Assembly (NCBI GenBank): GCA_030272155.1
Contig: CP126196.1
Span: 3,286,001 to 3,350,000 of the forward strand
Direction: 5' to 3'
Length of the DNA: 64,000 nt
From: Tetradesmus obliquus
Lineage: Eukaryota > Chlorophyta > Chlorophyceae > Sphaeropleales > Scenedesmaceae
This document shows, piece by piece, positions 1 through 64,000 of the stretch (within the stretch, counting starts at the first letter, position 1; every line of letters begins with the position of its first letter). A model generated the notes under the pieces. That model was not told the origin of the DNA, searched no databases, and worked only from the letters and a program-made list of their open reading frames with translations. The position numbers were made by a program, and so were the translations under genes.

Positions 1-17
1 TGCACACAATCACACAG

Positions 18-2311
18 GTATGACCCTGTCAACTACCTCACCCGCGGAGGTGCAAGGGCCGCTGACAAGGCCAATGAGGAGAAGCTTGTGAGGTTAAATA
101 AAGCAGCCATGAAGGTAAGAGCAGTACCACACACAATACCAGTGACCCGCAGCCCACAGCAGCGTGTGTGCTACAACGAACAGCTGCAAACTGCTGGAAG
201 TGCAAAGAGCCAGGCCACTGCAGACTGGAACAGGAAACGCAAGGCACGCTGACAGCAACAGCAGCAGGAGCACTGGGAGCAGTCGTCTTCATGTACGGCG
301 CAGTAGCCACGCCGCAGACATGCTAAAATGCAAAAGGTTTGCACTGACACTGGATGTGCGTGCGTGATGCTGCAGGACCTGCAATTAGCAAACACCACAC
401 TCGCTAATGAGCTTGTCAGGCTGCAGTCCACTGGTGGAGAGGTGCGTGCAGAAAGTGCTAGCTTGACTGCGCCACTACTGGACAACCTGCTGGAGTATCA
501 TTCGGTTTATCACGCCGTCACGACGCGCGGCACATGCATGCGTTGTGTACATGCCATTGCATGAGCAGTGCATGCTATGCTTATGGATTGATCTATGTAC
601 TTGAGCACTTGAGCAGAGCACGGGTCACAAGATGCTGCATGTGGCTGGTGGATGCGTGCAGGAGCGCCAGGCGTTGCGAGAAGAAGTGGTGAAGCTGGAG
701 CTGCTGCTGCAGGCACAGAATGACAAGATTGTGAGCATGCAGCAAAGCAAGCAGCAGCAGCAGCAGCAGCAGCATTTGAAACAGCACCAGCAGCAGCAAC
801 TTGCAAGTGCTGCACATTGCATCTATGACAAAGCAGCTTCACTTCACACATGCCAGCAGCGGCATGGGCGATGACAGGGAGACATGCCAGCGTTCATCAG
901 TCACCCGCAAGGGGCATTGTTTGGCTGAATCTTCAGCCTAGCCACTGATACGGGCGCTGCATCTCTTTGCTGCTGCTTTGCTTTTCATCAACAGGACCTG
1001 CTGCAGAACCGGCTGGCTGATGCGCAGAAACAAAATGAGGAGGCAGAACAGAAACACCACAGTCGCCTCAAGGAGGTTGCCCGCAGGTGAGGGTCAGATG
1101 TCTGCTTGAGGCGCACGGCGGGCTCCGGACAGCAGAGGAGCTAGCACGGCTTTGCATGCCGTTGATGGATCGGCTGGGACATGAAAGTGCTGCCCCTGCT
1201 GTGCATTCGGAAGGAGAAGCCTGTTGAAAGCCAGTGTTTGAGCGAGCAGCTGCACCAAGCCAAAACATTTCTGCCGCTGTGTCGATTACGCTGGTGTGCT
1301 GCAGGCTGAAGGAGGACCATCTGTCCAAGCTGAAGCCGCTGCAGGAGGCGCACAACCAGCTGCTGGCAGAGCTTGCTGCTCAGCAGGAGGACAGCACGCA
1401 GCTGCTGCACACACGCGATCAGCTGGGCAAGGTGTCAGCCAGGTGAGCTGTGCTTGGAACATGCACTGCACGCTCACCTGCGTCATCACTGCGCTTGCAC
1501 ATGGTAGCTTACCAGCAGTAAACAAGCTCTTGGCTCTGTGTAGCTGGTTGCTTCGAGGAAAGCGGCGTGGCGCAGCAGCACATTCACCTGACGCTGTCCT
1601 GCAGATGTCATAGCTGAGTGGAAGCTGTGCATTGCGGCTGCATCCTGCAGGCTTGAGATGGAGTCAGCCAGCCGTGCAGAGCTGTGGCAGCGCTGCACCT
1701 CCCTGGAGCAGGAGCTGCGCGGCACACAGGACGCGCTGGATGCAACAAGCAGCCAGCTGAAGCAGGCAGAGAAGCAGCTGGGTGAGCGTGTAGCCATTTT
1801 GTGAGCAGGTGCACAGTTGCAGAGACGTTCTATAGCAGACAGTTGAGCATGCTGCAGCAGTTGTTCAACCTAGCCTACAGGACTAGTCAACGTTGGCAAC
1901 CGTGGCGATGCTATGCCGTACAAATTTATGGTATTACTGCTGTGTGCAGCATGCTGAAGATGTTGCTGTTGTTGTGGCCACTGTGCGTGCTTGCGGTGTG
2001 CAGACCACGCTGGCCAGGTTGAGAAGCAGCTGGCGGCCTGCGAGAAGTCACTGCAGGCAGAGCGTGTGGCGCACAGCAAGCTGCAGGCGGATGCAACCCT
2101 GGAGCGCAGCCAGGCAGCAGCACTGCGGGTGGGTTGACAGCTGCTCACTGCAAGTCACGCAGCCTGATCAGGCGCACAACAACATGACCACGGGTTCCTG
2201 CGATCAGCAGCAGAGTATCCGCTCGGGGTGTGGGTTGCTCGGATATCAGGACTCCCTGGTGTTATGACCTTGGCCTGCGTGATGAGCCTGCGTATATCAA
2301 ACATGGCTGCT

Positions 2312-2342
<31 letters not shown>

Positions 2343-5300
2343 ATGCTGCAGGCTGAGGTGGAGCGGCTGCGGCGTGAGGTGGGCTCCCTCACCAAGCGCA
2401 GCGAAGCAGGCGATGACGAGCGCGCGACGCTGAAGCTGGAGCTGGCAGATGCACAGGTGTGCTGCGCTGCCAGCCATGTCGACCAGTGTGCAAATGCCCG
2501 TGCTTTGTGCATGTCACTTATGCACAGCATGCAAGAAGCGTCCAGCGATTGCCCTACCCTTTTGCCTGTGTACATAATGTGTGCAGCTGGCCAATATGTA
2601 CGGTTTGCTGAAGCTACCGTCTGTCTTTGTGCCCCTGCTGTCTTCCCTACTGCTTTGGCTGCTGCAACTGTTGGCAGGCAGCAGCTTCCGACGCTGCTGT
2701 GGAGGTGCGTGCTGCAAGTGCACGCGCGGAGCGGCTGGAGCAGGAGCTGGAGCTTGTGAGGTGCGGTTGTGTGCCATACGCGGCACCTCAGCTATTTGTT
2801 TGCGATGGCGACAGCGCATATGTTTTTCTGCAGAATCACACACACAATGCCTGGCCGCAGCAGTGCCTGACCGCAGTGTGTGTGCTGGTGAGCGGTTGGG
2901 CCAGCTGGCCAGAAGCTGCAGCTGCACCTGCACCATCACTGCGGCTCCACCAAGCTCGTTCATGGCCTTCACATGCTGTATGCTTGCAGGCAAGAGGCAG
3001 ACAGCCAGGCTGCCTCTCTGCGCAGCCAGGCAGCTGCTAGGGAGGAGCGGCTGGCAGCGCAGCACGCCAGCCGCATGGCAGCGCTGCAGAGCGAGCTGGA
3101 TGCGCGCGGCGCTGCTGCATGCGACTCTGACTCAGCGCTGTCAGCAGCTCGTGCTGAGATCACACGCCTCACCCAGCAGGTGCGCTGAGCAGATTGCGTG
3201 CATCTTGGATGTTTGCGCGCCTGCTGAAAAGTGGCATGCGTCAGGGCATGCGCACACGTGCTGAGCTGCAAGCATTGGGAACCAAGACTTGATGCAGGGT
3301 GGCTGTCTGCGGCAACTGGTTCGTGTGTGCAGGTTGACAGCTTGCGGCACATCGGCGATGCTGCTGGCTCTCAGCTGGCTACAGCGCAGAGCCGGGTGGA
3401 GCAGCTGCAGCAGCAGCTGCAGGCCAATGAGGAGCAGCTGAAAGAGACCAAGGTGTGTTGTGTTAAACGGTATCAGCTGGCAGGGTTTGCCGGCTGCCAG
3501 TGCATGTGACGAGCAGCGGCCGTGAAGTTTGCTAGTATGCCCTTTATGCACGAGTCTGCGGAGATGTGGTCTGTTTCTGATGCTGCTTGCTCCTGCTGCT
3601 GCGGCTGCGGCTGCAGGTGCATGTGTTGCAGCAGGAGGCTGCGCTGTCTGAGCTGCTGGCCAGCCAGAAGAGCAGCAGCAGCACCTGGACTGAGGAGCGC
3701 CAGCAGCTGGAGGAGTCTACCAGCAAGTGGCGGCAGAAGGCGGTGCAGCTGCAGCAGGAGGTGAGTTGCGCTATGGGAGATGGCAGTAGCATGTCCAAGC
3801 ACTGCACCCAGAGCCGGCAAGCTGTGGATACATCAGGCCAAGGCCTCCTTTGGATGATATGGCAGCTGCCTATGTCAGTTGCCCTCACTGAACTTGCGAA
3901 CAAAGCTGGTGAACTTTGAGGCATCTGTGGTGCTGCTGCTTCTGCTGCTGTACTTCTGCTGCAGCTTGAGTCCAAGTCTGACCAGGCCGTGAGCAGCTCC
4001 CAGGCTCATGCGCACGAGGTGGCCAAGCTGCAGGTGGCGCTGGACAACGCAGCAGCTGAGCTGGCGCTGGTCAGACGGCAGCTGGCTTCAGCTGAGGAGG
4101 AGCGCACGTCTGCAGCCAAGCGCAGCAGTGCGCTGCTGGTGCAGTGGGAGGAGCGGGACAGGGGCCAGAGCCAGGAGGTCACCACGCTCCGGTGAGCAGT
4201 GCTGTAAGCAGCTTTGCAGTAAACTCGCCCCAACACCCTCATCAAATGTGTTTGGCTTGTTGTGCCAGCCCGCGTCTGCAATGCTATTTTGTCACCAAAG
4301 GCAAACAAATGGTCTACACAGAGCTTCTTGCATTTGCCCATTGCAAGCCTTTGTGCATTGCTGCCTCTAACTGTTCAAACCCTGTGTGCATCCATGGTCC
4401 CTCACTCGACACCTTACATCATGCTGCACCGCACCGCAGGGCCCGCTTGGTGGACCTGCAGGAGGCGCACGACGCAGCACCTAGAGGAAGCCTTCCACTT
4501 ACATTTGCCAGTTGCTAGCCGGTGTGCATTGTGTCTTTAACCCTGCTGTGCATCCATACGCCCTCTCACTCCAAACTGCGTGCTGCACCCTTTGGGCCGC
4601 ACCGCAGGGCCCGCCTGGTGGACCTGCAGGAGGCGCACGACGCAGCGCGCTCAGAGGCGGAGGTGCACCGGCAGCAGCTACGCGCCACGCAGCAGGAGCT
4701 CGAAAGTGCCACGCTGGCGCTCGCAGACGAGCAGGCGCGGCTAGCTGCGCTGCGCGCTGAGCTGGGCGCGCTGGAGCGGGAGAAGGGCGCGGAGGTGGAC
4801 GCGCGGCTGCGCAGCGTGCAGGAGCTGTCTGCTGCACTGGCGGTGAGGACTTGGATTGGCGGCTTGCGAGTGTTATGCGACAGTGTGCGTGAGCTTCACA
4901 ATGAGATCTGGCGTGTGCGCGATGCTTGTGTGTGCATGTGGGAGGCTGATGCCAGCCGTTCACGCGTGGATGACTTTAAAATCTTGCTGGTACAGTACGC
5001 ACCTGACAATGGCCCTGTGCTTGTGCGCTGATGCTATGTTGTGTTGCTGCTGCTGCTGCCGCTGCCGTTGCTGCTGCCAGGCTGAGCAGCAGGCGCGGCT
5101 GGATGCGCAGCTGGAGCTGCACAGAGCCAAGAAGAAGCAGGCCACTGTGGAGTCGCAGCTGCAGGCGCAGCGGTGAGCTCAGGACGACGCTCGCAGGCAC
5201 CAGAGGATGCTAGGCCAAGCCGAACACCACATTAGATTGTGCCTTTCATGTCTGCCTCGACATCATAGCACCGTTCAAGCATTGACGCCAGCGGCCCTGC

Positions 5301-6111
5301 ATATGCCGGCTGTTGCTTGTTTTTCCTTGTGCTTATTACTTTAGTATGTTGCTGACCATGCCTGGTCAGCCACCAATCTCAGCTCACATAGCCTGGTCGT
5401 AACGGATTCCTGGGTGCTGCTGCTGCTGCTGCTGCTGCTGCGTTGTCATCCACCTGGCACAGGATCCAAACTCTGAGCCAGGTGCTTGATGCGAAGGCCA
5501 AGGCAGACGAGGCAGCCACCAACGCAGCAGCACTGGCGGCGGCCGAGCGCAAGGCAAAGCAGTACCGCGCAGACAGCAGCAGCATGCTCAGCGACTATGA
5601 GAGCTGGGTGCAGGGGCTGCTGGATAAACAGACAGCAGCAGGGGCAGCAGCTGGCAGGATTCCAGCTGGCAGAGATGGCCTGGGCCAGCGCTCGCCATCA
5701 CTGTCTGCGCGCAGCAGCGGCCTGCTTGCCAGCCCCCAGCCTGCCAGCAAGGCGATGAGCCCGCAGGCGTCGTTTGGCAGCAGGAGCGCTGCGCTGAGCC
5801 TTGCTGCAGCAGCAGCAGCGGCTGGCTCGCGTAGCCCCGGTGGGGGTGACTTGGAGAAGTATGACAGGATAGCAGCACTGCTGGAGGGCAGGGCGGGCGG
5901 CTCTGGCTCTGGCACTGCTGCTGCTGCTGGTGCAGCCAGCGCTAGCCTGAGCCGCTCGCTGTCGGGCAAGTCGATATCACTCACTGGCGGCAGCCTGTCT
6001 GCTGCAGCGTCGCCGCTAAAGGCAGGCAGCGGCAGTGGCGGCAGGCCTGGCAGCCTGGCTGCGGCAGCAAAAGGGTCACCCAGCACTCCCTCACGGGCCA
6101 GCTTTAGGTAG
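18..6111 (+). CDS. Coiled-coil protein with Ser/Ala/Gly-rich C-terminus, 5' end outside window
   Basis: Sixteen exons join in frame: 18-114, 376-441, 662-730, 995-1086, 1305-1442, 1651-1781, 2004-2128, 2352-2456, 2678-2760, 2990-3179, 3333-3452, 3617-3760, 3965-4191, 4608-4842, 5081-5172 and 5478-6111 (stop TAG), giving about 848 visible residues. The first visible exon encodes a conserved-looking stretch beginning YDPVNYLTRGG. Exons 2 to 15 are almost wholly heptad-rich coiled coil (Leu, Glu, Gln, Ala, Arg), for example LRREVGSLTKR and VEQLQQQLQANEEQL. The last exon ends in a low-complexity tail rich in Ser, Ala and Gly with many Ser-Pro sites. No catalytic motif is visible. A cytoskeletal or scaffold role is plausible for such architecture, but I do not recognise the family. 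The start of the gene lies left of position 1. The exon 3 donor (730) and the exon 16 acceptor (5477) are the least certain joins. Confidence 0.85.
4344..4655 (+). repeat. Tandem duplication spanning a 3' splice site
   Basis: About 140 bp is present twice, 168 bp apart. Each copy holds intron 3' sequence, the accgcag acceptor and the first 48 or so coding bases of the exon that truly starts at 4608; the decoy exon start is 4440. In the decoy the reading frame runs into TAG near 4518, so its use would truncate the protein. Confidence 0.85.
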
Positions 6112-6872
6112 ACCTCCTGTGGGTGTGCTACGCTTGAGGTGCTGAATGTGTGCCTGGCGGGTTCAGTCTGTTCAGCCGCAGACACAATGAAACATGTTGC
6201 ACACTATCAGAATGCACACAGACACCGTGTGACTGGTGTTGGCAATTCAATGGCAGATTTGACTCCACCCAGCTGTGTTATTCATGTGCACCTCAGTCGT
6301 GCTGATACTGTGCTTCTTGACTAGGCAGTCTTGCTGTCAAGCTAACAATCATTGATGCTCGTGTGTATGGGCTGAGTGGTATAACTTTGTTTGTGCATAA
6401 AGTTCACGCCGTGAAAAAGCACATCAGTGATTATGTGGTGACAATGCGGGTGGAAAGGCTGAACCACCATGCTGTTGGATTTGAGCAGGTCTCAAGGATC
6501 ACCTTATTCATCTCAATTAAGGTTCATGCTGCAGCAGCTGAGTAGAGGGGTGGCTGTTCACTGTCAACAGGTCCTGCTCCCATGCTGCTGAGTGTTGGAC
6601 TCTACTGCTTGACGTAACAGCTGCTGAGAGGCATTGAAAAGCTTATAAAGAGACATCATCATCATCATAAAGAGACAAGCGATCTAAGAAAGCACAGAAG
6701 TTTGCAACGGCATGCACATGTCATTCTCATGAACAGGGTAGGGGTAGACCCAGCAAGGTTACCAGGTGCTGCTTGTGTCACTTAAAGCTGTAGCTGCGGA
6801 AGCTTTCAGAGTAATAGGCTGGGTACTCTGCGCCATGTGCAACTGTGGTTCACAGCAATACATTCTAGTCAG
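6112..6872. other. Intergenic region between two plus-strand genes
   Basis: This holds the 3' flank of the coiled-coil gene and the 5' flank of the F-box-like gene. A short direct repeat (ataaagagaca, twice, near 6645-6676) brackets a cat-repeat run. I see no convincing ORF, RNA gene or clear TGTAA signal here. Confidence 0.5.
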
Positions 6873-9472
6873 ATGGGCGTCATGCAGACCAGGCGGGCCC
6901 GGGCAAGGAAGGATGCGATGCCAACAGCTGTCTCGACAGCAGCAGTTCTACATTTGGTCCTTCAATGCACTGCTGTAGATCACACCAGCATCAAAAAGCT
7001 GGCTCAGTGCTGCGTAGTGTCGAAGCAGTGGGCAGAGGCAATTACGCGGTTTGTAAACGACCAAGCTGCTGTTCTCGTGCCCGGTGCGGCTTATCAATCA
7101 TGTATCACTTTATACGGCCGTCACGAGCAGCAGGCAGCGCTGGAGTGGCTCCTGGCCAAGCAGGAGCAGCAGCTTGAGCATGGCACTCTGAGCCAGCTGG
7201 TGCGCATGCCTTGCATGCCTGCTGATGTCATCGAGGCGGTGCTAGACACCGGCGCACGTATGGATATGCAGCAGCTGGTGGCAGCAGGTGGGTTGAAGCC
7301 GGCGCAACAGATGGCAGCAATGCGGATGACACTTCTGCGTTTCAACACTCCACATTCACTGCACAGGGCACAACTGCCGTGTGTCTGCAGCAATCACACA
7401 CTCTTTGCTATTAGCTGGCTTGTAGCGCCTGAAAGGTGCACCATGTGCCTGCTGTGTTGCTCGATGCTGCTGCTGTTGGGTCTCCTGCAAGCGCAGCAAG
7501 GTGCCGCGTGCTGGGGCTGGAGGCGTGGGTGAAGGTCTGCAAGACGATGCGCGTCAAGTCGGGGCTTCCTGCAGTCGTGGAAAGCGTGTGCACTGCTGTT
7601 GCAGGGGTGAGCGTGTGCACTGCTGTTGCAGGGGTGAGCGTGTGCACTGCTGTTGCAGGGGTGAGCGTGTGCACTGCTGTTGCAGGGGTGAGCGTGTGCA
7701 CTGCTGTTGCAGGGGTGAGCGTGTGCACTGCTGTTGCAGGGGTGAGCGTGTGCACTGCTGTTGCAGGGGTGAGCGTGTGCACTGCTGTTGCAGGGGTGAG
7801 CGTGTGCACTGCTGTTGCAGGGGTAGGCAATGCAATTCTTCACCTCAAGGAGCAGTCACAGATGCTGCAGCGTCAGCCTCAGAAAGCAGCCACAGATGTT
7901 GCAGCAGCAGCAGCATTTTGACTGCATGAATCTCCGCAGGTAAGTGCATGTTCAGCCAAGCTCTGCAGCATTGCCCTTTGCGGCCATTAGCTCTGATCCT
8001 GTGTGTATGTATGTGCTTGCAGGACTGGCTGTCCTTCAGCAGCCGCCAGGTCACAGCAGCCAACGTGCAGGACCTGCTGCACATCGCAGTCAACAAAAGC
8101 GACACCACAGCCGCCACACAGCTCCTAACCTTCCTGCGGCTGCCCCGCAGCAACAAAGGCCATGCGGCGCTGCTGCAGCAGCTCACGCCGGCGCTGCTGC
8201 TGCACCTGCTGTGCACAGCAGTGGAGCGGCAGCACGTGTGTGTGGTGGAGCAGCTGCTGCGGCTGCCTGCGGTGCAGCAGCTGCAGCCTGCTGATGTGGC
8301 TGCGGTGATTCAGGCTGCGCTGACGCCAGGCCGCAGCATGGTGATGCTTACGGGTGAGCAGTTTGAAACTCGGGACATGCGTAACAGTTTCGCCGGCAGC
8401 AGCAGGTGTGCGTGCAGCGGTTCGGCTGTTGCAACAGCTGAACCTGCCTTTATCCTCGCACACAATCTCAGCGCAGGTCCTGAGCATGCCGTCGTGTTAT
8501 TGCCGATGCTCACACAAGGTCCTTGCTTACTTGTTTTTCACATGCCATCTGACAGCCGTTGCTTACTTTGCTCGCTGTGTGTGCCGCAGCCCTGTGCAAG
8601 CCGCCTCTGTCGCCGCTGCTGGACGCGGCCAACTGTGAGAACAGCATTGCTGCTGCAATGCTGGCCAACTCAGCCTCTGTTGCACACCACGGCGTGGCGC
8701 TGCTGTGCAGCTGTGCAGCAGCGAGGGCGCTGCAGCCAGCAGCGTTGGCGCGGCTGCTGGCTGCAGCACTGACAGCATACGGCGGCGATGCGCTGAAGGG
8801 CTACTGCAGCCATATGCTGGTGCTGCCGCTGCTTGGGCTGCCAGGTGTGGCGTTGTGCGGTGATGCATGTTTATGCCTTTGCAGTTGTGTCGTGTATGTC
8901 TGTCGTCTGGAGTGAGCCAGTAATCAGTTGACTTGCGAACAGCCACAGCCTAGGCCGGCTGGTGCAAAGAGCAGGTTGTGCTATCCACCTGCTTCACTTA
9001 CTTGGCTGTGCGTGTGCTGCTGCGCTGCCGTAGGTGCTCAGGCCTTGCCGGCGGCGTCTGTTGCGGCACTTCTGCGGCAGGCGCTGAGCTGCGTGTCGCA
9101 CCCCCTCAGTCGGCTAGAGTCCTTTCGCTTCCTTCTGTCGCTGCCGGCAGCAGGCAGCATGGACCAAGCGACGCTGGCTGGAGTGCTGCAGGCAACGCTG
9201 CAGGTGCGGGAGTGTGTATACTTGTATACACCTGGCGACAAACCTGAGACGTTTTTAGTGCTACATGACCAGAGCAGGTTCCCCTCGTCGTGTCCTAGGG
9301 GTCAGGGGTCAGACTCGGCTAATGCAGCGCACAGCTTGGAGCGGAGGAGAGTGAGGGGAGAATTGGGCAAGCTGCTGTAAGGACAAGAGCTGTCTGCAAG
9401 CGCAGCCCCAAATGTCTGCACACGCCAAGCACACAGCTCGTCTTCCCAGCACTTCACCACACCTGCTGCTGC

Positions 9473-9506
<34 letters not shown>

Positions 9507-12054
9507 GCAGGATGCCGCGTACCCTGCAGCACTGGCGATGTGTGAGCAGCTCTCGGGCATGCAGCTGCTGGATGCAGCCACCATCAGCTCGCTGCTGCAA
9601 ACCATCATCCAGCAGTCTGGAAGCATCAGCTATGCATTAGGTGGCGATCTGGATGCAGATGCAGATGGCGACCCTGAGGGCCTGGTTGCAGATGTGCCTG
9701 TTATTAACAAGCTCTGCGAGCTGCCGGCTGCAGCGCTGCTGGATCCGGAGCCGCTGATTCGGCAGGCAGTGCAGCTGCGGGCGCTGCGGGTACTGCCTTG
9801 CTTGTGCAGGCAGCTGCAGCTAAGCGTTAGCAGCCTCACTGCGATGCTGCAGAGTGCAGCACATGATAAGGAGTATGGTGTGCTGAAGCTGCTGCTGGCC
9901 AGTGCAGCAGCGCAGCAGCTGAGCCGGGAGAGTTTGGCGCAGCTGCTGGAGTGCACAGTTGAGGCTGCGGAGGAAGATGCTGCTGTTGCGCTGCTGCAGC
10001 TGCCTGCTGCACAGCAGTTGGAGGTGGGCACGGCAGCAGCGCTGCTCGACTGTGCAGGTGAGCCTGGCTGCAGCAGCGAGTGGGCGGGCTCAGTGAGCTG
10101 TTCGCAGCCTCATCAGTTTGCATCCTTATATGGTGCAGCACCTGCTGCCTTGGGGCACGCAGGGCTAAGCATGCAGGTTACGCCTTTCTGGCTTTTGCGT
10201 GGTATGGCCAGGGGCTTTTGTATCTGTCCTCAGCCTGCCTGCCGTTGCTTTGCTAGGTCATAACCCCGCTGCTGCTGCTGCTGCCATCGCTGTTGCTGCT
10301 GCTGTTGTGTGCACACCTGCAGTGAAGCAGCAGTGCTGCAGGGTGTGCTCGCTGCTGGTGAAGCTGCCGGCAGCTGCGCAGCTCTCCCCGCAGCAGCTCG
10401 CGGGTCTCCTGCAGGCGGCAGTGGCGCGGCAGCTGCACAATGTAGCTGAGCAGCTATGCAGGCTGCCACCAGCTATTCAGCTGGAGCTGCAGTTTGTTGC
10501 AGAGCAGCTGACTGCAGCACTGGAGCTGGGCGCAAGCTGCGATTGCGTAGAGGCGGTCTGCGGGTTGCTCGTTGCGGATCACCAGCGGCAGCAGGCGCTG
10601 ACTGCTGAGCGCCTTGATGCGCTGCTGCAACTCGCCATGCAGCGGCGGCAGCTGCGGCCGGTCGCGCTGCTGCTGTGCACGCCGGCGGCTGTGCAGCAGC
10701 TGTCGCCGCAGCGGCTGCAGGCGCTGCTGCTGCACGCGACGCAGCAGCACAATGATAACAGTGTGGAGATCTTGAGCCAGATGGCAGCGGCACATAGCAT
10801 CTGCCATGAGGGTGTTGAGCAGATCATGACTGCTGCCATCCGCGTGGGTTGCTGCGGCATGCTTATGGTGGGTGTTGTTTATTTTTATATATACTACTTA
10901 TTTATTGAGGCTATTGGTGTGTGGCTGGGCTTCCGGCAGCATGTGCGTGGCAGACTGCAGTATGAAGCATGCAGCTGCAATGTAGAGGCCACACAGCATG
11001 GAAGTGTTCTGCTCATTCCTTGGCGCCTCTCTCCGTACGCCGGTGCTTGCTTGGCTATGCTCGCAACAATGTTTGGTCCAGCAGTGAAGCAGGCTGCAGA
11101 CATCAACCAGTGATGACGAATGCTGCACCCACCTGCATCCTGCTTCTGCTGCGACACTCTTTTCAATTGCTGTTGCAGGACCTTTGTGAGCTTGCAGGTG
11201 CAGAGACAATGCCAGCTGATGCAGTTTGCAGGCTGCTGCGCACAGCACTCAACCTGCAGTGGACAGAAGGTGTGGAGGTGCTGTCCGTGCACCTGCAGGC
11301 AGCAGAGGAGCTTCCAGGCTGCAGCGTGCATGCGCTCCTCGAGTCAGCCATACAACAACTCGATGGCGAGGCATCGGTGTATCTGCTCGGCTTGAAGGGC
11401 GCGCAGGAGCTGCAGCCGCAGCAGCTGCTGCAGCTGCTGCAGCTGGCACTGCGGCTGCGGCTAGCGGAGCCGCTGGATGCGATGTGTAAGCTACAGCCGG
11501 CACGGGTGTTGTCAGCCAGCCAGATCGAGGAAACCTTGGATCTCGCGCTGCGCATGCGCGCGTGTGGGGATCAGGCCATGGTGCGGCTGCTGGATCTGCC
11601 GGGCGCGCAGCAGCTGAGCAGCGGCAGCGTGGCGCTGCTGCTGCAGCAGGCGGGGCGCCACGGCGCAAGGCAGGCGGTGGTGCGGCTGTGTGAGCTTCCA
11701 GGGGCGCAGCAGCTCGGCCCAGATGCTGCTGCAGCGGCATTGGCCTTTGGTGTTGTGGAGCAGCTCGACAGCCCAGCCATTGCAGCGCTGAGCGGCTTGC
11801 CGGGTGCGCAGCAGCTGCCGGCAAGTGCTGTGGCCGGGATGCTGCGCAGCTTGATGCGGCGGGACAGCTACTCAGTGCCTGCCAGTACCACGCTGCTGGC
11901 GCAGCAGCTGCTCCAGCTGCCGGCGGCTGCAGGCATTCCTGCTGATGAGGTCACGGAGCTGCTGCAGCTGGGGTCGCAGCGCAAAATGAGTGCTGAGGTG
12001 ATGCAGCAGCTGTTCGCGCTGCATGCTGCTGCGATGCGGAGGCCCCACGCATGA
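6873..12054 (+). CDS. F-box-like protein with about 21 tandem 33-36 residue helical (LPAAQQL) repeats
   Basis: Eight exons join in frame: 6873-7287, 7497-7534, 8023-8353, 8590-8844, 9034-9203, 9511-10057, 10323-10867 and 11179-12054, giving about 1058 residues. The chosen start is the first in-frame ATG. Residues of about 20-60 resemble an F-box (LHLVLQC...IKKLAQCCVVSKQWAEAI), which would link it to an SCF-type ubiquitin ligase. The rest is a run of repeats. A typical unit reads LL-x-LPAAQQL, then a Ser/Pro/Ala turn, then LAxLLQAA, then 6-12 variable residues before the next Leu-Leu. Good copies include LLQLPAAQQL, LLDLPGAQQL, LCELPGAQQL and LSGLPGAQQL. The pattern implies pairs of alpha helices stacked into a solenoid. 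It is not ankyrin (no TPLH), LRR, PPR or OPR as far as I can tell. Substrate or RNA binding is inference. Exon 2 is only 38 nt and is supported by phase. Confidence 0.8.
7588..7825 (+). repeat. 27-bp minisatellite, about 9 copies, intronic
   Basis: Nine near-perfect copies of a 27-bp unit lie in the intron between exons 2 and 3 of the F-box-like gene. Each unit contains ctgctgttgcag (acceptor-like) followed after GG by gtgagc (donor-like), so every copy carries both splice signals two bases apart. The unit length is a multiple of three and translates to VSVCTAVAG, but the exons on either side join in frame without it. Confidence 0.9.
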
Positions 12055-12727
12055 GGCGGCGGCCGGCATGGTTGTCACCATCAGCAGCCAGCAGCTGATT
12101 GCAGGGGCAGCCAAGCTACAGCTTTCTCGTTTTGTCACTGTAGTTGTTTAGCTGACAAAGTTGTAGCGCTGCCCTGCTGTTAAAATATACATGCTTTGTT
12201 CCTAGGGCCTGTACACCTGTCTCGTGGGATTGCTTGAGGCCCCATGTGCTTAAAGGCCCGGGTATGTACAGAACTCAAGCTGAAGTCAACTTGGAAGAGG
12301 CTGCTGTGTTTTTTCACCAACAGCGGCCCTTTTTACCAGCAGCATAAGCTGATGGGTCTCTTGGTAACCTTATGATGAGCTCAGCTGCAGCAGCTGATGA
12401 GCAGCAGCTGATGTATCTGCTTGGTGATCACCTGATCATCATCAAGCGTGCACGTGCCACGAGGCTGCAAGCCCACCACATTTGTTGAAGGCACTTATGT
12501 TAAAGCACGCGGGCACATGACGCGGCGGTCACATATACATATAGTTATATAACTTCCCGAATGTTGCTGTTGGGTAAGATGACAAAATCATCCGAAGGGC
12601 CCCGTTGTCGTTACATAGCATGACAAAGTCATCCGAAGGGCATCGGATACCAACAGCCAGGTCACCTGTGTAGTACACTGTACCTGTGACAGGTGCATGC
12701 ATGCACCACATGCCCCCTATCCAAGAG
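12055..12727. other. Intergenic region between convergent genes
   Basis: This is the shared 3' flank of the F-box-like gene (+) and GT14 gene A (-). It contains a 21-bp direct repeat (atgaca, then aa or ag, then tcatccgaaggg) at about 12579 and 12620. I find no coding signal. Confidence 0.5.
12611..12615 (-). terminator. Candidate poly(A) signal TGTAA for GT14 gene A
   Basis: TGTAA on the minus strand lies about 113 bp past the stop codon of GT14 gene A. TGTAA is the common poly(A) signal of green algae; use here is inferred from position only. Confidence 0.4.
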
Positions 12728-14827
12728 TTACCCAGTCCCTGCCAGCCACTGCTGCTCTGCGCACCAGCTGCCCAGCCCTATCCCAGCACAGCTTAGCGCC
12801 ATGGCCAGCGTCTCATTCACCACGCCAGCAGTGAACTTGCGCGCAAACAGCGGGCAATGCGAACCCAGCGGCACATAGCCAGCAGACACCATCCACCGTG
12901 AAGCCCCTTCCCGCCACAACGCATAGCCGTCATCACCGTCATCATCATCGCCAGCGTCATCATCATCGTGTTCGACCTGCTGCATGCTGGCTGCCCCTGC
13001 CCCAGCCTCACCCTGCGCGCTGCTGCTGCTGCTGCTGTCATCTTGGCTGTCCAGCTGGCGGCCCTTCTTTCTGAGCCATGACATCTGAACCTTCAAGTGA
13101 TACTGCACATCCGACACCACACTGCCGAGGCTCTTAGCAGCAGCCGCTGCTGCCGCCGCTGCTGTGGCACTTGCTAAGTCGTCACCCGCTGCTGCATCCC
13201 CACCTTGTGGCTGCACAAAGATGGCTGACGCTGAATGCATTGCTGCAGCTATGCCACACGCAGACTCCTCCTCACCATCGTCTGCTTCTGCAGACTCCTG
13301 CAGCCGCAACGCTGCTGCTGCTGTTGCTGCTGCCGCACGTGCCGCTGCCACATCAGCTGCTGCTATGGCCAGGCTCGCCCCGACAGCTTTTGACACTGCT
13401 GCAGCTGCTGCTGTCTCAGCATCTACTACAGGTGCTGCAGCCAGGTGTCCTGGCAGAGCTGCTGCTGGGTGTTGCAGGTGTGCCGCGACTCTGCCGCCTC
13501 GCATGCGCGGCACCAGTGCTGGCGTGATGTCCTTGGCTGCAAAAGTTTTGGGGTGCCAGCCACCTGGGCTCCAGTCGTTGTAATTCACCCCACCCTGCAG
13601 CAGCAGCAGCATGTTTGTACTGGTCAGCTGCAGCTGAAGCAGCGAAAGTACTGGTCAAGACCGACAGCCAGAGAGCACACGTTGCCTGAGATGCAAATCT
13701 CAGGCAGCTCAGCAGCACCTGATGTCGCTGAAAGGTACCTGCGACACAGAGGCCATGTGTGGCTTCTCGAGCCCATGGGCCCACATGACCAGCCTCCATT
13801 TCGGCATGCTGGCATGACCACCAGCAGCCCACCTTGCAGTCTGTGGCATCATCCAGGCCATACTTTCTTGTCTCAGACACCACGTCCATTGTGTTGTGGC
13901 TGTACTGTCTAAGATCGTGCCGCAATGCACATGTAACAGCCCTCTCTGAATCACATCTCTGGCATGGCCTCCATCAGCGCACCTTGCAGTCTGTGGCGTC
14001 ATCCAGGCCATAGCTGGCCATCAGCGATGGCAGGTAGTGCTCATCGCTGACACACATCGAGCGTCCAATCAGCACCGTGAAGTTGGTGTAGCAGTGCCTG
14101 CGGAAGAGCTCGCGCACATGGCTGTCCGCCACCACCAGCAGCGCTGCAGGACAGAGCAGAGCAAGCAGTGCGTATGCAGATTGTGAGTGTACTAAACTCT
14201 GCTCTGAGTGCTGCAGCCTGAGTGCTGCAGCCTGAACTGCAGCTTGCATGCAAGGCAGCGCTTGCAGGCTCGGTGCCATCCCCAGCTGCTCACAGCGCCA
14301 TGCCAATCACAGGTTAACCGGCTATTTGACTATTGAATGAAGCACGCCTCAGCGCACCTGCGGGGCGTGTGAGCGTGAACCACTGGCTGCTCTTGCGCCA
14401 GTGCTGCTTGCCAAAACGCTCCGACGACAGCGCTGCTGACCACCTGCAGCGCAGCAGCAGCAGCCAGCACGGCGCAGGGAGGCAGGCAAGGCGGTGAGGT
14501 GACTTGCTGCCCCTGACAGCAACAGCTAGGAAGCCTGAAGCCCAGCAGTACATGTACACCACAAGCCGGGCCGGCATACCACGCACAAAGTGTACTGCTA
14601 TAGCACAGAACAACACACGCAACACAGCAAGCTAGCACCCAAAGCGACTTGGGCTACTTTGCAGCATGCAGGGCAGATTGAGCATGTGCCATGGTTGTGG
14701 CTGCAGCGACAAGGGAGACACGGCCGCTGCGCACCTGTAGATGTCGATGTCTTTGCGCCTGTACATGCATGCGTCCAGCCTGCTGCGCTGCTCCGACATC
14801 ATCTGAGCCCACACCACCTGCAGCAGC

Positions 14828-14875
<48 letters not shown>

Positions 14876-16860
14876 GGACATGAGCACCTTGCATGCACAC
14901 AACAGTATGACGAGCACATGCAATCAAACAAGCTGGCGACAAGCCCTCCTGTAAAGGGTGCAGCTCGCTGTTTTGATTCCACTGCCTACTAGTTCCTTTG
15001 GCCCTGTCATGCGAGTGTTATTCCTGCAAGTGTGCTGGTTGCCCCTCACCTGTGGTGGGTACAGGGGGATGGATGTGTCTGACACCATCACAAAGTGGAC
15101 ATTGGACTTGTCCTGCAGCGCTGCCCGCAGCAGCAGCACGGCGGCCTCAGCCAGCACGTGCTGCGCATAGCCCTGCGTGGTGTTGAGCCTCGCGCGCAGC
15201 TCAGAGCCGGAGAATATGCTGCCAGCCGGCATCAGCATACCATCAGGGCTGTGCACATACACCGAGAACAGCTGCTGCTGAGCTAGCACAGGATGGAGCG
15301 GGCCTCGTCTGCTGTCGCTGCTGCTGCCCTGCTGCTGCTGCTGCTGCTGATCCCCGCGGCCACCTCCCAGCCGCAGGCTGCGGTCTACTGCTTTTGCGCT
15401 GCCGGACTTGGATGCAGTACTTCTCATATGTAATTCAAGTGCTGCTGCCTGCTCTACTATATTCAGCTGTTGCATGGGATCACGGATGAATGTGTCGTCA
15501 TCTTTCTGTGTCTGGCGCCGCTGCTGCTGCTGAGGATGATCGGCTACGAACGATGCAGGACCACGCTGCGGAGTAAGCCGCAGCAGCCGCTGCATCTCCT
15601 TATGCAGGAGGAGCTGCTCCTGAGGTAAAGAATAAGCAGAGAACTGCAACCAAGCAAGCCGCTTGCTGCTGCTGCTGCTACTGCTGCTTCTAAGGCCGCT
15701 GATGTTCTTGAACAATTGACTAGGTGACAATCGTGGCCACCAACGTTTGGCACCAGGCGTCAGCCCATGTTGTATCTTATACCCTGGGTAGTTCCAGGGT
15801 TGCTGCGGCTCCAAAGCAGGGTGCAGGGCCCTGCTGCCTAGTAGGTCCTGTACGCTGCTGGCTGCACCACGCTCTGCTGCCGCCGCTGCTGCTGTGGCTG
15901 CTGCTGGCTGCAGCTGCAGCCACCCTGCTGCCTCAAAGAAGGCCCGCCACACCGGCTCGTTTGGCAGGGGCGAGCCGTCCCTTGTCAGGAAGAGCAGTGC
16001 CACCTGTTGGGTGCGAGCGTTGTGATCCAAAGCGCGCCAGGAGAAGAAGCAGAAGCGTTGCTGTATGGTGTGTCATCATGCAGGTGCAGTAAAGAGCGCG
16101 ATAGCCTGATGAGCAATGTCATGTACAGGCCTGCTGCTACAGCGCAGCTCTTACCTTTGGGAGCTTGGCATGACCGCCGCTGCTGCGCCTGCTGCTGTGA
16201 AGGCTGCTGCTTCTGCTGCTGGTCCTGCTACTGCTGCTGGTCCCCCTACTGCTGCTGGTCCCGCTACTGCTGCTGTCGCTACCCCTGCTACTGCTGCTGC
16301 TGCTGCTACCGCTCATGCGTCGAACGCTGCCTGTGCTGGTCAATTTGACAGCAGTGACAGATACACTGCTTTGCTGCACGCTGCTCTGGTGAGCCGGGTG
16401 CTGAAGTCCGGTATAACTCATGGAACCATGGACCTGCAGACAACAAGCATAGCAGGAGTTTCAGTATGTGCCATCACACCCATGCTGTGCAGCGCTTGTC
16501 AGCGAGGGCGGGAAGTGAGTCAGCATGCAGTGCAGCAACAGTTACAGCAGCGCTATGCACTAGCCACAGCAACATCGCCTCATAGCAACAACCAAACATA
16601 TGCATACCATGTGTTCAGTGATGTTGCCGCTGCCAGCACCGCACCTGGGTCATTGCTAATGTCCATGCTGTCAACAGCAGCAGGGGCATCAGCAGAGCCA
16701 TGTAGCGGGCCCATGTCGTTTGCTTTTTCTCAGCTGCAATACCAGCAGCTGACGTATACCAACGTATTTTGTCAGCTGCGACGCCGCTGCTTCGCTGAAA
16801 CATGCCAATGTGGCCGCTGTTGCAACTCCCGCTTGTGCTGCTGTCTGTGCTGCTGATCAT
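12728..16860 (-). CDS. Core-2/I-branching (GT14/DUF266-type) glycosyltransferase, paralog A
   Basis: Seven exons on the minus strand join in frame: 16860-16645, 16400-16155, 16003-15050, 14817-14735, 14443-14358, 14143-13983 and 13594-12728, giving about 870 residues. Exon 1 encodes a signal anchor (about residues 53-70, YMALLMPLLLLTAWTLAM), so this should be a type II Golgi membrane protein with its C-terminus in the lumen. Exon 2 is a Ser-rich stem. The catalytic region starts with VALLFLTRDG and carries the family landmarks in order: FVMVSDTSIPLYPP, QHWRKSSQWFTLTR, CVSDEHYLPSLM, DWSPGGWHP and, near the C-terminus, GSHCPLFARKF. Known family members transfer sugars such as GlcNAc or glucuronic acid onto glycans; the donor and acceptor here are unknown. 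An Ala-rich and Asp-rich insertion of about 200 residues lies before the last motif. Intron positions and phases match paralog B. The TM exon and stem exon are less certain than the rest. Confidence 0.88.
13831..13862 (-). repeat. Extra copy of exon 6 3' end plus donor in GT14 gene A intron
   Basis: About 32 bp repeats the end of the exon that truly ends at 13983 (GLDDATDCK and its GT donor), 150 bp further into the intron. The upstream part of the exon is absent, so it cannot replace the exon. Confidence 0.8.
13866..13950. repeat. 85-bp dispersed repeat shared by the two GT14 genes, copy A
   Basis: This intronic stretch of GT14 gene A resembles 19558-19640 in GT14 gene B: gtctcagac, then tgttgtggct, then aagat(c/g)gtgcc, then acatgtaac and a cctctct run in the same order. 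In gene A it is between exons 6 and 7, in gene B between exons 5 and 6, so it is not simply inherited at one intron position. Confidence 0.6.
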
Positions 16861-17780
16861 CCCCCGGCATGGCTTGCAGCACTGCACGGTTTCCGACTGT
16901 ATACTTAAACGAATACAATTCAAGTGAACATGTGTGTACTACTGGCCCAAGCAAGCCGCCTGCCAACGCACCCTCGCCCAGAACAAGGTGGGTGGTTGCA
17001 GCTGACCAAGTGCTGCGTGCATCGGTTCGAAGACCAAGACGCAACTATATAATCAAGCTTTCTCAGTGGCCTAAAACCCAGCGGCCACCTTCAGATCAGA
17101 TGTTTGACTCGCAGGCAACCCCCAAAAGATGCACAACTCGACGCAGGTGTTTAGGCGATAGTATGTAGCAAGTCTAGTTGCGTTGGTGTTATGCAACCTT
17201 TCACGGCGTATAGTCGTGCACATGCGTGACTGCCTTGCAACCTACTTCCATAGGACAGCGCACCTGGAGGGGCGACCTGCAGCAGTGCCAGCTGGCACTG
17301 CCAGCCTGGCAGGCACCAACACAAACACTGCTTATACCAGCGTGCCAAGGCTGGAATTTTTTCCCATTTTCACGTGCTTACCTACCCGCAATCAGGTGAG
17401 TGGCTAGGAGAATGCGAAGCACCCCATCAATTTGTAGTGCATGTTACAGTCTCGCCATCATCATCATGATGAGGGGCTAAGCAGGGACTGGTATGCATGC
17501 GCCGATGGTACGCTGCCTGAGGCTGGACTGCCAAGCACACGGCTGTGACTGCATGAAGTTAAATGTCAGTTACGGGATAGATCCTGCTCCAGCCAGCCAA
17601 AGCACTGCAGCAGATTTGGGATAGATCCTGCTCCAGCCAGCCAAAGCACTGCTTCTGAGAAGCAGCAGATTCCTGTAGGGGACGTCATATTTGCTGTGAG
17701 CGCTCCTGGTCGCATGCCTTGTGTGATCGGGTGGTAGTTAGGAGCAGCGCGCAGTGTAAGCATGCAGGAACACCAATTCC
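16861..17780. other. Intergenic region between the GT14 paralogs
   Basis: This is the promoter side of gene A and the 3' flank of gene B, both on the minus strand. A 35-bp segment (gggatagatcctgctccagc and following) is directly repeated at about 17574 and 17617. A tatata run near 17044 could be a TATA element. TTACA at about 17447 is TGTAA on the minus strand, 330 bp past the gene B stop. I see no extra gene. Confidence 0.5.
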
Positions 17781-20700
17781 CTAGCCATGCACCAATGCCA
17801 GCCACTGCTGCTCTGCGCACCAGCTGCCCAGCCCTATCCCAGCACAGCTCAGCGCCATGGCCAGCGTCTCATTCACCACGCCAGCAGTGAACTTGCGCGC
17901 AAACAGCGGGCAGTGCGAACCCAGCGGCACATACCCAGCAGACACCATCCACCGTGCAGCGCCCACATCGCGCGCAGCATCTGCTGCAGCGCCTTCCGCA
18001 CTGTTCCCACTCTTCAGAGCTGCTAGCCGCTGGCCGCCCTCCTGCAGGAGCCTCAAACTACGCTGCCGACTCGCCAGGCCAGCATATGTCCTCTGCTGCG
18101 CAGGCTGCTGGCACTGCAGATGCGATCGCACTGTGCTGAGGGGGCGCCTTCCGGTTGCCGCTGCTGCTGCAGCTGGCTGAGTTGCAGCTTCAGCAGCACC
18201 TCCCGCAGTTGTACCGCCTCTCATGGCTTGTGCAGGCACTGCGAATTCATCAGCTTCTGGGCCAGCATGGGCTGGTGACACGCTGTGCTGCGTGCCAGTG
18301 GGCGTGCCCCGCGGCTGAAACACTAGAGTCAAAGCTGAATGGATGGCTGCTGCAGCTTCACATGCAGGCAGAGGCGGGCCATCCGCGTCCTTGTCAGCAG
18401 CATCCTGCAGCTGTGCTGCTGCTTTTGCTGCTTCTAGTTCTGCGGCTACTTCTGCTTCTGCGTCTGCGAGGGTGGCTGCGAATGCTTGCGCTACTGCTGC
18501 AGCTGTCTCGGCATCCATGTTGGGTGCTGCTGCATCCAGCAACGCTGCTGCCTGCACTGCAGCTGCCTGGCCACCACCCCGCATGCGCTGCACAAGTGAT
18601 GAGGTGATGTCCTTGGCCGAAAATGTTCTGGGGTGCCAACCGCCAGGAGCCCAATCAGCATAGCTCACACGGCCCTGCAAACAGCAGCACATGGAGCTGA
18701 TTCAAGACTGCTGCCAGCGAGCAGTGCTGGCAGTGCTGCTCAGTGACACGCCTCTTGCGGAGCAGCTTACAGAACATGTTTGCTATCCATCACTGTTCTG
18801 ACCAGTGACACTGAAGCAATATCATTTACCTGCCCAGCTGGTTGCACTGTGCCCGTGCTCCTTCCAGTGCGCAGCAAGCAGTGCAGCATGATGCAGGCTG
18901 CACAATGCACTGCCCTGTTACTGCCATGTCACAAGCAACCTTTGCAGTCACAGCCCTGAGCTGCACAGCAGGCAACTGCAGCGGGCAACGTGACGTGTTA
19001 CTACCGTTCTTACGGTTGTAGTATGCAGTACACAGCATGTAGCGCACCTTGCAGTCTGTTGCGTTTTCCAAGCCATAGCTGGCCATCAAGGAAGCCATGT
19101 AGTGCTCATCGCTCACACACATTGGGCGGCCTCTGGTGAAGTTGGTGTAGCAGTGCCTGCGGAAGAGCTCGCGCACGTGGCTGTCCGCCACCACCAGCAG
19201 CGCTGCAATTGCAACACACAGCAGCAGGTGCGACGGTGGTAGCCGCCGTATACACTGTCGCTGAGCGCATTGCCGTTGCAGATACAAACTCAACGCGAGC
19301 GGTACTATGATCACTAACAGATACAGGCGGGGAACTTGCCGTGACACTATGCATGCCTGCGGCTGTGTGTGTGTGAGGTTACGCCCTGGGCACTGAACAG
19401 CACTGGCAGCACAGCCCACATCAAAGTGTGACAAAATAACAGCGCCGAATGTCAGGCCTCCAGAGGCTCCTCTGAGCTGTGGCAAAAACTGGATATAACA
19501 TGAGAGATTTGGTGCTCAAGGGTGTGCATTGTGTTTTACGGTGCTCAATCTCCTTTCCGGTCTCAGACCTTGTGTTCAACCTGTTGTGGCTCATACCATC
19601 CAAGATGGTGCCAGGACCCACATGTAACTATCCTCTCTCAAAAACGCATTATGCGCCTGCTGCAGCGCACCTGCGGGGCGTGTGAGCGTGAACCACTGGC
19701 TGCTCTTGCGCCAGTGCTGCTTGCCAAAGTGCTCCGACGACAGTGCCGCAGACCACCTGCAGTGCAGCAGCGGCCGGTGCTGAGGGACAGCCATGACTGG
19801 CGTGCAAAAAAAAGAGACCCCGATCGAACGCTCAACATGAGGAGGCTTCAGCCTCAGATGCTGCAGCATATGCTGCTGGGCTGCATGGCTTGTGGGTGAG
19901 CTGCTGCATGAGTGGCGCAGTGCGTGTGGTCCAGCCTGTGCCTCAGGTGCATGTGCATCATTGCATCTGCCTGTCACAGCTCGATCGCGCTGCTGCTGCT
20001 GCTGCTGCTAGGCCAGCACAACACACAAAGCTAGAACCAGGATATATCTATATAGATTCGCCACATGAATGGGCAAACCCAACTTGTTTGCAGAATTGAA
20101 GAGCCACATAATCTTTCTTCAGAAATCTCTGCCCGCCCACTTTCAGCCATGTGGGTTTCACCTCAGGTGAGAAGTTCCCACCTGTACATGTCAACATAGC
20201 TGCGCCGTGTGGTGCATGCGTCCAGCCTGCTGCGCTGCTCCGACATCAACTGAGCCCACACCACCTGCAGCAGCACCCGAAGACGCCAGCATACACGTGT
20301 CAGCAAACAAACAACGCCATGCAACAGTGACGAAACACATATGTTTTCATTGATCGGGGCGCAGGCCACTGCGCGTGCATGCATGCCCTCAGCCGAACTA
20401 GCATGCAATTCACACCTCAACACAACCAGCACACAAGAGGCAACACAACCAGCACACAAGAGGCAACACAACCAGCACACAAGAGGCAACACAACCAGCA
20501 CACAAGAGGCAACACAACCAGCACACAAGAGGCAACACAACCAGCACACAAGAGGCAACACAACCAGCACACAAGAGGCAACACAACCAGCACACAAGAG
20601 GCAGCGTCATGCTTGTTTCATTGCCTGGCTGGCTGCTGCTAGCTTGCAGCAGCATACAGCAATCTGCCCTCGCCGCTGCTCACCTGTGGTGGGTACAGGG

Positions 20701-22680
20701 GGATGGATGTGTCTGACACCATCACAAAGTGAACATTGGACTCGTCCTGCAGCGCTGCCCGCAGCAGCAGCACTGCGGTCTCAGCCAGCACGTGCTGCGC
20801 GTAGCCCTGCGTGGTGTTGAGCCTCGCGCGCAGCTCAGAGCCGGAGAATATGCTGCCAGCCGGCATCAGCATACCATCAGGGCTGTGCACATACACCGAG
20901 AATAGCTGCTGCTGACCTAGCACAGGATGGAGCGGGCCTCGTCTGCTGTCGCTGCTGCTGCTGCCGCCCTGCAAGACCTGCTGCTGCTGGTGCCACCCTC
21001 CTTGTCTGAAGCCTCGGACACTCACGCCTTTCCTGCTACATGGAGCATGGGCACTCAACTCTGCCTCTCGTACTGCTGCCTGTTCTGCTGTAGAAAGTTG
21101 AATCTTTGGCTCCCACAGTGCTGCTTGATCATCTGCCTTTTGTTGCTGCTGCTGCTGCTGCTGCTGCCGCTGCTGCTGTGGAGCTACTGCCGAGGAGTGC
21201 AGGGCTAGCTGCAGCAGACGCTCCACCTCTTTATGCAGCAGCCCCTGTTCGTGTGGCAAATCTGCAGCCGAAAACTGCAGCCATGCAGGCTGCTGGCTGC
21301 TGCTGCTGCTGCTGCTACTGCTGTGGTACATCTCACGACTGCTGACGTTTATTTGACGCTGAATCTGAGGTTTGTGTAGCGGTGGTTGCCAGGCACCTCG
21401 ATCCAGCCCATGCTGTATCTTATACCCTGGGTAGTTCCAGGGCTGCTGCGGCTCCAGAGCAGGGTGCAGGGCCCTGCTGCCCAGTAGGTCCTGTATGCTG
21501 CTGGCTGCACCACGCTCTGCCGCCGCCGCTGCTGCTGTGGCTGCTGCTGGCTGCAGCTGCAGCCGCCCTGCCGCCTCAAAGAAGGCCCGCCACACCGGCT
21601 CGTTTGGCAGGGGCGAGCCGTCCCTTGTCAGGAAGAGCAGCGCCACCTGTGACGAACATTAGCTGAGTTAGGCGCTTAGATGCAACGGCTGACTGTGATT
21701 GAGGTTGTCCAGCGATGCGCATGACACCAGTGTGATGACTCCAGGTGTAGGTTTGACCGGTAGCCTTGATTTCCTGCTGAGCGCTACTGCGGCTGTGTTC
21801 AGACACGAGTGCAGTTTGCAGTTTAAAAGCTGGCAATCTCGTAAGCGCGCAGAAGCCTGGCATTGGGATATGGCAGTCATGGCACATCCGACATGTAGCC
21901 ATCACACATTCAACGTTACATGGCCAGGAGATTTGGCCGTTGCATTTACCCTTACTGCGAAAGTTTCTTCTTGCGTATGCGTGGCAGGTGACGCACAGCT
22001 CACCTTGGGGAGTGTGCTGTGTGTGCTGCCGCTGGAGGCTCCCCTTCCAATGCTAAGTCTGCTGCTGCTTGCCCAGCGGCTGTATGGCCTGCTGCTGTCA
22101 TGCGGCACACGCTCAGCTTCACAGGGACCCTCTGCTGCCTGCACAGCACAGGTGCAGGACGTGGCAGCAGCAAGTTCTGCAATGCGCACCAGATGCAGTG
22201 CGCCTTTCGTAATTCGACCATGCACTGCACGGTGGAAACCAGGCATTACACGGGCATGCAGCTTGCTGAAATGGGTCATCGTGACACATTGAGCGCGTAA
22301 AAAAGGCCATTGTCAGCAGCCTGCTGGAGCGGCTCCAATGCTGAGTCTGAGCATGGCGTGTGATGTTGCATTTACAGCTCTGGGCAAGGATGCGCGACTG
22401 CCAGCATGTGCAGCGGCTTTGCAAAGACAACGTGCCAAGCAGGTGGCAGCCCTGAACGCAGATAGCTTCAATGGCCGCCCAACACACTCACCACTCTCAT
22501 GTGCGCCAACACCAGCATCAATGCTGCCACTGACAGCAGCGGCAGCAGTAGCAGCAGCAAGCCCGTGGGGAAATGTTCCTTAGCAGCAGCAGACGCTGAT
22601 GAGCATGTATTCTGGTTTGTGTTGGGAGCAGCTGCCCATGGTCTGCTCCGTCTGGGCACTTGTGCTGAATGGTGGCCCAT
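17781..22680 (-). CDS. Core-2/I-branching (GT14/DUF266-type) glycosyltransferase, paralog B
   Basis: Seven minus-strand exons join in frame: 22680-22492, 22138-22004, 21646-20684, 20264-20182, 19756-19671, 19202-19048 and 18674-17781, giving about 834 residues. The start ATG at 22680 opens a short cytosolic region and a signal anchor at about residues 40-61 (GLLLLLLPLLSVAALMLVLA). The same landmarks as paralog A follow: VALLFLTRDG, FVMVSDTSIPLYPP, QHWRKSSQWFTLTR, CVSDEHYMASLM, DWAPGGWHP and GSHCPLFARKF. Exon 3 and the last 60 codons are close to identical to gene A, while the stem and the Ala-rich insertion differ; gene B lacks the Asp run. Exon 6 is six bases shorter. All six intron positions and phases are shared, so the pair is a tandem gene duplication. 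A Golgi lumenal glycan-branching role is inferred from the family. Confidence 0.88.
19558..19640. repeat. 85-bp dispersed repeat, copy B
   Basis: This is the partner of the repeat at 13866-13950, in the same orientation relative to the host gene but in a different intron. Confidence 0.6.
20417..20603 (+). repeat. 23-bp minisatellite, about 8 copies, intronic
   Basis: About eight near-identical copies of a 23-bp unit (aacacaaccagcacacaagag plus gc) sit in the intron between exons 3 and 4 of GT14 gene B. The gene A intron at the same position lacks it, so it arose after the gene duplication. Confidence 0.92.
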
Positions 22681-23391
22681 AGCCAGACCATCCTGCTGTT
22701 GCTATTGCTGCAGCTGCCTAACCAGCTGCCGTTGCTGCCGCTGCCTCGTCTGGCCACATTGTACTTGCTGCTGCAGCTGCAGCTGCTGCAAGCCAGAGCA
22801 TGGCAAAGCAGACAACATCTCCCTTGCTCTATTTAGGTAATGACCCTTCACCCTATATGATATTCGGTTTTAAGCTGCAGCGCCTCAGGCCGCGTTCAGC
22901 AGTAGTGTATGTCATGCACCACGATGGTTACATGCCCAGGCGGCCAGCCATGTGAAGGGCGGAGTCTGTACGACGGATGGTGATTTACGCACGTGCTGCC
23001 GGTACATTTTGCCATCGAGATCGACCAAAACAACTGTTCAACGACACCATCAGAACTACGGGGGAAGGACGCAGTAACATAAGCAAATTACCAGCTCTGG
23101 TTGAGCGTGAGCTACTGGCTGAACGTCTAGCACGTGATTCACGACAATGATACCTATTGTATAACATGGTTTATTGAGTGCACCTGTTCTCCTGTTCGTT
23201 GGCAAGCAGCTCATCACAGCAGACAGGCAGAATTGCCAGCGAATTGGCAGCCAGCTGTGGTACCAGCAACAGAAGTTACTAAGTTTTCTAACTTGCGTTG
23301 GCGCAGCTAGCCATCACTGCCTCTTCGCGCATCAGGAGTCTGCATGCTCTGCAGCCCTTGACAGCCACTCTCGCCACCTGCAGCGCATATC
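22681..23391. other. Divergent intergenic region
   Basis: This separates the starts of GT14 gene B (-) and the secreted protein gene (+), so it should hold both promoters. A tatat element lies near 22855 (usable from the minus strand). No further coding sequence was recognised. Confidence 0.45.
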
Positions 23392-25249
23392 ATGGAGAAT
23401 AAATGGCTTTGCGTTGTGATCTGCGTGGTGATATTCTCTCATCGAGGTAAGCTGCCACGATTAATCGCCTGCGTTAGCGTACGACCAACGCACCCAGACA
23501 TTCCCGATCGCTGCCTGTTCTGGCGAACACAGTTACACTTGCTTCACGGACAAAGCAGTCAATCCATGCACGGGGGCCGCCTGATCATATCCTTCTTACT
23601 GCCCACCCATTAACTGCTGCTTCCAGAGTGACACAGCAACCACCAGCAGCACCCATTGCAACTCCTCCATACCTCTATCAGCATTCGATGGTGATGGATT
23701 AGCAAGATTACTGCAGCTGCCAGCATGTCTACCTGCTGCAGGTGGTGCCCCACCTCACCGCTGACACACCCCATGCGTCTCTTGCTGCCTCTGCCGGCCT
23801 GCAATTGTACACCTGTGCCGCTGCCTGCTTTGCGTGCGCATGCAGCAGCAGGCGCAGACCACGCAGCTGTAGCCGAATCAGGCCCAGCTGGGCCATCAGC
23901 AGCATCGGGCCATATGCATGTGCATGCGGCGCTGCCTGCTGCGCCTGCAGGAGCACCCTTGGGCGCTGTTAGCGCTGCGCATGCACATGTAGCCAGCTAC
24001 GCAGGGCCTGAATCCTCTGCATGGTTAATGAGCAGTGCCAGGGCTGCCGGGCCTGCGGGGCCTGAACCCTCTGCAGGGCCTGAACCCTTTGCAGGGCCTA
24101 AAACCCTCGAAGGGCCCGTCATCAGTGCCGGGCCTGCAGCGCCCGCAGTGCCAAAGATTGCTGCTGCACATGTGGCCAGCTCTGCAGGGCCTAAACCCTC
24201 TGCAGCGCCTAAAACCTCTGAAGGGCCAGTCAGCGCTGCCGGGCCTGCCGGTCCTGCCGGGCCTGCAGGGGCAGAGCTCACTGGCGACATGGCTCGCTCG
24301 CTGCTAGGAGCCACCGGCTGCGCCAACAAAGAGCTGCCGGCGCCGCCCAGCAACGCACAGTGGGTCGCAAGCGGCGACTGCAACCCGGCAAATCAGGACT
24401 CGTGGTTTAATACTGAGTGCCAGGCTGCCTGCCTGCCTGGCTTCACTGCATCTGGGAGCTTCTCAGCCACCTGTATACATTCTGATAACAATGAAGGCGA
24501 CTACCAGTGGAGTGCTACAGCAACCTCGCTGGCATGCAGACGGCTAGGTGAGGCGGCTGCAACGGATCCTGCACATGTACGGTGAGGCAGCCAGACGCAC
24601 TCGCGCAACCAGCTCCATTCAGGGTTCAGAATAAAGGTTTTACGCTTTACCCTTACCCTGTACCCCACAGAGAAGTCCTCGCCAGCGCCAGCGCAGCTAC
24701 GCGCCGCCACAATGACAGCAGAACGCAGCCTGCTGGTGACGCCTGGCTTCCAAACCGCCTGCAACTGATGTCACTGACTTGCTGACTGCTGCCGTGTGAT
24801 CTGCAGGCTGCACAGGAGTTCCAGCTGGCTCGCCTCTGCCAGACAATGCAGCCTGGTCGTGCAGCAGCGGCGTGGCTGCTGTCGGCTCCACCTGCACTGC
24901 TCAGTGTGCGCCTGGCTACCGCCAGGATGGCAGCTGGGGGTCCAGCTGCACCCAGCAAGGCTGGCAGGCACCAACTGGCACTGGCGTCACCTGCAGCCTC
25001 ATAGGTGCGGCTAGTGTTATTTTGGCAGCAGCAGCAGCACCAGCAGCAGCAGCAGCAACAGCAACAGAGCCAGGCTGGCAGGCACCAACTGGCACTGGTG
25101 TCACCTGCAGCCTCATAGGTGCGGCCACAGGATGTCATTGTGGTTTGTGGCAGCAGCAGCAGCAGCAGCAGCAGCAGGCTGGCAGGCACCAGCCGGCCCT
25201 GGCGTCACCTGCAGCCTCATGGGTGCGGCTGTAGGGTGTCGTTGTCTTG

Positions 25250-25293
<44 letters not shown>

Positions 25294-26122
25294 CAGCAGC
25301 CGGAGTGGCAGCGGCAGCGGCAGCGGCATCACCTGCAGCCTCATAGGTACAGCCCCATGTGACGCAACGGCAGCAGCAGCAATGGTATTCAACATTGGCG
25401 GCTGCGGATGCAATTAATAGACGGAGACGGATGCAGGCCCTTGTTGTGTGCATGCGCTGTCCGGCATGTGCTGCATGGCATGTGCTGCATGGCATGTGCT
25501 GCATGGCATGTGCTGCGCAGCTGGAGCAACAGGCACTGCAGTGGTGCTGGCTGCCGCTCCCGGCTGTGCACTTGCTGCATGCAGGTAGCGCTATGCATTG
25601 CAAGCTTGCATGTCATGCAGGCTGGCAGGATGTTGTTTTGTGCATGCTGTCTCTTTGTTTTTCTGCAGCTTACTCTGTCTCTTTGTTCTGCTGCGGCCTG
25701 CTCTTTGGATTGCCTGCTTGCTGCGTGCAGTGCCGGATGGACCTTGTTCAAACAGCCTTGGCCCATCTACAGATGGCATGCCGGCAAACGCGCAGTGGTG
25801 AGCGGCAGAGCGACCGCGGCAGCAGCAGCAACAGCAGCAGCGTTGGAAGCCTGGAGCCATCTGCATTGGCGTGCGCCCTTGCTTATTGTCTAAGTACAAG
25901 TTTTACAGCTGTGTCACTGCAGAGATCAACTTTGTGAAACTTGTAACTTGGTTTACTTTGCACAGAATCAAGTCGTCTATAACACTCTGTTATGGTCTTG
26001 TCAGAAATATCAAAACCAATCACTTGAACCTTGCCCGACATTGTAACAGTTGCCTGGCGCCTTACCTTGCACGTCTGAATTAGGAATCAGTCAGCATCTC
26101 CATGGGCTCACCCATGCCAACG

Positions 26123-26185
<63 letters not shown>

Positions 26186-26651
26186 GCTGCAGGGCCTGTG
26201 GCCAAGCCACTCTCAGCGGCACCACATGCCAGGCTGCTTGTGCACCTGGGTACGTCAACGTGGCCCGAACAACTCGCACGGCTGCATGCGTGGACGGCCT
26301 ATGGCAGCAGCCAACAGGCGATATGACCTGCATCCTTGGTGAGCGCTGCGTTACACTTTCTGTGCGATTGCTTGCAAGCAGGTATGGCAGCACAGCCGGG
26401 CATGTCACGCCAGGCAGCAGCTGGTGGTATTTACATTGTGGTACGCATGCTGTCAGATGTGTGCTTTGTTGGAACATAAACATTGCTGCCTTGCGTGTTC
26501 ACAGCATGACAGCAAGGAGCCAGGTCTGCTGAGCCTCCTTTCCATTCGGATGTTGGGAGGACACTAGCGCACTGCTGCCTGCTGTGCTTCGGCGCTGATG
26601 ATTCTACTCACCAGTTTTATCAAGAGCGGCTTTTGCTGCTGTTGCTGCTGC

Positions 26652-26683
<32 letters not shown>

Positions 26684-29600
26684 GCCTGCTGCTGCTTGCC
26701 TGCAGGCACTGACCCCTGCCGGCAGCCGCCACCGTTGCTTTGGCTGCCTGCTGGTGGCGAGTGGGATTGCACGGCGCCTGTATCACATGCAGCAGCCTGC
26801 ACAGCCAGCTGTGAACCGGGATACAACAGGACAGGCACCATCACAGCATGGTGCTTCAATGGTGGGCATGTGCCTGCTGCTGTGCTGTTGATGATGCATG
26901 TTACTGCATCAGCTGTAACTGAGCCGGTCTGTACAACAGTGCTTGCGCAGTTTGCCCATTTCCGGGTTGTGCAGGCAGCTGAAATAGTATGTTGCGGCCA
27001 GGCGCTGCTGCATCTGCTGACAATGCGGCGCTTACTGCACGTCCTAACTTGAGTCAGCAGTGCTATCTGCTCGGCTGTTGACTGCTTGCCAATCATCACG
27101 ACGTAGCAGTTCTTGCAGCCATCTACGCCTCACCCAATAACCGCTGCACCAACAATAGTGATATACGTAGCAGTTTCTGCGGTCCGCCGTGCCTCACCCG
27201 TTGCTTGCTGCATCTTGCTGTGTGGCTCGCAGGTAACTGGGTACAGCCGACGACATCCATCACATGCACGCCTGCAGGTGAGCTGGCAGCAGCATGCACA
27301 GGACAGTCATCTGGTGGTGGTGATGGTGATGGGAGATGAGTGACATTCCCAACCCCTCACCCTTCCCTCCATCACATGCACGCCTGCTGGTGAGCTGGCA
27401 GCAGCATGCGCAGCGCAGTCATCTGGTGGTGGTGATGGTGATGGGAGATGAGCGACATTCCCAACCCCTCACCCTTCCCTCCATCACATGCACGCCTGCT
27501 AGTGAGCTGGCAGCAGCATGCGCAGCGCAGTCATCTGGTGGTGGTGATGGTGATGGGAGATGAGCGACATTCCCAACCCCTCACCCTTCCCTCCATCACA
27601 TGCACGCCTGCTGGTGAGCTGGCAGCAGCATGCGCAGCGCAGTCATCTGGTGGTGGTGATGGTGATGGGAGATGAGCGACATTCCCAACCCCTCACCCTT
27701 CCCTCCATCACATGCACGCCTGCTGGTGAGCTGGCAGCAGCATGCGCAGCGCAGTCATCTGGTGGTGGTGATGGTGTTGGGAGATGAGCGACATTCCCAA
27801 CCCCTCACCCTTCCCTCCATCACATGCACGCCTGCTGGTGAGCTGGCAGCAGCATGCGCAGCGCAGTCATCTGGTGGTGGTGATGGTGATGGGAGATGAG
27901 TGACATTCCCAACCCCTCACCCTTCCCTCCATCACATGCACGCCTGCTGGTGAGCTGGCAGCAGCATGCGCAGCGCAGTCATCTGGTGGTGGTGATGGTG
28001 ATGGGAGATGAGCGACATTCCCAACCCCTCACCCTTCCCTCCATCACATGCACGCCTGCTGGTGAGCTGGCAGCAGCATGCGCAGGACAGTCATCTGGTG
28101 GTGGTGATGGTGATGGGAGATGAGCGACATTCCCAACCCCTCACCCTTCCCTCCATCACATGCACGCCTGCTGGTGAGCTGGCAGCAGCATGCGCAGCGC
28201 AGTCATCTGGTGGTGGTGATGGTGATGGGAGATGAGTGACATTCCCAACCCCTCACCCTTCCCTCCATCACATGCACGCCTGCTGGTGAGCTGGCAGCAG
28301 CATGCGCAGCGCAGTCATCTGGTGGTGGTGATGGTGATGGGAGATGAGCGACATTCCCAACCCCTCACCCTTCCCTCCATCACATGCACGCCTGCTGGTG
28401 AGCTGGCAGCAGCACGTGCAGCGCAGACGGCTGGTGGTGGTGATGGTGATGGGAGATGAGCGACATTCCCAACCCCTCACCCTTCCCTCCATCACATGCA
28501 CGCCTGCTGGTGAGCTGGCAGCAGCATGCGCAGCGCAGTCATCTGGTGGTGGTGATGGTGATGGGAGATGAGTGACATTCCCAACCCCTCACCCTTCCCT
28601 CCATCACATGCACGCCTGCTGGTGAGCTGGCAGCAGCATGCACAGGACAGTCATCTGGTGGTGGTGATGGTGATGGGAGATGAGTGACATTCCCAACCCC
28701 TCACCCTTCCCTCCATCACATGCACGCCTGCTGGTGAGCTGGCAGCAGCATGCGCAGCGCAGTCATCTGGTGGTGGTGATGGTGATGGGAGATGAGCGAC
28801 ATTCCCAACCCCTCACCCTTCCCTCCATCACATGCACGCCTGCTGGTGAGCTGGCAGCAGCATGCGCAGCGCAGTCATCTGGTGGTGGTGATGGTGATGG
28901 GAGATGAGCGACATTCCCAACCCCTCACCCTTCCCTCCATCACATGCACGCCTGCTGGTGAGCTGGCAGCAGCATGCGCAGCGCAGTCATCTGGTGGTGG
29001 TGATGGTGATGGGAGATGAGTGACATTCCCAACCCCTCACCCTTCCCTCCATCACATGCACGCCTGCTGGTGAGCTGGCAGCAGCATGCGCAGCGCAGTC
29101 ATCTGGTGGTGGTGATGGTGATGGGAGATGAGTGACATTCCCAACCCCTCACCCTTCCCTCCATCACATGCACGCCTGCAGGTGAGCTGGCAGCAGCATG
29201 CACAGGACAGTCATCTGGTGGTGGTGATGGTGATGGGAGATGAGTGACATTCCCAACCCCTCACCCTTCCCTCCATCACATGCACGCCTGCTGGTGAGCT
29301 GGCAGCAGCATGCACAGGACAGTCATCTGGTGGTGGTGATGGTGATGGGAGATGAGTGACATTCCCAACCCCTCACCCTTCCCTCCATCACATGCACGCC
29401 TGCTGGTGAGCTGGCAGCAGCATGCGCAGCGCAGTCATCTGGTGGTGGTGATGGTGATGGGAGATGAGCGACATTCCCAACCCCTCACCCTTCCCTCCAT
29501 CACATGCACGCCTGCTGGTGAGCTGGCAGCAGCATGCGCAGCGCAGTCATCTGGTGGTGGTGATGGTGATGGGAGATGAGCGACATTCCCAACCCCTCAC

Positions 29601-32349
29601 CCTTCCCTCCATCACATGCACGCCTGCTGGTGAGCTGGCAGCAGCATGCGCAGCGCAGTCATCTGGTGGTGGTGATGGTGATGGGAGATGAGCGACATTC
29701 CCAACCCCTCACCCTTCCCTCCATCACATGCACGCCTGCTGGTGAGCTGGCAGCAGCATGCGCAGCGCAGTCATCTGGTGGTGGTGATGGTGTTGGGAGA
29801 TGAGCGACATTCCCAACCCCTCACCCTTCCCTCCATCACATGCACGCCTGCTGGTGAGCTGGCAGCAGCATGCGCAGCGCAGTCATCTGGTGGTGGTGAT
29901 GGTGATGGGAGATGAGCGACATTCCCAACCCCTCACCCTTCCCTCCATCACATGCACGCCTGCTGGTGAGCTGGCAGCAGCACGTGCAGCGCAGACGGCT
30001 GGTGGTGGTGATGGTGATGGGAGATGAGCGACATTCCCAACCCCTCACCCTTCCCTCCATCACATGCACGCCTGCTGGTGAGCTGGCAGCAGCATGCGCA
30101 GCGCAGTCATCTGGTGGTGGTGATGGTGTTGGGAGATGAGCGACATTCCCAACCCCTCACCCTTCCCTCCATCACATGCACGCCTGCTGGTGAGCTGGCA
30201 GCAGCATGCGCAGCGCAGTCATCTGGTGGTGGTGATGGTGTTGGGAGATGAGCGACATTCCCAACCCCTCACCCTTCCCTCCATCACATGCACGCCTGCT
30301 GGTGAACCCCAGGCCCCAGCTAGATCCTGATGCAATGTATGTAAACCCTGATGCCATTTATGTAAACCCTGATGCAATGTATATAAACCCTGCCGCACTG
30401 ATGCAGGTTGTGCCAGCAACCCCAAGCCCCAGTTAGACCCTGATGCCATGTGTATAAACCCTGATGCCATGTATATAAACCCTGATGCCACGTACATAAA
30501 CCTTGCCGCACTGATGCAGGTTGTGCCAGCAACGCCAAGCCCCAGCCATAGTTGCACTAAACGTGGGGTCAGGCTGTTTATGAAACGAAACGAAACGTTT
30601 AAAACGCGCGTTTTAAACGCTTTCAGTGTGAAACGCTGTATCTAAACGGCAGCTCTAGTGGGGCTCAGGCGTTTGAATGCAGAACCCCTTGTTACTCGGC
30701 CTAGCGGCCCGTTCAGGTACTCGGGGATATTCGTAACATTTACTTTATATCGTTGATGTTGTTTGAACACCTTTTGTTGTCCCATCAGTCACCAGTATGG
30801 GCAAGAAGGCCACTGATCAGGCTACCATAGCCTGGCAGAATGTTGACAAGCTAGAGGAAAGAAACAACTACAGCAAAGTCATATGCAAACACTGTGATCA
30901 CTCCTTCAGTGGTGGGGCTAGCAGGATCGTTTCGCACCTGCTCGGCACCGGCTCGGGCGTGAAGGCCTGCAGCAAGTGCCCAGAGGATGTCAGGAGTCGC
31001 CTGTCAGCTGCCAAAGCTTCCACTGATGCCGCTAACAACACAAAACGGAAGCGTGAGGAGGAGGACGTTTGGTATGAAGTTCATCCCTCTTACGCCGAGC
31101 AACCCTCCAGCTGCTGTGCAGTGGTGCCTCGCGGCACGTGGTCCGTGACCATCAACACACTCACACAATATCATGTGTAATCAGTAGATGACGCACTGAC
31201 ACGTTGATTCATCGTGACTTTGTGAAGATGTGTCACGCGACAATCGCCAAGTATGTTCAAGTGTTAGCCGTACTGCTGTCAACTACCTTGACAGCCCTCA
31301 AAGCCCGGCAGGCACAGTTCTGGGGTCAAGTATTGACTATAAAGACTGGAAACAATGATATAAAAGCATTTAAAAGGCAAAGCATAGGTGTACCTGGCCT
31401 CTACATGCCTCTACAGTGCATACTGTGACATGGCGTTTCAGCAGCGTTTCAGCAGCGTTTCAGTCAAGGCACTGGCGTTTTAAACGCGTTTAGAAACGAA
31501 ACGTTTCGTTTCAATTGAAACGTTTAGTGCAACTATGGCCCCAGCTAGACCCTGATGCAATGTAATTCAACCCTGATGCAATGTATGTAAACCCTGATGC
31601 AAATGTATATAAACCCTGATGCAACGTATATAAACCCTGATGCAATGTATATAAAACCCTGATGCAATGTATATAAACCCTGATGCAATGTATATAAACC
31701 CTGATGCAATGTATATAAACCCTGCCGCACTGATGCAGGTTGTGCCACCAACCCCAAGCCCCAGTTGGACCCTGATGCAGTGTGGTCCTGCCAGCTGCCG
31801 ACTGCCCACGGCGCGGCCTGCACAGCAGGATGCAACGGCACCAACGCGCCAGATCCCACAACGGCCATCTGTGACTTTGGTGCGCACGCAGCTCACAATG
31901 AGTGTCTATCGTGTCTCCTGCCAGTAGTGCAACAATGCAGGGCAAGTCCACACAGATTTCGACAGCATCGTATTATCAGACCCCACAATGGCCATCTGTG
32001 ACTTCGGTGCGCATGCTCTAGCAGCGACAGCAAATCATGCCTATGCTCTAGCTGCAACAGCAAACCTTGGCCTGCTCTGACAGGGTGACTCACCGCTGGC
32101 ATTCGCGCACCTGCATGTGTAGCTGCTCAGATCAGGTGCTAGGGGTTCAGCAGTAGCAGCAGCCAACCAGGCGAAAGCAGCAGCAGTAGCAGCAGCAGCA
32201 GCAGAAGAGCAAGGAAGAGAACACCCTTCGGCTGATGCAGCAGCAGCTGACGTGCATGCGGGTTTGCCTGCAAGGTGTGCTGACGTGCCTTGCTCAGCAT
32301 CAAGTGGCTGACTTGTCCAAAGTAAGTTGTCACTAAACTTGCCTTGCAA

Positions 32350-32382
<33 letters not shown>

Positions 32383-32713
32383 GTCTGAGCTGCAGGCACC
32401 TGGGTTTACTCCCGTGGCAGTTGTGCTAGCACTGGTAAGAAGCGTTGCAGCAGAGCTGCAGCGTGGCTGCTGTTCTTTAGCCGCCCCTGCATCATGCAGC
32501 ACAGGATTACCCTGTTCTTGGCACGCAGCACTACCTGCTAAGTGCGCTGAGCATAACGCATGCCTTCTGTCAGCCGCGCATAACAGCAGTGCGCACACTC
32601 TTGCAACTCGCTAGGACATCTCAGCAGTTCTGTCAGTGACGGGGTGGTCAGCTACTTAACATTGGTGCGGTTGCTGCGCCACAAAGGGTGATGCCTGCCA
32701 TACACAATGTTGA

Positions 32714-32745
<32 letters not shown>

Positions 32746-34820
32746 AGCATCCAAGATCTACTACTTCAATGTCCAAGGTAAGTGATTTGGATGCTACACA
32801 CGCCGCTGACATGAATACTTTGTGCTGCATGGCATCTGGCCCTGTTGCAGGCAGCCGCACAGTGCATCACGTCGCATGAAGGACCACTTGTTGTTACGTT
32901 GAGCATGACAGATGTTTGGCGGCGGTGCATTTCGGGAACCTGTTATGTTTCACGCAGCAGGAGGCGGCAGCCAGCTAGTCAGCACCCAATGACATGTACA
33001 GGCTCACTTTAGCATGCAATGCATGCCTTCCACCTTCCCCTGTGCCTTCTGTCTCGGCAATTGTGCACACAACATCCTCAACAGTTGATGTTGATGTGCT
33101 ACATTGTGTTTGTTATTACTCTCTATCTCTTGCATGCTGCTGCCTGCCACCATCATGTGTGCGCAACAGGTCTTGGCCACAACATGATCTCCCTGATTGA
33201 AGACATCCACAGCGGCTCGGCACTAACCATGGCTAATAACGTCTTAATGCAGCGGCAGAAAGACTGTGAGTGGGGCAGCAGCATAGTTTAGGACTGCATG
33301 CACACACCAGCAGCAGCAGCAGCAACATTGACATGCTTGCCGCCTCAAGATGCGGGCTGCAGCTGGCCTGTTGAATAGCGAAGTACAGCAGGCGGCACAT
33401 CCAGGTTTCGGGATGGCATCCAATGTCACTTTGCAAAAATGATGGTGCGCTCGGCGGTGCTCCATCCTCTGTTCATCGAACTCAGGTAGCTCAAGCAGCT
33501 GTGAATGTCACCCCATGCGTCACATCAGTCTGAAGAAACTGTTGTCGCTTCATTGTGCCTTGATTCTTGTTGCCTGTTGCCCTGTCGGCTGTGCTGGGTT
33601 GCAGTCGCGCTGTACAACCCTGCCCTGTCCGTGCTCAACATCTCAGTGCAAGATGCCTGGATCAGCCAGTCCACCTCCAACACGCAACGGCGGCGGGCTG
33701 CCTCGCAGCGGCTGCTGGAGCATGGCGGCATGGATGAGGTGGTGGTGGGAGTGCAGGTGAGAGTGGGTGTTGCGTGTGCGACATCTGTTATGTCACAATT
33801 TCTGGCGACGGAACATAAGCGGAGTGGTGGCTGGTGGGGCATGGGGGTATGGATGAGGAGTTGGTGGGCGTGCAGGTGGGGCACAGCAGCAGCAGCAGCA
33901 GTAGCAGCAGCAGCAGTACCCAGCTTGCACTGCATCATGGCGGCATACATGAGGTGGTGGTGGGCATGCAGGTGAGGCGCAGAACAGCAGCAGCAGTGGC
34001 AGCTTGCACTGCATCATGACGGTGTGAGCACGGTGGTGGTTTGTGTGCAGGTGACGCATGGGTGTTGTGGGCTGTGGCGTGATCTGATTCGCTGGGGTAC
34101 AGCTAACCCCGAGGGGCAATCACTGAACCGCTGCTGTGGCTGCCATGCAGGTGTCACTTGGCCAGGGCTTTGTGGCTAAGACAGCAGAGGCAGTGCTGGA
34201 TGCTGCCATCATCACACCCTCAGCGATGAGCTATTTGATCACACTAGGCCAAGCCTTGGCGAGAGACAAGCTGGTGTCTGAGTTCTGCATCTCGCAGGCA
34301 AGCGTTTCGGATCACTATGCATTGCGCAAACCAAAATCACGCTGTCGCTGAGATGCGAACAGGATCAAGGTCAGCGTAGGGCACACCAGACATGCATACA
34401 CTCATGCGTCACACCGCAGCATCCATGCTGGGACCAAGCGGAGCAAACCCCCTGCCTGCTAATTAATGCTTGCTCCGCGTCATTGCCGGCACAGATTGTG
34501 CACAACAAAGTAACACCTGTTGTGGCTGGTGTTGTCTGCAGATGTCATTGGCTGTGAGTGACAGCACTGGCCGGCCCCTGGGGGCCTCTGCGGGCAGAGG
34601 TGAGGCACACTGTCTGCTTCTACTGCAACATATATATTATTATATTGTTAAATTATATTCACGGGCTGATATTTTGCTCTGTGTGTACACTCCAGAGTTC
34701 AGCACTCGCCTGGTTGCCTTGTATTCACAGAGCGCCTAGCAGAACTGTTTGTAGGCTGCACATACTGCAGCCGCACAGACGGCAGCTGACTCTCACCTGT
34801 GCTGGCCTGCTTCAGATCGC

Positions 34821-34865
<45 letters not shown>

Positions 34866-37800
34866 TTGCAGACAGCTGCCTGGTGCAGCTGATGCCGAAC
34901 ACACCAGCCAACAGCAGCGCCGGCATCATCAGCGCACAGCACAGCAGCAGCAAGTCCAAGGTGACAGTCTGCGGCGGAGTGGACACGCTGTATGCCACGT
35001 TTAAGTACATTGCTACAAGGTGAGGCCTGGGTGCATTCTGCAGGAGCTAGAATCAGGCTGTAGGACAGTCTGCCTCGCTCAAGCCCATGTTGCGCTGTGC
35101 GTTTAGCGCAGAGATCAGATCAGATCAGATCAGATCAGGTCAGGTCAGATCAGCGGGGCATCTATATCATGTGCTTCATGCCAAGCACTGTGAATGCTGT
35201 CAGGGCGGGGCCTTACATTGGGCAAAGCAAGGCATGTGCTGCAGGAACTTCCTTCCTTGAAGCCGCTGGCGCTGTGTATTGCGGGCCCGCACACAATGTC
35301 AGTTTTAGCTTTGCAGCAGCAGCAGCCGCGCAGGCACATTAGTGACACGACGCATTTGAAGCTTGGATTGCAGCTGTTGACAGCATGTGCGTGCGCAGCA
35401 GGCACATGCACATGCACATGCACATGCAGATGCTCATTCACATGACCCATCTGACTCGCCGTGCCGACTGCACTTGTCAATGCTGATGCTCGCAGCACCG
35501 CCGAAGGCAACTCAACTCTGGCTGCAAGGATCACCGGCAGCAACACCACATCATGCAGTGTCACGCCAGGTGAGCATGTCAAGTATGCCAGGTGCAACAC
35601 CACAGAGCCAACCAGGAGGTGTAAGATAACGAGTATGGCGACACGTTGTGCAGCAGTAACGCAGGTGAATCTGACACATGAAAGTGCGTGTTTCGTCTCG
35701 TCGATCACTGCATGGCAAGCCTTGCCATCCCTTGAAGGGACAGCTGCTGTTCCAGGAAGTTGACTGAAGCGTCCTGGCAGCCTTTGAGCAGCAGTCTGAC
35801 AATGTTGCTGCTATTTCTGGAGGCTCTGCTTTTGTCGCTGCTCCTTTTCAGAGCTCTCCTAGTGCTGCTGCTGCTGTGCTGTTTGGTGTGGCAGCAGCAG
35901 CTGTGCACCCAGGCAACGCCACAGGCACCAAAGTGCCCACACAACCTGCACATCTGACTCCGCTTGTGATAATGCCGCTGCTTTGCTGAATGCCGCACTT
36001 TGTTGTCGCAGCGGTGCTCCCAGGCAACGCCACAGGCACTGTTGTGGCTGTCACCTGCCAGAAGGACGATGGGAGCGCCTTCACTGAGGCAGCAACAGCT
36101 GAGCTGCTGGTGAGGCTGCGGCAGCTGCTTAGCCTGCTTACTTGATCAACGAAACATTTAAATTAATAAAGTATTACTAAAAACGCAACCGCTGCCAGAG
36201 CAGCTAGAGGTCAAACTCATGCGGCGGCCGCGGTTGCATTTTGTTCATTGCTGCACGCCAGAAGACACTGAATTTACTTTTGCTACCTATGCGCTGCTAG
36301 CGCGTTGAGCTGCAAGCTGCCGCTGTGCTAATGCATGAGTCTGTCGCTGCTGCTTCTGCTGCTTCTGCTGCTGTTGCCTGCTCTGTGCCTGCAGCTCACT
36401 GCCAACTTCACTTGCAGTGGCACGCAGTCGATAACTGCCTCAACCACCAACATCACAACACTGCAGCGCCCCACGATCACAGTTCGCCTAGGCAAGCAGC
36501 CGCAGCCGGGGTGTGGCGGCAAGCCTGCAGTTGCAGTGTTCAGATATAAAGTGAATGGAGTGCAGATTGGGCAGGACTTTGAGGTTGCTGCACAAGTCGG
36601 GCCAGCCTGCACCTCAAAGGTCACATACCGTGAGTTTTTCGACTGGGTTACGCTGTGTGGTTATGCACAAGCTGCTTGCAATGAAGCATGCCATGCTCAT
36701 GAGTTATAATCGCTGTTGCACCGTCGAATGCAGTTGCAGTGCCTGGCTGTGCATGTTGAGACCTCAGTCAGCATGTGGTGGTATACGTTGGCACTACCAT
36801 CACAGCTGCACTGCTGCTGTCTAAAGCTACACAGCTGTTTTGTACAGCTCTGACAATATGCACACCAGTCCAGGCTCAGCTTTCCTTTTCATTGTTTGTG
36901 CCACTGTTCCTGTTGCTGCTGCTGCTGCTGCTGCTGCAGATCCCAGCAAATCAAACGGCATTGTCATTGTCACGTGCAGCGGGGCCTTTGCGCCAGGTGT
37001 GCCTGTGCCTGTGGAGCTCAACATGACAGCAAGCCCTGAGGGATGCGGAAACATACAAGGTGAGTTCATGGTGGCTTGATCCAGCGCTTTGTACTTAAAA
37101 TAACACCTCAACCAACACCACGCCGGTGCCTGTGGAGCTCAACATGACAGCGAGCCCGGAGGGCTGCGGAAACATACAAGGTGATTTCACGGCCCAGCGC
37201 TTTGTAACAAAAAGTAACATCCCAGTAACACCAGCTGTGCCTGTGGAGCTCAACATGACAGCAAGCCCGGAGGGCTGTGGAAACATACAAGGTGAGTCCA
37301 TGGTTGCTTGGCCCAGCTCTTTATAGTGTATGGACCGCATCTCAACAAAACCAGGTGATCAGATGCCTGACACATGCACCCTGCCAGCTGTGCCTATGGC
37401 CAACGGGGCCTGCAGCAGCCGCAGCCGCCGCCGCAGCAGCAGCAGCAGCAGCGATAGCACGCTTCATAACGCATCTTGCTTGCTCAGTGTGCCAGCAGCT
37501 GCAGTGCAGATGTTCACGTCAACATGTGCACCTGAGCACGCTGCATCACAAGCTGTCTTTGAGCCCTTACCTGATCTGCAAAAACTTGGCATATCCAACA
37601 GCTGTGGAAGCACCAGCTGTAGCTCACGCTCAATCACATGTGCTGTCACCGCCTCAGATGTGCTGTGTCAACATCCTCCACCCACGGATGTAGGCCAGCA
37701 GTCAGTTCCTGTTAACAGAACGAGGAACGCTGCTGATGCTCCAAGCGTGCGTTGAACGTCATCTGTGTTCAACCCCTGCTCCCTCGCAGGCTCTGCTAAG

Positions 37801-38749
37801 GCCGATGTGTCAGTGCTCTGCTGCACAACCGGCAGCAGCTACGCAAAGGCTGACAGCAGCAGCAGCAGCAGCAGCAAGCCCACTTGCTTCCAGCACTCAA
37901 GGCCAGGCGCCACAGGGGAGCAGTGTGCAAAGGCGTCCAATGCGTCTGGGTATGCCAACCAAGGCCCTGGGTCTGGCAAGCTCTTCCTTGCTCAGAAAAG
38001 CAACAGCTGCAGTGATGCTGTTGAGGTTGGCAGCGTGAATGTGTCCTGCCCGGAAGGTGCTGCTGCAAACAGGGTGCATTTCAAGATCGCCACACCGGCT
38101 GTCTTTAGGTGAGGTGGCAGCAGGTGGCAGAGGCGGTGTCAAAGAGCGTTTGGGGCACCACGCGCAGGTGTCCAGGCAACAGTGGTGTCAATAGACTGCG
38201 TGCACACAGCTGCACCGCACGCACAGTTACCACGGGCCAGCAAGCAGTACCATTCAGCAGGTCTGCATCAAATATACATCTCCTTGCAATATACATCTCA
38301 CTGATGTTGCCTTCTCATGCCCTGCTCTTTCAAGCGCGCTGCACATCTTGCTGGCAGCTGCAAGCTGCTCCCACATGGCAACTCTCATGCTGTGCAGGTC
38401 ACCTGCATGCCTCGTTTCTACTACAGTGCTGCCTGTGCATCAACTGCTGGTTGAGTCAACCTCGCTCCTTGTGTGCTGCATGTGCCGCAGGTCGTCTGAG
38501 CGGCGCTACTTTGTGTCCTGCGCAGCACCCACCTCTTCCCCTGTATGCCCCGGCACCCCGCGCTGGGTCAGCGTCAAGGCAAAGTCAGCCCAGCCAGGCC
38601 TGCCTGAAGGTTACAACAGCACCACGGTTAATGGTGTCTCCACAGTTGAGTTCAACGTGACCGCCGGCTGCAGCTGCAGCAGCGTTTATCATGGCGTTGT
38701 GGACTTTGCTAGTTACAGGAACCTGCCGCTGAGCACGTGCGGCAAGTGA
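23392..38749 (+). CDS. Secreted Cys-rich protein with collagen-like stretch and sushi-like modules
   Basis: Twenty-two exons: 23392-23446, 23717-24547, 24807-25004, 25731-25797, 26193-26338, 26706-26861, 27233-27277, 31781-31879, 32396-32434, 32748-32777, 33170-33265, 33605-33756, 34151-34297, 34542-34599, 34872-35019, 35496-35569, 36012-36109, 36395-36629, 36940-37059, 37355 to about 37.6-37.75 kb, 37790-38108 and 38491-38749. All phases agree except the unresolved donor of the exon starting at 37355. The protein is about 1240 residues. It opens with a short hydrophobic leader (WLCVVICVVIFS). A Gly/Pro/Ala-rich stretch (GPAGPEPSAGPEPF, not strict Gly-X-Y) follows. Then come five modules of about 60 residues with the order W-x-C, G-x-x-C-x-A-x-C-x-PG(Y/F), C-x-x-G-x-W, C, much like sushi/CCP domains. 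The C-terminal half is Cys-rich with N-glycosylation sites (NMTAS, NFTCS) and unrecognised. An extracellular or wall role is inferred. One GC-AG intron follows 34297. Confidence 0.75.
24959..25350 (+). repeat. Four tandem copies of an exon 3' end plus donor
   Basis: The end of the exon 24807-25004 (ggctggcaggcacc through ctcatag and the following gt) recurs at about 25073, 25177 and, shortened, 25330, with 104-124 bp spacing and CAG-repeat linkers. Only the first copy has the whole exon before it. Donor versions are gtgcgg three times and gtacag once. Confidence 0.88.
25459..25514 (+). repeat. 14-bp microsatellite, 4 copies
   Basis: Four head-to-tail copies of ggcatgtgctgcat lie in an intron of the secreted protein gene. 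Confidence 0.9.
27258..30303 (+). repeat. 112-bp satellite, 27 full copies plus a partial, grown from an exon-intron junction
   Basis: The first unit is the real end of the 45-nt exon 27233-27277 (catcacatgcacgcctgcag, donor gtgagc) plus 90 bp of intron. Twenty-six more full units and a partial follow at exactly 112 bp. Every full unit keeps ggtgagctgg. Point variants (gagtgac or gagcgac, gtgttggg, cacaggacag, cacgtgcagcg) are shared by units 18 or 14 repeats apart, so blocks were duplicated too. Unit 18 (about 29162) alone repeats the exact gcctgcag|gtgagc context of the true donor. Because 112 is not a multiple of three, only short 75-residue frames appear; none looks coding. Confidence 0.95.
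30547..31537 (+). mobile_element. Short hAT-family DNA transposon
   Basis: The element is 991 bp. It begins catagttgcactaaacgt and ends with the inverted complement, and it is flanked on both sides by the 8-bp target duplication gccccagc (30539-30546 and 31538-31545). An 8-bp duplication is the mark of hAT elements. Just inside the ends are clusters of aaacg/cgttt motifs in both orientations, as expected for transposase binding sites. The inside encodes a BED zinc finger only, with no catalytic domain, so it is likely non-autonomous. It lies in a 4.5 kb intron of the secreted protein gene and interrupts the 21-bp repeats, so it inserted after they formed. Confidence 0.93.
30797..31180 (+). 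pseudogene. BED-type zinc finger remnant of a hAT transposase
   Basis: The frame encodes 127 residues starting MGKKATDQA. Trp at residue 13 and the pattern VICKHCDHSFSGG, then SHLLG, then a further Cys pair (KACSKC) fit the BED finger that hAT transposases use to bind DNA. A basic run (TKRKREEE) follows. Near 31070 a good donor (gtatga) ends the likely exon. No DDE/hATC catalytic region is found in the remaining 360 bp, so the protein is a DNA-binding fragment of the transposase. Whether it is expressed is unknown. Confidence 0.8.
31845..32012 (+). repeat. Second copy of exon 3' end plus donor
   Basis: The end of exon 31781-31879 (cccacaacggccatctgtg and acttt|ggtgcgc) recurs about 127 bp downstream as cccacaatggccatctgtg with acttc|ggtgcgc. 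Confidence 0.85.
33716..34055 (+). repeat. Four tandem copies of exon 3' end plus donor
   Basis: The end of exon 33605-33756 (HGGMDEVVVGVQ and its donor) recurs with donors at 33876, 33972 and 34051 (spacing 119, 96 and 79 bp). Donors read gtgaga, gtgggg, gtgagg and gtgacg; all keep GT although the coding part has drifted. Confidence 0.85.
35905..36045 (+). repeat. Second copy of an exon 5' end plus acceptor
   Basis: cccaggcaacgccacaggca occurs at about 35908 and 36019, 111 bp apart. The second is inside the exon starting at 36012; the first sits in the intron after its own cagcag acceptor and leads to an in-frame stop. Confidence 0.75.
37003..37300 (+). repeat. Three tandem copies of exon 3' end plus donor
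   Basis: The last 57 or so bases of exon 36940-37059 (VPVELNMTASPEGCGNIQ) and its donor recur with donors at 37181 and 37292 (spacing 121 and 111 bp). The copies are about 95 percent identical by eye and preserve the reading frame and the N-glycosylation motif. Confidence 0.92.
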
Positions 38750-41509
38750 TGAATTATCTGTATCATCAGATGCTGTTCCTGAATCCGGAGCGATACGCAA
38801 GTCGCGCATGCCCCTGTTTGGGGGGAGACTGTAGGCGCTGCCACCATTGGGTGACACAGCACAATGTTGTGCTGGTATTGCAATGATTCAAATGCGTTGT
38901 TTGGTTTCGCCTGAGACCATGTGTGCTTGGGCCAACATCTGTGTGTGAGTATGCTACTTCTGCCTGCCAGCTTAAACGCGGCTGTTTGTGATTGGGGGTG
39001 TGCTGTTCTCCCTCCTCCGCAATGCTGTCAGCATTGCTGTTGTGGCTGTGTCTTTGCCTGTGCTTGCCACACAGGGTGGATTGTGTGCCGCATGCTGTGC
39101 ATGCAAAGGGAAGTGTTATCCTGCATATTTGGATGCAACAAAGTATGTGAAGACTGTGTTGATCAGCGCATGTTGGCTGCCAATGCTGAGCAACCTGCCC
39201 CGACCGGCACTGACGTGTAGTTGAGCTTCGTGAACGTCATCAAACCGCCCAACTGCTGTTGTGTCTGTGGCTTTGCCTGTGTCTGCCACACAGGGTTAGA
39301 TGTGTGCTGCATGCTGTGCATGCAAAGGACAGCAGTGCCATGCATCTTTGGGTGCATCCAGAAATGCAGCAAGATTGGCTGATTTCGAAACCTGGGTTGA
39401 GCGCCTGTTGGTTGCTGATGGCCTAGCACACAACTTGTCACGACTGACAGTTACCTTCAGTGCTGTGTTGCTTATGAGTGCCGCCCAACTGCTCAAAACA
39501 GGAGTGAGAGGCAGCAAGAGGCTGCAATGGCCCATTTAGATGGCATAGTATTGTAAATTGGGTGTTACAGCACTGTGCATGCGCCGTGCACGCATAAAAC
39601 TTTGCAGATACTCACTCTCACTACATGTGTACGCTGAGCGGCGCTACTCAGCGCCTCACGTTATGTGAAAGAATCATTTGGCATTTGGGCAGTTGGCATG
39701 TGGGCATGTGCATAGTGCAGGCCACAACCTGATCTTCCTAGCTGCCACTTGGCTTTGTCCGGGTGCATTGCTACACACACAGCGGCACTTGTAAGGATCT
39801 GGATGTTGGCACAATGGAGGCACAAGTGTGTCTGCCTTCCTTTCATTGTAGTTTCCTGTGATTTCAGAACACTGGTGGCCACAGGTTCCTCGTGGCAATT
39901 CAATGCGGTGGTCCTTTCCAGGGCGGACGGCGCCTCTTGTGTGGGCCTGTTGTGTTGTGAGGCTATGCAGCACACACATATGCACTGTTATGCTATGGAT
40001 GTATTGTTAATACAGCCGCACGTGCTCTCGCATGTTAACGTATTTATGGATCACTACTGTTAGTGTGTGGTGGGCGTCTGGCATGGTACTTGTGCCGTTA
40101 GTGGAAATGCATTGCTTAATGATGTACTTGCTGAGTCTAGTGCTTCAGAGACTGAGTACTCTGAGCTTGTTGAGGTCTTTGACGCTTAGTGTCTGTGTTT
40201 CTGTTTTGTGCTTTCTGGACCCCATGAGCCTTGTCTGGCTCCTTAGTGGGTGGGCTTGTGGCCCTACTATGGTAACTGGTAACTGGTAACTGGCATATGC
40301 CTGCCAACACACAATACTATGGGTTTCCTGCGCATCCTACGACGTAGCTGTCGCATGCTGCTGCTTGTGTGTGCAAGCGCCACAATGGATGGCCAGCCAG
40401 GGCTGCCCACAAGCATCGCCGCTGATGCTGTTGTCACTCTGGCGGCAGGGCAACAGTGTGCCAACCCCTCGAATATGAGTGCTCCTGTGTTGCATGCTTG
40501 GTTGTTCAAACACCGTGTTGCACGGTTTAGCATGAAGGCGCCTGCTGCTTTGATTAGACACGTTCATGTGGCAGCCTGGATATGTTGATACTTGGCGAGC
40601 CTGGCGGTGGTTGCTGCGCTGTCAGCTGCCTAGGTAATACATCTGATGAGGAGTCTTACTTAATAACAATGGTAACACTTGATTGTACAAGAACCTGCAT
40701 GTCGCTTGGGGGATCTGCATGCATGACTCATGACTGAGTCTATGAGCACGCACTGCGTGCATGATGTATGATAAGATTCTCGTGTCGCTTGCAGTGGCTA
40801 AGGTGGTGAGGGCAAGTCTTCACGGCGTGCAAAGTGTGATTGGCCATGGATACTGCCTGCATGTACATTGATGCATGTGTACGAAATTTCCCCTGCACAT
40901 AGACTCAGGGCACCAGGTCACAGCAAGGTGTGGACCTACTAAAACACTGCTACTTCTAACAAACAACTGCACTGCTACACGAAGACACATTCTGTTGAAT
41001 AGTCCCTTCGTGCTCCACACACTTTTCTTTGGCCTTGAGGGCTGCCAGGATGTCAGGGGAAGGCAGACAAAAGATGAGCCAAAAGATAAGCCAAAATATC
41101 AGCCTCGTGTTGCTGCAACACGTGTGGTGTTGGCTCAGAAATCGCAGATGAGCACATGCATGCTCACATAACTGTTGAGCATCCAAGATTCAAAACCCCA
41201 TACGGTGCATGAAATGCTGCATGAAATGCGCTGCTGCAAGTCGACATGGGCGTGCTGCTGCTGTCAGCGGTGTACACCAAACACCATGAGTGTTGCTTGC
41301 ACAGCATCATATGAATCATTCAGCCTTGGTATGACAAACCCATACTTCTTCGTTTTGAATGTCCTGCTCTTGCTGAGTCCCCACACAAATGATTACTTGG
41401 GAGATGCTCCGCTGCTGCCTCCACACATCAATATAAGTACTTGTGCTCGACACACCCAGGTTCCAACGATGCAATGCTGGGATGGTCAGTGCACCATATG
41501 GTGCATGCA
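38750..41509. other. 2.8 kb intergenic region without a recognised gene
   Basis: This separates the secreted protein gene (+) and the PLOD-like gene (-), which converge here. A roughly 100-bp segment is duplicated 219 bp apart (39032-39130 and 39249-39350), each with tgccacacag|GGT, an acceptor-like end. A short ggtaact triplication sits at about 40270. Open frames here are short and of unbiased composition. Confidence 0.5.
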
Positions 41510-42932
41510 TCATCTTGTTTGGCTGTTGTTCAGCCAGTGCCACCCGCCCGCCACTTTTGGCATGACCTCCCCAAAAAACGCATCCTTCGTGTTGCCGTTG
41601 CCGTGCATCAGCACGGGGTAACTATTCGTCTCCACATTAAACCATCCGCCACGCCCAGCATCAAACAGCAACTCCCCAGCCATCAGATCCACCTGGTTCA
41701 GCGTCTGAAACACCTTGCAGCCAGAATCTATGTGAAACCCATGCTGCTCTCGCAGTGCCAGATATTCTGTGCTGTAGAATTGCTGATCATCTGTCCAGCT
41801 GCTGACTAGGCCCATTAAAGGTTGCAGCAAGGCCCTCAGGTACCCCACATGCCCCACCAGCCCGCCAGCATTTAAATATCTGTAAGGGGTGTGCTGCAGC
41901 TGCGGGTAACAGCTCCACCTGGTGATGTCTGGCCAGCAGGCACGCTCCGCTGCAAACAGCACAGCCAGGCTGCCGCCGCTGCTGCTGCTGCTGCTGCTGC
42001 TGCTGTTTGTAACCGCTGCAAATTTATCAGGTATGCTGGCAATTGCCTGGGCATCCATGACTACATCAAATGCGTCTGTCAGCAACACCAAGTCGGTAGG
42101 TGGGATGCTGCTGTCGCTCACATACTTGTACAGCTGCAGAAGCACAGCACAGGCACGACACAGCTTGTCACGAATGTGAAGAGCGCAACATCACATGTAA
42201 TGCACAACACCAACAGCCAATTCCTGCAGACTTGCATGACGCACGTGAAATGCCCTTATGGCAGTTTGCAGCAGTTGGGGCACGTCCGTTACGGCAGTTG
42301 ATGAGCGGCAGCAGCAGCTCTACAACGCCACAGCACAGTTGCTTGCTGTGCCTCCAGGCAACACTGATTGAAGCTGTGAAAGGTTGAGGCTGCACCAAAC
42401 TCAACGCCAAACCTTTTTCAAAGCAAGCTGCATCAGGCCCACCGCACCTCACCTCAATAATCTTTGCTCCATATGCACCAAAGCCCTGCAGCCCGTGCCC
42501 CATGCGTGTCTCAGCTTGCAGGACATTCACTCTGCTGCGCTGTCCTGGAGGCAGGCTCTGCAGCAGCGGCGAGCTCTCTGCACGCGCCTGGGGAGTGTTG
42601 CTGCCTATTATGGTCAAGATGTGCAGCTGTGGGGCTGCACCGCCTGCTGCTGCTGCTGCCTGCTGCTGGTCCTGCAGGCCTGCCAGCACGGCGCTGCTGT
42701 CGAAGTTTTGCTGCAAGAGCTGGCAGCTGCGCTGATTCATACCACGCTCATACCAGGGCTTCTGCTGCCGCATGACATACGCTTGGATGGAGAGTAGAAC
42801 CACTACAACTGCCAGCAAGTGCTGCCATTGCAGTTTGCACCAGAAGCGCGCGGCAGCAGCACGTGCGCGGCATGCAGCTGTGCTGCAGGCGTACTCAGCT
42901 GCTGTGTGCTGCTCTGCCTGTTTGCTAATCAT
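41510..42932 (-). CDS. PLOD/procollagen-type glycosyltransferase, type II membrane protein
   Basis: Two minus-strand exons (42932-42453 and 42133-41510) join in phase 0 for 367 residues. A signal anchor lies at about residues 38-54 (HLLAVVVVLLSIQAYVM). The lumenal part matches the glycosyltransferase domain of lysyl hydroxylase/collagen glucosyl- and galactosyltransferases: LHILTI, then TDLVLLTDAFDVVM with the metal-binding DxxD at about residues 180-183, then VLFAAERACWPD, RYLNAGGLVG, DDQQFYSTEYL, IDSGCKVFQTLN and finally PVLMHGNGNTKD. The animal enzymes glycosylate hydroxylysine of collagen in the ER; the algal substrate is unknown. No hydroxylase (Fe/2-oxoglutarate) domain is attached. The neighbour at 23392-38749 encodes a secreted protein with a Gly/Pro-rich stretch, a suggestive but unproven partner. 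Confidence 0.88.
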
Positions 42933-44470
42933 CGCCTAGCGCCTGCACCTGCGTGGATGCATGAAGCTCGTAATCAGGAACATCTTGTGCATATACATGT
43001 GATAGCATCTGTGCGACGCGCTGCTGCTGTTGCTGTAGCTGCTGATGGGTATGGCTCCGCATGCTGTGAAGGCTGCGAATCGACGATTTGAAATGCATAG
43101 TGATACGTTTGGCGCTGCAACGCACAATCACCTGACACAATCGCACGTGCTAATCCTGTTCCTGGGTGCTTCCTTGCAAGCTGCCCACTGGGCCAGCTCC
43201 AGTGCTACAGTGGTAGCAGCGTCATGCGTCAATCAAAAAAATAACGATGGCGTTTTTGATTCAACTTTTTAGTTCTAACGCTGCTCAAGTGTCATGCGCA
43301 GGCCAGACTTTGGCACTCGGTGCAAGCTGGGTCGCCGTTCGCCGGTTGATTTGATACGACTGCCCCACTAAACGGTGCTATATGCTGCTAGGAAGTTGTT
43401 ATTCTCGTCCCTACTGTATGTAACGGCTGGATACCTCGGCGTCACCTGGTGTCACAACTTCTCCTGTTCATCTCTGCTCTTGTACGGAACACCTGTCGCA
43501 TTCAACAGAGACTCGACATGCTGATATCGCCGAAAACAGGATACGTTTGAATTTTGTGGTTGTCGCCGTGACGCGCACAACCGTTATCGTGCCAACACTG
43601 GCAACACTGGACCAGCTGATCGGATCAGGCTGATCCCCCCGCATATGGCGCCACATACCGGCAAGCTCAAGTGTGCTGGCCAGAAATCACTGTGATGGGC
43701 CAAATGAATGAGCTGTCGTGGAACAGGCCGATTCGTCAGCTCCAAGAAGACCAGGAGTATATGCTGCACATAACCTGCACGTGTTGTGCCTCTGTGGTCG
43801 AGTGCTGCTGGAGGTTGGTCTCCCTGTCCTGCTTGGAGACAGATCTTACTCTGCCCAGGACTTGCCGAGGGAGACAGCTCAACACAATGCCAGTTACACC
43901 AGCGAGAAACATAACAAAATACCCTCTGCCGAAAAATCCCAAGGTCCAGCACAAACGCTCTACGCAGCAACTTCAATGACGCTCAAGACAAGGCTCAGCC
44001 ATTGGCATATGCCATGCATGCTGTTGAAACCTGCAACCTTAAAAGCACGCACAAGCGTGTTATTGCTGTTGCCACCAACCAATAAAGGGTGCCAGAGAAG
44101 TGTGGCGCGCGCCTGCTCAAAATACAGCTACTAGTAATACCGCATGCGCAAGCAAAATGGAGCAGGCGCAGCACGGGAATGCATACAGCACAATCACAAC
44201 AGCTGCCCATGCTAGCAGCTATGAATCAGGACGAACACACAGCAAGGGTTTTCAAGCGCACATCAGCACCCACACACTCACAGAAGACCTGTTGACACAC
44301 ACAAAACGGGCCTTGGACACCTTACACAACATCTACACTAGTGGGGTAATCCTGCCACTGCACAGCCATACCGCGCACAATGTTGCGCAGACAGCAGCAG
44401 CATGCAGGAGCGCGTCACAAGCAATGCACGCTGCATGCACTGCCCGTGCATTGCACAAACGCATACGCAG

Positions 44471-44780
44471 ATGCTTGCCATGCCAGGAAACGACCAGCTG
44501 GCCCACTGCAGTCGGCCCAGAGTATGTCACAACTGCAAAGCAACCACTCATGCGGGGCCACCATTTGTGGCAGCCTCTGAACACAGACCAGTAGTAGCTT
44601 TAGCCAGTCGCACAACACCCTGCCTTGTCAATACACGGATGCTTGCCATGCAAGGAAACGACCAGCTGGCCCACTGCAGTCAGCACAGAGTATGTCCAAG
44701 CTGCACAGCAACCACTCATGCGGGGCCACCATTTGTGGCAGCCTCTAAGCACCAACCACTCTCCGAGAGTGCTGAGTCAG
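44471..44780 (+). repeat. 168-bp tandem duplication, two copies in one open frame
   Basis: Two copies start at 44471 and 44639 (atgcttgccatg, then gaaacgaccagctggcccac). The period is 56 codons, so the plus-strand frame stays open and repeats MLAM-GNDQLAHCS, RVC-x2-C and ATTHAGPPFVAAS. The Cys spacing is reminiscent of a small zinc-binding knuckle, but nothing else supports coding. Confidence 0.8.
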
Positions 44781-45098
44781 CAGCAAGCTGCTGCAGCTGG
44801 CCATGGAACATATGCTTTGCATGTGTGTGTCAGTATGCTTTTAGCATACAACACACGTCCACAGACGCTTCAAGCCATCAGCGCTGCCAGCAACTTGCAA
44901 GCTCAACACAACAGTGCACACTAGCGCCGCCGCTGCAGCTTGCACCAGTAGCTAGAGGCGCAGCGTCGCACGCAGCATTGGAAGCTGTAGGCCCTACTTG
45001 CAAGCAGTGCACAGTGCAGATAGCAGCAAGCCCAGCCGCCCTAAGCAAGCACGGCTGCTCACACCACCAACAAGCAAGCAGCTCGATGCGCACGTGCT

Positions 45099-45245
45099 CA
45101 GTAAATGTCAGCAAGTACAGCATATCACGCCGCCCGGAGCTGCACCCACCAAACAGCTCAGTGGACATCCGCCCAGCAGACGCTGAGATTCCTGCTCAGT
45201 AGATGTCCGCAAGCACAGCGTCACACGGCGCCTGGAACTGCAACC
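45099..45245 (-). repeat. Two extra copies of the GST last-exon 3' end, downstream of the gene
   Basis: The final 50 or so bases of the GST coding sequence, including the stop (real copy 45286-45335), recur at about 45197 and 45099 (spacing 90 and 98 bp). They are degenerate but keep the TGA position. Confidence 0.85.
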
Positions 45246-45285
45246 ACCTAGCAGCTCAGCAGACATCCGCTCAGCAGATCCTTGA

Positions 45286-45541
45286 TCAGTAGATGTCAGC
45301 AAGCACAGCATCACAAGCTGCCCGGAACTGCACCGTGGCCGCAGCGCTCATGTCGCGCGGCGCAGACGCGCGGTTGCGAAAGAACGCAAGCGCAGCAGCG
45401 CCAACAGCAGCTGCCTCTGGCTCTGTCACGCGCGGGCCTGCGCTGCCTGTGAGCAGCAGCGTGGTGAGTCTGTCAAGGTGGAAGGTGACTGCGTTGCGCA
45501 CTGCGGGGCTGACCTGGGACTTGTTGCCGTTGATGGACACT

Positions 45542-45574
<33 letters not shown>

Positions 45575-45652
45575 TTGTGAGCCTGTTGAGGTGGAAGGTG
45601 ACTGCGTTGCGCACTGCAGGGCTGACCTGGGACTTGTTGCCGTTGATGGACA

Positions 45653-45688
<36 letters not shown>

Positions 45689-47044
45689 CAGAGGGGTGCA
45701 GCCGTCAGTCTTAGGACAGTGACTGGCAACATCTGGCTGAACAGGGTCACATAATATTGTGGAGGGTTGACACTGCGCAGCAGCAGCAGCAGCAGCAGCG
45801 GCAGCAGCACAGGCCGTAGGTACACCGGTCAACGTAGACAAACGCAGCACAGTGCGCAGAATATGAATGAAGCTGACTGGAGGGAGCTGGACGCCAAGGA
45901 CAGTGCATCGCCTGGTGCATGCTGCAGCTGCACAGTACGCGCACCTCATGTCATGCCAGAGCACAACAACCACCAATGCATTGCCAACCAGAGCGTCGGC
46001 TACCCAACAAGCATCACCCGTGCACCTGTCATCACAATGTGTGTGGCGCTGCAAAGTTTGTGCACAATGTCCTGTTTGCAGCTCACCGTATGTGGTACCA
46101 CAGCGCAACAACTACCAATGCACGGCCAAACAGTGCATTGACTAATTGACTGCCCACGGGACTGCCCAACAAGCATCACCCGTGCACCTGTCATCACATT
46201 GTGTGTAGCGCGGCACAACCTCTGCACAATGTTCTGTCTGCAGCTCACCGTAAGTTGTGTCGCGCGCAACAACCACCAATGCACGGCACACAGAGCGCTG
46301 GATAGAAACCAAGCATCGATTGTGCATTCATCATCAGAATGTGTGTCACATCATTTGCGGCTCACCGTATGTCGTGCCGGAGCGCCTGCCGCGCCGTGCG
46401 ATGCCGCTCTTCTGCAAGATGTCGTCCACGATGGCCTCCTTGTTTGCCTTGATCTTGGCTGCTGCCTCAGCAGATGCAGCCGCGGCAGCGCTGCCCTGCT
46501 CTGGTGGCGTGAACACAAGAGCCTCCACACCATCTGCATACGACTGCGTCAGCGCCTGCGTGCACGCGATGCAGAGCTGCTCTGCTGCTGCCGGGCTCAG
46601 CTCTCCCAACTGCCCACAGTCCTGGTGCCTGCAGGGATGTTGTGTTTGTTTACAGGGAGACGGGCAGACACACGCTCCGACAGCACTGCATTGCCGTCGC
46701 TGTTTGCAGGTTTTGATGGATACTTGCAGGACGGCTAATTCAATGTTAGCAGGGAGGAAGCAGACACATTGTCACATGGCACAGCGGAGAGGCCAGACAG
46801 TGCGACCCTGTGCTGCAGCGTGCTTGAACACGTAACCACATCCAGCACAAAATCACCCCACCTGTTGCGCAGGAACGCCGCCGCCACGCTGCCAAATGCA
46901 GCAGCAATGGATGTGTCTGGCTTGGGGCCCGCTGACCCAAGCAGCAGCGCCTTCATCACGCGCACCACCTGCTTCTCAACGGCCTCACGCACTGGCAGCG
47001 CCACGCGAGGCTTGTGGCCGTTGACGCTGAGCGTGGTGGCGCCT

Positions 47045-47110
<66 letters not shown>

Positions 47111-47339
47111 GCAGCAGAAGAAGAAGAGTCAGCAGCAGCAACAGCAGCGTCGGTGACATCAGTGGCAGCGCCACGCGCGGCATGTGGCCATTGACGCTGA
47201 GCGTGGTGGCACCTGCCGCAGCAGCAGCAGCAGCAGCGGCAGCAGCAGCAGAAGAGTCAGCAGCAGCAGCAGCGTCGGTGACATCAGTGGCAGCGCCACG
47301 CGCGGCATGTGGCCGTTGACGCTGAGCGTGGTGGTGCCT

Positions 47340-47395
<56 letters not shown>

Positions 47396-48850
47396 AGAAG
47401 AAGAATCAACAGCAGCGGCGGTGACTTCAGCAGCAGCGCCACGCGAGGCTTGTGGCCGTTGACGCTGAGTGTGGTGGCACCTGCAGCAGCAGCAGCATCA
47501 GCAGCAACAGGCTAGCTGCTTGAGACAACGACACTCTTTGCTGGCTGCAGCTCTTACTGGATGGCGTGCGTGCAGCACTGGCTACTGCTGTAACAGCATA
47601 TACACACGACAGCAGGAAGACATGCAAGCGCCAGCAGCAGCAGCAGCAGCAGCAGTTTTAGCTGCAGCAATATTAGCAGCAGCAGCTCACCGTATGGGCT
47701 GGCCTGGTAGCGTGTCACGCCGCTCTTGGCCAGGATGTCACGCACAACATCACCTGCACTTGCCTGGAGCAAGAGACAGCAGCAGCATGGCAGCAGCAGC
47801 ACAACAACAGCAGCAGCAGCAGCAGCAGGATGAATGGAGCGGCAGCAAAGCGAGCAGTTGACGCACCAGGACAGCTCACACAGCAGCATGAATACAGCTA
47901 GCTCTCCAAGCAGCCACGCGCTAGCTCCGATGCTGCCTTGCAGCATGCCAAAGCTGCTGGAAAGCACGGCAAAGTCGATATTGGATTCCACCATGTGTAG
48001 AATGCAGCTACTTGTGCGGCACAAAGCAAGCAATGCGATTTGCTGGTGAGTGGCTGTGATGAGAGCACACATAGCACATGTCAAGCGCAAACACCACCCT
48101 AAAAAACAACGAACCAAACCCTCACGCACCTGCAGCGCATCATATGCCTCATTCTTAGCCGCCTGCAGCTCCTTCTCACTCGCCGCAGCAGCCGCCACCT
48201 CCGCCTGCGTCTTTGCAAACGCAGCAGCAGCAGCCGCAGCAGCTGCTGCAGCGCTCGTGCGTGTTGCTGCTGCTGCAGCGCCCGGGGTGAGGCCCATCAT
48301 GCGTTGGAACAGCAGCTGCAGGGTCTGGTCATCACTGCTGACCTTTTGGTAGGCTGGGCGCTCTGCCAGGGCTGCGAACCAGGCTGCTGTGTTGGGGTAG
48401 GCGGGGTTGCTGCGGATGTTGAAGTTGCGGAACTTGGGCAGGCCTGCAGCAGCGGCAGCAGCAGTAGGGCATGAGGACAGTTGAGGCACACGACACTGCT
48501 CACTTGCACACTGCAAACTCTCTGTCAACAGCCACATACATGTTAGTGACCGACATCATCTGCTTCAAATCAAACCGATAGGTATGGCGAGCATGCTGTC
48601 CAGCATGCTGCACCTGCAGACCCGGCACTGCAGCTGATGCACCTGCAGACCCGGCACTGCAGCTGATGCACAATAAAGCATAATACTGATGTAACACAGT
48701 GACCGGCAACATGACATCCTGCACCCACCTGCACCAATGCGCTCCAGGGAGCTGATCATCATGATGTCCAGCATGCTGAACTCCGCCCCCAGCAGGTACG
48801 GACCCTCGTGGCGTGACAGCGCACTGCCCTCAAACCACTCCAGGGACTGC

Positions 48851-48885
<35 letters not shown>

Positions 48886-50826
48886 TCAAGACCACGTAAC
48901 TCAGTGTGCAGTTCAAAAGCAGCAGCAGCAGCAGGTACGGCCCCTTGTGGCGGGACAAGGCACTGCCCTAAAACCACTCCAGGGACTGCGCAGCAGCAGC
49001 AGCAGCAGCAGTAGCAGCAGCAGCAGTCAAACACCATGCAACTCAGTGTGCAAATCAACAGCAGCAGCAGCAGCAGCAGCAGTAGCAGGTACGGCCCCTC
49101 ATGGCGCGACAGCGCACTGCCCTCAAACCACTCCAGGGCTGCGCAGCAGCAGCAGCAGATGTCAACCACGCCTTTTATTGCTGATGCTTTGACGGCAGTA
49201 GCACTCTATGGCAAGCTGTGCCCCGGCAGGTGCCGCAGAGCCTTAGTGACGAGGTCGTCCTGGTCCATCATAGCTATCAGGCTGCGCACACCACGACGAT
49301 TGCTACTGTCAACCGCACACACCAATACAACCTAGCATTTTATTAACCAGGAGCCATGTAAGTGGCTCTGGCTAAGCGGCGGCTGGCAATACAGCAAGCA
49401 ACAAACTATCAAACTATCCAACAACATAACAGTATGTGATGTGTCAAGCCCCACCTTGACAAAGGCTGCCTCCAGCTCAGCCATGTCAGGCACCGGCTGG
49501 CAATACAGGCAAACAAGTAGCTATATATTCTGTCAAGAAACACACAAGTCAACGCCCTACCTTGACGAAGGCTGCCTCCAGCTCAGCCATGTCGGGTGGC
49601 GGCTGGCAATACAGCAAGCAAGCAACAACGTTTTACAGTATCCCACAGCCAAACAGATAAAACTTACAGATCACGATATGAAACTTACAAAGTTCAAATC
49701 ACAATCAAAGCCCCACCTTGACGAAGGCTGCCTCCAGCTCAGCCATGTCGGGTGGCGGCTGGTCAAAGGCGCTGCCAGCGCTGCGCCCGATCATGCGGCC
49801 GCCTGTCATGAATGCGTAGCCAGTCTTGTCGATGCCGCAGGCCTCAAGCTCAACCAGGAACTCCAACGCCTGAGGCAGCACAATGCAGCAAGGTGCAGCA
49901 AGGCGCAGCAGGCAAGGAGGAAAACAGTCAGCAGAGTCTAGGGTGCTGTGAGGGTGCTGCCGGCTGGTCAATGCCGCAGGCCTCCAGCTCAACCAGGAAC
50001 TCCAGCGCCTGGGGATGCAACAAGGCAGTGCCGAGTCTACTCAGTAACAGCAGATGCAGCAGGATCAAGAGAGTAGCAGCGGTCCAGTGGCTGACGCCCC
50101 CAGCTCAACCAGAAGGGTCCGACGCCTGAGGACGCAGCAAGCAAGTGCAGAGGAACAGCAAGGCACAGGTTCAAGAGAGCAACGGCCGCCTGTCATGAAT
50201 GCGTAGCCAGTCTTGTCGATGCCGCAGGCCTCCAGCTCCACCAGGAACTCCAGTGCCTGACGGCACAGCAAAAACACCGAGCAGCGAGGAAACAAGAGAG
50301 GCAGCCAGCAGGCTCAGCAGCAGGGCAGCAGCCAGCAGCACATGGAGCTCCAGCTCAACCAGGATCTCCAGCGCCTGGCATGCAAAAAACGTGGAGAATA
50401 ACAGCAAGGCACAGCGTGTTGAGCAGCTGATGAACAGCAAACATGCGATCGCCTGTCATGGACGCGTAGCCAGTTTTGTCGATGCCGCAGGCGTCCAGCT
50501 CACCCAGGAACTCCAGCGCCTGAAAAAGCAAAATCAAACAGGCCAAGTGCGGATGAATCAGCCTGACGCTGCTGCTGGTGGTGCTGAGCATATGTCTGGT
50601 GCTGCTGGCGCGGTCAGTGCAGAGCCTGCTGCTGCCGCTGCTGCTGCCGCCGCTGCCCACATACCACCTGCTCTGCTGCCGCTGCTAGCCCAGCTCCTGC
50701 TGCTGCCGCTGCTGTTACTGCCAGCACAACTCCTGCTACTGCCGCCGTTGTTCCTGCTGGCACCTGACCTGCCGCGGCCGCTGCCGCCGCTGCTGCTGCT
50801 CCTGCAACTGTCAGCACAACCCCAGC

Positions 50827-50858
<32 letters not shown>

Positions 50859-53309
50859 TTGCTGGCGCGCACCTTCTGCTTCTCCTCCTCGTCTGTTGGC
50901 AGCAGCGGGTTGGCGTGTGGGAAGCGCTCCTCCAGTGCCAGCAGGATGTCCTTGGACTCCCACACCACAGCGCCATCCTCGCTGAAGGACTGCGGCAACG
51001 TAAGCGGAAAAACCTTGTGGGGATTATAAGCCAGAACAGCAACAGAGCAACAAGTGTCCTTGGACTCCCACACCACAGCGCCATCCTCGCTGAAGGACCG
51101 CGGCATAGCAGCGGCAAGCCAAGTACGTAAAGCGCCACAGCTGCGTGCTGTGAGCTGCCTGCTGCTGGTACATGCAACGCAGCTGCTGCGTGCCTTGATG
51201 ATCAGCACTCCACATGTTCTTCATTGCAGGTCTACAAGCTCACCACTGTGGGCACCAGGCTGGTGGGCCAGCTCCCTGTACCCCTGCTGTGTATGTAACA
51301 CTTCTGGCTGCTGTGCATGTCACGCAGCTGCTTCTGTTGCTTATGCTGCAGCCAAGCTTGCCATCAGATGATAAAGCTCACCACTGCGGGCACTGCACCA
51401 CTCTGTGTGTCTGCCGCTGCTGGCTGCCGCATCTGCTGCTGGTACAGGCAATGCAGCTGCGACTTGTCGTGTGAAGGCCCATATGACTCACCACTGCGGG
51501 CACCAGGCTGGTGGGCACACGCGGCTGCTGCCACATGTATGCCGCTGCTGGCTGTTGCTGTAGATGAGGCAGCTGCCATTTCTGCCCTGCTGATCACAAA
51601 TCACATGCTCAATTATGTAAAGGAACCCGCAAGCTCACCAATGCAGGCACCAGGCTGGTGGGCACCAGCTCCTTGTACCACTATTGTGTGCCACTGCTGC
51701 CTGCTTTCATTTCAAATTACTGTCAATTCATATCTAAGCAAAGCTCACCACTGTGGGCACCAGGCTGGTGGGCACCAGCTCCTTGTACCTTATTGTGTGC
51801 CACTGCTGCCTGCTGTCATTTCAAAAAACTGTCATTTTAATTATAAAAGTAAAGCTCACCACTGCGGGCACCAGTCTGGTGGGCACCAGCTCCTTGTACC
51901 ACATTGTGTGCCACTGCTGTCTGCTGTCATTTCAGATAACTGTCATTTCAATCATAAGCAAAGCTTACCACTGCGGGCACCAGGCTGGTGGGCACCAGCT
52001 CCTTGTACCACTCGGGCTTGTTGTACAGCTCGATGAGCACGCAGTCGTACGGCACAGCCTTCTCCTCCAGCGCCAGCCACACCTGATTGACACAGGGCAA
52101 GGCAGCAGGCATGTCAAGACCACCAACTGATTGCAATCAGTGACATGGTAGGACACCGCCTTCTCCTGCGCCAGCCACACCTGATGACAAAAGGAGGAAG
52201 GAACAGACATGCAAAAGCAGGCACCGGCATGTCAATGCAGCTGCATGTCCATTGCAACAGTTGAGGCAGGGCACCGCCTTCTCCTCCAGCGCCAGCCACA
52301 CCTGCAGAGCCCCATGTCACAGCAAACGTATCAGGGACACCCGCATGGTTTGTCACTGCTGCGACGCTGCGGCTAGCTCTCGTTATCTTTCCCCTTGCGA
52401 TGGCTGCACCTGTTAGGTTGCCAGCATGTGCATGTGCTTGTGAGCATGTGCAGCTAGGCTGGTGACACTACACCTAGACTGATGTCATTGCTGCAAGCAT
52501 ACACATGCGGTACTAGCCAGGGCGTTGCCGTGACTGCACGGCTTGCTGCAGCAGGCAAACATCCCTGCTCACCCGCTCGCAGAAGGGGCACCATGCGTTG
52601 GTGTCCCTCACCAGCACCACTGGCTTGTTGCTGCGCTTGAGCGAGTCTGCGGCAATGATATGCAGCAGAGCAACAGCAACAGCAGCGCAGTGCAGCAGCT
52701 TGAGTTGCTGCTGCGTGCGGGCAAGCTGTTGATATGCTGAAGCTGCAGTGCAAGTTTTGCCCGACTATGTTGTGTCACTCATGATTGTCAGCTGATACCA
52801 GTGCTCCCTGGGCGAGACTAGACAGCCACCTGAGAGCACCCTGCTGGTGCTGCTGCTGCTGTTGCCGCGCCTGCACAGACCAGGCTGCTGCTGCCAATGC
52901 TGCTATCGATTAATTGCACTGCTTGCATCGTTCTATGCATCCACTACCGCCAATGGGGGCCTTGCATGCGGATTCCAGCTGCAGAAAACGTGATTCTTGC
53001 TGCCAAACGCCCACCAGGTCGAGTAGGCAGGGTTGATGTGGGTGCCGCAGCTGGCACCTGCCCTGGCCTCAGCTGATAGCCATCGAGAACGCTCTCAGAA
53101 GGCCATGAGATGCGATCGGTGTCTTCTGTGTTGGGCAGAACAACGTCCCAGGTGATTTCCCCGTCCTCGTCAATGGACAGGGACTCAAGCACACCAACGC
53201 GAGGAGCAAGTGGTTTCAAAAGCTTTGGGCGTGCAGATGGTGCTGGCACCACCAATGGCTTGGCGAAACGAGAGCAGATCCTGGTGTTGGCTGCGCGCAT
53301 TGCACTCAT
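45286..53309 (-). CDS. Glutathione S-transferase-fold protein, likely plastid-targeted, with duplicated C-terminal module
   Basis: Eleven minus-strand exons join in frame: 53309-53015, 52646-52573, 52082-51969, 50989-50873, 49869-49717, 48846-48729, 48443-48130, 47763-47691, 47042-46862, 46628-46366 and 45539-45286, giving about 651 residues. The N-terminus (MSAMRAANTRICSRFAKP) is basic and hydroxylated like an organelle transit peptide. The thioredoxin-fold GST_N domain (about residues 100-200) has VVLVRDTNAWCPFCERVW, with a CPFC active-site pair, then LVPAV and VVWESKDILLALEERFP. GST_C (about 201-345) has LEWFEGSALSRHEGPYLLG and FSMLDIMMISSLERIG. After an Ala-rich segment come two related modules: DILAKSG with SVNGHKPRV (about 399-480) and DILQKSG with SINGNKSQV (about 545-651). 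Both are split by a phase 1 intron at the same place. Substrate is unknown; a Cys-type active site suggests thiol transfer or reductase chemistry. Six introns carry copied splice junctions. Confidence 0.88.
45573..45655 (-). repeat. Copy of exon 11 5' end plus acceptor (GST gene)
   Basis: The first 80 or so bases of exon 11 (SINGNKSQVSPAVRNAVTFH) and its acceptor are repeated once in the intron, 114 bp from the real acceptor, separated by a CAG run. Confidence 0.92.
45943..46260 (-). repeat. Three copies of exon 10 3' end plus donor (GST gene)
   Basis: The real exon end is at 46366. Copies with ctcacc at 46244 and 46082 keep GTGAGC on the minus strand; the most distal copy near 45943 reads atgagg and has lost the donor. 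Each is followed by similar intron sequence (caccaatgca on the plus strand). Confidence 0.82.
47163..47483 (-). repeat. Three copies of exon 9 5' end plus acceptor (GST gene)
   Basis: Segments coding for ATTLSVNGHKPRVAL with their acceptor recur at about 47163-47217, 47288-47341 and 47424-47483. The real exon starts at 47042. Linkers are CAG runs of different length. Confidence 0.93.
48930..49141 (-). repeat. Two copies of exon 6 5' end plus acceptor (GST gene)
   Basis: Segments coding for LEWFEGSALSRHEGPYLL recur at about 48930-48988 and 49086-49139; the real exon starts at 48846. Both copies keep the AG of the acceptor. The first copy has a changed frame (ccctaaaac). Confidence 0.92.
49454..49615 (-). 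repeat. Two copies of exon 5 3' end plus donor (GST gene)
   Basis: The segment MAELEAAFVK plus GT donor, really ending at 49717, recurs near 49557 and 49456, with shared flanking ggctggcaatacag. All three keep the donor. Confidence 0.9.
49970..50522 (-). repeat. Five copies of exon 5 5' end plus acceptor (GST gene)
   Basis: The start of exon 5 (ALEFLVELEACG; real start 49869) recurs with exon-start equivalents near 50010, 50128, 50258, 50374 and 50519. Lengths differ: the copies near 50258 and 50519 reach through GIDKTGYAFMTG, the one near 50128 is short and drifted. All five keep the AG acceptor. Confidence 0.9.
51054..51112 (-). repeat. Copy of exon 4 5' end with a destroyed acceptor (GST gene)
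   Basis: The segment SFSEDGAVVWESKD recurs about 121 bp upstream of the real exon start at 50989. Here the acceptor reads ccgcgg instead of ccgcag, one of the two copies found with a lost splice dinucleotide. Confidence 0.88.
51228..51898 (-). repeat. Six copies of exon 3 3' end plus donor (GST gene)
   Basis: The end of exon 3 (KELVPTSLVPAV plus donor; real end 51969) recurs with donors near 51232, 51378, 51487, 51636, 51745 and 51854. The last three intervals are 109, 109 and 111 bp. The copies use gtgagc or gtgagt while the true exon uses gtaagc. The copy near 51378 is shortened. Confidence 0.92.
52140..52304 (-). repeat. Two copies of exon 3 5' end plus acceptor (GST gene)
   Basis: The start of exon 3 (VWLALEEKAVP; real start 52082) recurs with starts at 52180 and 52301. 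Both keep AG. The copy at 52180 carries a small deletion in the coding part. Confidence 0.88.
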
Positions 53310-54348
53310 CGCGTCCGCAAAGTGCTGTGCAGCAACGGGGAAGTCGGTTCTGACACGGAGAACGCCAGCTAGTAAAGGGCATGTAGAGGTCGTCGCGACC
53401 CTTCTTGTTCAGTTTAGGGTTTCATGGGAAACAGGGGATGCTTTGGTCAGATCGTAACCTTATACAAACATAAAGCAAATCAGCTGGTGGACAATGCGAT
53501 TGCTGCAGCCAGTCCAAGGCAGCCAGCAATAGACAACTCAAAGTGCCAGGTGTACCTGCCTCGAGGGGTTTGACCCGCACGCCTGAGATAAGAGCTAGCA
53601 CGGTAACCTGCTTAAGAGCTTGTATAGAGCTTCAATGATGATCAGTAGCTCTGTTGTTGCCACTGCAGCATCCAACATGCCAGTGACTGACGTACCATCA
53701 TGTCATGACTGCTAGCACCCACCATCCATCACATGCCAGCGGCGCACTGGACCGTGGTATACACCGACAAGAAACAAGGGACCAGCAGTTGACACCACAC
53801 ACAACAACAACCAAAGGTTTGAAAAACACTCCTCATGCACGGGTCACTGCATCACAGAGCAACGCTCGCATGCATACTTCAACTGCTCAGGTCATGAAGC
53901 CGCTACGCATGCTTGCATACAGCACATGGATCACGAAACGTGCAGCAAACAGGACACCCGCTCAATACATCATTCAGAATATGCCACGGCGGACATTGTC
54001 ACGAATTATACGCTAGTGACCGTCACCAGCTGCGCTGCAGCACATTGTTTTGAGACAGCCGCACTGCCCTCCCTGCCAATGCAAACATAATACACAAGCA
54101 CTGCCTGGACAGCAGTAGCAACAGCCAGATCACACAACACCAGCTTCATCCCACCGCTGCCACTTTCACAAACAGCATCGCTGGCGCATCGTCAGCACCT
54201 TCTGCTAGCTGTCTGCCGCAGCTGCTGCCGCTGCATCGCCAGCTCCACCAAACACCCGATGCGCCTCGGCCAGGAATCACAAAACACCAGCTTCATTGCG
54301 CTGCTGCCGCACAATATGCGGCATCGCTGGCGCCGTCAGCACCTTCTG
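53310..54348. other. Intergenic region with a copied 3' end of the kinase gene
   Basis: Promoter side of the GST gene and 3' flank of the choline kinase gene. About 54134-54285 repeats the stop-codon end and 3' flank of the kinase gene (real copy 54287-54425), 144 bp apart, including the tctgctagctgtctgccgca block around the stop. The rest shows no gene. Confidence 0.7.
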
Positions 54349-55427
54349 CTAGCTGTCTGCCGCAGCCGCTGCTGCTGCTGCGCCAGCCCCACCAAACACC
54401 CGACGCGCCTCAGCCAGGAACTCTTCCTTCCTGCGCCTGAACTCCCCAAGCCTCACCCTGCTGAACTGCATGTAGTCAAAGTCAATGGGGCTGTTGCAGG
54501 CTTGAATAATCGCCCACACACCCCAGTAGATGTGGGCCGCCAGTGCCCACACATTGGCCTCCGCTGAAAGCCTATCCAGGACTTCTGGAACGACCGGCGG
54601 CGGCTCCGTTGCTGCTGCTGCTGCTGCTGCCGGGTCAAGGGTTGTGCCCGCTGCTGCTGCTGTTGCTGCTGCTACCTCCTGCTGCTCCTGCGCCAGGTAG
54701 TGCCTGAAGAAGAGCTCTTGCTGCTGCTTGCTGGGGTACCTGCGGGTTTTCAAGTGATATTGGCACGAAGGTGCAGCCTCATCTGATGTGCTTGATGCTG
54801 CAGAGTGACCAAGACGGGTGTGGGCTGCGTGCAAGGTGGCATGCAAGTAGAGCAAACCATGCATGCATGGCGAATGCAACATGGTAGTGTGGCAGCCTGG
54901 GGCACTGGAGTGGTTGAACTACAAGTTTGCATGCTGCTGTGAGTAAGTCGTCCCTTGCTACCTCATTCACGGCGACAAGGACGTACGAAACCATATTTTG
55001 TTCTTTAAAACCGTACATAATTGCAGCTGGCTGATGCAACTGCTGCTCACCGAGTGTAGTCTCCCTCAAAGCCTGCATACTCCGTGAAATGGTTACCCAC
55101 ATCAAAGCCCCTGCATGGCGCAACGCAGCAAGCTCCCTCAACTGAACATTGAGCTCTCATGCTATACATTGATCGGCACAGCAGCGCAGTACAACCCAAG
55201 GGTCACACTGCAAAGACAGCATGCAGCGAGTGTCTGCATCAGCAGCAAGTCAAGACTTGCAGTGTCTAGAGCAGCAGCAGCAGCAGGGCTCATCACCCAC
55301 CTGAAGGTGTAGCCGCCATACTCATAGTCGATGAAGATGAGGGGGCCATCCAGGTCTGGCACTGAGGGGTCAAAGCCCGGCTGTTGCAGGATGAGGATGT
55401 TGCCGGACAGCAGGTCGCCTGCACGAG

Positions 55428-55480
<53 letters not shown>

Positions 55481-57413
55481 ATAATCACAATGTGATAGCA
55501 GTCACCACAACGGACATGAAACAGCTCTGTGCACATAGTATGGACTCTTGGGATCGACGACAGGTCGTCTGCATTGATGGTACGACAGCCGCAGCGCAAG
55601 CATATGCAGCAGGCATGTTTAATGCTCTCAGCAGCCAAGACACACACAGCACCCATTGCCACAAGAAGCCAACACGATGACAGACCCCGCACCGCATGCC
55701 AGTGTGCAGCTACTGCTTGGCAGGTTTGTATGTGGTGCAGCAGTTGGCATATGCGTACATTGAAAGCGTCAAAACACAACATTAAACAAGGCTTTGTAAC
55801 ACTCACAGTGTCCAAAGACCACTGGGCTCTGTGTGAGTGCACACACCGCCTGCATCTCCCGTACTTCTGCCTCCAGTGCTGCAAAGTCTATCTGCTCGTA
55901 CGCGGCCTGCAGCGCAGCACAACACGCCACACACAGGACACACATTGGCCATTGTACATCTGTGGGTGCTTATGCCAACCAGCATGGTGATGGCGTGGTC
56001 ATCCTCATCATGAGCACTTGCAGCAAGCTTTGCGTTTGTCTGGACATGTCAACTGCACAAAGCTGCCTGTTTTGGCAACAGCAGACATTTGCAGCAGTCA
56101 ACCCTGTAGCGCCAGTGCCAGTACAACCCCAGCCGTTACATACTATTTAACGTCTTTAAAGTACAGCTGCAAGCATAAGCAGCCGTCAATTTTCCCACAG
56201 CAACAACTGCATATCTCACCTGCTTCACTGGGTCTGAGAACTGCAGCTGCTGTGCCTTGTCCATCCACTCATCGATCACGCCCCAGGGCGCATGCGGCTG
56301 CCTAGGCAGGTCAACCTGTATGCCATGGAAGCGCCGCAGCTGCCGAGCAATGCGAGGCACCATGCGGGCGCTGCACATGTCCTGCGGGGTGATGCTGCAG
56401 CAGTTGAGCCACTGCTCTATGCGCCCGTTGGCAAACAGCGCAAGGACCTGCGTGTGGGTGGTTGGGTAGAGGTGGACGACAAGCAAGGGTGGGTGGACGG
56501 GATGGTTTGTGGCGAGCTCAGAACGTGTGAGGCTGCCGCCTGGTGCGGTGTTACCATGCACAGGATATGGTGAGATTGTCATAAAGCGTGCGTGTGGGAG
56601 AGCCGGCACACATGCCAGCATATGCTTTCACTGTGCGGTACAACACGTATCTTAGCATCATCTGCTGCTCACATCTTGCTGTTGTGTGTACTTTGTGCCA
56701 ATACTCCATATGCATGTCACTTGGTCGTATGGCCGCAGCAGGTCCTGCAGCTGCTTACTCTGGAGTACCAGGTATCCATGCACAAGTGCGCAGACGCCTG
56801 ACAGCTTGCCAACTGCACGTTCTGCTTGCACGTCAAGTGCAGCATGCATGCACACAATTATGCATGCAGCCTGATGCAGTGTTGCATTTTTGTGCCATGT
56901 GCTACAGCTGCCAGCACTGAAGCACTGCAACCAAGCCTAGCACACGTCACCCTGCTTCTGCCTCTCCCCCATGTCATACCTGAGGCCCAAAGCCTTGTTC
57001 TCCCAGTGCCACTACTATCACCCTCTCTGCACTCCTGTCAATGATCTGCTCTGTCTTCTCTCCAAACACTTTGAACATGACAGGCGCCAGGCCTAGTTCT
57101 GGCCTGGGTGCCAGCTTGGCGTTCACATTCGTGATGCCAGCGCTCACAGTGCTAAACTGCGAGGGGAAATAATACGTGTTATGTGTTGCTGAGTGCTCTG
57201 CTGCTGACTTGGGCACTGCCTTTGCAGCAAGGGACTTGCCTCAACATCAGCAGCAGTTACATGCTCCCAGCCTGCCAGCGCCTTCTGGCAAACAGCAAGC
57301 ATTTGCTTGTGTGCGGTGCTATTGCCGCTTTTCAGCGTTACTGCTTCATCGTCCAGCACCACCAGCTGCTGTGGGGCTGCTACAGCTGGGGCAGGGGGCG
57401 CCACAACGGCCAT
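54349..57413 (-). CDS. Choline/ethanolamine kinase
   Basis: Seven minus-strand exons join in frame: 57413-57240, 57156-56980, 56447-56220, 55906-55807, 55418-55301, 55110-55051 and 54739-54349, giving 415 residues. The enzyme phosphorylates choline or ethanolamine with ATP, the first step of the Kennedy pathway to phosphatidylcholine or phosphatidylethanolamine, and is normally cytosolic. Visible landmarks are SAGITN near the N-terminus, FKVFGEKTEQIIDRSAE, GFGPQVLALFANGRIEQWL across an exon join, the Brenner motif FGHCDLLSGNIL at about residues 223-234 and the kinase motif IFIDYEYGGYTFRGFDVGNHF. The catalytic Asp and the metal-binding Asp are both present. The C-terminus has an Ala/Gln-rich insertion before NVWALAAHIYWGVWAIIQA. 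Intron 1 appears to be a GC-AG intron (GAG|gcaagt at 57239). Preference for choline or ethanolamine cannot be told from the sequence by eye. Confidence 0.93.
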
Positions 57414-57930
57414 ACTGGTTGGCCTGTACCGATGGCGATTTACGGTTCAAGCACGTTCTGTGTGTGATCGGAGAGCAGTCGCACGATCTAAACACGAGTT
57501 TTTAGACGTGTTGCCCTGTTCACTGTCTCAATGCTGCGTGTTTCAGACGTGCAGCACAAAGCAACCAGCAATGCTTCCGTGATTAGGTGTTCGTAGTAGT
57601 GACATTACAAACGTTCAAGGGCAGCAAATCAGCCATCAACAGCAACACAGCGGAGCTGTTCTGGCCTGAGTCACTACTAGGGTTCAGTCATGCCAGCTGG
57701 TGACCAATGCTGCTGCTGCTGCTGCTGCCGCTGTTGGTGGTGCTGCTGTCCCTGCTGCTGGTGCTCAATTAGCACAGCTTCCTCAGCCCTTCGACACAAC
57801 AGATGCCTGAAAGGAGGGCCAAGCATGGTTGATGATCCTGCGGCTGGCTATCCCTGCAAGCACTGCTGATGGCATCCAGTCTTCCTGCTGGCGCCGTCCT
57901 CTTCACAACAGCTGCTAGCAATGCTGCTGA
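57414..57930. other. Intergenic region between kinase and RPB6
   Basis: Both flanking genes are on the minus strand. TTACA near 57605 (TGTAA on the minus strand) is a candidate poly(A) signal for RPB6. A short CTG run sits at about 57710. No gene seen. Confidence 0.45.
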
Positions 57931-59381
57931 TCAGGCATCTGTGATGATCAGCTCCTTCAGCGCCCAGTCCTCGTAGCTGCACAATCAAGCAAGGTGCAGT
58001 GCGAACATGTCATTTGTCAGGTAGTGTCCGGCAGGGTGTCGCTGAAGGTGCAGAGGATGCTGCGTGCTTTAAACAATACAACACAACTGTTTGTGCTGCC
58101 ACCACAAGCACACACTAGACACAAAAGCAGGTTCAAGCCTTTACAGCAGGCTCACCTGCCATCTGGAAGGTACCGCCTAATTGTGAACGGAATCTTCTTT
58201 TCTCGCAGCTCCTTCATTGCAATCTGCACACAGCAGTGCAGCACAGGCCGTCCAGCATTAGGAACATGATTGAGTATTGAGTTTCACATTTTGCTGCGCG
58301 AGCTGTGCATTCTGATGTTCCCTGTAAAGCCAGAATCACGCATATCAGATGCAGAAGCTGGCTTCTGCAATGCTTTTGTGCAGCTGACTTGCAGTACGCT
58401 GCAGATGTGGAGTGCACACGGCACCAGCACGGCACCCGCTATGTGCAGAGCAGCAGTGGTCTGGTTGTTCACAATGCCCAGACAGCTGCTGCAGGCTTTG
58501 CTGTAATCAGCAGTGCAGCTCACCTCTAGGGGGTCTGTCTCATCACCAGTGTCAACCATGACAGGTGCGTTCATGCTGCAGGCAGGTGACAACAGGCAGA
58601 GCAGTAGTCAGCCAGCTGCTGCCTGTCGTTACTACCTGCTGCTGCTGTAGCTGCAGCAGCTGCTGCTGCTGCTGCAACAGATACGACAGCCTTAGGCAAG
58701 GCAACTCCCAGCTGCAAGCAGTGGCATTCATGTACAAGACAGTCATCAGCCTACATTAAACAACTGCGCGACGGCTGCCGCTGCAGCTGCTGACGGCCGC
58801 TACAGCAGCACAGCAGCGCACCTGATCTGCAGTGCGCGCGTGCCGAGCACGCGTGCGCGCTCATACTTTGTGAGGTAGCGCGTGGTGATGCGCTCTGCCA
58901 CGGTGCGTGCACGGCCCTCCATTGAGCCACCACCCTCTCCATCTATGAGGATATCTGCATGCTCCTCCCCTTCACCCTGCTGCCCCTCCTCGCCACCCTC
59001 GCCAGGCTGCAGCGCAAGTGCAGTGAGAGTGACAAGGGGATGGCAACAGCATGGTAAGTGGCACGCACGAATAGGAGCACCGCACAATCAGATGTGCTGT
59101 GGGCAGTGTGCGAGATGACCAGCACAGTATTCAAGCATGCTAGTGCAGAGTGCGAAAATCCATGCCACATGGCAGCGTCCAATCCCCATCCACTGCTCTA
59201 CAAGACATGATAGGCACATATGTTCCTGTCGTTTCAGGCTCTTCACTGCTGTTGATGCGTGGAACAGCTGCAGCTATGGTGGCCAAATAGTTGCTGGGGC
59301 TGTGCGGCCGAGCCTGCGTACCTCTGCAAAGGGGTCCTCTACGTCTCCAAGCTCATCCCCTCCCATGTCCACATCCTCCAT
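57931..59381 (-). CDS. RPB6: RNA polymerase I/II/III common subunit RPB6
   Basis: Five minus-strand exons join in frame: 59381-59322, 59006-58822, 58575-58524, 58223-58156 and 57976-57931, giving 136 residues, the usual size for this subunit. The first half is acidic ([18 protein letters not shown] and a Glu/Gly-rich run), as in other eukaryotic RPB6. The conserved half reads [58 protein letters not shown] and [13 protein letters not shown] across four exon joins. RPB6 is shared by the three nuclear polymerases, binds at the base of the clamp and helps assembly. The gene is divergent from the kinesin gene with 806 bp between starts. No anomalies and no copied splice junctions were seen here. 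Confidence 0.96.
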
Positions 59382-60187
59382 CCTGCAGCAATGTTACCGT
59401 AGGTTGGTGTATGCTCTGTTAATTACGCGCAATTATCAAGTGCAGCTGCGTGTGAATATGGCAGCAGAGAGTGCTGCAGGCATTGCTGCATGCCCAGCTG
59501 CATCAACATTGATGGGAGAACTGCGTACCCGCCACCCTCATCGTAATCTGCCATGGCTGCTGTTTTCTGCTGGCTTTATAGTATACGAAGCTTCCAGTAG
59601 TCCAGTGCCACCAGAGCAGCTGTCGCCTGCTGCTGCTGCTGTCAGTGGGATGAAGAAGTGACTGGGTCGCAGACAGAGACGCCTTATCAAGGATGACGAA
59701 GTTGAAAACAAACGTCGAGTATGAATTGATAGGTGCAGCGGGCACCAACACAGGCTCCTGATAAAAGAAAAAGGCTCACGACTACAGTGTTAGAAGCTTG
59801 CGGAGACTGTTTATAGAGGAGTTGATAATATTGCTAAACCTTCAACGCCCCGCCGTTTGCGCTGTGTCTCTGCACGCTGATAACAGTTACGACTTCATGT
59901 TTAACAACTTTTGTCTTGGGCGACAGCTGTCGAGCTGCCGTGAACGCCAGGTTGCCGAAAGTTTTGTGGGTGGTTTTTCAGTGTATCTGGTGTGTTTTGA
60001 TGGTGCTCTAGGCGTGGAGCAGCGCCATGCACAACGGCCACAACTCAAGAACCAACAACATGGTGCTCTTCGGACAATGCACCTGCAGTACACACGTAGT
60101 ATAGTATAACCATAGTTTTTATTAAGGGCGCTGCGTCAGTAGGCTGTGCTGGAGGCTGCAGCCATTCGCGGACTGTGAGCAGCAGCA
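59382..60187. promoter_or_regulatory. Divergent promoter region of RPB6 and the kinesin gene
   Basis: The start codons of RPB6 (-) and the kinesin (+) face away from each other across 806 bp, so both promoters should lie here. Tttata elements occur near 59575 and 59811. No transcription start can be fixed by eye. Confidence 0.4.
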
Positions 60188-63100
60188 ATGGAGAACATCA
60201 GGTGCGTCCTAGCAAGCATTATACAGCTCGAAACAACACGTCGACGCCATCAGCTGGCATCTCTGCGCACTTGCATGCACCTCACTCCTGCTGCTGCATT
60301 TGCTGTGTGCCCCTGCTGATCTGCTATCCTTTGCTGCTGCACTCTACAGTGTGAGCGTGCGTGTGCGCCCGCTGAACAAGCAGGAGCAGAGCGATGGCTT
60401 CGCTTGGCGCATAGAAAACAACAGTTTGCAGCAGGTTGACCCAGCAACTCGTGAGCCAGAGAAGGCTCGTGATCAGAAGTACAAGCTGGACCACATCTTT
60501 GGCCCTAAGCAGTCAACACGTGCCATTTACGAGGAAACCACGCAGGGGCTTATCAGGAAGCTGGTCAATGGCTTCAACAGCACTGTCTTTGCCTATGGTC
60601 AGACAAGCAGCGGCAAGACGCACACCATGCGTGGTACTGCAGATGAGCCTGGCATCATCCCCATGGCAGTGCAGGAGGTGTTTGGGCTCATTGAGTCACT
60701 GCAGGACAGGGAGTTCCTGCTGCGTGTGTCATACATGGAGGTGAGCTGCCAAACATAGATGGCTTGGGTTGCAGGCACGCAGCAACACCAGCAGTAGTTG
60801 CAGCACTCGCCAGCAGCGCCGCCACTGGTTATTGTGTGCACAGTCAGCTAAGCAGGACCTGCTTTTTTTCCGGGCAGCACAATGCAGCAGCAGAGCCAAC
60901 ACCAAGCATGTTCCGCTAACATGAATCTGGTCAACCCTGCTGCACATGCAGGTGTGCCCAATGTTTGCACTGAGCTGCTTGCAACATGGCCTATCAGTGA
61001 ACTCACTACAGCAAATGTTGCCGGTTTGCTTGTGTGTGCCTGTTGCTGCAGCTGTACAATGAGGACATCAACGACCTGCTGGCGCCAGAGAACCTCAAGC
61101 TGCCCATCCATGAGAGCAAGGAAAATGGGGTGTATGTGGCAGGCCTGCGTGAGGACATCGTGGTGTCACCTGAGCAGGTGCTGGAGCTGCTGCGCGAAGG
61201 AGAGGCTAACAGGCACATCGGCGCCACCAAGATGAATGAGGGCAGCAGCCGCTCACACACGGTGTTCCGCATGGTGAGGGCATGCCTTACAAGCAGTAGC
61301 AACTGCTAATGCAGAAGGGCTGGGTGTGCAGCCGGTGGTACAGCAATCTGCATGCCGGCGTCACAGCAACTGCCATACAGCCGGCTGCAACTGCAAGCAC
61401 AGATTGACAAGCTATGCTCAATAACCATACAGGCTTGCTTGCCCGGCTTTACAATGAACAGCTTTCCCCTTACACCTTCTGTGCTGCTGGTTTGCCCTGC
61501 CTTGAATTTTGTGTCACCAGGTCATTGAGAGCCGGCTCCTCAACGACAGCATGGCGGATGAGGTGCCACCAGACGCAGCAGCAGCGGCAGAGGCGGGCGC
61601 CATCCTGGTGTCCACGCTGACGCTGGTGGATCTTGCAGGCTCTGAGCGTGTGGCCAAGACTGGCGCTGAGGGCATACGCATGAAGGAGGGAACAGCAATC
61701 AACAAGAGCCTGCTGACGCTCGGCAATGTCATCAACAAGCTGAGCGAGGGCGTGGCTGCTCAAGGTGGGCAGGGGCAGGATGGGGTGCTGCAAGCCACCT
61801 GGGCAGCATCACAGCATTCACAGTCGGCATGATTTGAAGTTAGCATGCAGCCTGCAGATGGCCAAGTTGCAATGCTTGAAACCATTGCAGCTACACATTT
61901 GAGCCTGGTGCTTGAAGCGTAAGCACTACCCCACATCACACACAAAGCACCACCATATCACACGAACCATTACATCTGCTCCTGGCGTGCACTGCTGCTT
62001 CTGTCCTGCAATCCCTTCCACCGCGCAGGCGGCCACATTCCCTACCGTGACTCCAAGCTGACCCGCATCCTGCAGCCCTCGCTGGGTGGCAATGCCAAGA
62101 CCGCCATCATCTGCAACATCACGCCAGCGTCCTGCCATGTGGAGGAGAGCCACAGCACGCTGCGCTTTGCCTGCAGGGCCAAGCGCGTGGTGAACAATGC
62201 AGTCGTGAACGAGGTGCTGTCTGACGCAGCTGTGCTCAAGCGGCAGGCGAATGAGATTGCAGAGCTGCGGCGTGCGCTGGCTGCGAGCGGGTGAGTAACA
62301 CAAGAGGGGAGCTGCATAGGGGCGCTGATAGGGATCATGAGGCTTTGGGATTACTGTCATGTACACCAACTGCCTGTCGTGCACATGCCTGCTGCAAGCG
62401 TTTTGGTGTACGTGTATGCTCCTGTATGGTTGCTGCTGACCCTGTTGTGTTCTTGTACCTGTTCTGCAACCCGGCAGCAACGCTGACGTTGAGTGCCAGA
62501 TCGGCCACCTGCGCGCACAGCTGCTGCGCTCTGAGCAGGACAACGAGCTCATGCGCATCAAGCTGGAGCAGGAGACAGCAGAGAGGGAGAAGGCACAGAA
62601 GCAGGTGGGTTGATGAGTGATGAGCTTCTGGTGCCTGCATGCAACGTGTTTGCTGCAGCAGGCTGCAACATCGTAACTCGAGCTGGATGTTTGGGGCTCG
62701 CTTGGAGGAGTTGTCCATCGATGCATTTATGGCTGGTATTCTGACAACAGGCTCGGGCAGTGTTGCAGGCTAGTGTTGCAGGCAGCTGCCATGCTTGCAG
62801 GCAGCGCATCTGTTCAGCGTGTTGCTGTGTGCTGCTTATGCTCTGTACAAACGCACTGTACTGCTGCTTTGTGTCTTCAGGTTGAGATGGCCAAGAAGAT
62901 CATGTTTGAGCAGCAGAAGGAGGAGCCAGCAGGCGCAGGCAGCCGCAAGAACAACAGGCGTGAGACCTGGTGTCCAGGGCGCTCCAACTGGGCACCACTG
63001 CCAGCAGGTACGGTGGCCGGGTGCTGTGAACCACGCAATTGCCGCCGAACTGTTGACATCAGCTGCAGCAAATGGGGCCATCCTGCATGGAGGATGACGC

Positions 63101-64000
63101 TGCTGCTGTGCAGACAACATCTGACCATGCTTTGACATACATCAAGGCTGACACCTTTTGTCATGTATGTTGCCCTGTATTCCATGCAGATGGCGCCAGC
63201 CGCAAGCGCCCAATGGGGGCTTTGAGCATGCTGGAGGAGGAGCCATCCTGCAGCATGCTCACGTCAGGTGTGCCAGAGGAGGGCCAGGAGGAGGCGTCAG
63301 AGCTGCAGCCTGCAGGGAAGCATGCCCGTCACAGCGAGCCAGGTAGGCGGCTGGCAGGGCAAATGAGAAGGTGTTTGTTGACTGCAGGGCGCGGAAGCCC
63401 TACACCTGCACCAAAGGTAGTGCAGCCATGCACTTGACTACGGCGGTGATAAGTGGCTGGCTGGCTGGCTGCCATGTCTGCTGACAGCTTGCAGTACTAC
63501 AACGTTGAAAACTGAGTAGCATTCTGTGTTCCTCCAACCCTACCTCTGTGTGCAGCCATGGGAGAGGGCGACAGCGCCACCTCAAATGATGACAGTGACG
63601 AGCCAGTGCTGGCCCTGCCCACATCCGTACACGTGCGCAAGTCATCAGTGGCTGGCGGCAAGGTAAGTGTGGCCTTTCAAAAGGCCCAAGCAGCAAGCAC
63701 AGCAGTTGCGAAATATGATGTACAGTAAACGCTATGAGTGAGGTAGTGTAGAAGTGTGCTGCTATGCCTTTGTTGATTGAGTTTTGCATCCATCTTTTAA
63801 TAACCTGCATGCCAAGCAGCAAGCTTTTGCGCTTCTCGTCTTTCAGCTTACTATGATACACCCCTTGATTGTGTTTACCATTGCTGTGGGGTGCTTTCTG
63901 CAGAACAATGAGCTGGTTGAGATGCTGCAGTCGCGTGTGCGCGAGCTGGAGGCAGACACAGAGGCTGGCAAGCACGAGCTGCTGGCAGCAGAGTCACGCC
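60188..64000 (+). CDS. Kinesin-7 (CENP-E-like) motor protein, 3' end outside window
   Basis: Ten exons join in frame: 60188-60201, 60350-60740, 61052-61273, 61521-61764, 62029-62290, 62478-62604, 62881-63007, 63190-63342, 63556-63662 and 63904 onward, about 581 residues visible. The motor domain is N-terminal: [12 protein letters not shown], the P-loop GQTSSGKT at about residues 88-95, switch I NEGSSRSH (about 198-205), switch [11 protein letters not shown] (about 245-253), and [20 protein letters not shown]. It should hydrolyse ATP and walk on microtubules. The P-loop with [11 protein letters not shown] and the short N-terminus before the first strand fit kinesin-7, whose members act at kinetochores or in cytokinesis; this subfamily call is by resemblance. 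A neck and coiled coil follow ([15 protein letters not shown]). Exon 1 is only 14 nt. The start is the only ATG that gives the required phase. Confidence 0.93.

Follow-up and report, generated by a model that had tools for sequence, protein, structure and literature searches.

Copies of exon ends and splice sites within introns of Tetradesmus obliquus suggest lengthening by short duplications across splice junctions

Introduction

Long introns are usually accounted for by transposons. A 64,000-nucleotide stretch of the Tetradesmus obliquus genome (GenBank assembly GCA_030272155.1, contig CP126196.1, positions 3,286,001 to 3,350,000; hereafter "the window", in whose coordinates its features are given) raises the question of why an intron should instead contain repeated copies of its own borders. 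Tandem exon duplication, including that behind mutually exclusive exons, leaves coding copies in tandem within a gene, whereas a copy here appears to consist of one exon edge, about 50 bp of exon, and one splice site. In our analysis of the window and of a genome sample, about one predicted intron in five has extra copies, an indication that short duplications across the splice junction are a source of intron lengthening.

Results

The spliced protein of the gene part at 48280..52635 (minus strand), supported by Pfam domains and by a genome search in which the protein matched its exons, exhibits the glutathione S-transferase (GST) domains GST_N_2 (1.5e-18) and GST_C_2 (1.3e-8), and the copies in its introns 1 to 4 derive from exons of this gene. 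Two acceptor-side copies in intron 1 (52083..52572, minus strand), at 52148-52185 and 52270-52304, are identical to the real acceptor and exon start at 35/38 and 34/35 positions, and both keep the AG. Intron 2 (50990..51968, minus strand) holds six donor-side copies (51236-51285, 51374-51393, 51487-51534, 51631-51682, 51741-51789 and 51852-51902), all with GT, and one acceptor-side copy (51043-51105) with GG in place of AG; TRF finds an array of period 111 at 51631-52011 in this region. The initial annotation had placed the loss of an acceptor near 51112: the loss is confirmed (CAG to CGG), its position being instead about 51098-51100. The five acceptor-side copies of intron 3 (49870..50872, minus strand), at 49959-50014, 50073-50131, 50197-50265, 50348-50377 and 50464-50523, all have AG, and a search of the genome with the protein finds exon fragments also at 50179-50259 and 50439-50522 within this intron. 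Intron 4 (48847..49716, minus strand) exhibits two donor-side (49447-49503, 49554-49609) and two acceptor-side copies (48929-48993, 49084-49146), with GT or AG in all four. Downstream of the GST part, the same predicted gene has a predicted intron at 45501..46365 (minus strand) with one acceptor-side (45565-45621) and one donor-side copy (46081-46106), both retaining the dinucleotide, and another at 47043..47690 (minus strand) with three acceptor-side copies (47160-47220, 47285-47345, 47433-47488), CAG-repeat spacers and AG in 3/3. As initially annotated, three introns of the gene (2, 4 and 45501-46365) carry both kinds of copies.

Two predicted introns of plus-strand genes behave alike. The one at 4192..4607 contains an acceptor-side copy (4432-4487, lag 168) with 54/56 identical bases and AG retained; the one at 33757..34165 contains three donor-side copies (33829-33878, 33930-33976, 34009-34054), all with GT. 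On the Pfam-supported GST model and the predicted models, the window total is 27 junction copies in 8 introns, a count that omits a 22-base match in GST intron 5 stopping short of the junction, skips CAG-rich matches and excludes the satellite at 27.0-30.6 kb; the roughly 37 copies in at least 14 introns first reported were not reproduced. Near-universal retention of GT or AG, claimed at the same time, is borne out in 26 of the 27. Repeats are also present at 24961-25281, 37001-37295, 39035-39356 and 54129-54420, outside this count.

A lag scan of the window yields 65 pairs (satellite pairs included) against none in codon-block shuffles of three sampled stretches, and donor exon ends compared with the introns of other genes give 0/407 matches; the tandem repetition of exon ends together with the splice site is real and far exceeds chance. 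In the window alone, an automatic profile gives a weak donor-side signal (2/28 introns at -10), the acceptor-side one being clearer (5/28 at +10).

For the genome sample, a gene finder was trained on the window and 29 sampled 10-kb stretches. The gene models are our own ab initio predictions, in which, outside Pfam-supported genes, the predictor may tend to set exon borders where a repeat resembles coding sequence. The satellite stretch L016 was excluded from gene prediction and the counts built on it, the satellite stretch L004 from the enrichment, synonymous-change, donor-end, unit-geometry and spacer-homology counts, and L026, the pair of which belongs to a genome repeat, from the identity and spacer comparisons. 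Copies of the intron's own exon end are found in 61/288 predicted introns (39 on the donor side, 31 on the acceptor side); the phenomenon is genome-wide and not peculiar to the four genes first noted. Among introns of at least 300 bp whose flanking exon scores as coding, 14/40 donors and 12/46 acceptors have copies. All matches are in direct orientation: with two query windows for each of 138 introns, 58/276 donor-side queries match directly and 0 inverted, and 39/276 acceptor-side queries directly and 0 inverted. Ten of the 25 predicted genes with junction copies were sent to Pfam. Seven had a domain, and in five of these the array junctions lie within the best domain stretch (AI-2E transporter, E1 dehydrogenase, EF-hand, FMN oxidoreductase, mannosyltransferase); the GST gene is a sixth with array junctions in a domain-supported region. 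Assembly collapse appears unlikely, because a copy and its exon disagree at about 12% of positions on average.

The duplicated unit joins some 48 bp of exon to some 70 bp of intron, with the splice site between them. Its exonic part, with a median of 48-49 bp and a maximum of 85-102 bp as measured irrespective of each exon's own length, is at most 85 bp in 26 donor cases and 102 bp in 21 acceptor cases, and the intronic spacer is never shorter than 41 bp (donor) or 46 bp (acceptor). The lags show no preference modulo 3 (25/27/28). In 138 introns of at least 300 bp, exon windows at -40 to -10 of the donor have a counterpart inside the intron in 11-18% of cases, those at -50 to -150 in 0-2%, and intronic windows at +30/+40 in 2%; the acceptor-side profile is approximately the mirror image. 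Scoring 24-base windows for a copy 60-200 bp away, we find one for 9.4% (213/2260) in the 60 bp of exon next to an intron, 2.1% (82/3992) in exon interiors, 2.4% (164/6790) in intergenic DNA and 1.6% (140/8752) in array-free introns, a class that excludes arrays by definition (all introns: 617/11360, 477 of the copied windows being in array introns). Nearby copies are about 4-6 times as frequent at exon ends as in these other classes, and the preference for junctions over random positions and intergenic DNA proposed for the window survives in the sample.

The spacers bear on how the copies were made. Homology between spacers is detected (p<0.05 for one pair or more) in 47/62 arrays, and all pairs have p>0.2 in 10/62. 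The copies are therefore best read, from their sequences, as mainly the outcome of tandem duplication straddling the junction, the whole unit including its spacer recurring head to tail in the same orientation, as in a minisatellite. Amplification of the junction window alone, as first proposed, does not agree with this copying of the spacer; the intronic spacer is usually part of the copied unit and decays, and so escapes notice.

Could some 50 exon-edge bases and the splice signal have been copied into the intron beside an unrelated spacer, by templated insertion or an RNA-derived step? Some copies, such as those at L010:591-645 and at 51055-51105 of the window, stop precisely at the exon edge or directly behind the donor consensus and lack spacer homology, with exon parts 95-100% identical. 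Such displaced copying is nevertheless very unlikely as a general account, given the homologous spacers of most arrays and shortest lags that are at most 200 bp in 47/58 junction cases (L004 excluded) rather than spread over the intron. Spacers were also searched for outside their own locus in the window and 30 sampled stretches (E<=1e-3), with 22 matches, of which a single CAG-repeat spacer accounts for 21 and the remaining one is weak. Because the spacers otherwise have no relatives at the other sampled loci, we set aside an introner or a transposon with a long target-site duplication.

Copies compared with copies diverge alike in both parts: mismatch is 0.150 in the exon part and 0.133 in the spacer for 26 spacer-homologous pairs, and 0.138 and 0.120 for 24 pairs under another criterion. 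GT is retained in 44/56 donor copies and AG in 37/44 acceptor copies, about like the neighbouring bases. For these reasons the copies appear to drift mostly neutrally, and the retained dinucleotides do not call for the special explanation initially sought. Purifying selection on the copies is unsupported by dinucleotide retention, lag modulo 3 or exon/spacer divergence. Copies serving as backup or decoy splice sites or as alternative exon ends under selection would agree with the largely retained GT/AG and with an excess of synonymous changes (89/207 copy-unique changes against 29% expected for random changes; 231/457 exon-copy differences), an excess also expected if the exon has altered from one copying event to the next. 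With stop codons in 5/207, flat lags, ordinary dinucleotide survival and exon parts that diverge as fast as spacers, a functional role is extremely improbable.

Comparisons free of the spacer-homology requirement look different. Mean copy-copy identity is then 0.86 in the exon part and 0.615 (gapped) in the spacer, unrelated sequence giving 0.405, and the exon part is the more identical in 50/55 pairs. Among exon-copy pairs with exon parts at least 0.92 identical, 21/38 have spacer identity below 0.70, against mean spacer identities of 0.81-0.87 when 0.05 substitutions per lineage are simulated; of the pairs with at least 34/36 identical exon bases, 9/40, from 7 loci, have spacers at p>0.2. 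These spacers look too diverged for a neutral tandem model, in a comparison for which exon parts were chosen for similarity and spacers were not. The gap excess in spacers (119 against 8 in exon parts, 57 exon-copy pairs) arises in part because copies were detected without gaps.

Such differences would fit duplications arising everywhere, of which those with an exon half stay recognisable through selection on the exon and local gene conversion, and intronic and intergenic ones dissolve. One lineage of each exon-copy pair is slow by construction; the L030 intron 673-2253 has five copies with 0-2 changes from the exon end in 47-53 bases, their spacers ranging from alignable to unrelated. Exon parts are too similar (p<0.01) in 4/80 spacer-homologous pairs, in keeping with conversion at some loci; so small a number argues against gene conversion as a general process, as does the equal divergence of the two parts in spacer-homologous copy-copy pairs, which also speaks against retention itself.

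Placement also bears on retention as against formation. Uniform duplication with neutral decay gives too many exon-side matches in every parameter set tried, and uniform placement fails the exon-side profile with or without a minimum spacer: simulated with decay asymmetry, it reaches 0.41-0.74 of the peak at exon positions -60/-50, where the data have 0.09/0.14. In the uniform model 25-34% of alignments end within -12..+14 of the donor, against 29/55 in the data. On the intron side only the oldest-age uniform sets approach the data, and there they are not rejected, in keeping with retention; the ages of the best-fitting decay model (0.1-0.2 per site) are older than many copies appear. Young full-length duplications occur in all compartments, as retention would have it (7 junction, 5 intron and 5 intergenic places), with junction-crossing ones making up 7/17 (7/15 minus two exon-derived intron places) against about 24% of the opportunity. 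Retention as the whole explanation is on balance unlikely. Preferential formation at junctions is favoured, without being proved by the young duplications. The initial suggestion that selection tolerates duplication only at junctions fails on its own, because intergenic DNA and intron interiors, which should be at least as tolerant, have fewer duplications.

GC skew is higher at array donors (39 vs 241; in a second comparison 11 vs 20, p=0.03) and no different at array acceptors (p=0.62), and the exon-intron GC step is larger at array junctions on both sides (p=0.007, 0.011). As eight features per side were compared in small numbers, and false introns among the controls would mimic the effect, GC skew or R-loop proneness at array junctions is only a hint.

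Array introns have a median length of 518 bp, which falls to 276 bp when array spans are subtracted, compared with 279 bp for array-free introns (p=0.27); a preference of arrays for long introns is absent after this subtraction. Arrays cover 15,469 of 151,915 sampled intron bases. About a tenth of the sampled intron sequence consists of arrays of the introns' own junctions, the removal of which restores an ordinary length. Exon definition brought about by long introns is not supported by intron length, since subtracted array introns are no longer than others and 23/61 are below 250 bp.

Discussion

We consider it reasonably probable that recurrent tandem duplications straddling the junction, spliced out and mostly neutral, make introns grow from their junctions inward. 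Short duplications with a lag of about 85-180 bp and a unit across an existing junction would arise repeatedly; the outermost donor and outermost acceptor would stay in use, placing an extra exon end and splice site inside the intron, to be spliced out, and repeated duplication in the same region would produce arrays. More duplications would form, not just persist, at junctions; one possible route is paired nicking where a transcribed exon meets its intron, with repair by fill-in end joining. The spacer of at least 41 bp may reflect the need to keep each real site's intronic context. The minority of pairs lacking detectable spacer homology would require a further step, whether later conversion by the exon, large indels in the intron or non-tandem copying. 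A stronger version, in which a process directed by transcription or splicing (e.g. exon-intron R-loop nicks, composition steps) keeps amplifying junction-centred windows of about 120 bp and is a main lengthening route for introns of this lineage, is tentative and somewhat doubtful. If duplications form preferentially at junctions, they point to a mutational process tied to transcription or splicing; if merely retained there, they are a quantitative example of exon constraint preserving duplicated edges.

Exon definition may hide the copies from the spliceosome. Where minigenes offered two strong 5' splice sites of identical sequence and the flanking introns were long, the upstream site was used exclusively, according to the available text of PMC9225289. 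For 3' sites the same text has the upstream preference reduced, not reversed, under exon definition, so that acceptor-side copies are less well explained.

Schiml in 2016 is said to have described small tandem duplications from the repair of staggered breaks or paired nicks. Within the portions of the literature consulted, small duplications arise via break repair (PMC8355091), which shares with our case the short head-to-tail duplication and offers a plausible molecular route; there, breaks were placed by nucleases, whereas here it is the bias to splice junctions that lacks an explanation. The nearest structural parallel in those portions, a tandem duplication across an intron-exon boundary of the potato RdRp gene (Ma, Lan and Niu 2016, PMC4974935), likewise has a boundary-crossing unit (branch site, polypyrimidine tract, 3' splice site and exon start). 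On our predicted gene models the unit also crosses an existing boundary, with the exon part and mostly an intron part copied. The potato case as described concerns one gene and made a new intron, whereas dozens of introns, donor sides included, are involved here and the intron already present seems to have taken up the copies.

An intron can be gained when an exon segment containing AGGT is duplicated in tandem (Rogers 1989; Hellsten 2011; as related in the available parts of PMC3443670 and PMC4974935), with Drosophila cases given in PMC2891723. Duplication and splicing leave the mRNA unchanged in both situations; the segment duplicated here already has a splice junction and part of an intron, no new intron position is evident, and in place of an intron between two exonic AGGT copies we find copies within an intron, mostly with their own GT/AG. 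Introners, as presented in the accessible text of PMC7789003 and PMC9860276, share the recurrent, genome-wide gain of intron sequence by genes, but resemble one another across genes; no similar intron sequence at many unrelated loci was found in the window and 30 stretches, save for the CAG-repeat spacer and the weak match. Our literature search found small break-repair duplications and the potato boundary-crossing case, and no genome-wide junction bias.

Both kinds of copies are present in nine introns of the sample. In two of the nine, the acceptor copy lies upstream of the donor copy, an arrangement that could yield a pseudo-exon.

Results

The T. obliquus genome comprises 104.7 Mb in 17 contigs, with the window at C6:3286001-3350000. 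A lag scan (lag 45-400) identified 65 tandemly similar pairs in the window; of 30 10-kb stretches sampled from the same genome (L004, L010 and so on, with local coordinates), 26 contained one or more such pairs. When three of the stretches were shuffled in codon blocks, no pair was obtained. Gene models came from a simple HMM gene finder that was trained on the window together with 29 of the sampled stretches and predicted 324 introns ab initio. The trained splice signals are GTGAG (donor) and TGCAG (acceptor), in CAG-rich sequence of 57% GC. These features are similar to those of chlorophycean green algae. Extra tandem copies of an intron's own exon end with its splice site were found in 61 of the 288 predicted introns of at least 100 bp (9/135 below 300 bp, 52/153 above). 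Such introns are termed "array introns" here. Junction copies occur in 25 predicted genes, and seven of the ten submitted to Pfam exhibit a domain. The array junctions lie inside the best domain stretch in five of the seven domain-bearing genes, the minus-strand GST gene of the window being the sixth.

The copies are anchored at the splice junctions. We obtained an offset profile from 138 of the 324 introns (≥300 bp, 200-bp flanks) by scoring each 24-base window for a 20/24 match 60-200 bp further into the intron. On the donor side, exon windows with a copy rise from 15/134 at -40 through 19/134 (-30) and 22/136 (-20) to 25/137 at -10; deeper exon windows (3/132 at -50, 2/131 at -60, 1/130 at -80) and intronic windows (2/127 at +30, 2/128 at +40) rarely match. 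The acceptor profile is approximately its mirror image (16/133 at +10, 16/132 at +30, 2/133 at +70). Restricted to the window, the profile is weak for donors (2/28 at -10) and clearer for acceptors (5/28 at +10). The search for direct copies succeeded with 58/276 donor-side queries, 39/276 acceptor-side queries and 7/276 deep exon windows; none of the 276 queries on either side had an inverted copy. Donor exon ends exhibited no match (0/407) to introns of other genes.

The repeated unit was measured at the shortest lag per junction side, 47 of 60 cases being kept (lag ≤200 bp; L004 and L026 left out). It includes 16-85 bp of exon (median 48) in the 26 donor cases and 23-102 bp (median 49) in the 21 acceptor cases. 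The spacer separating the real site from its copy measures 41-135 bp (median 72) on the donor side and 46-129 bp (median 68) on the acceptor side. With the edges of array-free introns (n = 191) as the null, spacers are homologous (p<0.05 in at least one unit pair) in 47/62 arrays, and all pairs have p>0.2 in 10/62; an earlier spacer test gave p<0.05 in 32/58 cases and p>0.2 in 18/58. The duplicated unit thus usually includes the spacer as well. Part of the apparent sharpness at the junction is therefore illusory: with selection acting on one of its two lineages, the exon half remains legible.

Windows that have a copy at a distance of 60-200 bp were also counted by compartment; these windows overlap and cluster, so that the counts are rates and not independent events. 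They amount to 213/2260 in exons within 60 bp of an intron, 82/3992 in exon interiors, 71/2146 in near and 93/4644 in far intergenic DNA, 52/3111 and 88/5641 in array-free introns, and 170/862 and 307/1746 in array introns. We simulated uniformly placed duplications with neutral decay and a constrained exon. On the exon side at -60/-50, the simulated signal relative to the peak is 0.41-0.74, versus 0.09/0.14 observed (observed mean of -70 to -50 over peak 0.10, bootstrap interval 0-0.25). On the intron side the simulated ranges are 0.27-0.74 at +20 to +40 (observed mean 0.14, 0.03-0.29) and about 0.26-0.79 at +50 to +80 (observed 0.20, 0.07-0.38). The exon-side profile excludes every set of uniform placement with neutral decay that was tried, although on the intron side the sets with the oldest ages overlap the data. 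Adding a minimum spacer improved the exon-side fit but worsened the intron-side fit. The closest simulation has junction-centred units at ages 0.1-0.2. Fresh whole-unit duplications, found at 7 junction, 5 intergenic and 5 intron places (two of the last exon-derived), are too few to separate more frequent formation at junctions from mere retention there.

In spacer-homologous pairs, exon part and spacer have diverged to a similar degree: two intronic copies differ by 0.150 in the exon part and 0.133 in the spacer (26 pairs), and exon and copy by 0.119 and 0.131 (54 pairs). Under another criterion the values are 0.138 and 0.120 for 24 copy-copy pairs but 0.088 and 0.143 for 57 exon-copy pairs; in the latter, the spacers hold 119 gaps and the exon parts 8. 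When all pairs are taken regardless of spacer homology, exon parts are clearly more alike than spacers. Between intronic copies, identity is 0.86 in the exon part versus 0.615 in the spacer and higher in the exon part in 50/55 pairs. Among 38 exon-copy pairs with exon-part identity ≥0.92, spacer identity is <0.70 in 21, lower than in the simulated neutral model. These comparisons are the chief evidence against a tandem history that is neutral throughout, although they are biased, similarity having been a selection criterion for exon parts and not for spacers.

Nine of 40 pairs with exon parts at least 34/36 identical have spacers at p>0.2. They come from seven loci, including L010 intron 233-700, L030 introns 673-2253 and 3481-3837, and intron 2 of the GST gene. 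In L030 intron 673-2253, five copies differ from the exon end by 0-2 bases and a further copy is degenerate. Spacers of two types are interspersed among these copies; the second type occurs at one other genomic place, 536 bp downstream. Such loci depart from simple decay; large indels or exon-templated conversion may be at work there.

Copies retain GT in 44/56 and AG in 37/44 cases. At fixed lag, identity is about 0.90 at exon positions, 0.84 and 0.80 at the donor GT, and 0.91 and 0.86 at the acceptor AG; being near the exon values, these make selection unnecessary to account for the kept splice sites. Synonymous changes make up 231/457 exon-copy and 89/207 copy-unique differences (random expectation about 29-30%). 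We do not take this excess as function, since exon changes between successive duplications can produce the same.

Discussion

Array introns (n = 61) have a median length of 518 bp; minus their array spans (15,469 of 151,915 intron bases) it is 276 bp, equal to that of array-free introns (279 bp, n = 227; p = 0.27). Junction duplication therefore looks like one route of intron growth. The units could be generated close to junctions by staggered breaks or paired nicks that are filled in and joined; break ends give rise to small duplications, according to passages of PMC8355091. Exon definition would afterwards pass over the inner copies, and the spacer floor of 41-46 bp may reflect each real site requiring its own intronic context. 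Minigenes that combined long flanking introns with a pair of identical strong 5' sites used the upstream site alone, and the effect was weaker for 3' sites, as stated in parts of PMC9225289.

The nearest precedent is potato RdRp, with a duplication across an intron-exon boundary (from an extract of PMC4974935). Intron gain by AGGT duplication (PMC3443670; Drosophila cases, PMC2891723) and introners (PMC7789003, PMC9860276), as outlined in portions of those papers, differ from the junction copies. Our search of openly accessible literature, mostly at listing level, found no report of genome-wide junction-centred duplications.

Several other repeats were observed. A 112-bp satellite (27 copies, 98% identity) occupies 27256-30305 of the window, followed by 21-bp repeats up to 31724; its period is near the lag of the junction duplications. 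Two minisatellites with 100% matching copies lie at 7583-7824 (27 bp × 9, predicted exon of a plus-strand gene) and 20418-20603 (23 bp × 8.1, predicted intron of a minus-strand gene). Other satellites occur in L016 (277-279 bp and 340-345 bp) and at the start of L004 (about 180-190 bp). L026:5991-6269, a 93-bp sequence present twice around a 93-bp spacer, each with about 40 scored matches genome-wide, was rejected as a junction copy and is a dispersed or satellite repeat. At L012:790-1485, where the gene finder called no gene, a repeat of about 70-90 bp that ends in CTGCAG is listed seven times, two of the listed stretches overlapping one and the same copy region; the spacers resemble each other but have diverged. 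The stretches may represent acceptor-side copies or, alternatively, entire mini-exons. CAG/CTG trinucleotide tracts are frequent in the window and the sampled stretches; in some arrays they make up the spacers, for example in window introns 47043-47690 and 48847-49716. Peptides recur within the ab initio proteins of L005, L006, L009, L010 and L015, ALDLISSWTQDDRDYLRN in L005 being an example; the gene finder apparently read junction copies as exons, and such false exons may be present in automatic annotations of the T. obliquus genome.
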